A stretch of 64,000 bases of DNA, taken from the NCBI GenBank assembly GCA_902826815.1, contig CADEGF010000011.1, positions 30,719 to 94,718 of the forward strand, given 5' to 3'. This DNA is from an uncultured Mycobacteriaceae bacterium. GTDB taxonomy: Bacteria > Actinomycetota > Actinomycetes > Mycobacteriales > Mycobacteriaceae. The notes beneath the pieces were generated by a model, which ran no database searches, had not been told where the DNA came from, and saw only the letters and a list, made by a program, of their open reading frames with translations. Below, one piece after another: positions 1-64,000 of the stretch. Made by a program: the position numbers and the translations under genes. Position 1 is the first letter of the stretch. Each line of letters starts with the position of its first letter.

Positions 1-1026
1 CGCGCCGAGTTCTGTGTGTGGGTTCAGTGGATCAGCGGCCACCATTTTTTGGGCCCGGTGCACGATCGCGTCGAGCAGTTCGTCATAGCGGGAGCGGTGC
101 ACGATCAGTCGGGATCCGGCCGAGCAGATCTGACCCTGGTTGAAGAAGATTCCTCCGGAAATGCCATCGGCCACGCGGTCGGTGTCCGGTGCGTCCGGCA
201 TCACGAGTTGCGGGCTCTTGCCCCCCAGCTCGAGCGCAATCTGTTTGATGTTGCTGTCCGCGGAATCGCGCAGCAACTGGCGACCAACGGTGCCGGACCC
301 CGTGAAGCACACCAAATCGACGTCGTCGTGACGAGCGAGTGCCGCTCCCGCGACTTCGCCGAACCCAGGGACGACGTTGAGGACGCCGTCAGGAAGTCCG
401 GCCTCGGCTGACAGCTCGGCGAATCGCAATGCGGTCAACGAGGATTGCTCGGCGGGCTTGAGCACGACCGAGTTGCCCATCGCCAGCGCAGGGGCCAGTT
501 TCCAGGCGGCCAACATCAGGGGGAAATTCCAGGGCACAATGGCACCGACGACGCCGACGGGCTCGCGGGTGATCATCGATACGACCGACGGGTCGCTCGG
601 GCCGACCTCGTCGTAGCGCTTGTCGATAGCCTCGGCAAAGAAGTCAAACGACTGCGCCACCACTCGCATGTCGACGCTGACGGCGTCGGAAACCGGCTTG
701 CCCATATCGATCGATTCGAGCAGGGCCAGTTCGTGACTGTGTTGTTCGACAAGACGGGCGAGACGCTGCAGGACGAGTCGGCGTTGCCGGGGATGTTGGT
801 TCGCCCACCGACCGTCGGTGAACACGGCACGTGCGGCGCGCACCGCGGCATCGACGTCGGCAGCACCGCAGGCGGCGACCTCGGCAATCAGGTCGCCATT
901 TCGCGGAGTGTTTGTCCGGAACCGAGTACCGGCTTGCGCGGGTACGAACCGGCCGTCGATGAAGGCGTCGACTCGCGTGACCAAAGTGTCTGCGGCGGCG
1001 AGGTTGTCGGCGAGCGTCGGTGTCAC
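1..1026 (-). CDS. Aldehyde dehydrogenase, PuuC-like (3' end outside window)
   Basis: NAD(P)-dependent aldehyde dehydrogenase of which 342 residues are visible; the C-terminal third (family usually about 490 aa) lies beyond base 1. Seen: the VPWNFPL motif, the ELGGKSP general-base motif and the nucleophile motif GQICSAG with Cys301. The start is the GTG at 1026, which overlaps the upstream gene's stop as GTGA. As last gene after a gamma-glutamyl-amine ligase and a gamma-glutamyl hydrolase it probably oxidises gamma-glutamyl-aminoaldehydes to the acid, like PuuC. That substrate is inferred from context; the family is certain. Codon use is ordinary for the window. Confidence 0.9.
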   Translation of the reverse strand, partial: MTPTLADNLAAADTLVTRVDAFIDGRFVPAQAGTRFRTNTPRNGDLIAEVAACGAADVDAAVRAARAVFTDGRWANQHPRQRRLVLQRLARLVEQHSHELALLESIDMGKPVSDAVSVDMRVVAQSFDFFAEAIDKRYDEVGPSDPSVVSMITREPVGVVGAIVPWNFPLMLAAWKLAPALAMGNSVVLKPAEQSSLTALRFAELSAEAGLPDGVLNVVPGFGEVAGAALARHDDVDLVCFTGSGTVGRQLLRDSADSNIKQIALELGGKSPQLVMPDAPDTDRVADGISGGIFFNQGQICSAGSRLIVHRSRYDELLDAIVHRAQKMVAADPLNPHTELGA

Positions 1027-1751
1027 GCGGTTGCTCCTGTCATCACTTCGGGCGGTGCCCATGCGGCCGGGTCGACGAGAGCGTCGAAGAGTGCCTGTTC
1101 GGCGGGGGCGATGTCGGCGTCGTCCTCGGGGTGCCATTGCACGGCCAGGATCGGTGCGTATCGGTGTTGCACCGCTTCGATGCAGCCGTCGTCGGCGACG
1201 CCGGTGACATACAGGTCCCGCCCGAGCTGGTCCACGGCTTGGTGGTGACACGTCGACGCTGAAGGAGCGGTCGTGCCCATCACGCGGGCGACGTAACTGT
1301 CCGGTTTGAGGTTGGCCGTGTGGAATCCGGACCCGTGTTCGATCTCGCTGGGCGACAGGTCGTTCCACAATGTGCCGCCCAATGCGACGTTGAGGACCTG
1401 CATTCCCCGGCAGATCGCGAGTGCGGGGACACGTGCTGCTACAACGTCCTTCGCCAGCTGTATATCAACGCTGTCGTGGACGACGTCGAACGGTCCGTGG
1501 TTTGGATCAGGCGTCTTCGCCGTCGCGTCGTAGAAGCCGGGGTCGATGTCGCGGCCACCGGGAAGTACGACCGCGCGGTAGTTGTCCAGGGAATGCTGGT
1601 GTCCCGCCTCGACTGGAGGCAGGATCACCGGTTCGCCGCCTGCACGGTAGACCGCATCGACGACGTTCTCGGACGCCACATAGCCGCGGTAGCGCAGCCC
1701 GTCGACGCTCGGTGAACGCATGGACGCAATTGCGATGTGGGGCCGCGTCAT
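1023..1751 (-). CDS. Gamma-glutamyl hydrolase, peptidase C26 (PuuD-like)
   Basis: Class I glutamine-amidotransferase-like hydrolase, 242 aa. Seen: the nucleophile elbow AICRGMQVLNVALGG (Cys), a conserved CHHQAVDQ segment, and the C-terminal His-Glu part of the triad in VQWHPED. In the Puu pathway this enzyme releases glutamate from gamma-glutamyl-GABA or a related gamma-glutamyl acid. It starts at ATG 1751, overlapping the ligase stop (ATGA), and ends overlapping the aldehyde dehydrogenase start (GTGA), so the three are translationally coupled. The same frame stays open further upstream across the ligase gene, but that stretch is a shadow frame. The exact substrate is inferred. Confidence 0.9.
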   Translation of the reverse strand: MTRPHIAIASMRSPSVDGLRYRGYVASENVVDAVYRAGGEPVILPPVEAGHQHSLDNYRAVVLPGGRDIDPGFYDATAKTPDPNHGPFDVVHDSVDIQLAKDVVAARVPALAICRGMQVLNVALGGTLWNDLSPSEIEHGSGFHTANLKPDSYVARVMGTTAPSASTCHHQAVDQLGRDLYVTGVADDGCIEAVQHRYAPILAVQWHPEDDADIAPAEQALFDALVDPAAWAPPEVMTGATA

Positions 1752-3085
1752 AGTCCTGTTGTCATGTACATGTTGCGTTCCCAGTCGGTGACGGTGGCGC
1801 AGTATCGGGTCCATTCGTCGGTGCGCATGGCGATGAGGGTGTCGGTGATTTCTTGGGGGAGGGATTGGCGGACGTGTTTGCCGTCGGTGAAGATTTTGAT
1901 GGCGTCGCCCAGGGTGGTGGGGATGGTTTGGGTGGGGATGGTGTCGGGGTCGGTTTGGTTGTCGAGGCCGTGTTGGATTTGGGTGAGTAGTAGGGCGTGG
2001 GAGAGGTAGGGGTTGACTGCGGAGTCGGGGAGTTTGTATTCGAGTCGGCCGTTTCCAGAGAGGCGGATCATGGCGGTTTTGTCTTCTAGTGCCCAGTCGA
2101 TGGCGGTGGGGGCGAATTGGCCGATGCTGAAGCGTTTGTAGCTGTTGACGGTGGTGGCGAGGATGAGCATGGATTCGCGGGCGTGGGTGAGGATGCCGCC
2201 GAGTGCGTGGCGGCCGGTGTCGGTGAGGTGTAGGTCGGTGCGGCCGGGTTCGGTGAAGGTGTTGGTGTTGGTGTCGTGGTGCCAGAGGCTGATGTTGTGG
2301 TGTAGGCCGGTGCCCATGGTGGTGGTGGAGATTTTGGGCATGAAGGTTGCGGTGACGCCGAATTCGCGGGCGACTTGGCGGCAGATCATGCGGTAGGTGA
2401 TGACGCGGTCGGCGGTGAGGTCGGCGTTGTCGTACATCCAGTTGACTTCGAGTTGGCCGTGGTCTTCGTAATCGCACTCGATCATGTCCATGCCGAATGC
2501 GGTGCAGTAGCGCATGATTTGTTTGTAGATGGGTTTCATGCGTTCGAGTTGTTCGAATTCGTATGAGGGGTTTTGGCCGGGTCGGGATTGTGTTTCGAGT
2601 CCATCTCCGAGCCAGGTCATTTCGGGTTCGCAGCCGGTGCGTAGTTCTAGGCCGGTGTGGGTGCGGAATTCGGTGTGGGTGCGGCGTAGGTGGCCGCGGG
2701 CGTCGCCGGGGAATGGGGTGCCGCCGATGATGGGGCGGTGTGGGGGTTCGTAGATGGTGCACAGGAAGCGTGCGCAGGTGGGGTCCCAGGGCAGGACGGC
2801 GAAGGTGTCGAGGTCGGGTAGGGCTTGGAATTCTGAGGCGGCGGGTCCGCCGCCGATGAGTTCGTTGTTGATGCTGATTTGGTAGTCGGCGACTGCTGAG
2901 CGGTGCATGACCATGCCGTTTTCCAGGTTGCGGGCCAGGTGTTTGGCTGGCACGACTTTGGCCATGATTTTTCCGCTGAGGGTGGCGAACTGGTAGTAGA
3001 TGTGTTCTACACCGGAATCGATCGCCTCACGGATCTGCTCGGGGACAACACTGTTACGCGCCTGATGATCACTCAACGCAGACAT
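1748..3085 (-). CDS. Glutamine synthetase family gamma-glutamyl-amine ligase (PuuA-like)
   Basis: ATP-dependent glutamine-synthetase fold, 445 aa. Seen: beta-grasp N-terminus, GCEPEMTW, the segment MPKISTTTMGTGLHHNIS corresponding to the ATP/glutamate loop, and NGRLEYKLPDSAVNPYL near the C-terminus. Next to a gamma-glutamyl hydrolase and an aldehyde dehydrogenase it most likely joins glutamate to an amine (polyamine or small alkylamine) rather than to ammonia. ATG 3085 is preferred over GTG 3091 because GGAG sits 7 nt upstream. Odd: after about 30 codons usage shifts to C- or A-ending codons (CAA, GAA, AAA, CTC, ACC) with very few G-ending ones, unlike both neighbours; this suggests separate acquisition. 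Confidence 0.85.
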   Translation of the reverse strand: MSALSDHQARNSVVPEQIREAIDSGVEHIYYQFATLSGKIMAKVVPAKHLARNLENGMVMHRSAVADYQISINNELIGGGPAASEFQALPDLDTFAVLPWDPTCARFLCTIYEPPHRPIIGGTPFPGDARGHLRRTHTEFRTHTGLELRTGCEPEMTWLGDGLETQSRPGQNPSYEFEQLERMKPIYKQIMRYCTAFGMDMIECDYEDHGQLEVNWMYDNADLTADRVITYRMICRQVAREFGVTATFMPKISTTTMGTGLHHNISLWHHDTNTNTFTEPGRTDLHLTDTGRHALGGILTHARESMLILATTVNSYKRFSIGQFAPTAIDWALEDKTAMIRLSGNGRLEYKLPDSAVNPYLSHALLLTQIQHGLDNQTDPDTIPTQTIPTTLGDAIKIFTDGKHVRQSLPQEITDTLIAMRTDEWTRYCATVTDWERNMYMTTGL

Positions 3086-3136
3086 CAACACACTCCAACT
3101 GTGATGGGGAAGGGACGGTTGGTGGCGCGGAGATGG

Positions 3137-3331
3137 TCACCGATGTCCGCTGATCCAGATCGCCTGCACGGGGCAGACATCCGCCGCGTCCTCGACCTCG
3201 TCGGCATGATCGTCGACGGCGTTCGCATCGACGATGAGCTCGCCGTCGTCGTCCATGGAGAACACATCGGGCGCCGCGATCACACACTGCCCGTGGTTCT
3301 CGCACACCGTACGGTCGACTCCTGCCTGCAC
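3137..3331 (-). CDS. [3Fe-4S] ferredoxin (P450-type)
   Basis: 64-aa single-cluster ferredoxin. Seen: C10-x2-H13-x2-C16 and C53-P. His at the place of the second cysteine, with three cysteines in total, is the signature of [3Fe-4S] ferredoxins that feed cytochromes P450. GTG start at 3331 with AGGAG 5 nt upstream. It precedes the glutamine-synthetase-like gene by about 50 nt on the same strand, so probably one transcript. No P450 or reductase gene is present in the visible part, so its electron acceptor is unknown; a partner may lie left of the window. A [4Fe-4S] form is unlikely given the His. Confidence 0.85.
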   Translation of the reverse strand: MQAGVDRTVCENHGQCVIAAPDVFSMDDDGELIVDANAVDDHADEVEDAADVCPVQAIWISGHR

Positions 3332-3403
3332 AGCCGCTCCTCTTCTGCGTGTTCTCGGCGCTTCGAGGTGCTCGAAGCGTGACCTGTACCACTAGATTTA
3401 AAA

Positions 3404-3430
3404 CCTTATACTTCATAGGTATAAAGTCAA
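3404..3430 (-). promoter_or_regulatory. Operator-like palindrome over a putative promoter of the ferredoxin operon
   Basis: An AT-rich island holds a perfect inverted repeat TTATAC (3406-3411), 7-nt spacer, GTATAA (3419-3424), extending outward with one mismatch. Read on the minus strand, TTGACT (3425-3430) abuts it as a possible -35 box and TATAAG within it could serve as -10. It lies about 75 nt upstream of the ferredoxin start. The layout fits repressor binding (GntR or TetR type), but no such regulator is encoded nearby. Confidence 0.45.
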
Positions 3431-3611
3431 GTGGACCGCAGAGCCTATTTCACTCCGATCTTCGGAGTCGGTAATTACTGGTGCAACGCGCGCAACACCT
3501 TGAAGAAGGCTCGTTTCTCCTCGGGACCGATTCCCGGCGATTCGGTCGGCCCGGGACCCGCCCAGTACCGAGACTGCGTGGTTCCAAAAAATCAAGGCGC
3601 CCCTGTTCGGG

Positions 3612-3684
3612 CGCCCCCGGCAGGACTCGAACCTGCGGCCAACCGCTTAGAAGGCGGTTGCTCTATCCACTGAGCTACGGGGGC
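3612..3684 (-). tRNA. tRNA-Arg (anticodon TCT)
   Basis: A 73-nt cloverleaf on the minus strand: acceptor stem GCCCCCG/CGGGGGC, D arm GCTC-AGTGGATA-GAGC, anticodon arm ACCGC-CTTCTAA-GCGGT with anticodon TCT, T arm CAGG-TTCGAGT-CCTG, discriminator G. CCA is not encoded. It reads AGA codons. It sits next to the WS/DGAT fragment that marks the left edge of the accessory island; tRNA genes are common integration borders, but no integrase or duplicated tRNA end is visible. Confidence 0.97.
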
Positions 3685-3803
3685 CAGCGCACTTAACGCC
3701 TAGCTATTACATCAGGCCCGCAGAACATGGCGCGTCCGTCTCCTGCACATTCCACCAAACAGGGACGGTGAGGCAGCTAATGGGGGTGATCGACGCCGCC
3801 GCC

Positions 3804-3941
3804 ATGACGCTTGAGGTCGTCGAAACCCCGCCTGACTGGGAACGGCTGCGGACCCGGTTCGAGCATGCTTCGCGCAAGGTTCTGCGGCTACGACAGAAGG
3901 TCGTGATGCCGACGCTGCCCACGGGGGCACCGATCACCTAA
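3804..3941 (+). pseudogene. Fragment of a WS/DGAT acyltransferase gene
   Basis: Bases 3804-3932 align without gaps to 28842-28970 inside the intact WS/DGAT gene, 121 of 129 identical by my count, at a constant offset of 25,038. The reading frame is kept (MTLEVVETPPDWERLRTRFE and onward) and then runs to a stop at 3941, giving a 45-codon remnant of a protein of about 495 aa. The upstream part is unrelated to the full gene and no ribosome binding site is evident. It is a partial duplicate or leftover, not a functional acyltransferase. It shares orientation with the full gene, making the pair direct repeats. Confidence 0.85.
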
Positions 3942-4070
3942 GCGCTGGGCACCTCCGGGGTCCTCGGAGCACGACCACTGCGTAGCGCAATGCGTTACTT
4001 GACGTTTGGAGTGATTGCCGGATCCGCCGTACAACACCGGAATGCACGCTGGTGCGTATGCTTTCTTGTG

Positions 4071-4439
4071 ATGATTCACCACGTTCAGATCGCATGCCCA
4101 GCGGGAGGCGAAGAAGCCGAGCGCAAGTACTTCACGGGCGTGTTGGGTTGGGAGGAATTGCGTAAGCCGCCGCTGCTGGCGGCACGCGGCGGCTGCTGGT
4201 TCCGCGTTCGGGGAGTTGGCGGTCCCGACGCTGAGCTGCACGTGGGAATCGAGCGCGACTTTCGTCCGGCGAGGAAGGCCCATCCCGCATTCGTCGTCGA
4301 TGTCGACGCAACGGCAGCGGCGCTGTCGTCGGCCGGTTACCCGGTGCACTGGGCGGATCCGGCCGAAATCCCAGGCCGACGCAGATTTCACTCCGCCGAC
4401 GGTGTTGGCAACAGAATCGAATTTCTGAGCCCTGCCTAG
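4071..4439 (+). CDS. VOC/glyoxalase-fold protein
   Basis: 122-aa single-domain vicinal-oxygen-chelate protein. Seen: N-terminal MIHHVQIACP (metal-site His region), a middle ELHVGIE segment and the C-terminal DGVGNRIEFLSPA typical of the beta-alpha-beta-beta-beta fold. The start is set at ATG 4071, where homology begins; the open frame continues upstream without clear coding character. It converges tail-to-tail (2-nt stop overlap) with the Gfo/Idh/MocA gene. Substrate unknown; members include glyoxalases, dioxygenases and resistance proteins. It may belong to the island or to the older flank. Confidence 0.75.
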   Translation: MIHHVQIACPAGGEEAERKYFTGVLGWEELRKPPLLAARGGCWFRVRGVGGPDAELHVGIERDFRPARKAHPAFVVDVDATAAALSSAGYPVHWADPAEIPGRRRFHSADGVGNRIEFLSPA

Positions 4440-5398
4440 GGCATCGACAAATCAGCCAGTATCTGATCCATCACTGCTGCGGTGCGGGTCGCGCTCACAC
4501 CCGTGCTGGGGCAGGACCCGACGCCGTTCCATTCGTCGACGATGCGGTGTAGCAGAGGTTGGTGCACATGCGGCGGGTCGTCGATTGGCAGCGACTCCGT
4601 GGTAGAGCCGTGTACCAATTGGACGGGTTCGGGCGCTGAGATGGACAACGAAACCGTCCCGCGCGTGCCGATGATCGTGGTGCAGTCATGGTCCGTACCC
4701 GCTTCGAAACACCATGTACCGGAACCGATGACATCGTCGTCCAGGGTGTAACTCATGGTGACTGTGTCCTCGACCGGACCGTTGTGGCCGATCGCCCGGC
4801 CGTGCACGTCGCGCAGCGGACCGAGCACGTAATCCAGCCAGTCCAGTGTGTGGCAGGCCGCATCGAAGAACCATCCACCACCCGAAAGCCCCGGCGTGTT
4901 CTGCCATGACTGGGGTCGAGGCTGCTGCAGCCGGATCGAATTCACCGCGCGCACTTCGCCGATTGCGCCCTCGGCGATCAGCTTGCGGACATGTTCGAAG
5001 CGCGGGAGCGCGCGGCGATAGTAGGCAACCCACAGCGGCACGCCCGCCGCTTCGCAGGCCGCCGTCATCGAACGGCATTCCTCGGCGTCGACGGCCATCG
5101 GCTTCTCGACGAGCACCGCCTTGCCTGCGGCTGCGGCTCGGCGAGTGTAGTCCGCGTGACTATTGGGATGGGTTGCGATGTACACCGCGTCGATGTCCTC
5201 GGCGGACAGGATCTCTTCGGCGTCGGAGTGCCAGCGGGGGACGTTATGACGCCGGGCGTAATCACGCGCCAGATCAGCGTTGCGGCGCATGACCGCGACC
5301 AGCTCAACGCCGGGTATTCGGCGAAAAGCCGGTCCACTCTTGACTTCTGTGACATCGCCAACGCCGATGATGCCCCACCGTATAGTAGCCACCGTCAC
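4436..5398 (-). CDS. Gfo/Idh/MocA family oxidoreductase
   Basis: 320-aa NAD(P)-dependent oxidoreductase. Seen: N-terminal Rossmann fold (WGIIGVGDVTEVKSGPAF), the dinucleotide-site segment IATHPNSHADYTRRA and the VEKPMAVDAEECRSM motif, whose Lys is the usual catalytic residue. The C-terminal half (AACHTLDWLDYVLGP) is the substrate domain. Family members act on sugars, inositols and related hydroxy acids; this substrate is unknown. The GTG start at 5398 overlaps the stop of the RraA-type gene (GTGA), placing it last in a three-gene minus-strand operon with a flavoprotein. Confidence 0.85.
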   Translation of the reverse strand: MTVATIRWGIIGVGDVTEVKSGPAFRRIPGVELVAVMRRNADLARDYARRHNVPRWHSDAEEILSAEDIDAVYIATHPNSHADYTRRAAAAGKAVLVEKPMAVDAEECRSMTAACEAAGVPLWVAYYRRALPRFEHVRKLIAEGAIGEVRAVNSIRLQQPRPQSWQNTPGLSGGGWFFDAACHTLDWLDYVLGPLRDVHGRAIGHNGPVEDTVTMSYTLDDDVIGSGTWCFEAGTDHDCTTIIGTRGTVSLSISAPEPVQLVHGSTTESLPIDDPPHVHQPLLHRIVDEWNGVGSCPSTGVSATRTAAVMDQILADLSMP

Positions 5399-6096
5399 CG
5401 GCCGGAGCCGTATCCCTTCCGGTCCTTTAATCCGGCGAGCGTGAACGCGTCACCGTCGATGTAGGACATATCCGCGGCTTCGGCGGTCCGCACCTTATCG
5501 ACGGCGTCGGGCAAGTCCGGGAGGATCTCCCACGGAACGAGAACGATGCCGTTGGCATCCCCATGTATCAGATCACCGGTCTCAACGCGTTGCCCGTCCA
5601 GCTCGACAGGTTCGCCGACCGTGGCGATCTCGAAGTTCGCATGCGACACAACGGGATAGCGCATGAAGTAGTGGAAGCCCAGCGCCCGTACTTCGGCAAG
5701 GTCTCGCAGCGCGCCGTCGGTGACCATGCCGACCGCGCCAAGCCTGCGGGCAAGCCTGCTCATGATCTCGCCGGCATACGCCACCCGCTGAGGGGCCCCG
5801 CTCTCGTCGGCGATCATCAGCACGGCCGGCCCGGCGACGGCCTCAAGCTGTTCCCACATCCGCCAGTAACCCTCCCTCGAGGCTGGGCGGTCGCCGGGGT
5901 TGCGCATCGTGACGGTGAGCGCGTGTCCGACCATCGGTCCGAGTTCGGGGAAGCTGCAACGTACTTCGCCGCCGATGAAGCCGTCGGTGAGCGGACGAAC
6001 CTTGAACCGTTCGATGGCGTTCGCGATGGTGGGACTGTCGACTGAAGCCAGAAAACTCAGATCGGCGTCGGTCAATGTCTGTGCGGTGGTCGTCAT
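5395..6096 (-). CDS. RraA-like aldolase / oxaloacetate decarboxylase family
   Basis: 233-aa RraA/HMG-aldolase fold protein. Seen: STIANAIERF near the N-terminus, GHALTVTMRNPGD, GEIMSRLARRLGAVGMVTDG (the conserved G-x-x-x-D region), ALRDLAEVRALGF, and GDLIHGDANGIVLVP. Relatives are divalent-metal class II aldolases that cleave 4-hydroxy-2-oxo acids such as 4-hydroxy-4-methyl-2-oxoglutarate, and many decarboxylate oxaloacetate to pyruvate. ATG 6096 overlaps the flavoprotein stop (ATGA). Oxaloacetate would be the product of the tartrate-dehydratase-like enzyme encoded divergently, so a decarboxylase role fits, but this is inference. Confidence 0.85.
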   Translation of the reverse strand: MTTTAQTLTDADLSFLASVDSPTIANAIERFKVRPLTDGFIGGEVRCSFPELGPMVGHALTVTMRNPGDRPASREGYWRMWEQLEAVAGPAVLMIADESGAPQRVAYAGEIMSRLARRLGAVGMVTDGALRDLAEVRALGFHYFMRYPVVSHANFEIATVGEPVELDGQRVETGDLIHGDANGIVLVPWEILPDLPDAVDKVRTAEAADMSYIDGDAFTLAGLKDRKGYGSGR

Positions 6097-7571
6097 GTGT
6101 CCTTGGTCGCTTTCTTCGGTCGGTTGAGGTTGCGGGTCACGGCCTGGCCGGCAAGCCTGCCCGATGTCATCGCCCACCCGATGTGGTGGCCATGCCCCTT
6201 GAGCAGCATGCCGCCCTGTCCGACTCCGCCGACCGCCCGCAGACCGTCGATCGGCGAGCCGTCTGCGCGCAGCACCCGCAGGTCGGTGTCTACCGCTAGC
6301 GCACCCTCGGTGACGGTGAGCATGCTGAACACCGGCCCCATCGCCACCAACGGCGGTCGCACGATCGACGACGCGATCGCATCCTGCAGGTTGTGCCGGT
6401 CCACACCAATGGCGTCGGCGAGCGTGTCGACATCCGGTGCGCGCGTGATGAGGTCGGGGCGCCCGCGTGCATAGTCACTGAAGTACGCGAACGCGATGCC
6501 CGGCGCGGTCGAGATGTAGTTCGGTTCGTGTTCGAACTCCGCGGCGATGGTTTCGTCGAGAATGATGAACCCTCGGCGTTCCGGTTGGCGGGAGAGTTCC
6601 TCGGCGGGTGCCTGTTCGGCGCCGAACCTGGTACCTGAGTTGTCCACCAGCACGGCACCGGCTGAGAACAGGGAGTTACTTGGTGACATGTGCGACACCA
6701 GAAGCGATTTCACGATCGGCCGCAGCGCAGCGGCTGGGAGTGTGCGAACCACAATGCCCTCGAGCTTGCATAGCCACTGCCACAACGGAAGTCGGTCGAG
6801 CAATCCGGTCTTGGGTGGCGGAGGAAAGCGAAGTTGCGGGCCGAACAGCTGATCCATGCGCACCAGAGCGCCCCCGATCTCCGCGGCCATCTGATGCCCG
6901 AGTCCCAACGCTCCGTCATTGATCGGGATGGCTCCGTGCGCGCTCTCGGGGAGATGCTCCTTGCGCATCGTGGCGTTGCCGCTGAAGTCGCCGCTGGCCA
7001 GGATGACGCCGCGACGGGCGAGGAGTTGACCGGTGCCGGACGGGCCACTGGTTTCCAACCCGGTGACACGCCCGTCGCCATCGGTGAGCAGGCGCGCCAC
7101 CTCGGTACGCAGGCGAATGTCGACACCAGCACGCTTGGCGGCCGATGACAGCCGGGCGATATAGGACCGCGAGTTGGGAATCACATTGTGCATCCGCGAA
7201 ACCCGGTGCGGTGGTTCGGGATACGGACCCGAGAACACCACGCCGTGGTCGACGAGCCAGTCATAGGTGCGTGCGGATTCGACCGCGTAGAGCCTGCGCA
7301 ACTCGGGCGCATCGCCGTCGAGCAGTTCGGTATCGAACGCCCACATGTCCTCGACCAGTTCGGCGGGGTCATCGTGAATGCCCTTGCTTCGTTGCAGGGG
7401 AGTGTCGGCTGCGGTCAGTGAACCCACCGAGTAGGCGGTCGTACCACCGAGATCATCCTGGCGTTCGACCAGCGCGACGGAAGCGCCACGCTCGGCGGCG
7501 GCCACGGCGGCGGACAGGCCTGCGCCCCCGCCACCCACCACGAGGACGTCGTAGGTGCCGGAATTCGCCAC
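6093..7571 (-). CDS. FAD-dependent oxidoreductase (fumarate reductase / KstD-like flavoprotein)
   Basis: 492-aa flavoprotein of the FAD_binding_2 type. Seen: dinucleotide motif YDVLVVGGGGAGLSAAVAAA at residues 7-26 followed by VALVERQDDLGGTTAYS, a second FAD contact RRGVILASGDFSGN, and the C-terminal AVGGVGQGGMLLKGHGHHIG with the following helix. Such enzymes dehydrogenate or reduce C-C bonds next to carboxyl or keto groups (fumarate reductases, 3-ketosteroid dehydrogenases, tricarballylate dehydrogenase). GTG start 7571 has GGGGAG 6 nt upstream. First gene of the minus-strand operon, divergent from the DapA-like gene. In this setting a dicarboxylate-type substrate is more likely than a steroid (inference). 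Confidence 0.8.
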   Translation of the reverse strand: MANSGTYDVLVVGGGGAGLSAAVAAAERGASVALVERQDDLGGTTAYSVGSLTAADTPLQRSKGIHDDPAELVEDMWAFDTELLDGDAPELRRLYAVESARTYDWLVDHGVVFSGPYPEPPHRVSRMHNVIPNSRSYIARLSSAAKRAGVDIRLRTEVARLLTDGDGRVTGLETSGPSGTGQLLARRGVILASGDFSGNATMRKEHLPESAHGAIPINDGALGLGHQMAAEIGGALVRMDQLFGPQLRFPPPPKTGLLDRLPLWQWLCKLEGIVVRTLPAAALRPIVKSLLVSHMSPSNSLFSAGAVLVDNSGTRFGAEQAPAEELSRQPERRGFIILDETIAAEFEHEPNYISTAPGIAFAYFSDYARGRPDLITRAPDVDTLADAIGVDRHNLQDAIASSIVRPPLVAMGPVFSMLTVTEGALAVDTDLRVLRADGSPIDGLRAVGGVGQGGMLLKGHGHHIGWAMTSGRLAGQAVTRNLNRPKKATKDT

Positions 7572-7591
7572 AGGCCACTCCCCATTTCACA

Positions 7592-7613
7592 CAGTTTCAT
7601 CGCAGTTTCATCG
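7592..7613. repeat. 11-bp tandem direct repeat
   Basis: CAGTTTCATCG occurs twice head to tail just upstream of the flavoprotein start, one helical turn apart. Such spacing often marks cooperative regulator binding. No regulator can be assigned. Confidence 0.5.
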
Positions 7614-7626
7614 TATCGATTCCAAC
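7611..7626. promoter_or_regulatory. Candidate LacI-family operator (site C)
   Basis: Read on the minus strand the sequence begins GTTGGAATCGATACG and shares TTGGAATCG with the more symmetric site at 12594-12610. It is placed in the divergent promoter region that the island's LacI-type regulator could control. One half-site is imperfect. Confidence 0.35.
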
Positions 7627-7843
7627 ACTACGACTGATCCCGCGGCTTCGTCTAGAGCTCTTTCGATTCGCGGTTCTTCTGCGGCGCGACCCTCCGCTTA
7701 GGCGGGCAAGCCGCGCGGGTGCCGCGTTGGTTGGCGGCCATGCGGTGCGGGTTCACGGCGGTGAATGCGAGATGTCGCTTGCACTAAGGCGTTAGCCGCT
7801 GCTTGAATGGGCGTGACCATACATCGTCCGCAGAGAGGCGACC

Positions 7844-8776
7844 ATGCCCGCTCCCGACATGCGAGGCCTGATCCCGGCCATCGTCACCCCCTTCGATGAC
7901 AAGGGGGACGTTGATTACGGCAGCCTCGTCTCTTACGTGTCATGGATGAAATCGATTCCAGGCGTGGTTGCCATCGTGCTCAATTCGCATGCGGGTGAAG
8001 GCAGTGCGCTCACCAGCGACGAACGTGCTGAGATCGTGCGCACCGTGAAGTCGGAGTTCGGCGACCTCCACGTCGTCGCGGGCGTCATCGGCGACGGCAC
8101 TCGGCTGGCCGCTGTCGAGGCCGAACGCGCCGCCGCGAACGGAGCGGACTCGCTGCTGATCTTCCCGCCACCGTCGGCGGTCCGGTTCGGATTCCAACCC
8201 GGATCCGTCCAGGACCGCTACCGTGCCGCGTGGTCGGCGGCGCACCTACCGATCATCGCGTTCCAGTTCCCGAATGTCACGAAGGCGACCTTCACCCTGC
8301 CCTTGCTGCTCGAGTTGTGCGCACTGGACGGGGTATTCGCGCTCAAGGACGGCGCCCGCGACATGATTCGGTGGGACACCGAGGTGCCCGTGATCCGTGA
8401 GCAGTTCCCGGAAATTCAGATGCTCACCTGCCAGGACGAGTTCCTGCTGCACACGATGTGGGAGTCGGACGGTGCATTGGTGGGCTACGGCGCGCTCATC
8501 CCTGAGCTGCTGGTCGAAGAGCTGACGAAGGCCAAGGCGCACGACTACGACGCCGCCAAAGAGGTGCATGACCGGATACTGCCGATCACCAAGGCCGTCT
8601 ATCATCGCGCGTCGCACATCGAGTCGACGCCTGCGATGAAGCTCGGGCTGGTGGAGCGGGGTCTCCTGCGATCGGCATATGTCCGGTCGCCGTTGATGCC
8701 GCTGGAGGACGGCGCCCGCGAGAACATCCGCTCCGCGATGCTGTCGGCCGGCGTCGACCTTGGTGTGAACGCCTGA
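7844..8776 (+). CDS. DapA/NanA family lyase (Schiff-base class I aldolase or dehydratase)
   Basis: 310-aa TIM-barrel protein of the dihydrodipicolinate synthase/N-acetylneuraminate lyase family. Seen: GLIPAIVTPFDDKGDVDYGS at the N-terminus, the Schiff-base lysine in FALKDGARD (Lys168), and NSHAGEGSALTSDER in place of the usual GTTGE loop. Odd: the strand normally ending YN-x-P reads AFQFP, so the family's catalytic Tyr is Phe140. That makes it neither a standard DHDPS nor a standard sialic acid lyase. It starts a plus-strand unit ending 1 nt before the tartrate-dehydratase-like gene. Probably a 2-oxo-acid aldolase or dehydratase; substrate unknown. Confidence 0.8.
   Translation: MPAPDMRGLIPAIVTPFDDKGDVDYGSLVSYVSWMKSIPGVVAIVLNSHAGEGSALTSDERAEIVRTVKSEFGDLHVVAGVIGDGTRLAAVEAERAAANGADSLLIFPPPSAVRFGFQPGSVQDRYRAAWSAAHLPIIAFQFPNVTKATFTLPLLLELCALDGVFALKDGARDMIRWDTEVPVIREQFPEIQMLTCQDEFLLHTMWESDGALVGYGALIPELLVEELTKAKAHDYDAAKEVHDRILPITKAVYHRASHIESTPAMKLGLVERGLLRSAYVRSPLMPLEDGARENIRSAMLSAGVDLGVNA
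7947..7959. promoter_or_regulatory. Intragenic LacI-operator-like sequence (site D)
   Basis: TGAAATCGATTCC lies inside the DapA-like gene, about 330 bp from site C, and fits the consensus TGRAATCGNTTCC drawn from the sites at 12451 and 12594. LacI-type repressors often use such downstream auxiliary operators. It could equally be chance within coding sequence. Confidence 0.25.
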
Positions 8777-8777
8777 C

Positions 8778-9950
8778 ATGCGAATCGTCGACATCCGGCA
8801 GATCACGGTGCCGATTGCCAGCGAGATGGCGAACGCATTCATCAACTTCTCGAAAATGGACGTCAGCGTGGTGGCGATCGTCACCGACCAGGTCCGTGAT
8901 GGCAAGCCCGTGGTCGGCTACGGATTCAACTCGAACGGCCGGTACGCCCAGCGCGGCATCCTGTCGCACCGGATTATACCCAGAGTGCTTGAGGCGGAAC
9001 CGGATTCGCTGATTGATCCAGGCACGGGGCTCCTCGACCCCGAACGAATCTGGGCTGCGGCGATGACGAACGAGAAACCCGGCGGCCACGGCGACCGTGC
9101 GGTCGCCGTCGGGATTCTGGACATGGCGGCCTGGGACCTCGCGGCGAAGCTTGCCGACACCCCCGTCCAGAACCTGATGGCCACCCGCTCGCCGGCAGGA
9201 CTTGGGACCCCGCTTGACCGGGTTTGGGTGTACGCAGCGGGCGGCTACTACTACCCCGACCGAGGAACTGACGGTCTGTGCTCGGAGATGCTGGGCTACC
9301 TCGATCTCGGCTACCGGACGGTGAAGATGAAGATCGGTGGCGCGCCGCTGGCCGAGGATCTCGCCCGCATCGAGGCCGTGCTCGGCGTGCTGCCCGACGG
9401 CTGTTCACTCGCCGTCGACGCCAACGGCCGCTTCGACGCCGACGTCGCGGTCGAATACGCGCAGGCGTTGGCCCCGCTGCCCCTGCACTGGTACGAGGAG
9501 CCCGTCGACCCGCTGGACTATCAGGGGCTGGCGGCCACGGCCGCGCACTATCAAGGGGTGCTCGCAACGGGGGAGAACCTGCTATCCCGCCAGGAAGCGG
9601 CCAACCTCGTCCACTTCGGTGGGCTGAGGCCCGATCGCGATGTGCTGCAAATGGATTCGGCGTTGAGCTACGGCTTCACCGAATACCAGCGCACGCTGGC
9701 CATGCTGGACAAGAACGGCTGGCAGGCGCAGCGCTGCGTGCCTCACGGCGGACACCAATTCAACCTCGCGATCGCCGCGGCCTGCGGGTTGGGTGGATCG
9801 GAGTCCTATCCGGGTATTTTCGAACCATTCGGCGGATTCGCCGACGGCGATCAGGTGCACGACGGGTACATCACGCTGCCCGATGTCCCGGGGATCGGAC
9901 TTGAAGCCAAGTCGTCGCTCCGACCGGTCCTCGCGCAGCTGGAGACCTGA
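8778..9950 (+). CDS. tarD: Enolase-superfamily dehydratase, D-tartrate dehydratase-like
   Basis: 390-aa mandelate-racemase-subgroup enzyme. Seen: K183-M-K185 in TVKMKIGGAP, metal-ligand strands SLAVDANGRFD and HWYEEPVDP, ATGENL, and the general acid/base His323 in CVPHGGHQ. The sequence closely matches my memory of Bradyrhizobium D-tartrate dehydratase (GYGFNSNGRY, NEKPGGHG, VYAAGGYYYP, and the KxK and His positions shifted by one). That enzyme dehydrates D-tartrate to oxaloacetate with Mg2+. It lies between a DapA-like lyase and a permease gene in a LacI-linked unit. A different 2,3-dihydroxy-dicarboxylate cannot be excluded. Confidence 0.8.
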   Translation: MRIVDIRQITVPIASEMANAFINFSKMDVSVVAIVTDQVRDGKPVVGYGFNSNGRYAQRGILSHRIIPRVLEAEPDSLIDPGTGLLDPERIWAAAMTNEKPGGHGDRAVAVGILDMAAWDLAAKLADTPVQNLMATRSPAGLGTPLDRVWVYAAGGYYYPDRGTDGLCSEMLGYLDLGYRTVKMKIGGAPLAEDLARIEAVLGVLPDGCSLAVDANGRFDADVAVEYAQALAPLPLHWYEEPVDPLDYQGLAATAAHYQGVLATGENLLSRQEAANLVHFGGLRPDRDVLQMDSALSYGFTEYQRTLAMLDKNGWQAQRCVPHGGHQFNLAIAAACGLGGSESYPGIFEPFGGFADGDQVHDGYITLPDVPGIGLEAKSSLRPVLAQLET

Positions 9951-11304
9951 GACCACGGAAAAGAACGAGTCGGCACAGACATGGAAGCGACCACGCGACG
10001 GACAGCGGCGCACGACGTCGCGGTGGGTCGACAGGTTGTTCGGCATCGCGTTGGCGATCAACATGCTTTTGGTGCCTGCCGCTGTCGCCTTCCCGGCGCT
10101 GGATCCGGCGGCGGGCGCGACGACTCTCGCCGCCACGGCGCTGGGCATTTTCGGGCTGCCGCCGACGCAGCGCCTGCTGGCCGCTGTTCTCATCACGGTC
10201 GGGGTGGGCGCCCTTGTGGCTGCCGTCGTGCTTGGTGCGCGGCCGGCCGTCAGCCAGCTGCTGACGCTCAACCAAACCTTGATCGGCATGCTCACGGCGG
10301 TGTCTTTCGTGCGACTGATCTCCAGCGACCCGGGTGTCCACCGACCACGGCTGACGGGTGTGCCTGCCGTATGGCGTACCGCGGTCGTCGTCCAGTTGCT
10401 CGGGGCGGTGATCAACATCAGCGCGGTGACATTGGTTGGGGATCGGTTGCGGCACAAGGGGAAGCTGCACATAGCGGACGCATTGCTATTGTCGCGTTCC
10501 TACTCGCCCGGTGCATTCTGGTCACCGTTCTGGGGCGCCAGTGCCGCTGCGCTGACGTACGCGATCGGAGCCGACACCGGCGTCCTGCTGATCTGTGGCG
10601 GCCTGCTGGCGCTCGGGGCGTTCAGCATCAGCATCACGATGGTGGTGCGTGCATACGGGGACCGGCTGCCGGACTATCACGGGTATCCGTTGTCGGCACG
10701 GGTGCTGGTGCTGCCGATCACCATGGCGGGCTTTGTGATCGGGCTGCACACCACGTGGCCGCACCTCAAACTCGCCGTCGTCGTGCTGGTCGTGTCGCTG
10801 GTCGTCCCGACGGTCGTGCTTGCCGTCACGAAGACGCGGCACCTGCGCCGCATAATGGCCGGGCACGTCGTGCGCGGCCTGCAGCCGATGCGCGGGGAGG
10901 CGGTGCTGTTCACTGCCGCCGGCGTGCTGTCCGTCGGCCTTCGCGCTGTTCTCGACGTCGCGGGCGTCACGATTCCCGGGCAGTACTACACGGTCTGGTT
11001 CGCCTGGTTGTCGGTGCTGGCGATGACTCTTGTCGCGCTTGTCGGCGTGCACCCGGTCATCTCGATCGCGGCCGTGGCATCTGTGCTCGGCCCGGTCATC
11101 AGCGAACCGACGCTGTTCGCCCTGGCGGGCACGATCGCGTGGGGAACGGCGGCGGCGGTTGGGCCGATCAGCGGTCTGAATGTGTTCCTGGCCGGACGCT
11201 TTGGGATCAGCGGGTTCGAGGTTGCCCGGCGAAACTTCGCCTACCTGTTCGTCGTTGCCGTGTTGTCTTTGCCAGCACTCCTTCTGTGTGCCAAGCTGAC
11301 CTGA
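9883..11304 (+). CDS. Polytopic membrane transporter, family uncertain
   Basis: Up to 473 aa with about 10-12 hydrophobic segments starting near base 10036 (LFGIALAINMLLVPAAVAF) and ending KLT*. No ATP-binding or solute-binding motif is seen; repeated GVHPVIS and GPISGLN segments recall ion-coupled organic-acid carriers, but I cannot name the family. It follows the tartrate-dehydratase-like gene, so hydroxy-acid transport is a fair guess. The start is doubtful: the in-frame ATG 9883 lies 68 nt inside the preceding gene and the first 50 residues are basic and non-homologous in appearance. ATG 9981 opens a different frame and would require a frameshift near 10020; TTG 10036 is another choice. 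Confidence 0.65.
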   Translation: MSRGSDLKPSRRSDRSSRSWRPETTEKNESAQTWKRPRDGQRRTTSRWVDRLFGIALAINMLLVPAAVAFPALDPAAGATTLAATALGIFGLPPTQRLLAAVLITVGVGALVAAVVLGARPAVSQLLTLNQTLIGMLTAVSFVRLISSDPGVHRPRLTGVPAVWRTAVVVQLLGAVINISAVTLVGDRLRHKGKLHIADALLLSRSYSPGAFWSPFWGASAAALTYAIGADTGVLLICGGLLALGAFSISITMVVRAYGDRLPDYHGYPLSARVLVLPITMAGFVIGLHTTWPHLKLAVVVLVVSLVVPTVVLAVTKTRHLRRIMAGHVVRGLQPMRGEAVLFTAAGVLSVGLRAVLDVAGVTIPGQYYTVWFAWLSVLAMTLVALVGVHPVISIAAVASVLGPVISEPTLFALAGTIAWGTAAAVGPISGLNVFLAGRFGISGFEVARRNFAYLFVVAVLSLPALLLCAKLT

Positions 11305-11346
11305 TTGCCGGGATGCCAACCGTCCCCCCGAGGCGGAGGAGCTGAT

Positions 11347-12378
11347 ATGGCGACGATTCGCGATGTCGCCACACGGGCTGGTGTTGCCCCGTCGTCGGTG
11401 ACCCGCGTGCTGAGTGGGCATCCGAATGTCAGCAACGAGTTGCGTGAACGGGTTCTTGCCGCCGTGCAGGAAGTCGGCTACAACCCGGATCTGGTTGCCG
11501 CCGGCCTGCGTCGCGGCTATACACAGACCGTCGGCATCATCGTCAACGACGTGCTCAATCCGGTCGTCGCCCAGATGATCGACGTGGTCGAGAGCGAGCT
11601 TCGGCGGGCCGGATACGGTGTCATCCTTGCGAATTCGCACGGCCAGGCGGATAACGACATCGAGAATGTCCGGCTGTTGCATCAGCGGCGCGTCGACGCC
11701 TTGGTGGCGGCCTTCTCCGACGATACCAATCCCGCGCTGGTAGCTGCTTTGTCGGCGCTGCCGATCCCGGTCGTCTTGCTCGACAGGGAGGTCGAGTCAC
11801 ACGACTTCAGCGCAGTGGTCAGCGATCACGGGATGGGCGCCAGGATGCTCGCCGAGCATTTGATCGACCGCGGGCACCGCGAGATCGGGGTGATCAGCGG
11901 GTCGCTCACGGCGTACCCGAGCCGGTCCCGCGTGCGGGGGCTGAGCGAGACGCTGGTCAGGCTGGGTGCGCCACTGCGTCCCGAGTTCGTGATCGCTGGC
12001 CGAGGTTCCACGGAATTCGGCGTCGAGTCGGTCGCCACGCTGATGGACGATCCACATCCCCCAACGGCGATCGTCATCGGCAACGGCAACACAGCGGCGA
12101 TCGCCGGGGTGATCGGCGAGCTGCGGCGGCGAGGCGTCAAGGTGGGGGAGGACATCGCGCTCGCCGCGTCCGAGGATGGCCCGCTGCTTGCCCTGCACAC
12201 ACCGGGAATCACCGCAATGGCCCGTGACGTAGAGGATTTGGCGCGTCGCGCAGCCACTCTCGCGCTCCACCGGCTCGACGACAAGAAGCCCGGCGTGCAT
12301 ACCATCATGCTTCCGACGCGGCTGATCGTGCGCCCATCGACCGATTGGAACGCCCGCAGCACGGTTCGGGCGTCCTGA
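11347..12378 (+). CDS. LacI-family transcriptional regulator
   Basis: 343 aa. Seen: N-terminal helix-turn-helix MATIRDVATRAGVAPSSVTR plus hinge NVSNELRERVLAAVQEVGYN, then a periplasmic-binding-protein-like effector domain (TVGIIVNDVLNPVVAQMIDV, VDALVAAFSD, GHREIGVISG). GGAGGAGC 4 nt before ATG 11347 fixes the start. It sits between the tartrate-dehydratase unit and the long hydratase/ABC operon, with candidate operators in the gap downstream and in the divergent region at 7.6 kb. Likely the local repressor, released by a pathway metabolite; the effector is unknown. Confidence 0.9.
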   Translation: MATIRDVATRAGVAPSSVTRVLSGHPNVSNELRERVLAAVQEVGYNPDLVAAGLRRGYTQTVGIIVNDVLNPVVAQMIDVVESELRRAGYGVILANSHGQADNDIENVRLLHQRRVDALVAAFSDDTNPALVAALSALPIPVVLLDREVESHDFSAVVSDHGMGARMLAEHLIDRGHREIGVISGSLTAYPSRSRVRGLSETLVRLGAPLRPEFVIAGRGSTEFGVESVATLMDDPHPPTAIVIGNGNTAAIAGVIGELRRRGVKVGEDIALAASEDGPLLALHTPGITAMARDVEDLARRAATLALHRLDDKKPGVHTIMLPTRLIVRPSTDWNARSTVRAS

Positions 12379-12472
12379 GGATTCAGGTAGTTGTGATTTA
12401 CGCTTGCAGAGACTCGCATTGTGACCGTAGTCTCGTTCTCGGCGGAACATTGAAATCGGTTCCCGGAGACGT
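12379..12472 (+). promoter_or_regulatory. Promoter region of the 16-kb catabolic operon
   Basis: Gap after the LacI-type gene. It contains a perfect 6-bp inverted repeat GAGACT (12409-12414) / AGTCTC (12429-12434) and, just before the first start codon, an operator-like site at 12451-12464. No clear -35/-10 pair can be chosen by eye. Confidence 0.4.
12451..12464. promoter_or_regulatory. Candidate LacI-family operator (site A)
   Basis: TGAAATCGGTTCCC, a half-conserved palindrome centred on CG, matches the site at 12594-12610 at most positions. It ends 8 nt before ATG 12473, where a bound repressor would block transcription or initiation. Confidence 0.45.
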
Positions 12473-12628
12473 ATGACCATGTCGGCTCGATCGGCCACCT
12501 CGGCCGAAGCTCGGAAAGTAGTGGATTTGCACACCAATTCGATCGCTGCGAGGCGGCTCGAGCGGCCCATGCCGCCCTTTTTTTGGACCGGCGTTGGAAT
12601 CGTTTCCCAAGAATGCGGGGCGCGATGA
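12473..12628 (+). CDS. Small 51-aa ORF at the head of the catabolic operon
   Basis: ATG 12473 has GGAG 4 nt upstream, the frame stays open for 51 codons, and its TGA overlaps the next gene's ATG (ATGA), the same junction used throughout this operon. The product begins MTMSARSATSAEARKVVDLH, is Arg/Ala rich and has a FFWTGVG stretch; I recognise no domain. It contains a run of seven T (12579-12584 and flanking) and operator-like site B. It may be a leader peptide, a real small protein, or the N-terminus of the next gene broken by a one-base indel in the T run. Confidence 0.35.
   Translation: MTMSARSATSAEARKVVDLHTNSIAARRLERPMPPFFWTGVGIVSQECGAR
12594..12610. promoter_or_regulatory. Candidate LacI-family operator (site B)
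   Basis: TTGGAATCGTTTCCCAA is the most symmetric member of the set (TTGG-AA-TCG-TT-TCC-CAA), with the central CG typical of LacI-family operators. It is 15 nt upstream of ATG 12625 and about 145 bp from site A, a spacing that allows looping. Confidence 0.45.
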
Positions 12629-13095
12629 CCATCGACGCGACCAGCTCGATGGAAACCGGCTCAGCCTGGTCGGCACTGTCGGAGTGCGGCGAGGCCCAGG
12701 TCGGCATGGTGGCCCCCGTCCAAGTGATCACCACGTCGGCGGACCGTCTCGGCCGCCTGCGCGACGCGATGTCGGCGGTCGTCGACGACGTCGACACCCC
12801 CCTCTGCATCGCCGATGTCTGCCCCGACCCGCTGGTGTTCGCGCTGGCGGCAGGGCTGCCGCGGCCGACGGGATTCGATAGGTCGATCGACGGAGGCAGC
12901 ACCTGGCTTGACGCGGCGCCCGTCGGCGCGGGGCCACTGTATGCCGTGTCGCAGGTCAGCGGGATCACCGAGCGGCGAACCAGCGACGGCAGGCGGCTTG
13001 TCCGTGTCGTCTACTCGACGCGGTTCACCGACGTCCACGGCGCGCTCGTGGGTGTCGCGGACGGAACGGGTATCCACATCGGCGGTGGCCGATGA
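12625..13095 (+). CDS. FAS1-like dehydratase (MaoC_dehydrat_N) hot-dog protein
   Basis: 156-aa single hot-dog domain. Seen: GFDRSIDGGSTWLDAAPVGAGPL, cut here to its conserved core GFDRSIDGGSTW, then RRLVRVVYSTRFTDVHGALV, matching the beta-strands of the FAS1-like dehydratase half of mesaconyl-CoA/3-hydroxyacyl hydratases. This half normally lacks the catalytic Asp-His pair and partners a MaoC half. The next two genes supply MaoC halves, so a heteromeric hydratase is likely. ATG 12625 is the start with best spacing to GCGGGG. The stop overlaps the next ATG. Confidence 0.65.
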   Translation: MTIDATSSMETGSAWSALSECGEAQVGMVAPVQVITTSADRLGRLRDAMSAVVDDVDTPLCIADVCPDPLVFALAAGLPRPTGFDRSIDGGSTWLDAAPVGAGPLYAVSQVSGITERRTSDGRRLVRVVYSTRFTDVHGALVGVADGTGIHIGGGR

Positions 13096-13964
13096 CCGAT
13101 CTGTCAGTGCGAGATTTCAAAGAACGCGTCGTTTCACCGTCGACGGAACATCTCCTGCGCTGGGCGTCGGCGGCCGAGGACTATTCGCCGATCCATTTCG
13201 ACCGCGACGTCGCCATCGCTCGCGGATTCGACGGACCGCTGGTGCATGGCCCGTGGAAGGCCGCCGTGCTGCGCCGCCTGCTGGCCGGTTGGCTGGGCCC
13301 CGAGGCCGTGATCCGCGAATTGTCCGTTCGCTATCTGCGCGCCGACGGCGTCGGCCGGGCGCTGCGGTTCGGTGGGCGGCTCCTCGGGTCGGAGCCTCTC
13401 GGCGACGGATCGATCGAAATACGTTGCAGTGTCTGGATTCGCGATGAACAGGACCGCGTCAGCGTCGAGGGCGAGTGTGTCGCCACCACAGAACCTGACA
13501 GCGACGGCGGGCTGCCGATGGAGCGGCTCCGCGCCGCGGTGCACCTTGGACAGGACGCGGGCACCTTCACCTACCGCGTCGAGGCCAACGACGTCGACGC
13601 GTTCGCGAACGCAATAGGTGCGACCGTCCGAACGGATGTTCCGGCGACCTACTTCGGCGCCTTGGATCCTGTTGAGCGTCGTGACCTCGATCTTGATGAC
13701 TTCCTGCAGCGGTTGCCGTATCCGAAGACGGGTGGCGGCAACGCATTCAACGAGGTCACCTACGAGCGTCCCATCCGCGTCGGCGATGTGATCACGGTGA
13801 CCACCCGGTACACGGAGGTCTACGAGAAGCCCGGGTCGCGCGGCACGTTGTTGTTCCGTGTCCGAGTCAACGAAATGCGCGATGCGTCAGGCGCCTTGGT
13901 CGCCACCAGCCGGTGCGGGCATGTGCTGAGCTACCGCCTCGAGCAGGAAGGTGACGGGCGGTGA
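13092..13964 (+). CDS. Two-domain MaoC / FAS1-like hydratase
   Basis: 290 aa with two hot-dog halves. The N-terminal half carries the hydratase-2 signature: AEDYSPIHFDRDVAIARGF with the catalytic Asp-x4-His pattern and VHGPWKAA. The C-terminal half (about 155-285) is of FAS1-like type: YERPIRVGDVITVTTRYTEV and a final GALVATSRCGHVLSY. Order is MaoC then FAS1-like, the reverse of many fused mesaconyl-CoA hydratases. Predicted to add or remove water at the alpha-beta bond of an acyl-CoA. ATGA and GTGA overlaps join it to both neighbours. Substrate unknown. Confidence 0.75.
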   Translation: MTDLSVRDFKERVVSPSTEHLLRWASAAEDYSPIHFDRDVAIARGFDGPLVHGPWKAAVLRRLLAGWLGPEAVIRELSVRYLRADGVGRALRFGGRLLGSEPLGDGSIEIRCSVWIRDEQDRVSVEGECVATTEPDSDGGLPMERLRAAVHLGQDAGTFTYRVEANDVDAFANAIGATVRTDVPATYFGALDPVERRDLDLDDFLQRLPYPKTGGGNAFNEVTYERPIRVGDVITVTTRYTEVYEKPGSRGTLLFRVRVNEMRDASGALVATSRCGHVLSYRLEQEGDGR

Positions 13965-14383
13965 TCCCCGAGCACATCGCCACGGCGGGAGTTGGTTTCG
14001 AGCTGCCCCCGCGGGTGCACACCACCACCGCCGCGCAACTGGTCCGCTATGCCGGTGCCGCGCACGACTGTTCGGGCATACATTACGACGTCGAATACGC
14101 GCGGCGACGGGGCTTCGACGGCGTCATTGTGCACGGCTTCCTGAAGGCCGGCTTCCTGGCGGAGTTGGGACGGGACTGGGCTGGCGGCGAGGCCTGGTAC
14201 CGAAAGTTCGGTGCGCGTTACACGGGCACCGACCTGGTCGGCGCGCCGATCACCTGCCGAGGGCGGGTGATCAGCATCGACGAGGAGGCCGAGCAGCTAG
14301 GCCTCGAACTGTGGACTGAGAACGTTCAGCGCCGCATGACCACGAAGGCAACCGGCATCATTCAGTTTGGAGTATCGGCGTGA
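13961..14383 (+). CDS. MaoC-like dehydratase
   Basis: 140-aa hot-dog protein. Seen: LVRYAGAAHDCSGIHYDVEY (Asp and His of the hydratase-2 motif, with Cys-Ser-Gly in place of the usual N/S-P), GFDGVIVHGFLKAGFLAE, and KFGARYTGTDLVGAPITCRG. The third consecutive hot-dog gene; together they could form one hetero-oligomeric enoyl-CoA hydratase or two enzymes acting in series. GTG 13961 overlaps the previous stop and its own TGA overlaps GTG 14380. Confidence 0.75.
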   Translation: MIPEHIATAGVGFELPPRVHTTTAAQLVRYAGAAHDCSGIHYDVEYARRRGFDGVIVHGFLKAGFLAELGRDWAGGEAWYRKFGARYTGTDLVGAPITCRGRVISIDEEAEQLGLELWTENVQRRMTTKATGIIQFGVSA

Positions 14384-15477
14384 CCCAATCAGCCACTCGC
14401 ACCTATTCGATCGCGGCCCTTCCTGGTGACGGTATCGGCAATGAGGTGCTGCCTGCCGCCATCGAGGTGCTGGACGCGCTCGGACCCCGGTTCGGCATCG
14501 AATTCCGTTGGCAGCAGTTCGAATGGGGCTGTGAGTACTACCAGCGCACCGGTTCGATGATGCCCGACGACGGACTCGACACGCTCGCGGCGCACGACGC
14601 GATCTTCCTCGGGGCGGTCGGAGCGCCTGGTGTTGCCGACCATATATCGCTGTGGGGCATGCTGATCCCGATACGACGCGAGTTCGACCAATATGTCAAC
14701 AAGCGGCCCGCCCGGCTGCTGCCCAACGTGCCAAGCCCGATCGCCAGTGACCGCATCTCGGCTTTGGACATGATTGTCATCAGGGAGAACGTCGAAGGCG
14801 AGTACTCGCGGATCGGCGGCCGCCTGTACTCGGGAACCGATGCCGAAATGGCGGTCCAAGAGTCGGTTTTCACTCGCCGTGGGGTCGAACGGGTGATGAA
14901 CTACGCGTTCGACCTCGCGGGCAGCAGGCGGCGACATCTGACCTCGGCGACCAAGTCGAACGGGATCGTCTTCACGATGCCGTTCTGGGATGAGGTGTTC
15001 GCAGAGCGGTCGGCGGAGCACCCAGGCATCGACACCGACCAGTACCACATCGATGCCCTGGCAGCGCAGTTTGTCCTCGACCCGTGCCGATTCGACGTGG
15101 TGGTGGCGTCGAACCTGTTCGGCGACATCCTCACCGACCTAGCGGCGGCGGTCACAGGCAGCATCGGGGTGGCTCCATCGGCGAACATCAACCCCGAGCG
15201 TCGTTTTCCCTCGATGTTCGAGCCCGTGCACGGTTCGGCGCCCGACATCGCCGGACAGGGCATCGCCAACCCCGTCGGCCAACTCTGGTCGGCGGTGATG
15301 ATGCTCGAGCACCTCGGCGAGCTGGATGCGGCAACCGCATTGATGGACGCCATCGAGTCGGTACTCGCAGACGGGGTGATGACGCCCGATCTCGGCGGCA
15401 CGGCGAACACCGCCGACGTGACGGCGGCGACGACAGACCGGCTGGGCGCAGTCCACACGGCGGGAAGGCAGGGGTAG
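14380..15477 (+). CDS. Tartrate / D-malate dehydrogenase (decarboxylating), isopropylmalate dehydrogenase family
   Basis: 365-aa beta-decarboxylating dehydrogenase. Seen: IAALPGDGIGNEVLPAAIEV, GAVGAPGVADHISLWGMLIP (typical of tartrate/D-malate enzymes rather than leucine LeuB), REFDQYVNKRPARLLP, IRENVEGEYS, and the Mg/NAD motif ASNLFGDILTDLAAAVTGS with FEPVHGSAPDIAGQ. Pseudomonas tartrate dehydrogenase oxidises (+)-tartrate, D-malate and meso-tartrate with NAD+, Mn2+ and K+. Together with the D-tartrate-dehydratase-like gene it points to 2-hydroxy- or 2,3-dihydroxy-dicarboxylates. GTG start overlaps the upstream stop. Confidence 0.85.
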   Translation: MTQSATRTYSIAALPGDGIGNEVLPAAIEVLDALGPRFGIEFRWQQFEWGCEYYQRTGSMMPDDGLDTLAAHDAIFLGAVGAPGVADHISLWGMLIPIRREFDQYVNKRPARLLPNVPSPIASDRISALDMIVIRENVEGEYSRIGGRLYSGTDAEMAVQESVFTRRGVERVMNYAFDLAGSRRRHLTSATKSNGIVFTMPFWDEVFAERSAEHPGIDTDQYHIDALAAQFVLDPCRFDVVVASNLFGDILTDLAAAVTGSIGVAPSANINPERRFPSMFEPVHGSAPDIAGQGIANPVGQLWSAVMMLEHLGELDAATALMDAIESVLADGVMTPDLGGTANTADVTAATTDRLGAVHTAGRQG

Positions 15478-16284
15478 ATGTCGCAACCGCGTACCTCGGA
15501 ATCGAGATTTTCCGGCGAGCCCGTGCTGATCACAGGCGGAGCAGGTGGAATGGGTGAGGCGATGGCGCGCCGGCTGGCGTCCTCCGGTGCCAGGGTTTCC
15601 ATCGTCGACCTCAAACCCGATGCGGTGGCCGACGCTGTTTCGCGGATGAAGAACGACGGGCTCGACGTCATCGGCGTGGCCGCCGACACCACCGATGAGG
15701 ATGCGATGGCGGCTGCGGTCGCCGAAACCGTGCGCGCCTTCGGGTCGCTGTACGGGCTGATCACCGCTGCCGGAATCCGCCAGACCGCAGCGGGTTTCAC
15801 CGATATAGACCTCACGCTGTGGCGGACGATCATCGATGTCAACCTCACCGGCACCTTCGTCGCGATCCGGGCGGCCACCCAGGAACTCGTCGCAATCAAG
15901 GGTGCGATCGTGACCGTCGCGTCGGTGACGGCCGACGGGGCACGGATGAACCAGTCCGCGTACGCGACGAGTAAGGCGGCAGTACTGCACCTGACCAAGC
16001 AGATCGCCCTGGAGCTGTCGACAAAGGGTGTGAGAGCCAACTGCTTGTGCCCAGGGGTCACCAGCACACCGATGATCGAGCAGGCGGTGCGCAACGACGG
16101 GCCAGGCGTCCTCAACGACAAACTCAAAGGGTCCCTCGAGCAGTTCCGGCCCGGTATCCCGTTGGGCCGGTTGGCTGAACCCGACGATCAGGCCGCAGCC
16201 GCCGAATACCTGTTGTCCAAAGATTCCTCGTTCATCACCGGCGTCGGCCTGTACGTCGACGGCGGCGTCTCGATGCTGGGGTGA
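15478..16284 (+). CDS. Short-chain dehydrogenase/reductase
   Basis: 268-aa classical SDR. Seen: cofactor motif LITGGAGGMGEAMARRLASS (TGxxxGxG at residues 19-26), acidic VDLKPDA that favours NAD(H), NLTGTFVAIRA, the Ser in VASVTADGARM, and the catalytic YATSK. C-terminal GLYVDGGVSMLG is standard. Probably oxidises a hydroxyl group on a pathway intermediate. ATG follows the preceding TAG directly, and the permease gene starts 4 nt after its stop. Confidence 0.88.
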   Translation: MSQPRTSESRFSGEPVLITGGAGGMGEAMARRLASSGARVSIVDLKPDAVADAVSRMKNDGLDVIGVAADTTDEDAMAAAVAETVRAFGSLYGLITAAGIRQTAAGFTDIDLTLWRTIIDVNLTGTFVAIRAATQELVAIKGAIVTVASVTADGARMNQSAYATSKAAVLHLTKQIALELSTKGVRANCLCPGVTSTPMIEQAVRNDGPGVLNDKLKGSLEQFRPGIPLGRLAEPDDQAAAAEYLLSKDSSFITGVGLYVDGGVSMLG

Positions 16285-16288
16285 TGCC

Positions 16289-17185
16289 ATGACGTTGTTT
16301 TCCCGAGCCGGCCGGTTCGCATGGAACCACAAGATGGTCACTGCGAGCTTCGTCATCCTCGGAATCGTCATAGTCAGTGCGGTTTTCGTGCATCAGCTGG
16401 CGCCGTTCGACCCGTACGCACAGGACGTGTCGCTGCGCAACCTGCCTCCGATGACTGACCGCGGCGGCGGTATCCATGTGCTGGGCACCGACGCACTCGG
16501 CCGCGACGAACTCGCGAGACTCATGCTCGGTGCGCAGATCTCGCTGACCGTCGGCGTGGCCAGCGTCCTGGTATCGGGGTTGGTCGGCACCGTCATCGGC
16601 CTCATCGCCGGCTACTACCGGGGCTGGTTCGACGACGTCGTCATGCGGTTCGTCGACCTCCAGATGAGCGTCCCCTCCCTGCTGATCGCACTGCTGGTGC
16701 TCTACCTGGCCGGCCCGAGCTTCCTCAACATCGTGCTGGTGCTGGCCGTGACACGGTGGATGGTGTACGCCCGCGTGTCCCGCGGCCTGATGCTGTCGCT
16801 GCGTGAGGTGTTGTTCGTCGAGGCATCCCGCGCGCTCGGTGCTTCAGATCTACGGATCATCGTGCGGCACCTGCTGCCGAACCTGTTGGCGCCCATCCTC
16901 GTTCTGGCCACCCTCGAACTCGCCGTGATGATGCTCACGGAGGCGTCATTGAGCTTCCTCGGCCTCGGCATCCAGCCGCCCGAATCGTCCTGGGGACTCA
17001 TGCTCGCGGAGGGCCGTGAATATCTGACCTCCGCATGGTGGTTGGTTGCGGTTCCCGGCCTGGCCATCCTGTTCACCACGCTGAGCGTGAACATCATCGC
17101 GACCTGGTTGCGCAGTCGGTCCACCCAGGCCACCTATGCCCGTTCCGGTTCCGAGACAGAAAGGTCCCAAAGTGCTGCAGTCTGA
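16289..17185 (+). CDS. Opp/Dpp-type ABC transporter permease (DppC-like)
   Basis: 298-aa inner-membrane permease with about six TM segments. Seen: N-terminal helix SFVILGIVIVSAVFVHQLAP, the DppC hallmark HVLGTDALGRDELARLMLGA, the EAA loop EASRALGASDLRIIVRHLLPN that contacts the ATPase, and EASLSFLGLGIQPPESSWG. Its partners (DppB-like 24966, ATPases 19840 and 20874, binding protein 22513) are scattered through the same operon among enzyme genes rather than adjacent. Substrate likely a small acid or peptide-like compound; not known. Confidence 0.92.
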   Translation: MTLFSRAGRFAWNHKMVTASFVILGIVIVSAVFVHQLAPFDPYAQDVSLRNLPPMTDRGGGIHVLGTDALGRDELARLMLGAQISLTVGVASVLVSGLVGTVIGLIAGYYRGWFDDVVMRFVDLQMSVPSLLIALLVLYLAGPSFLNIVLVLAVTRWMVYARVSRGLMLSLREVLFVEASRALGASDLRIIVRHLLPNLLAPILVLATLELAVMMLTEASLSFLGLGIQPPESSWGLMLAEGREYLTSAWWLVAVPGLAILFTTLSVNIIATWLRSRSTQATYARSGSETERSQSAAV

Positions 17186-18635
17186 AGACGCCGCAACCCG
17201 TCGCGAGGCGGCGATCGCGCAAGCCCCTACGAACGTCGAAGAGTATCCCGGCGCAAGCCGGGTGGACGTCCATCACCCGTTCACCGGCCAGGTGATCGGA
17301 CAGGTGGCGAACTGCGGCCCGGCCGACGTGGACGCCGCCTGCCGCACCGCCGCCGCTGCGCAGGAACGCGGTATTCCCCAGTGGCAACGTGCACGGGTGC
17401 TCGACGCAGTCGCGCTGCTGCTGGAGCGTGACGAGCAGCGGCTGGCGGGGTTGATCACGCTGGAGAGCGGCAAGGCGATCCGCGACGCGCGTGGCGAGGT
17501 GGGCAGGGCCGCCGAGACCGCCCGAATTTCCGCGGCGGTGGCGCGCACACTCACCGGGGAGCAGGTCGCCACCGAGGCGACTCCCACCGGAGTCGGCAAG
17601 CTGGCCATCGCCCTGCGGCTGCCCATCGGAGTGGTCGGCGCCATCTCGCCGTTCAACTTCCCGCTGAACACCGTGATGCACAAGGTCGGTCCGGCCATCG
17701 CGGCCGGCTGCGCAATCGTGCTGAAACCCGCCCATCAGACGCCGCTGACCGCGCTGGCACTGCGTGCTCTGCTGATCGAGGCGGGACTGCCCGAGGACTG
17801 GCTGACCGTCGTCACCGACGACCGCACATCGGCGGGGCCTGCGCTCGTCGAACATCACGTGCCCAAGCTCATCACCTTCACGGGCAGCAGCCAGGTCGGC
17901 TGGGGGATCGCGGGCACCGCGTACCGCAAGAAGGTCGCACTCGAACTTGGCTCCAACTCACCGGTTCTCGTCGCCGAAGACGCCGACGTCGATGCGGCGG
18001 CCGCCAAGATCTCGAAGGCCGCCTACTCGACTTCGGGACAGAGTTGCATTTCGGTGCAGCGCGTCATCGCGCACCGTTCGGTGCACGACGAACTCAACGA
18101 CGCGCTGCGCAAGCACGCCGACGCGCTCACGATCGGCGACCCATTCGACGATGCGACCGATGTCGGTCCGTTGATCACCCGCGATGCCACGGCGCGGGTC
18201 AAGGGCTGGATCGACGAGGCCGCTGCGGCCGGTGCGGCCGTCGTGGCCGGCGGTGACGTGATCGGGGAAAGCCTGCGCCCAACGGTCGTCGACCAAGCGC
18301 CGTCCGGTACGAAACTGCGGGAAGCCGAGGCGTTCGGACCCGTGCTGACCGTGATCCCCTATGGAAGCCGCGACGAGGCGTTCGCGCTCGCCAACGAGAC
18401 GGTGTACGGGCTGCAGGCGGGACTGTTCACCCGGGATCTCGATCTGGCGCTGGATGCGGTGTCGCGACTGGATTTCGGCGGTGTGCTCGTCAACGACGTT
18501 CCGACGACCCGGCTCGACCAGCAGCCCTACGGCGGCGGCGGCGAGTCGGGGAACACGCGCGAGGGCCCCGCCTACACCGCGCGCGAGATGACCGAGATGC
18601 GCTTCATCTCCTTTCAGCCGGGGGGTGTCACATGA
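17172..18635 (+). CDS. Aldehyde dehydrogenase
   Basis: 487-aa NAD(P)+-dependent aldehyde dehydrogenase. Seen: GVVGAISPFNFPLNTVMHK, FTGSSQVGWGI, ELGSNSPVLV (general base Glu) and the nucleophile in SGQSCISVQR. The sequence style resembles lactaldehyde, glycolaldehyde and phosphonoacetaldehyde dehydrogenases. GTG 17172 with AAAGG 8 nt upstream gives a 14-nt overlap with the permease gene; an upstream in-frame start would only lengthen the overlap. Its stop overlaps the CoA-transferase ATG. Likely converts an aldehyde released by a pathway aldolase into an acid. Confidence 0.9.
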   Translation: MLQSEDAATRREAAIAQAPTNVEEYPGASRVDVHHPFTGQVIGQVANCGPADVDAACRTAAAAQERGIPQWQRARVLDAVALLLERDEQRLAGLITLESGKAIRDARGEVGRAAETARISAAVARTLTGEQVATEATPTGVGKLAIALRLPIGVVGAISPFNFPLNTVMHKVGPAIAAGCAIVLKPAHQTPLTALALRALLIEAGLPEDWLTVVTDDRTSAGPALVEHHVPKLITFTGSSQVGWGIAGTAYRKKVALELGSNSPVLVAEDADVDAAAAKISKAAYSTSGQSCISVQRVIAHRSVHDELNDALRKHADALTIGDPFDDATDVGPLITRDATARVKGWIDEAAAAGAAVVAGGDVIGESLRPTVVDQAPSGTKLREAEAFGPVLTVIPYGSRDEAFALANETVYGLQAGLFTRDLDLALDAVSRLDFGGVLVNDVPTTRLDQQPYGGGGESGNTREGPAYTAREMTEMRFISFQPGGVT

Positions 18636-19843
18636 GCGGACCGCTGGCAGGCATCGTGGTGGTGGACTTCACCGAGCGGGTGCAGGGTCCGTACGCCACC
18701 CAGATGCTCGGTGACTTCGGCGCCGATGTCATCAAGATCGAGCGTCCAGCGGCCGTGACACCCGACGGCAGACCCGACGAGCGATATGCGGGCGGCACCG
18801 GATCCCCACCCGATTCGCTTTACCGGGCAACGTTTCTGGCGAACAACCGCAGCAAACGCTCGATCGCCGTCGACCTCAAGTCCGAGGACGGACTGCGGAC
18901 CATGCGGGCGCTGATCGGCACCGCCGACATCGTCTACGAGAACTTCCGCCCCGGCGTCATGGACCGACTCGGGTTGGGTTACGACGCGTGCCGCGAGATC
19001 AATCCCGGGGTCGTCTACGTCTCCGCGTCCGGCTACGGTCCCGACGGCCCGAGGGTGAGCAAGCCGGGACAGGATGTCCTGATCCAGGCGATGAGCGGGA
19101 TCGGCGTGATCAACGAATCCGCCGATGGCAGGCCGACGCCGATCGGGATGTCGATCACCGACGTCCTCGGCGGCCTCAACGGGGTGGCTGCGGTGCTGGC
19201 CGCGCTGGTGCACAGAGAACGCACCGGCGAAGGCCAGCAGGTCATGGTCGACCTATTGGGCAGCGCGTTCGCCGCGCTGAGCGAACATCTGGTGCACATG
19301 CTCAACAACGGCGCTGACGAGCCGTCGCGGGTCACCCCGATGCACGGCCACGGCTATATCCCACCGCCATACGGGTTCTACGCCACCAAAGACGGATACC
19401 TCGCGCTGTCGAGTGGGCGGCAGGTGCGTGAGATCTGCGAAATCATCGGGCTGCCCGATCTTTCGGTCGATCCCCGGTTCGACACGTATGCCAAGCGGGC
19501 CGCCAACCAGGGCGCGTTCGAAGCGATGATCGAAGAGGCGCTGACGGCTCGAACCACCGACGAGTGGCTTGCGGTGATGGAGCCCGCCGACATCTTCGCC
19601 GCGAGGGTCAACACCCTGCGCGACGCCGTCACCGACCCGCAATCGGTGGCGACCGGCCGCGTGGTGACCGTCGCGAGCCCGGATGGCCCGCTGCGATTGA
19701 TCGCTCCGCCAGCGCGTTTCGGGCGCACACCGCTCGACATCCGGCAGGCGCCGCCGCGGCACGGCGAACACACCGAACAGATCCGGCGTGAACTCGGGCT
19801 AGACCGCGTCGACACCGCAGGCACCGCGGGAGGTCGGCGATGA
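18632..19843 (+). CDS. CaiB/BaiF class III CoA-transferase (copy 1)
   Basis: 403 aa. Class III CoA-transferases move CoA between acids through an aspartyl-CoA anhydride. Seen: VVDFTERVQGPYATQMLGDF, ADVIKIERP, VDLKSEDG, FRPGVMDRLGLGY, the catalytic Asp in KPGQDVLIQA, and HGYIPPPYGFYATKDGYLAL. The N-terminal block DFTER-x-QGPY is shared with the copies at 26053 and 27294, so the three are paralogues. Coupled to the aldehyde dehydrogenase by ATGA and to the DppD-like gene by another. Probably activates the imported acid or recycles CoA. Confidence 0.9.
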   Translation: MSGPLAGIVVVDFTERVQGPYATQMLGDFGADVIKIERPAAVTPDGRPDERYAGGTGSPPDSLYRATFLANNRSKRSIAVDLKSEDGLRTMRALIGTADIVYENFRPGVMDRLGLGYDACREINPGVVYVSASGYGPDGPRVSKPGQDVLIQAMSGIGVINESADGRPTPIGMSITDVLGGLNGVAAVLAALVHRERTGEGQQVMVDLLGSAFAALSEHLVHMLNNGADEPSRVTPMHGHGYIPPPYGFYATKDGYLALSSGRQVREICEIIGLPDLSVDPRFDTYAKRAANQGAFEAMIEEALTARTTDEWLAVMEPADIFAARVNTLRDAVTDPQSVATGRVVTVASPDGPLRLIAPPARFGRTPLDIRQAPPRHGEHTEQIRRELGLDRVDTAGTAGGRR

Positions 19844-20877
19844 CGTCTGCGCCGACCGACAACGCTCTGCCCCCGAAGGCGGGCACCGACACGGCGCTGC
19901 TCAACGTCGAGGACCTGTCGATCTCGTTCCCCAGCCCCAACGGCACGGTGCACGCCGTCAACGGCATCAGCTTGGGCGTGGCCCCACGGGAGCGGGTCGC
20001 GATCGTGGGGGAGTCCGGGTCCGGCAAATCCGTCACCGCCCAGGCGCTGCTTGGGCTCTTGCCGACCGCGACGATCACCGGTCGCATCGAGTTCGACGGG
20101 CGCGACGTGCTGACCATGCCCGCCGCCGACCTGCGCGCGCTTCGCGGTGCCGACATGTCCTATGTGTTCCAAGATCCGCTGTCCTCGCTCGATCCGGTGC
20201 GCACCATCGGTGACCAGGTCTGTCAGCCACTGCGCATCCGCGGCGTCAGCCGTAAGGACGCCAAGGCGCGCGCACTGGACATGCTTGCCGCCGTGGGCAT
20301 TCCGGAACCGGCGCGCCGGTATGGCGACTACCCGCACCAGTTCTCCGGCGGTATGCGTCAGCGCGTGATGATCGCGATGGCCCTCATCGGGGAGCCGCGA
20401 CTGGTCGTCGCCGACGAGCCGACGACGGCGCTCGACGTCCGGGTACAGGCAAAGATCGTCGACCTGCTGTATGCGCTGACCGAAGAGCGCGGCGTCGCAG
20501 TCGTTTTCATCACTCACGACCTCGGTATCGTCGCAGGCTTCGCCGACCGGGTGATGGTCATGTACGCGGGCCGCGTGATGGAGAGCTGCATCACCGATGA
20601 GCTCTACTACCGGTCCATCAACCCGTACACACTCGGGCTGCTGAAATCGCTGCCGCGCGTCACCGGCCCCATCCCCGAAACGCTGTCCACGATCGGCGGG
20701 CGGCCGCCATCGCCGTCAGACCTTCCGTCGGGCTGCGCATTCCATCCTCGGTGTTCCTACGTCCGCGATATCTGCCGCACCGAGACACCGCTGTTGCAGA
20801 TGCCGCCGAACGGTCAACATCCCAGCGCGTGTCATCTCGCGGGCTTGCTCGCCGAGGAACCGGGGGTGTTGCGATGA
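19840..20877 (+). CDS. Opp/Dpp-type ABC transporter ATP-binding protein (DppD-like)
   Basis: 345-aa ATPase. Seen: Walker [17 protein letters not shown]-loop YVFQDPLSSLDP, signature FSGGMRQRVMIAMAL, Walker B LVVADEPTTALD, H-loop FITHDLGIVAG, and the C-terminal oligopeptide-transporter extension with SGCAFHPRCSYVRDIC whose four cysteines can bind a 4Fe-4S cluster in related proteins. Energises import together with the DppF-like protein from the next gene (ATGA overlap). Confidence 0.95.
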   Translation: MTSAPTDNALPPKAGTDTALLNVEDLSISFPSPNGTVHAVNGISLGVAPRERVAIVGESGSGKSVTAQALLGLLPTATITGRIEFDGRDVLTMPAADLRALRGADMSYVFQDPLSSLDPVRTIGDQVCQPLRIRGVSRKDAKARALDMLAAVGIPEPARRYGDYPHQFSGGMRQRVMIAMALIGEPRLVVADEPTTALDVRVQAKIVDLLYALTEERGVAVVFITHDLGIVAGFADRVMVMYAGRVMESCITDELYYRSINPYTLGLLKSLPRVTGPIPETLSTIGGRPPSPSDLPSGCAFHPRCSYVRDICRTETPLLQMPPNGQHPSACHLAGLLAEEPGVLR

Positions 20878-21719
20878 CTCACCCCGTGATCGAGGTGGCC
20901 AACCTCGTCAAGGAGTTCGGAACCGGCCGGCACGCGTCGCGGGTGCTCGACGACGTCGGCTTCACCGTGGAGCGGGGCGAGACCGTCGGGTTGGTCGGTG
21001 AATCCGGTTCGGGAAAGTCGACGACCGCTCGGTGCATCCTGCGGCTGATCGAACCGACGTCGGGCACCGTCCGCTTCGAGGGCGAGGACGTGATGTCGTT
21101 CCGCAGGCACAAGCTGAAGGAGTACCGCGCGCGGGCGCAGATGGTTTTCCAGGACCCCTACTCGTCGCTCGATCCACGGATGTGCGTCGAGGACATCATC
21201 GCCGAGGGCATCCGCATTCACCGGCCGCGGGAGAAGCGCGAGGCAGTGCGCGAGCAGATCGTCGAACTGCTCGAACTCGTGGGGCTGCGTCCCGACCACT
21301 TGGCCCGCAGGCCTGCGGCGTTCTCCGGTGGTGAACGGCAACGCATCGGCATCGCGCGCGCACTCGCCGTCCGGCCCAGCCTGCTGATCTGCGACGAACC
21401 CGTTGCGTCGCTGGACGTGTCGATCCAGGCGCAGATCCTCAACCTGTTCGTCGACCTCAAGTCGCGGCTCGGACTGACGATGCTCTACATCGCCCACGAT
21501 CTCGCGACGGTGCGGCACCTGTGCGATCGCATCGTGGTCATGCAGGGCGGTCAGATCAAGGAGATCGGTTCCCGTGACGAGATCTACGGCGCCCCCCACG
21601 ATCCCTACACGATCGCTCTGATGCGCGCGGTCCCCGAGCCGGACCCGGTGATAGCGCGCAAGCGTTCTCAGGAGCGCAGGCTGGCCGCAGGCGCGGCGGC
21701 CGGGACGGTGACGCCGTGA
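20874..21719 (+). CDS. Opp/Dpp-type ABC transporter ATP-binding protein (DppF-like)
   Basis: 281-aa ATPase. Seen: Walker [30 protein letters not shown], signature [15 protein letters not shown], Walker [16 protein letters not shown]-loop [13 protein letters not shown]. It is shorter than usual DppF proteins (about 320 aa) and its C-terminal oligo/HPY extension is minimal. ATG 20874 overlaps the DppD-like stop; open frame further upstream lies inside that gene and is not used. The next gene begins on its stop (GTGA). Confidence 0.95.
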
Positions 21720-22516
21720 CGTTACGAGATGGACTGCCGACAGTGGAGATCGGTGACGACCGGGTCGCGGTGATCACCCTGCACAGGCCCGCCGTCCTCA
21801 ACGCTCTCGATACGGCGAGCCACCAGGTGATCGGCGACGCGATCGGCACGCTCGAACGGGACGAATCCGTCGGTGCCGTGGTGATCGCGGGGGAGGGCCG
21901 TGCCTTCTGCTCCGGGTCTGACCTCGCCGAGATCGGTCAGCTCACCGGACAGGCTGAACAAGACTATGTGGCATTGGATTTCGCGACCAAGAACCGCGTC
22001 GCAAGCTGTACCAAACCCGTGGTCGCGGCTATCCAGGGTCATTGCGTCGGGGGCGGCCTCGAGCTAGCCCTCGCGTGCGATTTCCGGGTGGCAGGCGCGG
22101 ATGCGGTGTTCAGCATGCCCGAGGTGACGCTCGGCAGCCTGCCGGGTTCGGGTGGCCTGCAACGGTTGCCCCGCCTTGTCGGTGTCGGCGCAGCGACTGA
22201 CTGGATCTTGACAGGCCGACGCGTGAGCGCCGAGGAAGCCGAACGCAAGGGATTGGTAAGCCGGCTGGTGCCCGCGGGTGAACAGCTCGCCGCGGCCAAG
22301 AAGTTGGCCGCCGAGCTGGCGACCAAGAGCCCGTTGTCTCTGCGACTGGCGAAGGTGGCATTGACCCCCGAGCCCCTCGCAGACCGCGGCCTTGTCGCCG
22401 CATTTCAGATGTTGGCCGGAGACGCCGGCCACCGGCAGCCCTCATATGCGGCCGCCACCGAAAGATTCGCCAGAGACGGCGATGGTTCGCGAAACTCAGA
22501 GAGGAGCACCACGTGA
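21716..22516 (+). CDS. Enoyl-CoA hydratase/isomerase (crotonase family)
   Basis: 266 aa. Seen: [16 protein letters not shown], the oxyanion-hole segments [13 protein letters not shown] and [19 protein letters not shown], then [20 protein letters not shown]. In this last block the position that holds the second catalytic Glu in enoyl-CoA hydratase reads Ser/Leu (TLGSLPG), so hydration is not assured; isomerase, hydrolase or lyase activity is possible. GTG start overlaps the ATPase stop and the gene ends on the binding-protein GTG. A CoA-dependent step is supported by the neighbouring CoA-transferases. Confidence 0.88.
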
Positions 22517-24102
22517 ACTCACGGACGGCACAGGAGCGGGTATCCCGATGGCGCCGTGCGCGAACGGGTTCCCTGGCCATCTTCATGGTCATCGCCTTCG
22601 CGTTGGCGGGATGTTCCGGCGGCGGAGGCGGTGGTGGTAGCACAGGCTCGGAGGTGACGATCGCCCTTCCCGAGGAGCCGAGGACGCTGGCCAGCTGGAA
22701 CGCGTATTCCAACGACGGCCACCCGGTTCTGCGCAACGTGGAAGAGGCGCTGATCAACCGCGACCCCAAGACCAACGAGCTGGTACCGGAGCTCGCGTTG
22801 TCGTGGAAGCAGGTCGACCCGACCAACTGGCAGTTCACCCTTCGGCAGAACGTCAAGTTCACCGACGGCACGGACTTCGACGCGGCTTCGGCTGCGACGT
22901 CGCTGAACTACGTGCTCGATGCGAAGAACGCGTTCCCGATGCGCACATTCCTCGGTCCCGACATCGAGGCCAGTGCGGTCGACAAATACACGTTGAACGT
23001 GAAAACCGCTGCGCCGGACCCGATCCTGCCCACCCGCCTGTATTTCGTGACGATCCCGTCGGCGAAGCAGGTCACCGACGATCTGGGCAGCTACGAGACC
23101 AACCCAGTCGGCACCGGGCCGTACAAGCTCGAGTCGTGGGACCGCGGCCAGAGCATCGTCCTGGTTCCCAACGATGAGTGGTGGGGGAAGGACGCCCCTG
23201 ACGCGGGTGGCAAGGCGACCATCACGAAGGCGACGTATGTCTTCCGCCCCGAGACCGAGGTGCGCGCGGCGATGGTGCAGCAGGGTGAGGCCGACCTGGC
23301 ACCCAAGCTGTCAAAGGAACAGTGCGATGCTGCGCCGAAGTGCGAGTCGACACCGACGGTGGAGACGGTGATCCTGCGGATCGACACCAAGAACCCCGTC
23401 TTGGCTGACCTGCGTGTGCGACAGGCTATTTCGATGGCGTTCAACAAAGAGCAAATCATGAACGACATCCTCGGTGGCGGCAAAGTCGTCGGCCAGATCG
23501 TCGGACCGTCAGCTGTCGGATACGCCGATCTGCCGCCGTACCCGTATGACCCGGAAAAGGCCAAGGCGCTCATCGCCGCGGCCAAGGCCGACGGTGTGAA
23601 CGTCACCGAGCCGATAACGGTGTCTGCCCGCGAGGGTTACATACTGCGCGCCAACGAGGTGGTGCAGCTCATCGCCGAGAGCCTCACGTCGATCGGCATG
23701 ACCGGTGTCACCAGCCAGACGCAGGAGACCGCCGCTTTCGAGCAGCAGTGGACGATGGGCTACCAGAACATCCCGCCCGAGCGCGCCCTTCTCGGCCTGC
23801 AACAGCACGGTCAGGAGCTGATGGACTTCTCCGGCAGTGTCGTCTCCTACTACTCCTGCGATGGCAACACCTCGGCGTACTGCGACCCCGAACTGGAGAA
23901 GATGTACGCGGCCGCGGTCGGCACCACCGGTGATGCGCGGCAGCAGGCGCTGGCCAATATCGCCAAGTACGTCTACGACAAGGTGGCGGTGGTGCCCATC
24001 GGCCAGCCGAACTTCAATTTCGGCCTGGCACAACGGCTGGACTGGAAGCCACGCACCGACGGTTTCATCCTGCTCAAGGAAATGACACTCACCAACAGTT
24101 GA
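22513..24102 (+). CDS. ABC transporter solute-binding lipoprotein (SBP family 5)
   Basis: 529 aa. A signal peptide with lipobox FALAGC places the lipid-modified Cys at about residue 34, followed by a Gly-rich linker. The mature protein has the family-5 (oligopeptide/dipeptide/nickel) fold: [57 protein letters not shown]. It captures substrate outside the membrane for the permease pair. A short Cys-containing loop [15 protein letters not shown] may form a disulfide. GTG overlaps the previous stop. A strong hairpin follows the gene, fitting higher expression of this component. Confidence 0.93.
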
Positions 24103-24113
24103 CACCAGGTCGG

Positions 24114-24140
24114 GCCGGGCAGGTGACCCGCCTGCCCGGC
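24114..24140 (+). terminator. Strong intercistronic hairpin after the binding-protein gene
   Basis: GCCGGGCAGG (24114-24123), 7-nt loop, CCTGCCCGGC (24131-24140): a perfect 10-bp GC stem 12 nt after the stop codon, with no T run. In ABC operons such stems behind the binding-protein gene commonly stabilise its mRNA or partly terminate transcription. The downstream genes remain on the same strand, so read-through is expected. Confidence 0.6.
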
Positions 24141-24162
24141 AACGACCGGAAGGAAGTCTTTT

Positions 24163-24951
24163 ATGACGTTTAGCAACCCGTTGACGGCGGCATGGCGGGG
24201 CGGCGAGACCGTGCTGGGTGTATGGTGCACGCTGCCGGATCCGTTCGCCGCCGAGATCTTCGGCCGCCAGGGCTACGACTACGTGTGTATCGACCAGCAG
24301 CACGGGATGATCGACGACTCGACGGCTTTCCCGATGGTGCAGGCGGTCGCGGCGTCCGGTGCGGCACCGATCGTGCGGGTCCGGTGGAACGAACCCCCGG
24401 CGATCATGTCGGCCCTCGATGCCGGTGCGCTCGGTGTCGTCGTCCCGATGATCGAGACCCGCGAGGACGCGATTGCGGCCGTGAGCGCGTGCCGCTTCCC
24501 GCCTGCTGGACAGCGGTCCTACGGGCCGATCCGGGCCCGTGACGTGATGGGTTCGACCGACCCCGATGTGCTGTCCGACGTCGCGTGCATCATCATGATC
24601 GAAACCCAGCGTGCGCTGGCCGAACTCGATGAGATCGTCTCGACCCCGGGCATCGACGGTGTCTACATCGGCCCGAGTGACCTCGCGCTCGCGTTGGGGG
24701 AGAAGCCCGGATCGACGGCCCCGATCGTCGACGACACCGTGCAGCGGATCGCCGATGTTTGCCGCCGCCATGGAGTGGCCGTCGGAATGCACACTCCCGC
24801 AGGCGCCGTCGCGCGGCGGTATGTCGAGCGCGGCTTCGACTTCGCGACGGTGTTCTCCGATGCGGGCCTGATCGCGGCCGCCGCACGCGAACAGCTGGAC
24901 GTTGCACGCAACGCATCGAAACCCGTCGCCGTGCCGTCCGGCGGCTACTGA
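24163..24951 (+). CDS. HpcH/HpaI-type class II aldolase
   Basis: 262-aa TIM-barrel metal-dependent aldolase. Seen: LGVWCTLPDPFAAEIFGRQG, DYVCIDQQHGMID (the catalytic His follows the Asp), PIVRVRWNEPPAIMSALDAG with the conserved Arg, GALGVVVPMIETRED and IMIETQRALAELDEI (metal-binding Glu), then GVYIGPSDLALALG (metal Asp). Relatives split 2-dehydro-3-deoxyglucarate or 4-hydroxy-2-oxo-heptanedioate into pyruvate plus an aldehyde. GGAAGGAAG 6 nt before ATG 24163 sets the start. An aldehyde product would feed the operon's aldehyde dehydrogenase. Confidence 0.9.
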   Translation: MTFSNPLTAAWRGGETVLGVWCTLPDPFAAEIFGRQGYDYVCIDQQHGMIDDSTAFPMVQAVAASGAAPIVRVRWNEPPAIMSALDAGALGVVVPMIETREDAIAAVSACRFPPAGQRSYGPIRARDVMGSTDPDVLSDVACIIMIETQRALAELDEIVSTPGIDGVYIGPSDLALALGEKPGSTAPIVDDTVQRIADVCRRHGVAVGMHTPAGAVARRYVERGFDFATVFSDAGLIAAAAREQLDVARNASKPVAVPSGGY

Positions 24952-24965
24952 CGGGGGATCTGACC

Positions 24966-26021
24966 ATGCTGGCGGGATACATGCTCAAACGCACCGTGCA
25001 CGCGGTGCTGGTGCTGCTCGCGGTGTTGGTGGTGGTCTGGATCCTCGTCAACCAGATCGGCGACCCGGCGCGGCTGATCCTTCCGCCGTCGGCGAGCCAC
25101 CAGCTCTATCTGGATACCCGCGCATCGATGGGCCTCGACGACCCGCTGCCCGAGCGGTTCTGGCGTTCGTTCTCCGGCTGGTTGCAGCTCGATTTCGGTA
25201 ACTCGTTGTGGCAGAAGGTGCCCGCGCTGGGTTTGGTGCTCGATCGCCTTCCGGCGACGCTGTTGCTGACGGTGGCGACATTCCTCGTGGCGATCCCCAT
25301 CTCGCTGGCACTCGGGGTACTTTCGGCGCTACGGCCGGACGGTCTGCTGGACCGGTTCCTGACCGCAGTCTCGCTGTCGGGTGTGTCGATCGCAGACTTC
25401 TGGCTCGGGCTGATGCTGATCCTGCTGTTCGGTGTGAAACTGCATCTGCTCCCGACGTCCGGCTACGGCGGAATCGAGTTTCTCGTCCTGCCCGCACTCA
25501 CGTTGGCGTTCAGACCCATCGGCAGACTCGCCCAGGTGGCGCGGTCGGCGCTCGTCGAGGAGATGCAGAAGCCCTATATCGTTGCCCTGCGCGCGCAGGG
25601 CATGTCTGAGGGGCGCATCGTGCGCCGCCACGCGATGAAGAACAGCCTCATCCCGATCATCACGGTCGGCGGCGACGAACTTGCGAGCTTCCTCAACGGC
25701 GCGGTGGTGATCGAGACCATCTTCGCCTGGCCGGGTATCGGCAGCCTGTTCATCAACGCGATCGAAAGACGGGATTTGCCACTGGTTTTGGCGTGCGTAT
25801 TTGTCATCGCCACGATGGTCATCATCGTCAACCTCGTCATCGATCTCACCTACGCGTGGATCGACCCGCGGGCATCCCTGATCGTGGACTCACGGCGGCG
25901 AAAGCGGGGTAGCGGACCCGTAACGCCGTCGACGATGGGCTCCATGACGGGCGGCGGCCAGGGCATCGCAGACGAGGACGTCGGGGCGACACCACAGTCG
26001 CTCTCGGCGACACCGACCTAG
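24966..26021 (+). CDS. Opp/Dpp-type ABC transporter permease (DppB-like)
   Basis: 351 aa, six TM segments. Seen: MLKRTVHAVLVLLAVLVVVW at the N-terminus, GLDDPLPERFW, LDFGNSLW, LLPTSGYGGIEFLVLPALTL, the EAA loop VALRAQGMSEGRIVRRHAMK and VVIETIFAWPGIGSL, all typical of DppB/OppB. A hydrophilic tail of about 50 residues at the C-terminus is unusual in length and probably cytoplasmic. GGGGGA 7 nt before ATG 24966 fixes the start; earlier in-frame sequence overlaps the aldolase gene. Pairs with the DppC-like protein encoded 8 kb upstream. Confidence 0.93.
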   Translation: MLAGYMLKRTVHAVLVLLAVLVVVWILVNQIGDPARLILPPSASHQLYLDTRASMGLDDPLPERFWRSFSGWLQLDFGNSLWQKVPALGLVLDRLPATLLLTVATFLVAIPISLALGVLSALRPDGLLDRFLTAVSLSGVSIADFWLGLMLILLFGVKLHLLPTSGYGGIEFLVLPALTLAFRPIGRLAQVARSALVEEMQKPYIVALRAQGMSEGRIVRRHAMKNSLIPIITVGGDELASFLNGAVVIETIFAWPGIGSLFINAIERRDLPLVLACVFVIATMVIIVNLVIDLTYAWIDPRASLIVDSRRRKRGSGPVTPSTMGSMTGGGQGIADEDVGATPQSLSATPT

Positions 26022-26052
26022 AAACTCACCGAAAAGGCTTGAGAGGAGACGA

Positions 26053-27294
26053 ATGAGCGAGGGGGCGCAGCCCGGTCCGTTGGAAGGTGTTCGCGTACTG
26101 GACTTCACGGAGCGGATGCAGGGGCCGTACGGGACGCAGATCCTGGCCGATCTCGGGGCGGAGGTCATCAAGGTCGAGCGACGGGTGTCGTTGACCGTCG
26201 ACGGGCGGCCCGATGAACGCTACGGGCCCAACGGGCGCTACGGGCAGGATCCCGCCGACACCTCGTTCTACGCAGCGGGATTCCTTGCGGCCAACCGCAA
26301 CAAGAAGAGCGTCACGGTCGACCTGAAGAACTCCGAAGGCAAGGCGGTAATAGAGCGCCTCGTCGAACAGTCCGACGTCGTCTACGAAAACTTCCGGCCC
26401 GGCGTGATGGATCGGCTGGGCATCGGCTACCAGGATTGCGCCCGTATCAATCCGTCGGTGATTTACGCGTCGGCGTACGGATTCGGCTCGGACGGACCGT
26501 ATCTGCGCAGGCCCGGCCAAGATGTGCTGGTGCAGGCCATCGGCGGCTTCGGCGCGATGAACGCGGCAGCGGACGGCAGGCCGACGCCGGTCGGGATGTC
26601 GATAACGGATCTGCTGGGGGGCATGAACGGCGCCATCGCGGTGCTGGCGGCCCTGCGCCACCGCGAGCGCACCGGCGAGGGTCAGCGAGTCGAGGTGAAT
26701 CTGCTGGCCAGCGCCATCGCGGCACAGTCCGAACAGGCAGTGCACTTCCTGAACACCGATGTCGGTGAGCCCGACCGCGGCACTGTCATGCACGCGCATC
26801 CGTATATCCCTGCACCGTATGGGTTCTACGCCACCAAGGACGGATACCTCGCGCTGTCCAGCGGCCGCCAGATCCCCGAGCTGTCGCGGATTCTCGGGCT
26901 GCCCGAGCTCACCACCGACCCCCGATTCATCACACCGAGCGCGCGCAACGATCACCGCGAAGCGTTCGAGAAGCTACTCGAAGAGGCACTGCAACAGAAG
27001 ACGACGGCCGAGTGGCTGGAGCTGATGGACCCAGATGAGATGTTCGTCGCGCCGGTGAAGACGTTCGGCGATGCCTTCACCGACGAACAGGTCGTCCAGC
27101 AGGGAATGGTCGCCACCATCGACTCACCGGTGGGCGAGCTGAGACTGCCCGCGCCGCCGTACAAGCTGTCGCGGACCCCTGCCTCGGTGCGCACCGCGCC
27201 GCCTCGTCACGGAGAGCACACCGAGGAGGTGCTCGAGGCGGCCGGCTTCAGCCGCGACGACATCGACCGGCTGCGTGACCGCAAGGCGATCTGA
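26053..27294 (+). CDS. CaiB/BaiF class III CoA-transferase (copy 2)
   Basis: 413 aa. Seen: VLDFTERMQGPYGTQILADL, AEVIKVERRV, FRPGVMDRLGIGY, catalytic Asp in RPGQDVLVQA, HPYIPAPYGFYATKDGYLAL and a C-terminal APPRHGEHTEEV that closes the active site. AGGAG lies upstream of ATG 26053. It overlaps the next CoA-transferase by one base (TGATG), and the two align over their whole length, pointing to tandem duplication. Class III enzymes of this type can work as hetero-oligomers, so copies 2 and 3 may form one enzyme. Confidence 0.9.
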   Translation: MSEGAQPGPLEGVRVLDFTERMQGPYGTQILADLGAEVIKVERRVSLTVDGRPDERYGPNGRYGQDPADTSFYAAGFLAANRNKKSVTVDLKNSEGKAVIERLVEQSDVVYENFRPGVMDRLGIGYQDCARINPSVIYASAYGFGSDGPYLRRPGQDVLVQAIGGFGAMNAAADGRPTPVGMSITDLLGGMNGAIAVLAALRHRERTGEGQRVEVNLLASAIAAQSEQAVHFLNTDVGEPDRGTVMHAHPYIPAPYGFYATKDGYLALSSGRQIPELSRILGLPELTTDPRFITPSARNDHREAFEKLLEEALQQKTTAEWLELMDPDEMFVAPVKTFGDAFTDEQVVQQGMVATIDSPVGELRLPAPPYKLSRTPASVRTAPPRHGEHTEEVLEAAGFSRDDIDRLRDRKAI

Positions 27295-28526
27295 TGGCGG
27301 TCGCGCAAGGACCGCTGGCCGGCATCCGGGTGCTGGACTTCACCGAGCGGATGCAGGGTCCATACGCGACGCAGATGCTCGCGGACATGGGCGCCGACGT
27401 GGTCAAGGTCGAGCGGCGGGTGGCGCTGACGGCAGACGGCCGCAGCGACGACAGGTACGGAGTGAACGGGCGCTACGGCACCGACCACGACGACTCGACG
27501 ATCTATGCCGCAGGCTTCCTCGCCAACAACCGCAACAAGCGCAGCATCACCGCCGACCTGAAAACCGATGCGGGGCTGGCGATGATTCATCGGTTGGTGC
27601 CGCAGTTCGACATCATCTACGAGAATTTCCGGCCCGGCGTGATGGATCGTCTCGGTCTCGGCTACGAACGGTGTCGGGAACTCAGTCCGAAGATCGTCTA
27701 CGTGTCCGCGACCGGGTACGGGCCGGACGGCCCGCACGCTGCCAAACCTGGCCAGGATGTGCTGGTCGAGGCGCGCACCGGATGGGGCGAGCTCAACAGT
27801 GTCGACGGGCGACCCGTACCGGTGGCATCGGCGCTTGCGGACACGCTCGGCGCGATGAACGGGGCGTTCGGGACAGTGTGCGCGATCGTGCATGCGTTGC
27901 GGACCGGAGAAGGGCAGCGGGTCCGCACCAGCCTGTACGAGAGCGCGATAGCAGGTATGGCGGAGTGGGGATTTCACTTCCTGAATTCTCCGCAGGGCGC
28001 CCCGCAACGTCCCCGTCCCGGACACGCCAGCCCGTACACACCACCCCCGTACGGCTTCTACGCCACCAAGGACGGGCACATCGCATTGTCCAGCGGTCGC
28101 CAGATCGCCACGCTATCAGGCATTCTCGGTATCGATGACCTCAGTCAGGACGACCGCTTCTCAACCTATTGGGCACGGCAGGACAACCGTGAGGAGTTCG
28201 CCAGAATCCTCGAGGAAGCCCTCAGTCAAAAGACGACTGCGGAATGGCTTGACCTGATGGAGCCCGAGGACCTCTTCGCCGCGCCCGTCAACACGATGGC
28301 TGAGGCATTCGCCGATCCGGCGGTCGCCCACTCGGAGATGCTCACCGAACTCGATACGCCGGCCGGGCCGCTGAAGTTTCTCGGTGTTCCCTACAAACTG
28401 GACAAAACGCCTGCGACGGTCAGGACACCACCGCCGCTGCACGGCGAGCACACGGACGAGGTGCTCACGCAAGCCGGCTTCGCCACTGCCGAGATCGCGG
28501 AATTACGCAGGCAAGGTGCGATCTGA
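27294..28526 (+). CDS. CaiB/BaiF class III CoA-transferase (copy 3)
   Basis: 410 aa. Seen: VLDFTERMQGPYATQMLADM, ADVVKVERRVAL, FRPGVMDRLGLGYERC, catalytic Asp in KPGQDVLVEA, YTPPPYGFYATKDGHIAL, PPLHGEHTDEVL. Compared with copy 2, the glycine-rich segment after the catalytic Asp is changed (TGWGELNS against GGFGAMNA), suggesting a different acyl group. Last gene of the island; about 200 bp further the conserved WS/DGAT operon begins. Confidence 0.9.
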   Translation: MAVAQGPLAGIRVLDFTERMQGPYATQMLADMGADVVKVERRVALTADGRSDDRYGVNGRYGTDHDDSTIYAAGFLANNRNKRSITADLKTDAGLAMIHRLVPQFDIIYENFRPGVMDRLGLGYERCRELSPKIVYVSATGYGPDGPHAAKPGQDVLVEARTGWGELNSVDGRPVPVASALADTLGAMNGAFGTVCAIVHALRTGEGQRVRTSLYESAIAGMAEWGFHFLNSPQGAPQRPRPGHASPYTPPPYGFYATKDGHIALSSGRQIATLSGILGIDDLSQDDRFSTYWARQDNREEFARILEEALSQKTTAEWLDLMEPEDLFAAPVNTMAEAFADPAVAHSEMLTELDTPAGPLKFLGVPYKLDKTPATVRTPPPLHGEHTDEVLTQAGFATAEIAELRRQGAI

Positions 28527-28569
28527 GCGTCTCGCGTGTTACCGCCTAGCTTCCCCTTCCCTCGGCACT

Positions 28570-28614
28570 GGTCAGGACCGTAGCCGGCCCCAGCCCTAGG
28601 AATCGGACCTGACC
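28570..28614 (+). other. Inverted repeat in the gap between island and WS/DGAT operon
   Basis: GGTCAGG (28570-28576) and CCTGACC (28608-28614) form a perfect 7-bp inverted repeat around a 31-nt loop, the only notable structure between 28527 and 28710. It could be a weak terminator for the long operon or a binding site. The rest of the gap shows no gene. Confidence 0.25.
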
Positions 28615-28710
28615 TGCGCGTTAGAGGCAGCCCGAAACGTCCACCACAGCGAGTTATGGCGGACTAGCGTGGGTAGTCGAATGTGCGAGGCGACGGGAGG
28701 AGCAGCAACG

Positions 28711-28734
28711 ATGGCAGGGTGGCCGCAGCCGTGA
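28711..28734 (+). CDS. 7-codon upstream ORF coupled to the WS/DGAT gene
   Basis: ATG 28711, preceded by the strong site GGGAGGAG 8 nt upstream, encodes MAGWPQP and stops at TGA 28732-28734, which overlaps the GTG start of the acyltransferase (GTGA). The acyltransferase GTG has no ribosome binding site of its own. This fits a leader peptide through which ribosomes reach the main gene by termination-reinitiation. No peptide function is implied. Confidence 0.5.
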   Translation: MAGWPQP

Positions 28735-30218
28735 GTGACGCGCCGGGATGGGAGACCACGGCGGGACCTCCGGAGGAACTCAGCTCCGTCGACCAGATTC
28801 TGCACCGCGGCGAGGCGAATCCGCGCACGCGCTCGGGGATCATGACGCTGGAGGTCCTCGACACCACGCCTGACTGGGAACGGCTGCGGACCCGGTTCGA
28901 GCATGCTTCGCGCAAGGTGCTGCGGCTACGGCAGAAGGTCGTGATGCCGACGCTGCCCACGGTGGCGCCGCGCTGGGTCATCGACCCCGACTTCAACCTC
29001 GACTTCCATGTCCGTCGCGTCCGCGTCGCCGAGCCAGGCACGTTGCGCGCGGTGCTCGACCTCGCCGAGGTCGCACTGCAGTCACCGCTCGACATCTCGC
29101 GGCCGCTGTGGACCGCCACCCTCGTCGAGGGACTCGCGGGTGGCCGGGCCGCGATGATGGTTCACCTCAGCCACGCCGTCACCGATGGTGTGGGCGGGGT
29201 CGAGATGTTCGCCAACCTCTACGACCTCGAGCGCGACCCACCGCCTGAGGCGGACCCGCCGATGCCGATCCCGCAGGACCTGTCGCCGAACGACCTTATG
29301 CGGCAAGGGTTCAACCGGTTGCCAGGCGCCATCGCAGGCGGTGTCGGCAAGGCGATCTACGGTGCCGCACACGCTGTCGGGAACGTGTTCCGCGACCCGG
29401 TCGCATCGCTCGGCGGTGCCGTCGAGTACGCCATTTCGGGTGCCCGCGTGGTCGCGCCCGCCGCCGAGCCGTCGCCGGTGCTGCTCCGCCGCAGCCTTTC
29501 CTCCCGCAGCGACGCCATCGACATCGAGTTCGGTGATCTGCACAGGGCCGCCAAAGCGGCGGGCGGGTCGATCAACGATGCCTACCTGGCAGGCCTGTGC
29601 GGCGCGCTGCGGCTGTACCACGAACGCATGGGTGTGCCCGTCGACACCCTGCCGATGGCGATCCCGGTCAACATGCGGTCCGATAACGACCCCGCAGGCG
29701 GAAACCGGTTCGCGGGTGTCAATCTCGCGGCGCCCATCAGTGAGGTCGACCCGGAGAAGCGGATCAAGAGCATTCGCTCGCAGATGACACGCAAGCGTGA
29801 AGAGCGCGCGGTGAACATGGTCGGCGTCATCGCACCGCTGATCAGCCTCTTGCCGGACACCGTCCTCGAGGGGATGGCCGGATCCATCGTGAACTCCGAC
29901 GTGCAGGCCAGCAATGTGCCTGTGTACGCAGGAGATACATTCATCGCGGGCGCAAAGATCCTGCGACAGTACGGACTTGGCCCGCTACCCGGGGTGGCGA
30001 TGATGGTCGTGCTTGTGTCGCGGGCCGGCTACATCACCGTCACCGCGCGATACGACCGCGCCGCGGTGACCGACGGAGACTTCTTCGCCAGGTGCATGCA
30101 GGTCGGATTCGACGAAGTGCTCGCGCTCGGCGGCGAAGGCCGTTCGATGCCCGCCTCATTCACTGCCGATACCCAAGAACCCAACCCACCGTCACCGAAC
30201 GGGAGCAGCGCCCTATGA
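28731..30218 (+). CDS. Wax ester synthase / diacylglycerol acyltransferase (WS/DGAT)
   Basis: 495-aa acyl-CoA-dependent acyltransferase that esterifies diacylglycerol or long-chain alcohols at the membrane (Rv2484c-type by context). Seen: LSSVDQILHR at the N-terminus, DISRPLWTATLVEGL, the active-site region HLSHAVTDGVGG, the middle NDAYLAGLCGALRLYHERMG, and the C-terminal VNMRSDNDPAGGNRFAG and GVAMMVVLVSRAGY. Odd: the canonical HHxxxDG motif reads S147-H148-x3-D152-G, so the first His is Ser while the catalytic second His is kept. GTG 28731 is coupled to a 7-codon upstream ORF. ATGA overlap with plsC; a 129-bp piece is duplicated at 3.8 kb. Confidence 0.9.
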   Translation: MSDAPGWETTAGPPEELSSVDQILHRGEANPRTRSGIMTLEVLDTTPDWERLRTRFEHASRKVLRLRQKVVMPTLPTVAPRWVIDPDFNLDFHVRRVRVAEPGTLRAVLDLAEVALQSPLDISRPLWTATLVEGLAGGRAAMMVHLSHAVTDGVGGVEMFANLYDLERDPPPEADPPMPIPQDLSPNDLMRQGFNRLPGAIAGGVGKAIYGAAHAVGNVFRDPVASLGGAVEYAISGARVVAPAAEPSPVLLRRSLSSRSDAIDIEFGDLHRAAKAAGGSINDAYLAGLCGALRLYHERMGVPVDTLPMAIPVNMRSDNDPAGGNRFAGVNLAAPISEVDPEKRIKSIRSQMTRKREERAVNMVGVIAPLISLLPDTVLEGMAGSIVNSDVQASNVPVYAGDTFIAGAKILRQYGLGPLPGVAMMVVLVSRAGYITVTARYDRAAVTDGDFFARCMQVGFDEVLALGGEGRSMPASFTADTQEPNPPSPNGSSAL

Positions 30219-31897
30219 CCGCCGAAGACGGCCAGCCGAGACGACGCACCAACCCGCGCACCATGCGGTTGCCGGGGTCGGTCGCCGAGATCCAGGGCAG
30301 CCCCGCGGGGCCAGGGGTCGGCGCATTTTTCGACCTCGACGGCACCCTGGTCGCCGGGTTCACCGGCATCATCATGACGCGGGATCGGTTGCGGCGCGGA
30401 CAGATGGGTGTCGGTGAGTTCATCGGCATGGTGCAGGCGGGTCTGAACCATCAGCTGGGCCGCTCGGAGTTCGAAGACCTGATCGGCAAGGGCGCCAGGA
30501 TGTTGCGCGGCAGCTCGCTGGGTGACGTCGACGAACTGGCCGAGCGTCTCTTCGTGCAGAAGATCATCGGACGTATCTATCCCGAGATGCGCGAGCTCGT
30601 CCGCGCACACATGGAGCGCGGCCACACCGTCGTGCTCAGTTCGTCGGCGCTGACGGTGCAGGTGGAACCCGTCGCGCGCTTCCTCGGCATCAAGAACGTG
30701 TTGAGCAACAAGTTCGAGACCGACGACAACGGGTTGATCACCGGCGAGGTGACGACGCCGATCATCTGGGGTCCCGGCAAGGCAAGGGCCGTGCAGGCGT
30801 TCGCCGCCGAACACAATGTCGACCTTGCGAAGAGCTACTTCTACGCCGACGGCGACGAGGACGTCGCGCTGATGTATCTGGTCGGCAACCCGCGACCCAC
30901 CAACCCGGCGGGCAAGCTGGCGGCCGTTGCGGCCAAACGGGGTTGGCCCGTTCTGCGGTTCAGCAGCCGCAGTGGCAGCAACCCGGTTTCGCAGCTGCGC
31001 ACCGCCGCGGGTGTGGCGTCTCTGGTGCCCATCGCGGCGGGCGCCGTCGGGCTCGGCCTGCTCACCCGCAACCGGCGCACCGGCGTCAACTTCTTCACCT
31101 CGGCGTTCGGGCGGGCGCTGCTGACCACCACAGGTGTGAGCATCAACCTGCTGGGCAAGGAGAACCTGAACAAGAAGCGGCCCGCGGTGTTCATCTTCAA
31201 CCACCGCAACCAGGTTGATCCCGTCATCGCGGGCAGGCTCGTCGACACCAACTTCACCTCGGTCGGCAAGAAGGAACTGGAGAACGACCCGATCGTCGGC
31301 ACGATGGGCAAGGTGATGGACGCGGCGTTCATCGACCGGGACAACCCCAAGGCCGCGGTGGAGAGCCTGAAAAAGGTTGAAGCGCTTGCCAAGAAGGGCC
31401 TCTCCATCCTCATCGCCCCGGAGGGGACCCGGCTGGACACCACCGAGGTGGGCCCGTTCAAGAAGGGTCCGTTCCGCATTGCGATGTCGGCCGGAATCCC
31501 CATCGTGCCGATGGTCATCCGCAACGCTGAGGTGATCTCGTCGCGCGACTCGACGACCTTCAACCCCGGCACCGTCGACGTGGTCGTGTACCCGCCGATC
31601 CCGACGGACGACTGGACCGTCGAGAATCTGTCGGACAAGATCGCCGAGGTGCGTCAGCTCTACCTGGACACGCTGAAAGACTGGCCGCACGAATCGGTTC
31701 CGAAGATCGGGCCGTACGCGCGGGGCAGGGGCGCCGCGAAGAAGACGCCCGCCAAGAAGACGCCGGCGAAGAAGGCTCCGGCGAAGACGGCGGCCAAGAC
31801 TGCGGCCAAGAAGACGGTGAAGAAGGCGGTGGCGAAGAAGACGCCTGCCAAGACGACGCCTGCCAAGAAGGCGCCTGCCAAGAAGGGGCGGTCGTGA
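30215..31897 (+). CDS. plsC: HAD-phosphatase / 1-acylglycerol-3-phosphate acyltransferase fusion (PlsC)
   Basis: 560 aa, two enzymes in one chain. Residues about 30-260 are a HAD-IB phosphatase of SerB type ([11 protein letters not shown] motif [12 protein letters not shown] motif). Residues about 300-500 are a PlsC acyltransferase with [10 protein letters not shown] (HX4D) and [11 protein letters not shown]. The last 55 residues are a Lys/Ala/Pro tail of PAKK-type repeats like histone H1 or HupB. The pair could make phosphatidate from lysophosphatidate and hydrolyse a phosphate. ATG 30215 overlaps the WS/DGAT stop; GTG of plsB2 overlaps its stop. Corresponds to Rv2483c by order. Confidence 0.92.
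31735..31894 (+). repeat. Degenerate Lys-Ala-Pro codon repeats at the 3' end of plsC
   Basis: Repeats of about 12-15 bp (variants of AAGAAGACGCCTGCC) encode the PAKK/TAAK tail. The array is in frame and likely to vary in copy number between strains by slippage. The tail is polycationic and may bind nucleic acid or acidic lipid headgroups. Confidence 0.7.
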
Positions 31898-34236
31898 CCG
31901 CCGCCGATCCGCTCGTCAGCTTCTCCACCACTGACGACGCGCTGGTGCTCGCATCGGTGTCATCGCCCGCGGAACGAGAGTTGTTGAGCGACTGGCTGCA
32001 ACAGCAGCGCCGCGAGCATCCCGATTCCAAAGTCGCCGTCCTCGAATTGCCCGACGGCGATCCGCCGCCCGGCGTGCTGGCCCGGCTCGTTCAGGAGCTC
32101 GAAGCCGATGAGGACCGCACCGTCGTTCCGGTGCGTGTCTTCTGGGTGCCCGGTGGTCTGCCGACTCGCTCGAAGGTGGTGTCGCTGATCTCCGGCCGCG
32201 ACACCTATCGGCCGCCGGAGATGCTGCAACGCCGAATCCTCAAGCGGGACCCGTCGCGGGCCCGCGTGGTGGCGGGTGAACCCGCAAAGGTGTCCGAGCT
32301 GCGTCAACAGTGGAGCGACAACACGGCAGGCGAAAACCCCCGCGATCTGGCGCATTTCGTCCTCAGGCGGGCGAGTCTCGCGATCGAGCGCGTCGAGCTG
32401 CGGCTGCTCGGCCCGGAATACAAGTCGCCCAAGCTGATGGGCCCCGAGATTCTGGCGTCGGCGCAATTCCGGGAGGGCCTGGAGAAGATCCCCGGCGCGA
32501 CGCTGGAAAAGGCGACCGAGATGCTCGACGAGCTCTCTACCGGATGGAGCCGATTCTCCGTCGACCTCATCCCGTCGCTGGGCCGGGCCATCTTCAGCCG
32601 CGGGTTCGACCCGAACATCGACTACGACCGCGCCGAGATAGAAAACATGCGGCACGCGCTGGAGACTCACCCCGCGGTGCTGTTGTTCTCCCACCGGTCC
32701 TATCTGGACGGCGTCATCGTTCCCGTTGCGATGCAGGAGAATCGGCTGCCGCCCGTGCACACGTTCGCGGGCATCAACCTGTCGTTCGGGTTCATGGGGC
32801 CGTTGATGCGGCGCTCCGGCGTCATCTTCCTGCGGCGCAAGCTCGACGACCCGCTGTACAAGTTCGTGCTGCGACAGTTCGTCGGCTACATCGTGCAAAA
32901 GCGATTCAACCTCAGCTGGTCGATCGAGGGCACCCGCTCGCGGACCGGAAAGATGTTGCCGCCCAAGCTCGGACTGATGAGTTACGTCGCAGACGCCTAC
33001 CTCGAAGGCCGCAGTGACGACATTCTGCTGCAGCCGGTGTCCATCAGTTTCGACCAGCTGCACGAAACCGCCGAGTATGCCGCGTACGCGCGCGGTGGCG
33101 AGAAGACACCCGAAGGGGTGTCCTGGCTGTACAACTACATCAAGGCCCAGGGCGAACGCAGCTACGGCAAGATCTACGTCCGATTCCCCGAAGCCGTGTC
33201 CATGCGCGAGTACCTGGGCGAGCCCGGCGGCCCCATCACGCAGGACGAACCCGCGAAACGCCTTGCCATGCAGAAAATGGCGATCGAGGTGTCGTGGCGG
33301 ATCCTTCGTGCCACACCGGTCAACGCGTCGGGTCTGGTTTCGGCGCTCCTACTGACCACCCGGGGCACCGCGCTGACGCTCGACCAACTGCACCACACGC
33401 TGCAGGATTCGCTGGATTACCTTGAGCGCAAACAGACTCCGGTCACCAACAGTGTGCTGCGGCTGCGAACGGCCGACGGTGTTCGGGCAGCCCTTGACGC
33501 GTTGTCGAACGGCCATCCGATCACCTGCGTCGACGGAGGACGCGAGCCCGTCTGGCGGATAGCGCCCGAGCAGGAGCACGAGGCGGCCTTCTACCGCAAC
33601 ACGGTGATCGACGCGTTCATGGAGACCGCGATCGTCGACATGGCGCTCGTCTACGCGGCCCGCGCCGACGGAGATCGGTTGGAGGCGTTCTGGAGTCGCG
33701 CGATGCGGCTGCGCGATCTGCTGAAGTTCGACTTCTACTTCGCAGACTCGGCCGCGTTCCGGGAACATCTCGCTGAAGAGATGGCCTGGCACGACGATTG
33801 GGAGGCGCACGTCGCCGCGGGCGGTGAAGAGGTTTACGCCATGCTGCGGGTCAAGCGGCCGCTGATCGCACAGGCGGTATTGCGGCCCTACTTCGAGGCG
33901 TACGAGATCGTCGCCGACGTGTTGCGCGACCTTCCCGCCGAGATCGACGAGAAGGAACTGACGAAGCGGGCGCTCGGCGTCGGCAACCAGTACGTCGCGC
34001 AGGGTCGGGTGCGCAGCACCGAGGCGGTGTCGGCGCTGCTGTTCGCGACCGCGCGACAGGTGGTCGCCGACCAACACCTGCTCGAGCCGGCCGCCGATCT
34101 CCGCGAGCGGCGGACCGCGTTCCGTGACGAGCTGCGCGAGATCCTCGCTGACATGGACAAGGTGGAGCAGATCTCGCTGGCGCAGTTCGTCGCGCGTGAA
34201 ACCGAGCGACGCGCCCTGCGCGACGCGGCGAAGTAG
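31894..34236 (+). CDS. plsB2: Glycerol-3-phosphate acyltransferase PlsB2
   Basis: 780 aa, catalysing the first step of phospholipid and triacylglycerol synthesis (sn-1 acylation of glycerol-3-phosphate). Seen: [14 protein letters not shown] (HX4D, block I), [10 protein letters not shown] (block II), [17 protein letters not shown] (block III) and [12 protein letters not shown] (block IV), in the correct order. Length agrees with M. tuberculosis PlsB2 (Rv2482c, about 789 aa). Third gene of a GTGA/ATGA-coupled acyltransferase operon. Acts at the cytoplasmic membrane. No deviation from catalytic motifs is visible. Confidence 0.95.
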
Positions 34237-34265
34237 CCCCCAGGTAAGGGCCATACGCTGGTGGC

Positions 34266-36263
34266 ATGAGCTCCACCCTGGGCGTGCGCACAACCACGGT
34301 GTGGCCGGTGCTGTTCGGAGTCGCCCTTCTCGCAGGCGTGACCGCGGCGGGTCTCGGCGCGCTGTCACTGGCCGAGGCGCTGACCGCCACCGGCCTGCCC
34401 GACCCTGGCCCGGTCACCACCTACGGCCTGCCGTTCGTGCGGGCCACGGGTGAGATCGCCGCCGTCGTCGCGGTGGGATCGTTCATGTTCGCCGCGTTCA
34501 TGGTGCCGCCGCAGCAGAACGGGGTGCTCGACGCCGACGGGTACCGGGCATTGCGCGTCGGGACCGTCGCGTCGGTGATCTGGACGGTCGCCGCGGCGTT
34601 GCTGGTACCGCTGACCGTCTCCGACGTCACGGGTCAACCGCTGACGTCGCGCCTGCGCCCGTCGGACATCTGGTCGGTGGCCAGCCTGGTCGAAACGGCG
34701 GGCGCGTGGCGCTGGACCGCATTTCTCGCGGCGATCGTGGCGGTCGCCAGCATTCCGGTGCTGCGCTGGTCGCTGACGCCGCTGCTGTTCGCCGGGTCGC
34801 TGATCACGTTGTTGCCGCTGGCGCTGACCGGCCATTCGTCGACGGGCGGATCACACGACCTGGCCACCAACAGCCTGATCATCCACCTGATCGCAGCCGC
34901 GCTGTGGGCCGGGGGTCTGCTGGCGCTACTCGTTCATGCGCTGCGCCGCGGCGGGCACGCCGATCTGGCCGCGCGCCGATTCTCGGCCGTCGCGCTCTGC
35001 TGCTTCGTCGCCATGGCGTTCAGCGGCATCATTAACGCCCTGGTGCGGGTCCGCCCCGCCGACTTGTTCGACGGCGAATACGGGCTGCTGATCGTCACGA
35101 AGTTCGTCGCGCTGTGCACTCTCGGCGTCATCGGCTGGCGTCAGCGGCGCAGCGGTGTCGCCGCACTGCAAGCCGACCCGCAGGCCCGCGGCCCGCTGAT
35201 CCGATTGGCGCTGACCGAGGCGGTCGTCTTCGGCCTCACCTTCGGCGTCGCGGTCGCACTGGGCCGCACCCCTCCACCGCCACCGCCGAGCTTCAACCCG
35301 TCGATCCCCGCCATCGAGATCGGCTACGACTTCGCTGGCCCGCCGACCGTGGCCCGGATCCTGTTCGACTGGCGGTTCGAGCTGATTTTCGGGACCGCGG
35401 CCATCGTGATGGCGCTGGTGTACCTGGTCGGGGTGCGGCGGCTGCGGCGGCGCGGCGACAAATGGCCGACCGGGCGGATCGTGGCGTGGCTGCTCGGCTG
35501 CCTTGTGTTGTTGTTCACGACTTCGTCGGGTCTGGGCCGGTACATGCCCGCGATGTTCAGCATGCACATGGCGGCGCACATGCTGCTGTCGATGCTGACG
35601 CCGATTCTGCTCGTCCTCGGAGCGCCGGTCACGCTGGCCCTGCGGGCCCTGCCTGCCGCGGGTAAGGGTGAACCTCCTGGGCCGCGCGAATGGATTCTGG
35701 CCGCGCTGCATTCGCGGGCATCGAAGTTCCTCACCAACCCGATCATCGCGACGGTGTTGTTCGTCGCAGGCTTCTACGGCCTGTATTTCGGCGGGATATT
35801 CGACGCCGCCGTCAGCACGCATGCTGCGCACGTCGCGATGAACCTGCACTTCCTGCTCACCGGATACCTCTTCTACTGGGTGGTCATCGGCGTCGACCCG
35901 ACGCCGCGCCCGTTGCCGCCGCTCGGCAAGATCGGCGTGGTGTTCGCGTCGCTGCCGTTGCACGCGTTCTTCGGGGTCGTGTTGATGAGCATGAACAGCG
36001 TGCTGGGGGAGAGCTTCTACAAATCGCTGCAGCTCTACTGGCACACCGATCTGCTCGGCGATCAGAAGCTGGGCGGTGGAATCGCTTGGTCGGCAGGCGA
36101 AATCCCGCTCGTCATCGTGATGATCGCCCTGCTGGTGCAGTGGACGCGCAGCGACAGGCGGACGGCCACCAGGCTCGACCGGGCCGCCGATCGCGACGAG
36201 GACGCGGATCTGGCCGCCTACAACAGGATGCTGGCCGAACTCGCGAAGCGGGATGCGCACTAG
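34266..36263 (+). CDS. CopD / CtaG (caa3) two-domain membrane protein
   Basis: 665 aa with about 14 hydrophobic segments. The N-terminal half resembles CopD copper-import proteins (SSTGGSHDLATNSLIIHLIA, WAGGLLALLVHAL with conserved His). The C-terminal half is the caa3-type oxidase assembly factor CtaG: SMHMAAHMLLSMLTPILLVL, LGAPVTLALRAL, HAAHVAMNLHFLLTGYLFYW. This fusion resembles Rv0102. Likely role: moving copper to cytochrome c oxidase. It starts 29 nt after plsB2 and its stop overlaps the next GTG. Putative oxidase accessory subunits lie 12 kb downstream. Confidence 0.85.
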   Translation: MSSTLGVRTTTVWPVLFGVALLAGVTAAGLGALSLAEALTATGLPDPGPVTTYGLPFVRATGEIAAVVAVGSFMFAAFMVPPQQNGVLDADGYRALRVGTVASVIWTVAAALLVPLTVSDVTGQPLTSRLRPSDIWSVASLVETAGAWRWTAFLAAIVAVASIPVLRWSLTPLLFAGSLITLLPLALTGHSSTGGSHDLATNSLIIHLIAAALWAGGLLALLVHALRRGGHADLAARRFSAVALCCFVAMAFSGIINALVRVRPADLFDGEYGLLIVTKFVALCTLGVIGWRQRRSGVAALQADPQARGPLIRLALTEAVVFGLTFGVAVALGRTPPPPPPSFNPSIPAIEIGYDFAGPPTVARILFDWRFELIFGTAAIVMALVYLVGVRRLRRRGDKWPTGRIVAWLLGCLVLLFTTSSGLGRYMPAMFSMHMAAHMLLSMLTPILLVLGAPVTLALRALPAAGKGEPPGPREWILAALHSRASKFLTNPIIATVLFVAGFYGLYFGGIFDAAVSTHAAHVAMNLHFLLTGYLFYWVVIGVDPTPRPLPPLGKIGVVFASLPLHAFFGVVLMSMNSVLGESFYKSLQLYWHTDLLGDQKLGGGIAWSAGEIPLVIVMIALLVQWTRSDRRTATRLDRAADRDEDADLAAYNRMLAELAKRDAH

Positions 36264-36997
36264 TGGGTGACGACGGGTACTTCGGCGAGGACGTCGCCGC
36301 CAACTACGACACCGACACATCAGGCATGCACGACGACAGCGTCATCGCAGCAGTGGTCGACGTCCTCGCCGCGCTCGCCGGTGACGGTGCAGCACTCGAA
36401 TTCGGAATCGGGACAGGGCGTATCGCGCTACCGCTCACGCGGCGCGGCGTCGAGGTACACGGGATCGACCTGTCCAATGCGATGGTGGCTCGGATGCGTG
36501 ACAAGGCGGGCGGCGCCGAGATCGCCGTGACGATAGGGGATTTCGCCACGACGCGGGTGCCTGGCGAGTTCTCGGTGGCCTACCTCGTCTTCAACACGAT
36601 CAACAACCTGACCACCCAGGACGAGCAGGTCGCCTGCTTCGTCAACGCCGCAGAACATTTGAGGCCGGGCGGAAGCTTCGTCATCGAAGTCGGCGTGCCC
36701 GCCCTTCGACTGCTGCCGCCCGGTCAACGCGTCGTCCCGTTCGACGTCGGCGAGAAGCATTGGGCCTACGACCTGTACGACTGCGCGACGCAATCGATGA
36801 GTTCCAACTACGTCGACGAGGACGACGACGGCGTCGCGCAGATGCGGTCCATCCCGTTCCGCTACGTCTGGCCCGCCGAACTCGACCTGATGGCCCGCAT
36901 CGCCGGACTGCGCCTCACCGAGCGCTGGCAGGACTGGGACGGCACGCCGTTCACCCACGAGAGCACCCGGCACGTCTCGGTGTGGCGCACGCCCTAA
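36263..36997 (+). CDS. SAM-dependent methyltransferase (class I)
   Basis: 244 aa. Seen: motif I ALEFGIGTGRIALPLTRRG, acidic residue in VEVHGIDLSNAMVARM, a motif-IV region YLVFNTINNLTTQDEQ and LRPGGSFVIEVGVP. The N-terminal FGEDVAANYDTDTSGMH is typical of small-molecule methyltransferases. GTG 36263 shares a base with the preceding TAG, so translation is coupled to the CopD/CtaG gene. Substrate unknown. A candidate terminator hairpin follows about 50 nt downstream. Confidence 0.85.
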   Translation: MGDDGYFGEDVAANYDTDTSGMHDDSVIAAVVDVLAALAGDGAALEFGIGTGRIALPLTRRGVEVHGIDLSNAMVARMRDKAGGAEIAVTIGDFATTRVPGEFSVAYLVFNTINNLTTQDEQVACFVNAAEHLRPGGSFVIEVGVPALRLLPPGQRVVPFDVGEKHWAYDLYDCATQSMSSNYVDEDDDGVAQMRSIPFRYVWPAELDLMARIAGLRLTERWQDWDGTPFTHESTRHVSVWRTP

Positions 36998-37045
36998 TTC
37001 TCCGCGAAATGGCATTCCAGCAGAAGAAGTGCGAGTAGAGCCCTG

Positions 37046-37068
37046 CCGCGATGCAATCTCGCGGGTTT
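37046..37068 (+). terminator. Candidate terminator after the methyltransferase gene
   Basis: CCGCGA (37046-37051), 7-nt loop, TCGCGG (37059-37064), then GTTT. A short GC stem with a minimal T tract in the 189-bp gap before ssb. The remainder of the gap presumably holds the ssb promoter, which I cannot pinpoint. Confidence 0.4.
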
Positions 37069-37186
37069 GCACAGTCGGCGATTGGTCCACAGGCCGCTAC
37101 TAGGCCGGCTGCGGCGGTGCAAGCGCGTCGGTGCCGACCGGGTCAATGGCGGTGTACGGCACAAGCAACAGTCGAAAGGACAAGCA

Positions 37187-37663
37187 ATGTTTGAGACACC
37201 GTTCACCGTGGTCGGCACGATCATCACGGATCCGATCCTGCGGCGGGTCGGCGATCAGCAGGTCTACAAGTTCCGGGTGGCCAGCAATTCGCGTCGGCGC
37301 ACCGCAGACGGCAACTGGGAGCCGGGCAACTCGCTCTACGTATCGGTCAACTGCTGGAGCAAGGGGCTGGTGAAGGGCGTCGGCGCCTCGCTGGTGAAGG
37401 GAGACCCGGTCATCGTTGTCGGGGACGTGCACACCAGCGAGTACGACGACCGCGAGGGCAATCGCCGGTCATCGCTGGAATTGCGGGCCAGCGCGGTGGG
37501 ACCGGACCTGTCGCGAAGCACCGCGAGCATCGATCGGGTGCGAAACACCGCCGCCAACAGCGACGATGCCGGCGACAGGGCCAACGACGAGGCCGAGAGC
37601 GAAGCCGCGTCGGCCGAATCGGACGAGGACGTCGACGACGAGGTTCTTCCTATGTCGGCGTGA
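37187..37663 (+). CDS. ssb: Single-stranded DNA-binding protein (SsbB-type paralogue)
   Basis: 158 aa with one OB fold: MFETPFTVVGTIITDPILRR, FRVASNSRRRTADGNWEPG, LYVSVNCWSKGLVKGVGASL, KGDPVIVVGDVHTSEYDDRE. An acidic disordered tail follows (DEDVDDEVLPMSA) that lacks the usual DDDIPF tip used to bind repair proteins. Position before ettA and gdh matches Rv2478c, the second mycobacterial SSB, rather than the essential SSB beside rpsF/rpsR. AAAGGA 7 nt before ATG 37187. A long hairpin separates it from ettA. Confidence 0.88.
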   Translation: MFETPFTVVGTIITDPILRRVGDQQVYKFRVASNSRRRTADGNWEPGNSLYVSVNCWSKGLVKGVGASLVKGDPVIVVGDVHTSEYDDREGNRRSSLELRASAVGPDLSRSTASIDRVRNTAANSDDAGDRANDEAESEAASAESDEDVDDEVLPMSA

Positions 37664-37667
37664 GCAG

Positions 37668-37703
37668 CCGTGGCCGCCGACGGCGCGGTCGGGACGGCCA
37701 CGG
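37668..37703 (+). terminator. Long GC hairpin between ssb and ettA
   Basis: CCGTGGCCG (37668-37676) pairs with CGGCCACGG (37695-37703), and inside it CCGAC (37677-37681) pairs with GTCGG (37688-37692) around a GGCGCG loop, leaving only a 2-nt bulge. It begins 4 nt after the ssb stop. No T run follows, as is common in mycobacteria. Likely terminates ssb transcription or attenuates read-through into ettA. Confidence 0.6.
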
Positions 37704-37760
37704 TCAACGCCTACGATGGTCCGCGAGCAATACCGAGACCAGAGAGGCGTTACAACACCC

Positions 37761-39434
<1,674 letters not shown>

Positions 39435-39436
39435 TG

Positions 39437-39483
39437 TCGCTCCTGCGTGCCAATGGAGGTCCGCAGAGGTGAGGCAGGAGCGA
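39437..39483 (+). promoter_or_regulatory. Hairpin sequestering the gdh ribosome binding site
   Basis: TCGCTCCTGC (39437-39446) is the exact complement of GCAGGAGCGA (39474-39483), a 10-bp stem with a 27-nt loop. The right arm contains AGGAG, the ribosome binding site for ATG 39489. The left arm starts 2 nt after the ettA stop, inside the footprint of a terminating ribosome. Folded, it should block gdh initiation; ribosomes finishing ettA should open it. Confidence 0.6.
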
Positions 39484-39488
39484 GTGGC

Positions 39489-42400
39489 ATGACGGTCAAT
39501 CCGGGGGCGGAGGCTATCGAGGGGCAGACCGAGCTGATGGTCGCTCCGGTCACCCTGGAGAAGCTCGCCAGGGCGTACATCGCGACCTATCACGGTCCGC
39601 ACGGCGACGCGCCCGTCGCCGAGGCGATCACCGGCCCGGTCGACATGTCGGCCGCGGGCAAGCTGATGTCGCCGAACCTGCTGTCCGCGCACTACCGGCT
39701 GGGCAGGCGGCGACAGCCGGGCGAGACGCTCGTCGAGGTCTACCCGGCGGGCGACCCCGCAGGCTTCGGCCCGGCGATCCAGATCGTCACCGATCACGCG
39801 ACGCTGCTGATGGACTCCGTCACCGTGCTGCTGCACCGACTCGGGGTGGCCTACAAGGCGATCATGAACCCGATCCTGCGGGTACGGCGCGACCAGTCCG
39901 GCGAGCTGCTGGACATCCAGCCCGCCGCAGAGGCCGACTCATCCCATGAGGCCGTCGACGAGGCGTGGATTCACGTCCAGCTGTCGGGATCCGTGGATCC
40001 CGCCGCCGTCGACGAGGTCAGGAAACTGCTGCCGACCGTGCTCGCGGACGCCCGCCAGGTCGCCATCGATTCGCGGGCGCTGACGGGAACGCTGCTCGGC
40101 CTGGCCAACGAACTCGACACCGACCCCGAGGGGCGGTTCCCCGGTGACGACCGCAAGGACGTCGCGTCGCTGCTGCGATGGCTCGCCGACGGACATTTCG
40201 TGCTTCTCGGCTATCAGCGCTGCCCGGTAGACGGCGGCGACGCGTCGGTGGACGTGTCGAGTCGGCTCGGCATCCTGAAGTTCCGCGACGATGTCCTCCC
40301 GCAACTCACCAACAACGACGACCTGCTGGTGCTGGCGCAGGCCACAATTCCCAGCTTCCTGCGCTACGGCGCCTACCCCTACATCGTCGTCATCCGCGAA
40401 CACCCCGGCCATCAGGCGATCGAGCACCGCTTCTGCGGCCTGTTCACGGTCGCCGCGATGAACGCCAATGTGATGGATATTCCGCTGATCTCGCGGCGAG
40501 TCAGCGAAGCCATCACGATGGCCCAACGCGATCCCAGCCATCCGGCGCAATTGCTGCTCGACATCATCCAGACCATTCCGCGTTCGGAGCTCTTCGCGCT
40601 GAGCTCACAGGAACTGCTGGATATGGCGATGGCGGTGGTCGACCTCGGCTCCCGCAGGCGCACGCTGCTGTTCCTGCGCGCCGACAAGCTCGCGCACTTC
40701 GTCTCCTGCCTGGTGTACCTGCCGCGCGATAGATACACCACGGCGGTTCGGCTCGAGATGCAGGACATCCTGGTGCGCGAGCTCGGCGGCGAGGGCATCG
40801 AGTACACCGCCAGGGTCAGCGAATCGCCTTGGGCGGTGGTCCATTTCACCGTCCGCCTGCCCGGGGGATCGCGTCCGCAGGACGTCGACGTCTCGATCCA
40901 GAACGAGACGCGCATCCAGGATCTGCTGACCGAGGCGGCGCGCACATGGGGTGACCGGCTGCTCGGCTCGGTCAAGACCGGATCGATCGACCAATCCAAG
41001 GCTGAGCACTATTCGACGGCGTTCACCGAGGATTACAAGCAGGCGGTCGCCCCCGATGACGCGACGAACGACATCGCGATCATCGAAGAGCTGCAGGACA
41101 ATTCGGTCAAGCTGGTGTTCTCGGAGGGTGGGGCTGACGGCACCGCCAAGCTGATCTGGTATCTCGGCGGCCGCTCGGCATCGCTGAGCCAACTGCTGCC
41201 GATGCTGCAGTCCATGGGTGTCATCGTGCTCGAGGAGCGACCGTTCACGGTGACTCGCGCCGACGGTCTTCCGGTGTGGATTTACCAGTTCAAGATCTCG
41301 GTGTTCAGCGACATCCCCGACGACCCCGAAGGACCCGAACGCGACGCGACGGCCGTGCGGTTCGCCGATGCGGTGACTGCGATTTGGCATGGCCGCGCCG
41401 AGATCGACCGGTTCAACGAGTTGGTCCTGCGGGCGCGGCTGACGTGGCAGCAGGTCGTGATTCTGCGCACCTACGCGAAGTACCTGCGGCAGGCCGGTTT
41501 TCCGTACAGCCAGGCCCACATCGAGGGCGTGCTCAACGGCAATCCGGGCACCTCGCGGTCGCTGGTCGAGTTGTTCGAGGCGATGTTCGACCCGGCCGGC
41601 GATCCTGAGCGCAAGGCCGCCCAGGCTGCCGCGGCATCGGTGGCCGCCGACATCGACGCGTTGACGAGCCTGGACACCGACCGAGTGCTGCGCGCGTTCG
41701 CATCGATGATCCAGGCGACGCTGCGCACCAACTACTTTGTCAGCCGAGAAGATTCAGCCCGCGCGCAGAATGTGCTGTCGCTGAAGCTGAACTCACAGCT
41801 GATCGACGAACTCCCGCTGCCGCGGCCCATGTTCGAGATCTTCGTCTACTCACCGCGCGTCGAGGGCGTGCACCTGCGCTTCGGCTTCGTCGCCCGCGGC
41901 GGGCTGCGGTGGTCGGACCGCAAGGAGGACTTCCGCACAGAGATCCTCGGCCTGGTCAAGGCACAGGCCGTGAAGAACGCCGTCATCGTCCCGGTCGGCG
42001 CCAAGGGCGGATTCGTCGTCAAGAAGCCCCCGTTGCTCACCGGCGACGCGGCCGCCGACCGTGACATTCAGCGCAACGAGGGCATCGCCTGCTACAAGCT
42101 GTTCATCTCCGGTCTGCTGGACCTGACCGACAACGTCGACCAGCCCACTGGAAATGTCGTCACGCCAACCGATGTCGTGCGCCGCGACGGTGACGACGCC
42201 TACCTCGTGGTGGCCGCCGACAAGGGCACGGCGACGTTCTCCGACATCGCCAACGAGGTCGCGAAGTCGTACGGCTTCTGGCTCGGCGACGCGTTCGCCT
42301 CCGGCGGCTCGGTCGGCTACGACCACAAGGCGATGGGTATCACGGCCAAGGGCGCGTGGGAGAGCGTCAAACGGCACTTCCGCGAAATGGGTGTGGATAC

Positions 42401-44333
42401 GCAGTCCGAGGACTTCGCCGTCGTCGGCATCGGCGATATGAGCGGTGACGTGTTCGGCAACGGAATGCTGCTGTCCCAACACATCCGGCTTGTCGCCGCG
42501 TTCAACCACATGCACGTGTTCCTCGACCCGAACCCCGATGCGGCGACATCGTGGGACGAGCGCAAGCGGATGTTCGACCTGCCACGCTCGACATGGGACG
42601 ACTACGACAAGTCGCTGATCAGTGAGGGCGGCGGGGTCTACAGCCGCGAGCAGAAGTCGATCCCGATCAGCCCGCAGGTCCGCACCGTCCTCGGAATCGA
42701 GGACGACGTCGACGAACTGCCGCCACCGGAGCTGCTGCGTCGCATCTTGAAGGCGCCGGTGGACCTGTTGTGGAACGGCGGCATCGGCACGTACATCAAG
42801 GCCGAGACGGAGTCCGACGCCGACGTCGGCGACCGTGCCAACGACATGATCAGAGTGAACGGAAACCAGGTGCGCGCCAAGGTGGTCGGTGAAGGCGGCA
42901 ATCTCGGCGTCACCTCGCTCGGCCGCATCGAGTTCGACCTCGCGGGCGGCCGGATCAACACCGACGCGCTGGACAACTCCGCAGGCGTGGACTGCTCCGA
43001 CCACGAAGTCAACATCAAGATCCTGATCGACGCGCTGGTGAGCACCGGCAAGGTGTCGGCCGATGATCGGACCAACCTTCTGCTGTCGATGACCGACGAG
43101 GTGGGCGACCTCGTCCTCATCGACAACAAGGACCAGAACGATCTGATGGGCACCAGCCGCGCCAACTCGGCCAGCCTTCTGCCCGTGCATTCGCGGCAGA
43201 TCAAGGACCTCGAGTCCGAGGGCAGGCTGAACCGCGAGCTCGAGGCGTTGCCGGTGGAGAAGGAGATCCGCCGACGCGCCGAGGCCGGGATCGGTTTGAC
43301 CTCACCGGAACTCGCAACGCTGATGGCGCACGTCAAGCTCGACCTCAAGCAGAAGGTGCTCAGCAGCGACCTGCCCGACCAGGAGGTGTTCGCCTCCCGG
43401 CTGCCGCGCTATTTCCCGACTCCGCTGCGTGACCAGTTCACCCCCGAGATCCGGACGCACCAGCTGCGCCGGGAGATCATCACCACGATGCTCGTCAACG
43501 ATGTCATCGACACCGCGGGGATCACGTACGTGTACCGGGTGATGGAGGACGTCGGCGTCGGGCCGGTGGATGCGGTGCGGTCGTATGTGGCGACCGACGC
43601 GATCTTCGGCGTCGAGAAACTGTGGCGGGCGATCCGCGCGACCGGCCTGCCGGTGCACCTGACGGATCGGTTGACGCTGGATATGCGCAGGCAGGTCGAC
43701 CGCGCCGGCCGTTGGCTGCTCAATTACCGGCCGCAGCCGCTGGCGGTCGGCGCCGAGATCAACCGGTTCGCCAAGACGGTGGCCGAGCTGACGCCGCGGA
43801 TGCGGGAATGGCTGCGCGGCGACGACCGCGCGATCGTCGAGAAGGAGGTCGGGCAGTTCGTCACGCACGGCGTGCCCGAGGACCTCGCGTACATGATCGC
43901 GTGCGGGCTGTACCAGTACGTGCTGCTCGACATCATCGACATCGCAGACATCGTCGAACGTGAGCCCGCGGAAGTGGCCGACACGTACTTCGCTCTGCTG
44001 GACTACCTGAACACGGATGCGCTGCTGACCGCGGTGTCCGGCCTGCCCCGCGATGACCGCTGGCATTCCCTGGCGCGGTTGGCGATTCGCGATGACATCT
44101 ACGGGTCGTTGCGGTCGCTGTGCTTCGATGTGCTCGCCGCGGGTGAGCCGGACGAGACCGGTGAACAGAAGATCGAAGAATGGGAGCTGATCAACGGCTC
44201 CCGCGTGCAGCGCGCCCGTCGCACGCTGAACGAGATCTACGAGTCCGACGAGCGTGACCTCGCGACGCTGTCGGTGGCTGCGCGCCAGATCCGCAGCATG
44301 ACGCGAACGAGTGGGACGGGGACCTCTGGGTGA
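39489..44333 (+). CDS. gdh: NAD-specific glutamate dehydrogenase, large L_180 type
   Basis: 1,614 aa (Rv2476c about 1,624). Interconverts glutamate and 2-oxoglutarate, mainly in the catabolic direction. Seen: long N-terminal ACT-like regulatory part (residues 1-700), then the catalytic domain with [35 protein letters not shown] (substrate Lys), [21 protein letters not shown], the nucleotide fold around [16 protein letters not shown], and a helical C-terminal region. The mycobacterial enzyme is inhibited by GarA under PknG control. AGGAG 8 nt before ATG 39489 lies in a hairpin. GTG of the next gene overlaps its stop. Confidence 0.95.
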
Positions 44334-44740
44334 CAGGGTTTGTAGCGCCGGTGCACGTCCGCTGGTCGGACATCGACATGTACCAGCACGTCAACCACGC
44401 CACCATGGTCACCATTCTCGAAGAGGCCCGAATCCCGTTCCTGCGTGAGCCGTTCGAGGATGTGATCGACGAGATCGGGCTGCTGATCCACGAGGTCAAG
44501 ATCCTCTACAAGGGTCAACTGCGGCTGAGGGATTCACCGCTGCAGGTGACGATGTGGTCGAAGCGGGTGCGTGCGGTGGACTTCACGATCGGCTACGAGG
44601 TGCGGTCGGTGAGCAAACCAGCCGATTCCAGGCCAGCCGTCATCGCCGAAACCCAGCTCGCCACCGTGCACATCAAAGAGCAGCGGTTACAACGGCTTTC
44701 ACCGGCCCAGCAAGAGTATCTGCAGCGCTGGCTTCGATGA
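44330..44740 (+). CDS. Hot-dog acyl-CoA thioesterase (4HBT type)
   Basis: 136 aa, Rv2475c-like by position. Seen: [20 protein letters not shown], where D-x-x-x-HVNH-x-x-M is the 4-hydroxybenzoyl-CoA thioesterase signature with the catalytic Asp, then [10 protein letters not shown] and LAKVHIKEQ-like C-terminal strands. Predicted to hydrolyse a fatty or aromatic acyl-CoA in the cytoplasm. GTG 44330 overlaps the gdh stop and the next ATG overlaps its own stop, so all three are coupled, a link to glutamate dehydrogenase that is conserved but unexplained. Confidence 0.88.
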
Positions 44741-45396
44741 GCAGCCCCGAGCGGGGCCTCTGGCTCTCCGACGCCACTCACCGCGAGGATCTCGCCACGT
44801 TCGTCGAGCGGGCAGTGCGACTCGACGATGCCGCCGTCATCCGGTTGAGGGAGCGGGACGGTGGCCTGGTGGTCGCTTGGGTCGCAACGGGTTTCGACGT
44901 GCTGGCGAGCCGCGTGGTCGCCGGCCGGGTGCGGCCCGCTGATTTGAGCGCAGGCGCCGACGCGCTCGCGCAGAGTCTTCGCGCGGTGGACAGCAGCGGT
45001 CACGTCGACCCCGGCTTCCCGATGGACTCGGCATGGCGCGGGGTCCTGCCGCCGGATACCGGCTTCGCGCACATCGACGACGTGCCCGCGCGAGTGGTGC
45101 TGGATCTGGCGCAGCGCGGCGTCGAGCTGGCCAAGGAGCACAGCAGCTCGCATGGGCCGCCTGCGTCGCTGCTCGATCAGGAAGTGCTCGCGGTGAGCTC
45201 CGCGCACGGAGAGGTCGACATTCCGATGCGCTGCGTATTCGCGCTCACCGCAATGGGTTTCCTGCCCGCCGATCCGGAAGCTCTTCCCGCCGACGAGATC
45301 GTGCGGGTGCGCGCGCAACCCGCATGGCTGCGGATCGATGCGCGCTTCGGCTCGGTGTACCGTCGCCGCGGCGACCCGGCTTTGGTCCTGCGCTAG
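44737..45396 (+). CDS. Conserved hypothetical protein (Rv2474c-like)
   Basis: 219 aa (Rv2474c about 217). No domain recognised. Features seen: soluble, acidic, no signal peptide or TM helix; an N-terminal half with DDAAVIRLRERDGGLVVAWV and a C-terminal half with MRCVFALTAMGFLPADPEAL and QPAWLRIDARFGSVYRRR. Translationally coupled (ATGA) to the thioesterase gene. Ends 169 bp before the convergent alpha-glucosidase gene, in a gap filled by an inverted repeat and tandem repeats. Confidence 0.85.
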   Translation: MSSPERGLWLSDATHREDLATFVERAVRLDDAAVIRLRERDGGLVVAWVATGFDVLASRVVAGRVRPADLSAGADALAQSLRAVDSSGHVDPGFPMDSAWRGVLPPDTGFAHIDDVPARVVLDLAQRGVELAKEHSSSHGPPASLLDQEVLAVSSAHGEVDIPMRCVFALTAMGFLPADPEALPADEIVRVRAQPAWLRIDARFGSVYRRRGDPALVLR

Positions 45397-45411
45397 CCTA
45401 TTTGCCCGCGC

Positions 45412-45497
45412 TCACCTTTCCTCCGCGAGCAGACGCAAGTGCATGCATTTGAGCGGCGTGTCGCGTGCATTTGCGTCTGCTCGCGAGGGGAAGGTGA
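45412..45497. repeat. Large inverted repeat between convergent genes (copy A)
   Basis: Two 35-nt arms, 45412-45446 and 45463-45497, are complementary at 30 of 35 positions around a 16-nt loop; the core CGCGAGCAGACGCAA is perfect. The same core flanks the hairpin at 57141-57198, also in a convergent gap. Likely a bidirectional terminator derived from a dispersed mycobacterial palindromic element. Confidence 0.75.
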
Positions 45498-45564
45498 CCT
45501 CGCGAGGGGGAAGGTGAGCTCGCGAGGAGAAGGTGAGCTCGCGAGGGGAAGTCGCGAGGGGGAA
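45480..45564. repeat. Tandem 19-20-bp repeats adjoining the inverted repeat
   Basis: The right-arm end CTCGCGAGGGGAAGGTGAG is repeated: units at 45480, 45499 and 45519 are 19-20 bp, followed by two shortened units at 45538 and 45552 up to the alpha-glucosidase stop codon. Each unit has a CTCGCGAG palindrome. Looks like slippage expansion of one arm of the element. Confidence 0.8.
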
Positions 45565-47145
45565 CTAGACCAGCCAGGCGGCGGCGTTGGGCGGCAGCTT
45601 GCCGTCGACGGGCTCGGCGCTGGCCAACAGCACCGAACCGGGGGGCAGGGCGACGGGCTTATCGCTCGCGTTCAGCGCGCACACCAGGCCGCCGCCGACG
45701 ACGCGGTACACCAGCACGCCATCTGTAGAGTCCAGCCATTCGATCGCGGTGCCGTCGAATTCGCTTCGGCTGCCGCGTAATCGGATCGCCTCGCGATAGA
45801 ACGCCAGCGTCGAGCCCGGATCGGCCAACTGCTTCTCCACCGTCAGCGCCGACCACTCCTTCGGCAGCGGCAGCCACGTGTCGGTATTCGCCGAGAAGCC
45901 GAACGGGGGAGCGTCGCCCTCCCACGGCATCGGCACCCGCGACCCGTCGCGCCCGCGTCGGGTGTGCCCTGAGCGCTCCCACACCGGGTCGCGCAGCGCC
46001 GCATCTGGCAGGTCGACGTTGGCGAGGCCGAGTTCCTCGCCGTTGTAGATGAACACCGCGCCCGGCAGGGCGAGCATCAGAAGTGCCATCGCCCACGCGC
46101 GGGCCAACCCGACATCGCCGCCGCCGTATCGGGTGACATCGCGGTCGACGTCGTGGTTCGACAGCGTCCACGTCGGCGTCGCGTCCTCCAACGCCGCGGC
46201 CTGCAACGAGTTCTCGACAGCGCCGCGGATGTCCGCCGCGTCGAACTTCGCCCGCAGCAGCCGGAAATTGAACCCGAGGTGCAACTCGTCGGCGCGGACG
46301 TAGCGGGAGAACTGCTCGTTGTCGTACACCCACACCTCGCCGATCGCGACGGCCTGCGGATAGTCGTCGAGCACCGTGCGGATGTGGCGGTGGATCTCGT
46401 GCACGCCGTCGTCGTTGAACCGCGGGTCGTCGTCCATGTCGGCCAGCAGCACCTCGGCCTTGATGATCTCCATATCGGGCAGGCCGGCCGGCTTGGCCAT
46501 GCCGTGTGCGACGTCGATGCGGAAGCCGTCGACGCCGCGCTCCAACCAGAACCGCAGCGTCTTCTCGAGATCGTCGTAGACCTCGCGGTTCTCCCAGTTG
46601 AGGTCGGGCTGCTCGGCGTCGAACAGATGCAGATACCACTGCCCGGGGCTGCCGTCGGGTTCGGTGACGCGGGTCCATGCGGGCCCGCCGAAGATCGACA
46701 CCCAGTTGTTGGGCGGATGCAGCCCGTCGGGGCCGGTGCCGTCGCGGAAGATGTAGCGCTCGCGCGCGTCGGTGCCCGGGCCCGACGCCAGCGCGGCCTG
46801 AAACCATGGATGCGCCGAGCTGGTGTGGTTGGGGACCAGGTCCATCGTCACCTTGATGCCCCGCGCGTGGGCGGCCTCGATCAGCCGGTCGAGCGCCGCC
46901 ATCCCGCCGAACAGGGGGTCGACGTCGCGGGGATCGGAGACGTCGTAGCCGTGATCGGCCATCGGCGACACCATCACCGGGTTCAGCCAGATCGCGTCGA
47001 CGCCCAGCGTCTCGAGATAGTCCAGCCGCGAGGCGACGCCGTCGAGGTCGCCGACACCGTCGCCGTTCGCGTCGCTGAACGAGCGCGGATAGACCTGGTA
47101 GAACACCGCATGCGACCACCACGGCCGCGCGTTCGGAGGAGCCAC
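45565..47145 (-). CDS. aglA: Alpha-glucosidase, GH13
   Basis: 526 aa, matching Rv2471 by position and length. Seen: WWSHAVFYQVYPRSFSDANG, DAIWLNPVMVSPMADHGYDV, region I DLVPNHTS, region II GFRIDVAHGM (nucleophile Asp), GEVWVYDN (acid/base Glu) and region IV LSNHDVDR (second Asp). Retaining hydrolase of alpha-1,4/1,6-linked glucosides or trehalose-type sugars; no signal peptide, so cytoplasmic. GTG start 47145. Same strand as glbO, 32 nt downstream of it, so probably co-transcribed. Stop lies at the end of the tandem repeats. Confidence 0.93.
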   Translation of the reverse strand: MAPPNARPWWSHAVFYQVYPRSFSDANGDGVGDLDGVASRLDYLETLGVDAIWLNPVMVSPMADHGYDVSDPRDVDPLFGGMAALDRLIEAAHARGIKVTMDLVPNHTSSAHPWFQAALASGPGTDARERYIFRDGTGPDGLHPPNNWVSIFGGPAWTRVTEPDGSPGQWYLHLFDAEQPDLNWENREVYDDLEKTLRFWLERGVDGFRIDVAHGMAKPAGLPDMEIIKAEVLLADMDDDPRFNDDGVHEIHRHIRTVLDDYPQAVAIGEVWVYDNEQFSRYVRADELHLGFNFRLLRAKFDAADIRGAVENSLQAAALEDATPTWTLSNHDVDRDVTRYGGGDVGLARAWAMALLMLALPGAVFIYNGEELGLANVDLPDAALRDPVWERSGHTRRGRDGSRVPMPWEGDAPPFGFSANTDTWLPLPKEWSALTVEKQLADPGSTLAFYREAIRLRGSRSEFDGTAIEWLDSTDGVLVYRVVGGGLVCALNASDKPVALPPGSVLLASAEPVDGKLPPNAAAWLV

Positions 47146-47177
47146 GCCCGCAACCTACACCGCAACGGTGTCGGCTC

Positions 47178-47582
47178 TCAGAACGGCGAGTTCACCATCG
47201 AGTTGGCGGCCATCTCGAGGTAGGCCAGCAGCTGCTGGCGGTGCTTGTCGTCCAGGGTCTCCGAGTCGATCGACGCCACCGCGGTGTGCATGCACCGCAG
47301 CCAGGCGTCGCGCTCGATGAAGCCGATCTTGAACGGGCTGTGCCGCATCCGCAGCCGCGGGTGGCCGCGCTGGTCGGAGTACGTGCGCGGGCCGCCCCAG
47401 TACTGCTCGAGGAACATCCGCAGCCGCACCTCGGCGGCATCCAGGTCCTCCGGCGGGTAAAGCGGTAGCAGGATCTCGTCCTCCCGGACCAGTTTGTAGA
47501 ACCGCGACACGATCGCATTGAACGTGGCGTGGCCACCCACTTCGTCATAGAACGATCGCTGCGGCTGCGTCACGCCGTCCAT
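47178..47582 (-). CDS. glbO: Group II truncated haemoglobin O
   Basis: 134 aa. Seen: [20 protein letters not shown] containing the B10/CD1 Tyr residues, [20 protein letters not shown], proximal His in MRHSPFKIG, and the G8 Trp in RDAWLRCM that defines group II. It binds O2 tightly at the membrane and is linked to respiration and reactive-species defence in mycobacteria. ATG 47582 is divergent from the HNH gene; the 132-bp gap must carry both promoters. Confidence 0.96.
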
Positions 47583-47714
47583 TGTCCCAAGCCGCCCGAA
47601 GCTGCGTGTCAGCCGGTGATGTCATGTGAAGTTCATCCGGCTGACCAGGCGACACGACAGAATTTGTTATGCGATAGGGGCCAATCCATGGTGAACTGTC
47701 TCTCCGGAGGACGA

Positions 47715-48371
<657 letters not shown>

Positions 48372-48397
48372 CCGGTTGCCACGATAAGGTTTGCGTT

Positions 48398-48634
48398 GTG
48401 AGCACCGCACTTGCACATTCGCTATTGGGCGGGGTACCCCTGCTGATCCTGTTGGTCTTGATCGCGCTGATTTGGGGCGTCGGCAAGAACCGCAAGGGCC
48501 CGCACCCGGCTACCTACAAGATGTCCGACTCCGAGTGGACCCACGAGCCGATCCTCTGGGCGTCCGATGAGCCCGCGTCCCATGGGCACGACCACCCGTT
48601 GACGATTGGAGGTGGCGCAAGTGGCAAGTGGTGA
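48398..48634 (+). CDS. Small single-TM protein, possible cytochrome oxidase accessory subunit (CtaJ-like)
   Basis: 78 aa. One N-terminal TM helix ([18 protein letters not shown]) and a polar C-terminal tail with several His ([16 protein letters not shown]). From memory, the M. smegmatis genes at this exact place, upstream of pepN, encode two accessory subunits of the bcc-aa3 supercomplex, one of them a small single-helix protein; I have not verified this. GTG 48398 with AAGG 8 nt upstream. It overlaps the next gene by 14 nt. Confidence 0.7.
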
Positions 48635-49094
48635 TATCGCGACGCGTCAATCGACCGAGCTCGACCTGCCCCGCGGCTTCGTCGTCACCACCAGCGGACG
48701 GATCTCCGGCGTCACCGAGCCCGGCGACGTCTCGGTCACCTACCCGTTCCCGGTCAAGGATCTGGTGCGGCTCGACGACGCGCTGAAGTTCGGCTCGCGC
48801 AAGGCCAAGGCCCGCTTCGCGGTGTACGTCGGCGACCTCGGCTCCGACACGGCCGCCACGGCGCGCGACGTGCTGGCGAGCGTGCCCACGCCCAACAACG
48901 CGGTGCTGCTCGCCGTGTCGCCGAACCAGAAGGCGATCGAGGTCGTCTACGGGTCTGACGTGCAGGGCCGCGGTATCGAGGAGTCGGCTCCGCTCGGCGT
49001 GAAGGCCGCCGCGGCGTCCTTCAACTACGGCAACCTGATGGCCGGTCTGATCAGCGCCATCAAGGTGATGAGCGCCGGCGTCTCGCCTGCCTAG
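48621..49094 (+). CDS. DUF5130/Rv2468c-like protein, possible oxidase-associated subunit
   Basis: 157 aa. Seen: [59 protein letters not shown] and a hydrophobic C-terminal [14 protein letters not shown]. The fold resembles TPM/DUF5130 proteins. GTG 48621 has GGAGG 8 nt upstream and lies inside the small membrane-protein gene, so the two are coupled and may act together at cytochrome oxidase (recalled from M. smegmatis, not verified). Converges with pepN with a 4-nt stop overlap. Confidence 0.75.
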
Positions 49095-51673
49095 CTGACG
49101 TCGAAGGCTCGTGCGCGCAGCGCGCGTTCGACGCCTGCGCGGCCTTCGAGCACCAGCCGATGCAGCGACGGCGGCAGGTCGCCGCCAAGGAACCGGTCGG
49201 CGGCCGCGAGCGCGTCGTGGCTGATATCCCACGACGGGTACAGGCCGATGACGACCGTCTGCGCGACCTCGCTTGACCGTCGCTCCCACACGCCCGGGAT
49301 CGCCGCGAAGTACTTCGCGGTGAACGGCTGCAGCAGGGCCTGCTGACCCGGCTGCACGAACCCGTCGATGATCGAGCGCCCGACGATGTTGGGCAGTGTG
49401 TCGTCCTCGATGACCAACTGCCACGCGGTGTTCTTCACCGCTGTCTGCGGGCGGGCGGCCGCCGCACGGGCGGCGTTGCGCTTGCCCGCCGCCGTCGGAT
49501 CCCGGCCGGCTTCCGCGTCGATGAAAGGCGTTGCCTCACCGTCGCCGTCGATATCGCCCGCGGCTGCGAGCGCAGTGACAATGCGCCACCGCAAGTCGGT
49601 GTCGACGACGAGGCCGGGCAATCCGTGACCGGCGGGATCGGTGTCGAGCAGCGCGGCCAGCACGGCCACATGGCGCAGCGCGAGCACCGACGTGCACAGC
49701 GCATTGACGTAGGCGAGCTGGTGGTCTGATCCGGCGTCGGCGCCGCGGGCCAATTCGAGCAGCCGGTCGGCGAACAGCGGCCAGCCGTCCGAGCACGCCC
49801 AGTCCGGATCGGCGTAGGAGCGCAGCGCGGTCTGCGCCTGCATCAGGAGTCGTTGTGCGACACCGACTTCCGTCTCGGCTTGCACCCCGTTGACGACGAG
49901 TGCGACGAAGTCGCGGGCCTTCAGCTCGGCCTCGCGCGTCATCTCCCACGCCGCTGACCACGCCAGCGTGCGGGGGAGCGGTTCGGCGATGTCGGCGATG
50001 CGGGTCAGCACGGTCTCCAGCGACGCCGGGTCGAGCCGCAGCGAGCAGTAGGTCAGGTCGTCGTCGTTGACCAGGATCAGCTTGCCGCGCGGAACACCTT
50101 GCAGCGCAGTCACGTCGGTGAGATCGCCTTCGATGTCGAGTTCTTCGCGGTGCGCCCGCACCAGCTTGCCGGAACCGTCGTCGTCGTAGATGCCGACGGC
50201 GAGCCGGTGCACGCGGGTCTCGCCCGCTCCAGGCTCGGCACCGCTCTGGCTGATGCCGAAGCGGCTGAACCGGCCGTCGGCGTCGACGTCGAAGTCGGCG
50301 CGCAAGGTGTTGAGACCAGTGGTCTTCAGCCACTGCCTGCCCCACTGCGACAGGTCGCGGCCCGACGACTTCTCCAGCGCGCCAAGCAGATCACCGAACG
50401 TGGCGTTGGCGAAGGCATGGTCGCGGAAGTAGTCGCGCAGCCCGGCGAGGAACGCCTCGAGCCCGACGTAGGCGACCAACTGCTTGAGCACGCTGGCGCC
50501 CTTGGCGTAGGTGATGCCGTCGAAGTTGACCTCGACGGCGTGCAGGTCGGGGATGTCGGCGGCGACGGGATGCGTCGACGGCAGCTGGTCCTGCCGGTAG
50601 GCCCACGACTTCTCGGAGTTCGCGAACGTCGTCCACGCCTGTTTGTATTCGGTGGCCTCGCTCTGGCACAGCACCGACGCGAACGTCGCGAACGACTCGT
50701 TGAGCCAGAGATCGTCCCACCATTTCATGGTGACCAGGTCGCCGAACCACATGTGCGCCATCTCGTGCAGCACGGTTTCGGCGCGACGCTCGTATGACGC
50801 CCGGGTAACTTTGCTGCGGAAGACGTAGTCCTCCAAAAACGTTACGGCCCCGGCATTTTCCATCGCGCCCGCATTGAACTCCGGCACGAACAGCTGGTCG
50901 TACTTGCCGAACGCGTACGGCTCGCCGAAGTTGCGGTGGTAGAAGTCGAAGCCCTGCTTGGTCTCGGTGAACAGCCGGTCGGCGTCCATGAACTCGGCCA
51001 GCGACTTGCGGCAGAACAGGCCAAGCGGGATCTCGCCGTGCTCATCGGTGTAGGCGTCGCGCCAGACGGCGTAGGGCCCGGCGATCAGCGCGACGAGGTA
51101 GGTGCTCATCTTCGGTGTGGTCGCAAACGTGATCGTCTTGCGGTCACCGGCCACGTCCGCGGTGGCCGGGGCGCCGTTGGACACCACCTCCCAGTGCGCA
51201 GGTGCGGTGACGGTGATGTCGAAGGTGGCCTTTAGGTCAGGCTGGTCGAAACACGCGAACATCCTTTTGGCGTCGGCGGTTTCGAACTGCGAGTAGAGGT
51301 AGACCTCGTCGTCGACGGGGTCGACGAAGCGGTGCAGACCTTCTCCGGTGTTCGAGTAGAGGCAGGTGGCGTCGACGACGAGCGTGTTGCGCGCCTGCAG
51401 GCCGGGCAGCGCGATGCCAGCCGATTCGTCGTACCCGGAGACGTCGAGGTCGACGCCGTTGAGGGTGGCGCGCGCAATGCTCTCGGCGGCGATGTCGACG
51501 TAGGTGTCGGCACCGGGCAGCGCCTCGAACTCGACCGTCGTCACGGACCGGAACGTCTTCTCGCCGGGCGCACCTGTGCCGTCGGTGAGGTCGAGGTCGA
51601 CGAGGTAGCGGTCGACGGTAACGAGCGCAGCTCGTTCGATGGCCTGGTCGCGAGTCAGATTGGGAAGTACCAC
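49091..51673 (-). CDS. pepN: Aminopeptidase N (M1 zinc metallopeptidase)
   Basis: 860 aa, Rv2467-like. Seen: GAMENAG (residues 269-275, N-terminal amine recognition), zinc motif H303-E-M-A-H307 with WLNESFA supplying the third ligand Glu, then the ERAP1-like helical C-terminal domain. Removes N-terminal residues from peptides in the cytosol; no signal peptide. GTG start at 51673. Preceded on the same strand by a secreted DUF732 gene 42 nt upstream, which may share its promoter. Confidence 0.95.
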
Positions 51674-51715
51674 ACGTCTAACTTAGTGGTCCCGCTCGCG
51701 GCCGGCCGAGCTCGG

Positions 51716-52135
51716 TTAGCGGGGCAAGCCCCAGCCAGACAGCCCGGGTACGCCGACCAGTCCTGACAGGCCCTGGTTGTCCTGCAGCATGTTGAGGAAG
51801 GTGCCGTTGCCGATCGACCCCATCATCTGCGGGCAGTACATCGAGATCGCGATGCCGGTGAAGAACGACGCGAGGCCGGGATTGATGCCGTTGTCGGCGA
51901 CGGTCGTCGCGACCTGGGCGAAACTCTTGCCCGGTTCGACGAGCATCGGGCAGACGCGTTCGCCGAGCTGTGCGGTGAGATCGGCGTTGTTATCGGCGTA
52001 GGGGATATTGGCGCGGTCCAGTGCGGCCAGGAAGGAGTTGTCGCTGTCGTCGGCGGAGGCAGGCGCGGCAATAGCGATGCCCGCTGCGACGCCAGCAGTG
52101 ATGGCCAGGGCGCTGGCTCGATGTAATCGTTTCAC
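51716..52135 (-). CDS. Secreted DUF732 protein
   Basis: 139 aa. Sec signal peptide (basic KRLHR, hydrophobic ITAGVAAGIAIAAP, cleavage near ASA-DD). Mature part has the DUF732 pattern: DNSFLAALDRANIPYAD, GERVCPMLVEPGKSFAQV and GIAISMYCPQM, the two cysteines probably forming a disulfide. Members are small exported mycobacterial proteins of unknown role. Divergent from the CPWC reductase gene; the 128-bp gap includes a SigH-like promoter for that gene. Confidence 0.88.
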   Translation of the reverse strand: MKRLHRASALAITAGVAAGIAIAAPASADDSDNSFLAALDRANIPYADNNADLTAQLGERVCPMLVEPGKSFAQVATTVADNGINPGLASFFTGIAISMYCPQMMGSIGNGTFLNMLQDNQGLSGLVGVPGLSGWGLPR

Positions 52136-52190
52136 TTGTGTAACAGTGGTAGACCTGGGTCACATTGACACCACGCTTTTATAACTTTTT

Positions 52191-52216
52191 GGAACAGGTG
52201 TGCGCGGCGCGTGGTT
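52191..52216 (+). promoter_or_regulatory. SigH-like promoter of the CPWC reductase gene
   Basis: GGAACA (52191-52196), 17-nt spacer, GTT (52214-52216) fits the mycobacterial SigH consensus (GGAA-C/T-A, N16-20, GTT). It lies about 48 nt before ATG 52264. Rv2466c in M. tuberculosis is a known SigH-regulated, thiol-stress gene, so the match is in the expected place. Confidence 0.65.
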
Positions 52217-52263
52217 GAGGTAACCGAGTTCTGTCCAACGAACACCGATTGAGAGGACGCCCC

Positions 52264-52884
52264 ATGCCCGAGAAGTCCGTCGCCGGATTCTGGTTCGACC
52301 CGCTGTGCCCGTGGTGCTGGATCACGTCGCGATGGATTCTCGAGGTCGAGAAGGTCCGCGATATCGAGGTCAACTTCCACGTGATGAGCCTCGCGGTGCT
52401 CAACGAGGGGCGCGACTTGCCCGAGGAGTACCGCGAAGGTCTCAAGCAGGCGTGGAGGCCGGTCCGGGTGGCGATCGCCGCCGAGCAGAACAAGGGCTCC
52501 GAGGTGCTCGCGCCGCTGTACACCGCGATGGGCACCCGGATCCACAACCAGGGCTATCGAGAGACCGACCCCGATTTCTCCAGAGTCATCAAGGAGTCGC
52601 TGGAGGAGGTCGGGCTGCCTGCCGAGCTGGCGGAGGCGGCCGACAGCGACAAGTACGACGAGGCGTTGCGCAAGAGCCACCACGAGGGCATGGACGCCGT
52701 CGGCGACGACGTCGGCACGCCGACGATCCACGTCAACGGCGTCGCGTTCTTCGGGCCGGTGCTGTCGCGGATCCCGCGCGGCGAGGAGGCGGGCAAGCTG
52801 TGGGATGCGTCGGTGACGTTCGCGTCCTACCCGCACTTCTGGGAGCTCAAGCGCACGCGCACCGAGGCACCCGAGTTCGACTAA
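52264..52884 (+). CDS. Mycothiol-dependent DsbA-family reductase (Rv2466c-type)
   Basis: 206 aa (Rv2466c 207 aa). Thioredoxin fold with helical insertion. Seen: active site C-P-W-C in [32 protein letters not shown], and the cis-Pro segment [18 protein letters not shown]. No signal peptide, so cytoplasmic; the M. tuberculosis homologue uses mycothiol and activates nitrothienopyrimidine prodrugs. GAGAGG 7 nt before ATG 52264 sets the start. A SigH-like promoter precedes it. Confidence 0.92.
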
Positions 52885-52990
52885 GTTCGGCTGGGCGGCT
52901 GCCTGCGCCGAAATCTGCGTGTGGGTCGTTGGCGGATGCCATACACAGCCCTGGTGTAGAACTCGGCGTCGGCCTACTCGACGTCGCGCC
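52885..52990. other. Gap downstream of the CPWC reductase gene
   Basis: No gene, hairpin or promoter that I can support. The gap runs into the degenerate minus-strand EspC-like locus, and stop codons in all frames suggest decayed coding sequence. Confidence 0.4.
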
Positions 52991-53113
52991 TCAGACCGTC
53001 AACGCGTCGCGCCACCGCGCGGCACTATCAGACCAATGCTTTGCGGCATTGATCAGATAGTCGCCGGTGAACGCTCGGACTTGCGACAACGTCGGGAGCG
53101 TGCTGGCCGCCAT
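52991..53113 (-). pseudogene. Truncated N-terminus of an EspC-linked alpha/beta-hydrolase-type protein
   Basis: 40 codons starting TLPTLSQVRAFTGDYLINAA, then KHWSDSAARWRDAL and a stop. The spacing of Leu, Trp and Ala (L-x-x-V-x-x-W/F, L-x-x-A-x-x-W, A-x-x-W-x-x-A) is that of the four-helix N-terminus of the large partner usually encoded after DUF2580/EspC genes in mycobacteria. It begins 28 nt after the EspC-like gene. The rest, normally several hundred residues, is missing, so I regard it as a remnant. Confidence 0.5.
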
Positions 53114-53141
53114 CAATCAGACTTCGTACAGAAGGTCTTCG

Positions 53142-53387
53142 TTAAACGCCTCGGTAGGAGCGAACTCGCATCCACACGTTCGACACCGTTTCTCCGGTCG
53201 ACTGCAGAAGATTAGCGATCCGCCGTGCGGCATCGTCGACGTCGTCATTGAGCGCTCGCACCGCCGCGGACGTCGCACCGAAGCCCCCGCTGACAGCGGG
53301 AGCCGCCGACACGAGGGTGCCGCCCAGGCGCTCGCACTCGGTGCCCAGCCACGCCAGGCTCGCCGCTTCAACGCTGATGACCCCCAC
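53142..53387 (-). CDS. EspC-like (DUF2580) type VII secretion-associated protein
   Basis: 81 aa. Seen: ISVEAASLAWLGTECERLGG, AVSGGFGATSAAVRALNDDV and a C-terminal helix with LQSTGETVSNVWMRVRSY, the helix-turn-helix layout of DUF2580 proteins that are co-secreted by ESX systems. GTG 53387 is the only start, since an in-frame TGA lies two codons before it, and there is no good ribosome binding site; the family is usually about 100 aa. Its partner gene is truncated, so the locus may be inactive. Confidence 0.5.
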   Translation of the reverse strand: MGVISVEAASLAWLGTECERLGGTLVSAAPAVSGGFGATSAAVRALNDDVDDAARRIANLLQSTGETVSNVWMRVRSYRGV

Positions 53388-53517
53388 GAATCAACGGTAA
53401 GGCCGCTCAGAAGCCCGTCATGCAGAACTTTCTGCGCGCCGAGATCGACGAACACGCGTGGTCTTCTCGCGCTTCTGCGCCCATATGTTGGTTTGGGCGT
53501 CACGGAGGTCTGCCAGA
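53388..53517. other. Divergent gap before rpiB
   Basis: Contains GGAGG 9 nt before the rpiB ATG. No further gene or recognisable promoter box. Confidence 0.4.
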
Positions 53518-54006
53518 ATGGCCGCCATGCGCGTCTACCTGGGCTCTGACCACGCGGGCTTCGAACTCAAGAACGAGATCATCGAACACCTGAAGAAGAA
53601 CGGGCACGAGCCCATCGACTGCGGCGCCTACGCCTATGACGCCGAGGACGACTACCCGGCGTTCTGCATCGCGACTGCGTTGAAGACCGTCGGCGACGGC
53701 GAGAGCCTCGGCATCGTCATCGGCGGCTCCGGCAACGGCGAGCAGATCGCCGCGAACAAGGTGCCCGGCGTGCGGTGCGCGCTGGCGTGGAGCACCGAGA
53801 CGGCCAAGCTTGCCCGCGAGCACAACAACGCCCAGGTGATGGGTATCGGCGGCCGCATGCACACCGTGCCGGAGGCCCTGGAGATCATCGACGCGTTCCT
53901 GAGTGCGGAATGGTCGAAAGCCGAACGGCACCAACGCCGTATCGACATCTTGAAGAAGTACGAAGAGACGCACATCCCGCCCGCCGTGCCGGGTGCGCCG
54001 GCTTAG
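53518..54006 (+). CDS. rpiB: Ribose-5-phosphate isomerase B
   Basis: 162 aa, same length as Rv2465c. Interconverts ribose-5-phosphate and ribulose-5-phosphate. Seen: MRVYLGSDHAGFELKNEIIE with the conserved DHAG phosphate/active-site segment, GIVIGGSGNGEQIAANKVPG, and EHNNAQVMGIGGRMHT. The Ser in GGSGNG marks the actinobacterial subtype, which uses an Asp/Glu base rather than the E. coli Cys. GGAGG 9 nt before ATG 53518. The nei gene follows after 3 nt. Confidence 0.95.
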   Translation: MAAMRVYLGSDHAGFELKNEIIEHLKKNGHEPIDCGAYAYDAEDDYPAFCIATALKTVGDGESLGIVIGGSGNGEQIAANKVPGVRCALAWSTETAKLAREHNNAQVMGIGGRMHTVPEALEIIDAFLSAEWSKAERHQRRIDILKKYEETHIPPAVPGAPA

Positions 54007-54009
54007 CGG

Positions 54010-54804
54010 ATGCCCGAAGGCCACACACTTCACCGGCTGGCTCGGCTCCATCAGCGCAAGTTCGGGCGCGCGCCCGTCATCGTGTCCAGCCCGCAGGGCC
54101 GCTTCGCCGACGGGGCAGCCGCGGTCAACGGCCGAGTGCTGAAGAAGGCCAGCGCCTGGGGCAAGCACCTGTTCCATCACTACGACGGCGGTCGTGTCGT
54201 GCACGTGCACCTCGGTTTGTACGGCACCTTCAGCGAGTCCGAGGTGCCGATGGCGCTGCCGGTCGGGCAGGTGCGGATGCGGATGGTCGGCACGGATTTC
54301 GGCTCCGACCTACGCGGGCCGACGGTGTGCGAGGTGATCGAGGAACCCGACGTCGACGACGTCATCGCGCGATTAGGCCCCGACCCGCTGCGGCGCGACG
54401 CCGACGGCTCGTTGGCGTGGGCGCGAATCACCAAGTCGCGCAGGCCGATCGGTGCGCTGCTGATGGACCAGACGGTGATCGCGGGGGTCGGCAACGTGTA
54501 TCGCAACGAGCTGCTGTTCCGTCACCGCATCGACCCGTACCGGCCGGGCACGACGATCGATGCCGACGAGTTCGACGCGATGTGGACCGACCTGGTCGAG
54601 CTGATGAAGGTGGGTCTGCGACGCGGCAAGATCATCACCGTGGAGCCCGAGGACGACCACGGCCCGGGTTCGTACCGGCAAGGTCGTCCGCGCACGTACG
54701 TCTACCGGCGGGCGGGGGACCCGTGCCGGGTGTGCGGAACCGAGATCCGCACCGCGGTGCTCGAGGGCCGCAACCTGTTCTGGTGCCCGATCGACCAGGT
54801 GTAG
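54010..54804 (+). CDS. nei: Endonuclease VIII-type DNA glycosylase (Fpg/Nei family)
   Basis: 264 aa, Rv2464c-like (Nei1). Seen: N-terminal PEGHTLHRLAR (catalytic Pro2-Glu3 after Met removal), KKASAWGKHLFHHYDGG with the conserved Lys, HVHLGLYGTF, IAGVGNVYRNELLF (helix-two-turn-helix) and a C-terminal zinc finger CRVCG then FWCPIDQV. Odd: the fourth zinc ligand, normally Cys in CPxC, is Asp262. Removes oxidised pyrimidines and nicks the AP site. Directly downstream of rpiB. Confidence 0.93.
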   Translation: MPEGHTLHRLARLHQRKFGRAPVIVSSPQGRFADGAAAVNGRVLKKASAWGKHLFHHYDGGRVVHVHLGLYGTFSESEVPMALPVGQVRMRMVGTDFGSDLRGPTVCEVIEEPDVDDVIARLGPDPLRRDADGSLAWARITKSRRPIGALLMDQTVIAGVGNVYRNELLFRHRIDPYRPGTTIDADEFDAMWTDLVELMKVGLRRGKIITVEPEDDHGPGSYRQGRPRTYVYRRAGDPCRVCGTEIRTAVLEGRNLFWCPIDQV

Positions 54805-54978
54805 TGCGGCGCTTTTGCTCCAGCGCTCGACATGGGCTGATGGCATAGAGTCCGTGCGTTTGCCGGTACGAGGACGATCGCGGCGCTAGGCTGCCGTGGG
54901 CACGTCCGGTGAGCCGAATGACGACCGAGGCAAGTTCAACCATTTGCCCAACGGCCGCGGCGGATTGGAGCTGAGTCG

Positions 54979-55383
54979 ATGAGGATGACGATCGCGGGCG
55001 CTATGGCGAGCGCCGCTGCAGTGGCTGGATTGTCACTGGCCCCAGCTGCTGTCGCTGACACCCAGATCACCGCGCAACAGCTGTGTGATCGCCAAGCCCC
55101 CGGCACCGTGGTTGTCATATCGCTCGAGCCGGGCGTCGGCCAGTGCATCAGTCCCGGAGACACCCCACTGCCGCAGGTGCTCAACCCCAACCAGAAGTGG
55201 TTGAGACCAGGCCCGGGACTTACGAAGGTCAATCCCAACGATCCGTTGTCCGACTGGATCGTCGCGGATCAACCCCCACCGCCAGCGGCGGACATCGCCT
55301 GCGACCAAATCAACGGCTCGATCGTATGCGGTCCGCAGATCGTCAGGCCCTGCTCCGGGCCCGGCGCGCCGTGCGGCTGGTGA
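54979..55383 (+). CDS. Secreted Cys-containing protein of unknown function
   Basis: 134 aa. Signal peptide MRMTIAGAMASAAAVAGLSL with cleavage near AVA-DT. Mature part about 107 aa with six cysteines (AQQLCDRQ, VGQCISPG, IACDQ, IVCGPQ, RPCSGPG, PCGW), likely disulfide-bonded, and a Pro-rich stretch QPPPPAA. No family recognised. GGAG 8 nt before ATG 54979. The 174-bp gap upstream shows nothing else. Confidence 0.75.
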   Translation: MRMTIAGAMASAAAVAGLSLAPAAVADTQITAQQLCDRQAPGTVVVISLEPGVGQCISPGDTPLPQVLNPNQKWLRPGPGLTKVNPNDPLSDWIVADQPPPPAADIACDQINGSIVCGPQIVRPCSGPGAPCGW

Positions 55384-55441
55384 CGCACCGGTGACGGCTG
55401 CACAGCCAACGCAATTCCACTAACTCAGCGACAATCGGCGC

Positions 55442-57133
55442 GTGGAACTCATCCTCGTGGTCGTCGGAGCCATCGTCGTCACCGCTATGGCGCATCGGCG
55501 CGGGCTGGAACCCGCCCTGGTCATCGTGGTCATCGGCATCGCCGTGTCGTTCCTGCCCGGATTCGAGGCGCCCGAACTGGATTCGCACATCCTGTTGTCG
55601 GTCGTGCTGCCGCCGCTGCTGTACTCGGCCGCGCTGGACTTCTCGTTCCCGACGTTCTTGCGCAATATCCGGCCGATCCTCGGCCTCGGCGTCGGCCTGG
55701 TCGTGGTCACCGCGTTTTCCGTGGCGATGGTGTCGTCGTGGCTGGTGGTCGTTCCGCTGTCGTTCGCCACGGCGCTGGTGCTCGGCGCGATCGTGGCGCC
55801 GCCCGACGCCGTCACGGCGGTGGCGGTGGGCCGCAAGCTCGGCCTGCCGAAGCGCGTGATGGCCATCCTGACGGGCGAGAGCCTCATCAACGACGCCGCC
55901 GCGCTGACGCTGTTCTCGGTCGCGGTGGCTCAGGTCGCGGGCACCCACACCTTCATCGAGAACCCGTTTCTGTTGTTCGGCTATAGCGCCTTCGTCGGCC
56001 CGTTGGTGGGCGCCGCGCTCGGGTACGTGACGCTGTGGATTCGGCGGCGACTGGCCAGCCCGGGCCTGGAGACCGTGCAGGGACTCGTCGTTCCTTTCGC
56101 GGCGTTCATCTGCGCAGAGGAAATCCACGCGTCGGGTGTGCTCGCGGTCGTCGTCGCGGGCTTCATCGTCGGCAACGGAAGGCTGGGCGCCGGTTATCAG
56201 ACGCGGCTGCAGGAACGGTATGTGTGGAACTCGGTCGACGTCCTGCTGGAAGCGTTCGTATTCGCCTACATCGGCCTGCATCTGCGTTTCGTGCTGGAGG
56301 ATCTGCGCGAGACGCATGAGTCGCTGACGCAGGTGGCCGTCGGGTCGGTGATCGTGTTGCTGATCGTTCTGGTGATCCGGCCACTGTCGGTGTTCGCGAT
56401 ATTCGGCCGCAACAAGCTGTCCTCGCACGTGGGGAGCCGCCTGAGCGTGCCGGTGCCGGCGGCTGGCGGTCGCGGGGCTCTCGGCGCGCGTCGACGGTCG
56501 AAACCGCAGGGCAAGTGGCGTTCTCGGATCGACCGAAGGCCGTTGAATTGGCGGGAAAGCGTCGTGGTGTCGTGGACCGGTATGCGCGGCGTGGTGACTT
56601 TGGCTGCGGCAGCGGCGATTCCAGTGACGACGGTCTCCGGCGAGCCGTTTCCCGAGCGGTCGATGATCCAGGCGATTGCGTTCGTCGTCAGCGTCGGCAC
56701 CCTGTTGATTCAGGGGTGGACGCTGCCGCTGCTGATCCGGCGACTGCATCTGTCGAGGTTCAGCGACGACCATGCCGCCGACCGCGAGGAGGAGCTGAAA
56801 GCCGAACGCGTGGTGCACGATGCGGCCGACGACGTGTTGGCCGAATTCCGGGCCAATCCGCCGGAGGGGATGGATCCGCGGGTGCTCGCCGAGATCCGCG
56901 CCGTCGTCGCGCGGCACTCGCAGGACGCCGACGAAATGCCAGATCCCGACGCGCATACGAAGCGGTCCGAGGTGTTCTCGGCGCTGTATCGCGACGTGCT
57001 GGTGGCGCAGCGGACGGTGTTGATCGAGGAACGCGACGCCGGCCGCATCGAGGACGAAGCGGTGCGCGCGATGTTGGAGCGGCTCGACCTTCAGGAGGCC
57101 GGTGTGTCAGCGCGCCTGGAGAGCCGGCTCTGA
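55442..57133 (+). CDS. Na+/H+ antiporter, CPA1 family
   Basis: 563 aa with about 12 TM helices then a cytoplasmic C-terminal domain. Seen: VVLPPLLYSAALDFSF, IVAPPDAVTAVAVGRK, and the ion-binding motif GESLINDAAALTLFSVA (Asn-Asp pair typical of electroneutral exchangers), plus SWTGMRGVVTLAAAAAIP. Resembles Rv2287/YjcE. Exchanges Na+ or K+ for H+ for pH and salt homeostasis. GTG start at 55442. Ends at a hairpin shared with copy A of the repeat family, facing the convergent next gene. Confidence 0.92.
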   Translation: MELILVVVGAIVVTAMAHRRGLEPALVIVVIGIAVSFLPGFEAPELDSHILLSVVLPPLLYSAALDFSFPTFLRNIRPILGLGVGLVVVTAFSVAMVSSWLVVVPLSFATALVLGAIVAPPDAVTAVAVGRKLGLPKRVMAILTGESLINDAAALTLFSVAVAQVAGTHTFIENPFLLFGYSAFVGPLVGAALGYVTLWIRRRLASPGLETVQGLVVPFAAFICAEEIHASGVLAVVVAGFIVGNGRLGAGYQTRLQERYVWNSVDVLLEAFVFAYIGLHLRFVLEDLRETHESLTQVAVGSVIVLLIVLVIRPLSVFAIFGRNKLSSHVGSRLSVPVPAAGGRGALGARRRSKPQGKWRSRIDRRPLNWRESVVVSWTGMRGVVTLAAAAAIPVTTVSGEPFPERSMIQAIAFVVSVGTLLIQGWTLPLLIRRLHLSRFSDDHAADREEELKAERVVHDAADDVLAEFRANPPEGMDPRVLAEIRAVVARHSQDADEMPDPDAHTKRSEVFSALYRDVLVAQRTVLIEERDAGRIEDEAVRAMLERLDLQEAGVSARLESRL

Positions 57134-57140
57134 CGTTCGC

Positions 57141-57198
57141 CGAGCAGACGCAAAAGTACCCCAAAACCGCTGTTAGCGGGTGCTTTTGCGTCTGCTCG
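57141..57198. terminator. Inverted repeat between convergent genes (copy B), bidirectional terminator
   Basis: CGAGCAGACGCAAAAG (57141-57156) and CTTTTGCGTCTGCTCG (57183-57198) form a perfect 16-bp stem that continues as ACCC/GGGT after one mismatch. With AAAA/TTTT at the inner part and location between two convergent genes, it should stop transcription from both sides. The 13-bp core is shared with the repeat at 45412-45497. Confidence 0.75.
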
Positions 57199-57208
57199 CG
57201 GTGAGAAG

Positions 57209-58045
57209 TTAAAAGCCGCCGAAGTCTCCACCGAAGTCGCCGCCACCGAAGTCGCCACCGCCCCAGCCGCCGCTGTCGCCGCCGCCCCAGCTGTCGCCAC
57301 CCCAGCCGCCTCCGTCGCCGCCACCCATATCGCCGCCGCCGTCGCCGTAATCGCCGCCGTCCTGCCCCGCGTCGAAACCGTCGCCATAGCCGTCGCCGTA
57401 ACCACTTTCGAAGCCCTGCGCGTCATAGCCGACACCGCCCATGCCTGAGAACAGTGCGCTGAACAGGAACACAGAACCGACACCCCATGCGCCGGCGACC
57501 AACGCGGGCTTCCACCAGGGCTCGGAGTACCAGCCGGCCGGTACGGGTCTGCCCGCGACGCGGCCGCCCGGGTAGTAGTTCGGGGTGCGCTCGGTCGGAT
57601 TGGGCGACGCCTCGATCTGGCGGCCTTCGAATTCGACGCGTCGGTCCTCGGTGACCGTGCCCGCGGACTTCTGCCCGCTGAGCGTCTCGAGTTCTGGTCC
57701 GGGGTCCATGCCCATCGCGGTGCGGGCGGCGCGGACGTAGTAGAGGCCCTCCAACGCGCTTTCCTTCGCGAGCAGCGCCTGCTTGGCCGTGGTGGCCTGT
57801 TCGATCTGCCCGCCCGCGGCGGTGAACCGTTCCGATGCGTCGGCGAGGGCCTGCTTGGACGCATCGTCGGTACCGGACAGGTTGAGGACCTGGCCGCCCA
57901 GGCGATCGATGGTGCGACGCGCATCGGCCTTCGCGTCGGCCAGTGAGGTGGCGTTTCGGTTGGCTGAATTGCGCGACGCGCTCCAGACAACCAGGCCGAT
58001 CGCGCCGACAACAACAATGATGAGCACGAGCAAGAAGCCGTCCAT
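57209..58045 (-). CDS. Membrane-anchored protein with Gly/Asp/Trp-rich tail
   Basis: 278 aa. N-terminal TM helix MDGFLLVLIIVVVGAIGLVV, a coiled-coil-like region (residues 25-110, ATSLADAKADARRTIDRLGG), a second hydrophobic segment PALVAGAWGVGSVFLFSALF and a 70-residue tail of G-G-G-D/F/W repeats ending in FGGF. Such layout is seen in TPM/DUF1542-type mycobacterial envelope proteins; function unknown. ATG 58045 taken as start; GTG 58063 would add six residues. Confidence 0.75.
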   Translation of the reverse strand: MDGFLLVLIIVVVGAIGLVVWSASRNSANRNATSLADAKADARRTIDRLGGQVLNLSGTDDASKQALADASERFTAAGGQIEQATTAKQALLAKESALEGLYYVRAARTAMGMDPGPELETLSGQKSAGTVTEDRRVEFEGRQIEASPNPTERTPNYYPGGRVAGRPVPAGWYSEPWWKPALVAGAWGVGSVFLFSALFSGMGGVGYDAQGFESGYGDGYGDGFDAGQDGGDYGDGGGDMGGGDGGGWGGDSWGGGDSGGWGGGDFGGGDFGGDFGGF

Positions 58046-58090
58046 GGCGACCAGCGTACTCACAGGAAAGTGCGGTGCCGGGGCCGTGAA

Positions 58091-59281
58091 CTAATCGCTG
58101 GTTACGCCCAGAGCGGAGTAGACGGCGTCGGACAGGGCGACGCTGCGGGGATCGGCGTTGCACTTGGTGGCGTCGAACTTGTTCATGACGTAGGCGTAGC
58201 CGATGCGGTGTTCGAGATCGACGAAGCCGAAGCTGCCGCCTGAGCCGCCATGGCCGAACGTCTGCGTGTTCGGGCCGTTCAGGCCGCGTTGATTGAGCAT
58301 GTAGCCCAGGCCCCAGCCGTGATCGGCGACGCGCTGACCGAGGACGAGATCGGTGTCGAAGCCGCCCTGCGAGACCCGGCATTTCTCCATGTGCTCGTAG
58401 CTGAGCAGCTTGCCCTGGGCGAGCGCGTTGTAGAAGGTCGCGAGCCCGAGCGCGGAGACGTGCGCGTTGGTGGACGGGAACTCAGCGGTGCGCCAAGCGG
58501 TGATGTCGGTGGAGCCGAGTTCGTCGTCGGGGATGAAGCCCATGGCGACGGAGAAAGCGGCCATCGGGTGCTCGCTGATGCTCGTCGGGTAGCCGGGCGC
58601 GCCGCCGTTGGCGAGGACGTCGCGAATGTGGGGCTTGTCGACCATCTCGGCGCAGCGATGATGCTGGGTCTCGGGCAGGCCGATGTGCGCGTCGATGCCG
58701 AGCGGTTCGGCGATTTCTCGGCGCAGGTATTCGCCGAGGGTGCGGCCGGTGACGCGGCGGACGATCTCGCCGAGGATGAAGCCGAAACTCACCATGTGAT
58801 AGCCCTGCGCGGTGTCCGGCTCCCACCACGGTTCGGCCTCGGCGATGTGCCGGCACACCCAGTTCCAGTCGAGTGTCTCCGACGGCGTGAGCCGAATGCG
58901 GGGGCCGATGACGCCGGAGCGGTGTCCCAGCACCATCGCGACGGTGATGTCCTGCTTCCCGGCCTGGGCGAATTCGGGCCAGTAGTCGGCGACGGGGGAG
59001 TGCAGGTCGAGTTCGCCGCGGTCGGCGAGCAGGTGAATGCAGGTGCTGGTCAACGCTTTTGAGCCGGAGAAGATGCTGGCGAGGGTGTCCTGTTGCCAGG
59101 GGTCTTGCTCGGTGTTGCTGGTGCCGCCCCAGAGGTTGACGGCGAGGTGCCCGTCGACCCAGACGGCGACGGCCGCGCCAACTTCGTCGCGTTCGCGGAA
59201 GTTGGTTTCGAAAGCGTCGCGGACGCGTTCGAATTTGGGGGAGCATGAGCCGTTGACGGTGACTCGCAGACGATCGTTCAC
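58091..59281 (-). CDS. Serine hydrolase of the beta-lactamase / class C esterase fold (LipE/EstB-like)
   Basis: 396 aa. Seen: nucleophile motif IFSGSKALTSTCIHLLADRG (S-x-x-K), YHMVSFGFILGEIVRRVTGR (Tyr of the YxN-type motif) and a C-terminal TFGHGGSGGSFGFVD corresponding to the third K/H-T/S-G motif. Mycobacteria have many such esterases acting on short-chain esters. GTG 59281 has AGGAGG 3 nt upstream and gives the family length; the frame is open further upstream but without coding features. No signal peptide. Convergence and a 27-nt gap separate it from the preceding protein's start. Confidence 0.82.
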   Translation of the reverse strand: MNDRLRVTVNGSCSPKFERVRDAFETNFRERDEVGAAVAVWVDGHLAVNLWGGTSNTEQDPWQQDTLASIFSGSKALTSTCIHLLADRGELDLHSPVADYWPEFAQAGKQDITVAMVLGHRSGVIGPRIRLTPSETLDWNWVCRHIAEAEPWWEPDTAQGYHMVSFGFILGEIVRRVTGRTLGEYLRREIAEPLGIDAHIGLPETQHHRCAEMVDKPHIRDVLANGGAPGYPTSISEHPMAAFSVAMGFIPDDELGSTDITAWRTAEFPSTNAHVSALGLATFYNALAQGKLLSYEHMEKCRVSQGGFDTDLVLGQRVADHGWGLGYMLNQRGLNGPNTQTFGHGGSGGSFGFVDLEHRIGYAYVMNKFDATKCNADPRSVALSDAVYSALGVTSD

Positions 59282-59839
59282 GAGCCTCCTGACGATGACG
59301 CGTTTCGCCAGTGTGGCAGTCTCGCCCTCCGATGCGGCTACGAGAACGCTGTGATTCGGTTGCAGTTCGGTCGCGGCACCGTAGTCGCTTTCGGGCGCAG
59401 CGGACGACAGGTTCTTTAAGGGTTCAATGAGAATATTATCGCCTGCGTCAATCAATTTGCTGAACCAAACCTCCGAGTATGTGAATTCGGCGAATACCGT
59501 TTCGTTTGCTGTACCTTCGAGCTAAAGAGACTACGTTGCCAACGGCAGCAAAGCCCGCGTTCAGAAGGATGAATCCAAGCGCATCTGGACCACTGAACTG
59601 GCTGGAAACGGCATTTGCTTCCCACGGTCAGTTGTTTGCTTCCGCACGGCCGAGCGACGTCGCTGCGCAAACCGAAGACCATTCAACAATTTACCGTAGC
59701 TAACAGCACCGAAAAATCGTTTGCTGCATTCGCTCATTGTCCTGCCCGCCGCGGTGCCAAGCTCCACGTTGTTCGGATGGCCAATTCGAACACGGTGTGC
59801 GGGACGTGAAACCGCCGCCATACCTTGTCGGGAGGCGTC
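59282..59839. other. 558-bp low-GC intergenic region upstream of the giant secreted protein
   Basis: Noticeably lower GC than its surroundings. The word TTTGCT recurs at about 59505, 59614, 59635 and 59720, twice as TTTGCTTCC. Short open frames exist on both strands but none has a ribosome binding site or recognisable product. Probably promoter/regulatory DNA for both divergent genes. Confidence 0.4.
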
Positions 59840-62800
59840 ATGTCGTTGTCAGCCGATCAAACTTCCAGGCCGCGTGGCTCGAGTTCGTCTCTGCGTTACG
59901 CCCGCTATGTCGGCCGTGTGGGCGCGTTGGCGGTTTCTCTCGGGGTGGGGTTCGCCGTGGCGACGACGCCCGGTGTTGCCTACGCCGACGATTCGACGGA
60001 CTCGACAACGAACACGTCGCCATCGCCGAGCTCGCCCGCGACATCGGACGAGGCCGTATCTGTGTCGACATCGTCGACCGCGGCGACTCCGAGCTCAACG
60101 CAGGGCGCGGGCCAAAGCCGCCGATCGGAACGCAATCGCATCCTTCGGGTGTTCGGCGCGAGCCCGCGCAACTTGACTCGCCCTGCGAGAAACGACCATT
60201 CGACGACACCGCCCCGAAACAGTGATGAGGCGACGAACGACAGCGTCAGCGGAACAGTCGATGAGACCGACAACGGGGTGGTGGCCGAGGAGAACACCAG
60301 CGCCGCAGGCAACGACAATGCAACGGCAGCCAGCTCCGCATTGCCTGCTCGCGATGCCGGTCGTACAACCAGCCGACGGACGGCGAAAGATATTGTGCAG
60401 CAGGCGGTATCGCCTCGACGAATTCAAGCGGCCCAGCCTCTTCGTTGGTCGGGTATGCACGCGTCGGCGCCGACAGCGCGATCAACGGTCGACAACTCGG
60501 TATCCAACGCGGCTGTCCACTCACCGTCGGCGACGACAAATTCGGCAACCGTCACCAGCCAATCACCTACGACCAGAACCGCGGCTACTTCCGCGGGCCC
60601 GGCGGCGATCACGTCGACGCCGACGGTGACACCGGTTCCGGTGACACGGGTCGTGCAACCCGTATCCCTGGTATCGGGCTTCCTCGCCGCCGTCGGTCTT
60701 GCGCCGTCGCTGACATCGCCCGCGACGCCGTCACCCGCGCCGGCGAGCTTCGTCTGGACTGTGCTCGCGTTCGTCCGGCGTGAGATCGAGCAGGTTCAAC
60801 GCACGTACCTCAACCGCACACCGCATGCCGTCGCCGACCGAGTGACGACCGCCGAACAGACATCCCTCACCTTCGACCCGCGCCGAAACGACAGGGACGA
60901 CGACACCCTGACCATCACCGGGGTGGACACGTCCGGCACCCACGGCACCGTGGCCACTGACGGAACCACGATCACCTACACCCCGAACGCCGATACGAAC
61001 GCGCTCGGTGCCGGCGAAACCGTAACGGACACTTTCACCTACACCGTCAGCGACGCCAACAGCCCGGCGCACCTGCACGGCCTGTTCGGTCTTTTCAGCC
61101 GCGGACATTCGGATACGGCAACCGTGACGGTCACCATCACGGGCGTCAACGACGCGCCGAGGGTCGTGGATGACTCCTACACCACCGCTTCCACCGCCCC
61201 GCTGACACGCGGGGTGTTGGACAACGACAGCGACGTCGACGGGGATGCGCTTACTGCGACCCTGGTCACCGGCAACGATGCGGACAAGGGGACGTTGGTT
61301 TTCAATTCTGACGGCACGTTCACCTACACGCCGAAGGCGGATTTCAGCGGTACCGACAGCTTCACCTACGAAGCCTCCGATGGGGTCCTGACATCGCCCG
61401 GAACCGTGACGATAACGGTGAACGCCCCTCCGGAGGTGACGCTTACAGCTAGCACCGCGGATCCGGCGACCGGGCAGTTCACCGTCACGGTCTCCTACCG
61501 CGATTCCGCGGCCGACAACGTCACGGTGACTCGAAATACCCCAGGAGATTTTCAAGAAGTCGCCGCGTTCATCGTCGTCGGCTCCGACGGCGTCACGCAG
61601 TCGCAAAGTTCGAGCACCCTCTACGAGCCCACCCCCGAGGCGCGGCTCGCCGCCTTTAACGGCACAGGTCCGACCTTCGAGACGTGGACCGTCACCGTCA
61701 GCGACGGCGTGAACACGGTGACGCGTACGGTCGACGTTCCAATCAGTCCAGCCAGTACGCCGGTCTCTGGCGTCACCGTCGGGACACCAGACTCCACGAA
61801 CGGCGCTGTCGCCATTGATATTGGGTACCTACAGAACGCCTCCGCCTCGCCGACGATTATCACGTCTGACGTCCAGCACGGCGAACTGGCCCTGACGACA
61901 CAAACGATTACATCTGACGGCGTCACCACCAGCGTGTCCAACGAGTACACCTACACGCCAACCCCGCAGGCACGAACCGATGCCTACAACGGCGGGCCCG
62001 ACTCCGAGACTGTGACGTTCACCGTCGACGGCCAGTCGTTCACCGTCACCGTGCCGATCGATCCGGCGCCGGCGGTCGTCACCGGCACCATCGGGGGAAC
62101 CGGTGCCGACGGGGAGCCGATTCTGAACAACCCGGTCGATGTCGACGTCTCAACCGACGGCGACCACGGGGTGATCACCGATGCCGACGGTGGCTTGACG
62201 ATCATCGACCGCGACGAGGACGGCTTCGGCTGGACCGTCGGCCCCGGCGTCAATGTCGGTGATGTCACGGGTGGTTTGGCCGTCGACCTGGATGCGGCGT
62301 ATGTCGGTGGGCAAGATGCCACCGGAGGGGGCCGCATCTCGGTGGTCGATCTGGACTCCGGGCAAGTGGAGCGAGTCGACGGCCTGGCGGACGTCGGCGT
62401 TGGCGCCGTGACCGATGTGGGCCTCGACCGTTGGGCAGGGGGCCGGTTCGGAAACGTGTGGGCCGTGGACGCGGACGGAACCCTTGTCGAGGTCGACGCG
62501 GAAACGCGAACGGTAGTCAGAAGCGTTGAGACGCAGCGCCTCCAAGAATTGGGCACAAGCTTGACGGCCGTTGCCGCCCCCACCCGAAGCGTGCTTGCGG
62601 TGGCACCCGGCGCGAGCAAGGTCTACGTCGCGACAGGCGGAAGGATTACGGCCGTCCAGAGCCGTCGGGTAGCCGCAGCGCGCCTCAGCGCGGATGCGGG
62701 AGCCACCGAAACCGACGTTCTGGAAGTCGACCGGGCAATCGATGTTGACGGCGAGGTGACTGGGCTCGAGGTCAGCGCGGACGGACGCACTCTCTACGCG

Positions 62801-63874
62801 ACCGTTGTGAGGGATTCTGCGGAAGCCGAGCTAATCGCTTACGACGCACGGACGCTGGAACGAGTCAGGAGCGTCAGCGTCGGCACGAACGCACGTGCCT
62901 TGGCCATCAGTGACGACGGCAATCGCGCGTATGTCACCGGGGGTCGATCAGTGGCAGTGGTCGATCTTCAGACCCTTGCCGTTGTCCGGGACATCGACAC
63001 AGGGTCGGCAACGGCCGTGGCGTTCGTCCCGGGTCGCGACACGATATTGGTGACCAACCCGACCACCAACTCCGTCTCGGTGATCAGCAACCCGTTCAAT
63101 GCACCGACGGTCGCGAACGCCGACACGGCGACGACGGGCGAGGACAATTCCGTCGTCATCAACGTGCTGGCCAACGACACCAATGCCGGAGGGGCCGTGG
63201 ACGACTTGTCACCGACGGTCGTCGCCGGCCCGGCCAACGGGACGGTGACGGTCAACGACGAGGACGGCACGCTCAGGTACACGCCTAATGCGAACTTCCA
63301 CGGGACAGATACCTTCAGTTATACGGTCACTGGCGGAAGCTCCAATGCCGCACCGACATCCGTCACTGTGACAATTACGCCGGCGATCACAACTGAACTC
63401 TCCTGGAACGCCAACCCGGCTGATCTGGATGCGCATCTGATCGGGCCTTCCGCGACCGAAGGCGGACCGGGATTCCATGTCTATTACGCGAGCAGTACGT
63501 ACAACGTGGACGGCACTGTGGGAGGTAGTGCAGAGCGGGCCGCATTGCTGGTCTCGGACGACACGGATGGCAATGGTCCAGAGGTCATCGAGGTCAACAC
63601 GAGGACGCCCGGCGAGTATGTCTACTACGTCCACAAGTACGCGGGGGAGGGGAGCTTGGCCGGGTCCGGAGCGGAGGTCGCCGTCGAAGACCCGAGCACT
63701 GGACTGTCGAGGACATTCACCGTCGATCCTGAAAGCGCCGGGACGTACTGGGCGGTGTTCAAGATGACGGTTTCCGACAGTGGGGCGGTCACGATCACGG
63801 AGCTCAATACCTACGGAGACACGGCGCCGACGGTGTCGGGCAGCTCGCCGCATGGCTCCTCGATGACGGCCTGA
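59840..63874 (+). CDS. Giant secreted cadherin-like / beta-propeller protein
   Basis: 1,344 aa. Signal peptide ending near AYA-DD (residue 49). Then about 230 residues of Ser/Thr/Ala-rich linker, a Pro-rich hydrophobic part, cadherin-like domains at about 330-440 and 441-531 (NDAPRVVDDSYTT, LDNDSDVDGDALTATLV, DFSGTDSFTYEASDG), two Ig-like segments to 750, a beta-propeller with YVTN-type blades at about 770-1085, another cadherin-like domain (1088-1183) and a C-terminal DUF2135-like beta domain (LSWNANPADLDAHLIGP, 1186-1323). DxDxD motifs suggest Ca2+ binding. No LPXTG or TM anchor. GGGAGG 4 nt before ATG 59840. Likely adhesion or envelope function (inference). Confidence 0.85.
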   Translation: MSLSADQTSRPRGSSSSLRYARYVGRVGALAVSLGVGFAVATTPGVAYADDSTDSTTNTSPSPSSPATSDEAVSVSTSSTAATPSSTQGAGQSRRSERNRILRVFGASPRNLTRPARNDHSTTPPRNSDEATNDSVSGTVDETDNGVVAEENTSAAGNDNATAASSALPARDAGRTTSRRTAKDIVQQAVSPRRIQAAQPLRWSGMHASAPTARSTVDNSVSNAAVHSPSATTNSATVTSQSPTTRTAATSAGPAAITSTPTVTPVPVTRVVQPVSLVSGFLAAVGLAPSLTSPATPSPAPASFVWTVLAFVRREIEQVQRTYLNRTPHAVADRVTTAEQTSLTFDPRRNDRDDDTLTITGVDTSGTHGTVATDGTTITYTPNADTNALGAGETVTDTFTYTVSDANSPAHLHGLFGLFSRGHSDTATVTVTITGVNDAPRVVDDSYTTASTAPLTRGVLDNDSDVDGDALTATLVTGNDADKGTLVFNSDGTFTYTPKADFSGTDSFTYEASDGVLTSPGTVTITVNAPPEVTLTASTADPATGQFTVTVSYRDSAADNVTVTRNTPGDFQEVAAFIVVGSDGVTQSQSSSTLYEPTPEARLAAFNGTGPTFETWTVTVSDGVNTVTRTVDVPISPASTPVSGVTVGTPDSTNGAVAIDIGYLQNASASPTIITSDVQHGELALTTQTITSDGVTTSVSNEYTYTPTPQARTDAYNGGPDSETVTFTVDGQSFTVTVPIDPAPAVVTGTIGGTGADGEPILNNPVDVDVSTDGDHGVITDADGGLTIIDRDEDGFGWTVGPGVNVGDVTGGLAVDLDAAYVGGQDATGGGRISVVDLDSGQVERVDGLADVGVGAVTDVGLDRWAGGRFGNVWAVDADGTLVEVDAETRTVVRSVETQRLQELGTSLTAVAAPTRSVLAVAPGASKVYVATGGRITAVQSRRVAAARLSADAGATETDVLEVDRAIDVDGEVTGLEVSADGRTLYATVVRDSAEAELIAYDARTLERVRSVSVGTNARALAISDDGNRAYVTGGRSVAVVDLQTLAVVRDIDTGSATAVAFVPGRDTILVTNPTTNSVSVISNPFNAPTVANADTATTGEDNSVVINVLANDTNAGGAVDDLSPTVVAGPANGTVTVNDEDGTLRYTPNANFHGTDTFSYTVTGGSSNAAPTSVTVTITPAITTELSWNANPADLDAHLIGPSATEGGPGFHVYYASSTYNVDGTVGGSAERAALLVSDDTDGNGPEVIEVNTRTPGEYVYYVHKYAGEGSLAGSGAEVAVEDPSTGLSRTFTVDPESAGTYWAVFKMTVSDSGAVTITELNTYGDTAPTVSGSSPHGSSMTA

Positions 63875-63908
63875 TCGCTTAAGGCGCAGGCGCAGAATCG
63901 GAGTTGGC

Positions 63909-63930
63909 GTGCGCCCGTTACGGCGGGCAT
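63909..63930 (+). terminator. Weak hairpin after the giant secreted protein gene
   Basis: GCCCG (63913-63917), 6-nt loop, CGGGC (63924-63928), extendable by a few pairs with one bulge. Placed between convergent coding ends; no T tract. Confidence 0.3.
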
Positions 63931-63933
63931 GCC

Positions 63934-63999
63934 CTAGGGGTCAGGGAAAAGCTGCGGAAAATGCTCGTGCAGTCGCGATCGCAGGCTGTCCTCAGGTGT
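63934..63999 (-). CDS. C-terminal end of a gene entering from the right edge
   Basis: On the minus strand the last 21 codons before TAG (63936-63934) read TPEDSLRSRLHEHFPQLFPD then P, a plausible soluble C-terminus with normal composition for the window. The rest lies outside. No family can be named; it could also be chance. Confidence 0.3.
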   Translation of the reverse strand, partial: TPEDSLRSRLHEHFPQLFPDP

Positions 64000-64000
64000 G

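Follow-up and report, generated by a model that had tools for sequence, protein, structure and literature searches.

In this work we analysed 64,000 nucleotides of DNA (the window) from an uncultured Mycobacteriaceae bacterium, in which, as sequence comparison indicates, a catabolic gene cluster found elsewhere in other mycobacteria was inserted between a tRNA-Arg(TCT) gene and its neighbouring WS/DGAT gene. The ancestral order at this site, reconstructed from related loci, is tRNA–A–B–C–D, where A is a small ORF, B the upstream region and 5' codons of the WS/DGAT gene, C a 130 bp piece of that gene and D its remainder. Today the site reads tRNA–A–C–cluster–B–C'–D and, by comparison with locus L097, one deletion precedes A and another precedes C. 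The explanation we favour, which we hold at about even chances, is that a pre-existing cluster entered the short tRNA-Arg(TCT)–WS/DGAT gap by an illegitimate insertion that copied 130 bp; within the same explanation the repeat that flanks the island would be a by-product of joining and not an attachment site or excision device. The features on which this reading depends are the following.

3610..3684, minus strand: tRNA-Arg (anticodon TCT; ARAGORN), the native left neighbour of WS/DGAT in 80/80 named loci and G396
3705..3802, plus strand: block A, what remains of the small ORF's 3' portion (76% to L097 2354–2448; protein match to residues 116–148)
3803..3932, plus strand: block C, left copy, a decaying 130-bp WS/DGAT fragment (122/130 to 28841–28970)
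3990..4439, plus strand: ORF of 149 amino acids (no Pfam hit), outside the cluster in G419 and G107
4436..28526, mixed strands: catabolic cluster (Pfam and NCBIfam), collinear in G040, G419 and G107
28525..28630: right joint, about 106 bp without a match in the empty sites or in the cluster as found in other genomes
28631..28840, plus strand: block B, WS/DGAT upstream region and 5' codons, missing from the left copy (82–84% to L097, L075 and L077)
28683..30218, plus strand: WS/DGAT gene, ORF from GTG 28683 (Pfam WS_DGAT_cat 5.9e-64, WS_DGAT_C 2.2e-13; G396 collinear at about 87%)
28841..28970, plus strand: block C', right copy, within the intact WS/DGAT gene
30092..34236, plus strand: conserved right flank, HAD/acyltransferase and glycerol-3-phosphate acyltransferase genes (Pfam; 78–80 of 80 named loci)

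In all 80 named loci the tRNA-Arg(TCT) gene lies on the opposite strand, 65–1728 bp upstream of the WS/DGAT match, and in none of them is the island present at this site. It is also absent from the site in G396, the closest relative found, in which tRNA-Arg adjoins WS/DGAT and whose collinearity with the window, at about 87% identity, begins at 28613 and extends to about 46 kb, while G419, which carries the cluster elsewhere, has an empty tRNA-Arg site. The preliminary description of this DNA had interpreted the segment as an insertion at tRNA-Arg and had proposed looking for a relative with the tRNA beside a single WS/DGAT gene; the 80 loci and G396 provide this empty site, and the insertion is, on these comparisons, lineage-specific. 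The genus lists used here sample a larger group evenly, and the results describe listed matches; one genome, G163, occupies two rows of the match list because its locus lies on two contigs (99.6–100% identical). The conserved core order described to the right of the island is equally clear, each 1-kb bin of window 28–34 kb being matched in 78–80 of the 80 loci. At the right joint, cluster homology stops at 28524–28529 and empty-site homology begins at 28613–28645, depending on the relative. Translation of the WS/DGAT gene may start at GTG 28731 instead of GTG 28683; a short ORF overlapping the start of the gene occurs in 12 of the 80 loci, four of them resembling the window's, and is no genus-wide feature.

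To the left of the island, what survives of the native locus is a remnant riddled with deletions. The small ORF between tRNA-Arg and WS/DGAT is present in 13 of the 80 loci and is cut down in four of these 13. In L097 A and B are only 66 bp apart, whereas in the window C and the cluster stand between them, and relative to L097 344 bp are deleted between the tRNA and A, which shows that this flank loses DNA.

The DNA between the repeats had been described as catabolic and accessory throughout, and this holds by Pfam and NCBIfam. The minus-strand genes encode a Gfo/Idh dehydrogenase, an RraA-like protein and an FAD oxidoreductase. On the plus strand, a DHDPS-like protein, an enolase-superfamily dehydratase, a membrane ORF, a LacI regulator and MaoC proteins are followed by a tartrate dehydrogenase-like protein, an SDR, an oligopeptide-type ABC transporter and an aldehyde dehydrogenase; three type-III CoA-transferases, an enoyl-CoA hydratase and an HpcH/HpaI aldolase are also encoded. 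The 149-amino-acid ORF at the left, which by eye we take to be glyoxalase/VOC-like, is matched at 71–72% DNA identity in other parts of G040 and G362. Among 395 other sampled Mycobacterium genomes, three (G040, G419 and G107) hold the cluster in collinear form, with the same gene order, about 67–80% DNA identity and the same last CoA-transferase gene at the right end. Their locations differ from that in the window: the G419 cluster is near hisS, that of G107 adjoins tRNA-Thr and a gene for a DNA polymerase III subunit, and that of G040 is on a short contig of its own that starts inside the cluster and gives no placement (this assembly is 89% complete with 5% contamination). The cluster, present as a unit at other sites in G419 and G107, thus moves as a unit. 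Similarity of the island compared with that of the WS/DGAT region is 80% vs 73% for G040 and 76% vs 76% for G419; since island and core are equally similar in G419, the comparison with this genome does not point to recent transfer. The GC content of the island (65.7%) does not deviate from that of the right flank (66.2%), as donors within the genus would produce.

The repeat itself was found as previously described: window 3804–3932 and 28842–28970 are identical at 121/129 positions, gap-free and in the same orientation, with an offset of 25,038, and the left copy adjoins tRNA-Arg, 118 bp away. A repeat search reports a 130-nt pair with 94% identity (122/130), 3803–3932 and 28841–28970. In a whole-genome search its E value is about 4e-51, far beyond chance, and identity drops to background level on either side of the 129-bp pair. 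The right copy lies inside the WS/DGAT gene, the left one being no more than a fragment; only 130 bp are duplicated, and the right gene is complete. Two properties attributed to the repeat are not supported. Recombination between the copies was expected to remove the island cleanly, but it would not do so because the left copy is without the upstream region and 5' codons; it would delete the WS/DGAT upstream region and the first 37–53 codons. Nor do the data support the repeat as a property of the island, as no comparable repeat flanks the cluster in G419 or G107, where there are only weak inverted matches of 31–34 bits vs 165 bits for the window pair.

A closer match to another WS/DGAT paralogue, or a stand-alone fragment in island-free relatives, had been named in advance as speaking against a scar of insertion. 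Concerning the first, the fragment is 94% identical to the right copy and, among the matches listed, 88% identical to the best other genome; an origin from another WS/DGAT paralogue of the same genome is ruled out, as these share 24–33% protein identity. The left copy is 87.7% and the right copy 91.5% identical to G396, and with G396 as third sequence nine sites are common to left and right, six are changed in the left copy only, one in the right copy only and one differs in all three. At four of the nine common sites few or none of 13 relatives have the shared state, while at the other five the pair is not separable from other relatives. These data support derivation of the fragment from the WS/DGAT gene at the right end of the island. 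Concerning the second, none of the 80 named loci has a stand-alone fragment, each having one match, inside its WS/DGAT gene; matches occur in 298 genomes, part of which were inspected.

How the fragment came to its present place can be explained either by an illegitimate insertion in which 130 bp were copied locally or by a single crossover followed by decay; we infer one or the other. In the favoured reading, which invokes the simplest single event able to yield the observed order, illegitimate insertion would have occurred at the A/B boundary and the left joint would have received a 130-bp copy from the nearby gene, through a process such as template switching or error-prone end joining; the left piece would then have decayed while the right gene was kept under selection. 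Ku is encoded in the genome. Against this reading, the joints show few bases of microhomology, the longest common words (9–10 nt) not being at the breakpoints, and the evidence for both joints comes from a draft assembly (141 contigs), no other genome showing them. As described in PMC3240628, homology-facilitated illegitimate recombination combines one homologous and one illegitimate end and inserts DNA with local loss, as may have happened here, but it replaces about 1 kb by about 1 kb with 3–10 bp of microhomology, compared with 25 kb and a local duplication here. A more specific version, in which the left joint is a template-switched 130-bp insert from the end-joining capture of a 25-kb itinerant cluster beside a tRNA, is possible if somewhat doubtful.

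Single-crossover (Campbell) integration of a circle carrying the cluster and a B–C piece of WS/DGAT (about 340 bp) would give tRNA–A–B–C–cluster–B–C–D, from which the left B would later have been lost by a deletion of about 269 bp. It predicts that the left copy ends at C and the right copy starts at B, as is seen, and the 344-bp deletion in the same flank, together with the cut-down small ORFs of other loci, means that B could be lost by ordinary decay after such a crossover. At the island ends only C is duplicated today, and B may have been deleted from the left copy. However, the circle must first acquire B–C from this very lineage, the later deletion must start within 66 bp of where B begins, and no plasmid with the cluster was found: 276 of 72,556 plasmid records match, none covers 80% of the cluster used as query, and the best 20 listed cover about 1% each. 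We regard this pathway as rather unlikely. It is improbable that the WS/DGAT duplicate is older than the cluster, either as a local tandem duplicate or as a recipient allele beside a donor allele that arrived with the cluster, the cluster having then come to lie between the two and the left copy having eroded to 130 bp. Two of the 80 loci (L147 and L149) do have a second full-length WS/DGAT gene beside tRNA-Arg, in which an extra fragment match lies, but these genes are on the tRNA's other side and are 72–74% identical to their own neighbours and 71–74% to the window's right copy, which rules them out as the type of gene of which the fragment is a remnant; the fragment, at its much higher identity, has lineage-specific changes in common with the right copy, and stands alone in none of the 80 named island-free loci. 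Site-specific integration at tRNA-Arg, which would make the island a degenerate integrative element, is highly improbable: the island is on the tRNA's 5' side while integration normally uses the 3' side, the flanking repeat is protein-coding sequence and not an att core, the tRNA is not directly repeated with its 3' end at the far border, nor was any repeat of the tRNA end found at a border, so that a tRNA attachment duplication is ruled out, and none of the 14 PF00589 matches in the genome is on contig C11 (a search confined to tyrosine integrases). In its favour are the adjacent tRNA gene and the G107 cluster, which begins about 50 bp from tRNA-Thr(CGT). The arrangement of accessory DNA beside a tRNA with conserved order around it is that of mycobacterial tRNA-associated islands, prophages and phage satellites; prophages of mycobacteria often integrate at tRNA genes (PMC10654092).

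The empty sites, a near relative, three other cluster copies and a scar with two comparable copies make this a cleanly bounded case of environmental mycobacteria gaining whole catabolic operons, and a well-resolved but fairly ordinary genomic-island insertion. Among the papers listed in a literature search none named this locus, which says little. If the copied-insert reading is true, mycobacteria, having Ku, can acquire large gene clusters with neither integrases nor long stretches of homology, and locally copied fragments would be a searchable signature of such captures, by which one could ask across mycobacteria how often clusters enter without an integrase; if it fails, this is an ordinary genomic island.

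Finally, the island had been taken as the stretch between the repeats, ending at the tRNA, but on the tRNA's left side the DNA is also accessory. This second block measures about 33 kb, a provisional figure because C11 begins at the block's left boundary and because the 231-bp border stretch (C11 993–1222) is part of a small ORF that has a second copy in G396 and is absent from all named left flanks searched. The match between G396 and C116, a separate contig that probably adjoins C11, extends to about 400 bp from the G396 tRNA. The variable region thus comes to about 58 kb, and the tRNA-Arg(TCT) neighbourhood is variable on both sides in this genome.

The preliminary description had placed a direct repeat of WS/DGAT sequence on either side of the 25-kb catabolic island, and self-comparison of the window confirmed it: the two copies are identical at 121 of 129 positions, gap-free, at an offset of 25,038, with background-level identity outside them. 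The pair was also recovered as a 130-nt direct repeat in a repeat search of the window, where no second repeat linking the two places was among the direct repeats listed; a search of the whole genome gave the pair an E value of about 4e-51. The right copy sits within an intact WS/DGAT gene; the left copy is an isolated fragment, 118 bp from tRNA-Arg(TCT).

With the WS/DGAT protein as query, 114 relatives were confirmed among named genomes; the best 80 loci were kept and compared with the window in 1-kb bins. All 80 have a tRNA-Arg(TCT) on the opposite strand, 65–1728 bp upstream of the start of the WS/DGAT match. The bin containing the tRNA and the fragment is matched by every locus, and each bin across 28–34 kb by 78–80 of them; no locus matches 0–3 kb or 4–16 kb, and any bin of 16–28 kb is matched by at most two, L133 and L091 giving the longer matches there, which are weak. 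In G396, the closest relative found, tRNA-Arg is followed directly by WS/DGAT, and the window is collinear with it over 28613 to about 46 kb, with about 87% identity. Island-free relatives with tRNA-Arg beside WS/DGAT, the main prediction made earlier, are thus found in 80/80 named loci and in G396. That the gene should be single at the empty site holds for 78 loci, where the fragment sequence occurs once and within WS/DGAT, and fails for two, L147 and L149 (Mycobacterium sp. MFM001 and M. celatum), where an extra match lies in a second full-length WS/DGAT gene across the tRNA, 72–74% identical to the first. This second gene, beyond the same tRNA-Arg, is at 6.97–8.28 kb, and L147 contains another tRNA-Arg(TCT)-like gene at 15652–15729.

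The left flank was compared with L097, an island-free locus labelled as a Pseudonocardiales MAG (WS/DGAT protein identity 87%) with the order tRNA, small ORF, WS/DGAT.

3610–3684, minus strand: tRNA-Arg(TCT)
tRNA to block A: 344 bp gone versus L097
3705–3802: block A, 76% versus L097, from the tail of the small ORF
Block A to block C: 269 bp gone versus L097
3803–3932: block C, the left copy, 85% versus L097
28631–28840: block B
28841–28970: block C', the right copy

On the right, homology to the empty site begins at 28613–28645, varying by relative, and extends over block B (the upstream region with the 5' codons), C' and block D (the remainder of WS/DGAT). In L097 the end of A is only 66 bp from the start of B, so C and the cluster separate two formerly close blocks. 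These comparisons show a lineage-specific insertion between the tRNA and WS/DGAT, with a 130-bp duplication and deletions in the left flank. The small ORF (L097 2009–2482) separates the tRNA from WS/DGAT in 13 of the 80 loci, is cut down in four (L093, L109, L115, L145) and broken in L126, and has no Pfam match. A short frame preceded by a Shine–Dalgarno sequence (MAGWPQP, 28711–28734) overlaps the probable WS/DGAT start; similar frames occur in L074, L075, L076, L097 and G396, not genus-wide.

The fewest steps would be needed if the island had entered by illegitimate joining with a local copy of the 130 bp. Ku is encoded in the genome; on C11, the contig carrying the window, a search restricted to tyrosine integrases found none, and a tRNA-end duplication was looked for and not found. 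The assembly is a draft, and both joints are seen in no other genome. A single crossover could have left the same arrangement if the left copy of B had then been lost. The left copy might also descend from an older local duplicate of WS/DGAT sequence, a reading to be set against the three-way comparison of both copies with G396: left and right agree against G396 at nine sites, six sites are changed on the left only, one on the right only, and at one all three sequences differ. Among 13 further relatives, few or none have the left–right state at four of the nine shared sites; the remaining five are uninformative, the state being common there. The duplication is most likely younger than the split from G396, the left copy being the decaying one. 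Across WS/DGAT on the right and the gene after it (28.9–31.7 kb), identity to G396 is 0.80–0.95 per 100 bp without a step; it falls to 0.63–0.77 in the non-coding and 5' stretch at 28.7–28.8 kb and dips to 0.67 at 31.9 kb. We take the native gene to be the one that contains the right copy.

Clean removal of the island between the repeats, as first proposed, is not borne out: the product would be tRNA–A–C–D, lacking the upstream region and the first 37–53 WS/DGAT codons, depending on the start used, and some 20 residues from the Pfam catalytic match (residue 33 of the long ORF onwards). Since the longest identical run between the copies is 52 bp, such recombination is expected to be rare.

When window 9000–28600 was compared with a sample of 396 genomes of the genus, own genome included, a collinear cluster was found in G040, G419 and G107. 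In all three, homology stops at 28524–28529, the end of the last CoA-transferase gene; leftwards it reaches 4484 in G107 and 5405 in G419, and the G040 contig begins inside the cluster. The G419 cluster lies near a histidyl-tRNA synthetase gene. In G107 the 3' end of tRNA-Thr(CGT) is followed after about 50 bp by the cluster (L217 9671–9796), and genes for a DNA polymerase III subunit and a topoisomerase are close by. Two of the three readable placements adjoin tRNA genes. G419 has an empty tRNA-Arg–WS/DGAT gap of about 130 bp; the tRNA of G040 is about 1.7 kb from WS/DGAT, in the other orientation, on a contig without the cluster. Of the 36 matches listed from 296 relatives of G396, none has a cluster end joined to WS/DGAT, and no comparable repeat flanks the G419 and G107 clusters. 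In G040 the island is more similar than the WS/DGAT region (80% versus 73%), in G419 it is not (76% versus 76%), so the numbers favour transfer for the G040 pair only.

The 31 kb of C11 left of the window match relatives' left flanks weakly, in 16 loci at about 29.6–30.3 kb. G396 matches one 231-bp stretch there (C11 993–1222, 82%), whose counterpart in G396 is 63 bp from the tRNA there; the DNA native to the left side in G396, to within about 400 bp of its tRNA, is found in the genome under study on contigs C116 and C74. A second accessory block therefore lies between the tRNA and the native left flank.

Window 1–3600 and C11 about 1223–34320: roughly 33 kb, on the other side of tRNA-Arg

Its extent is provisional, since the small ORF taken as left border occurs twice in G396; on this figure the variable region spans about 58 kb with the tRNA inside. 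By Pfam, the block encodes aminotransferases, aldehyde dehydrogenases, a permease, glutamine synthetase, a peptidase C26 protein and others; its genes include amine-type catabolic, luciferase-like and ABC transporter genes. Much of it is present in G040 at 80–82%, on a contig other than that of the 25-kb cluster, with no tRNA in the 40 kb retrieved; this suggests that the block and the cluster are separate units.

Judging by protein families, the cluster is predicted to provide an oligopeptide-type ABC transporter for uptake, three type-III CoA-transferases for CoA activation, MaoC and enoyl-CoA hydratase enzymes for a hydration step, and an HpcH/HpaI-type aldolase for aldol cleavage. The dehydrogenase at 14380–15474 passes the NCBIfam cut-off for tartrate dehydrogenase (550 versus 470 bits), the only protein above a cut-off among the rows shown for the 20 scanned. 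One likely substrate class is that of hydroxylated dicarboxylic acids.

Elsewhere in the window, the acyltransferase gene after WS/DGAT has a lysine/alanine/proline-rich repeat tail (31721–31901; units of 12–15 nt, AKKTPAK-like), similar in character to histone H1-like tails. Inverted repeats, imperfect and about 40 nt long, with a common core (45401–45502 and 57181–57223) recur within the window and in G396, and resemble a small dispersed palindromic element.
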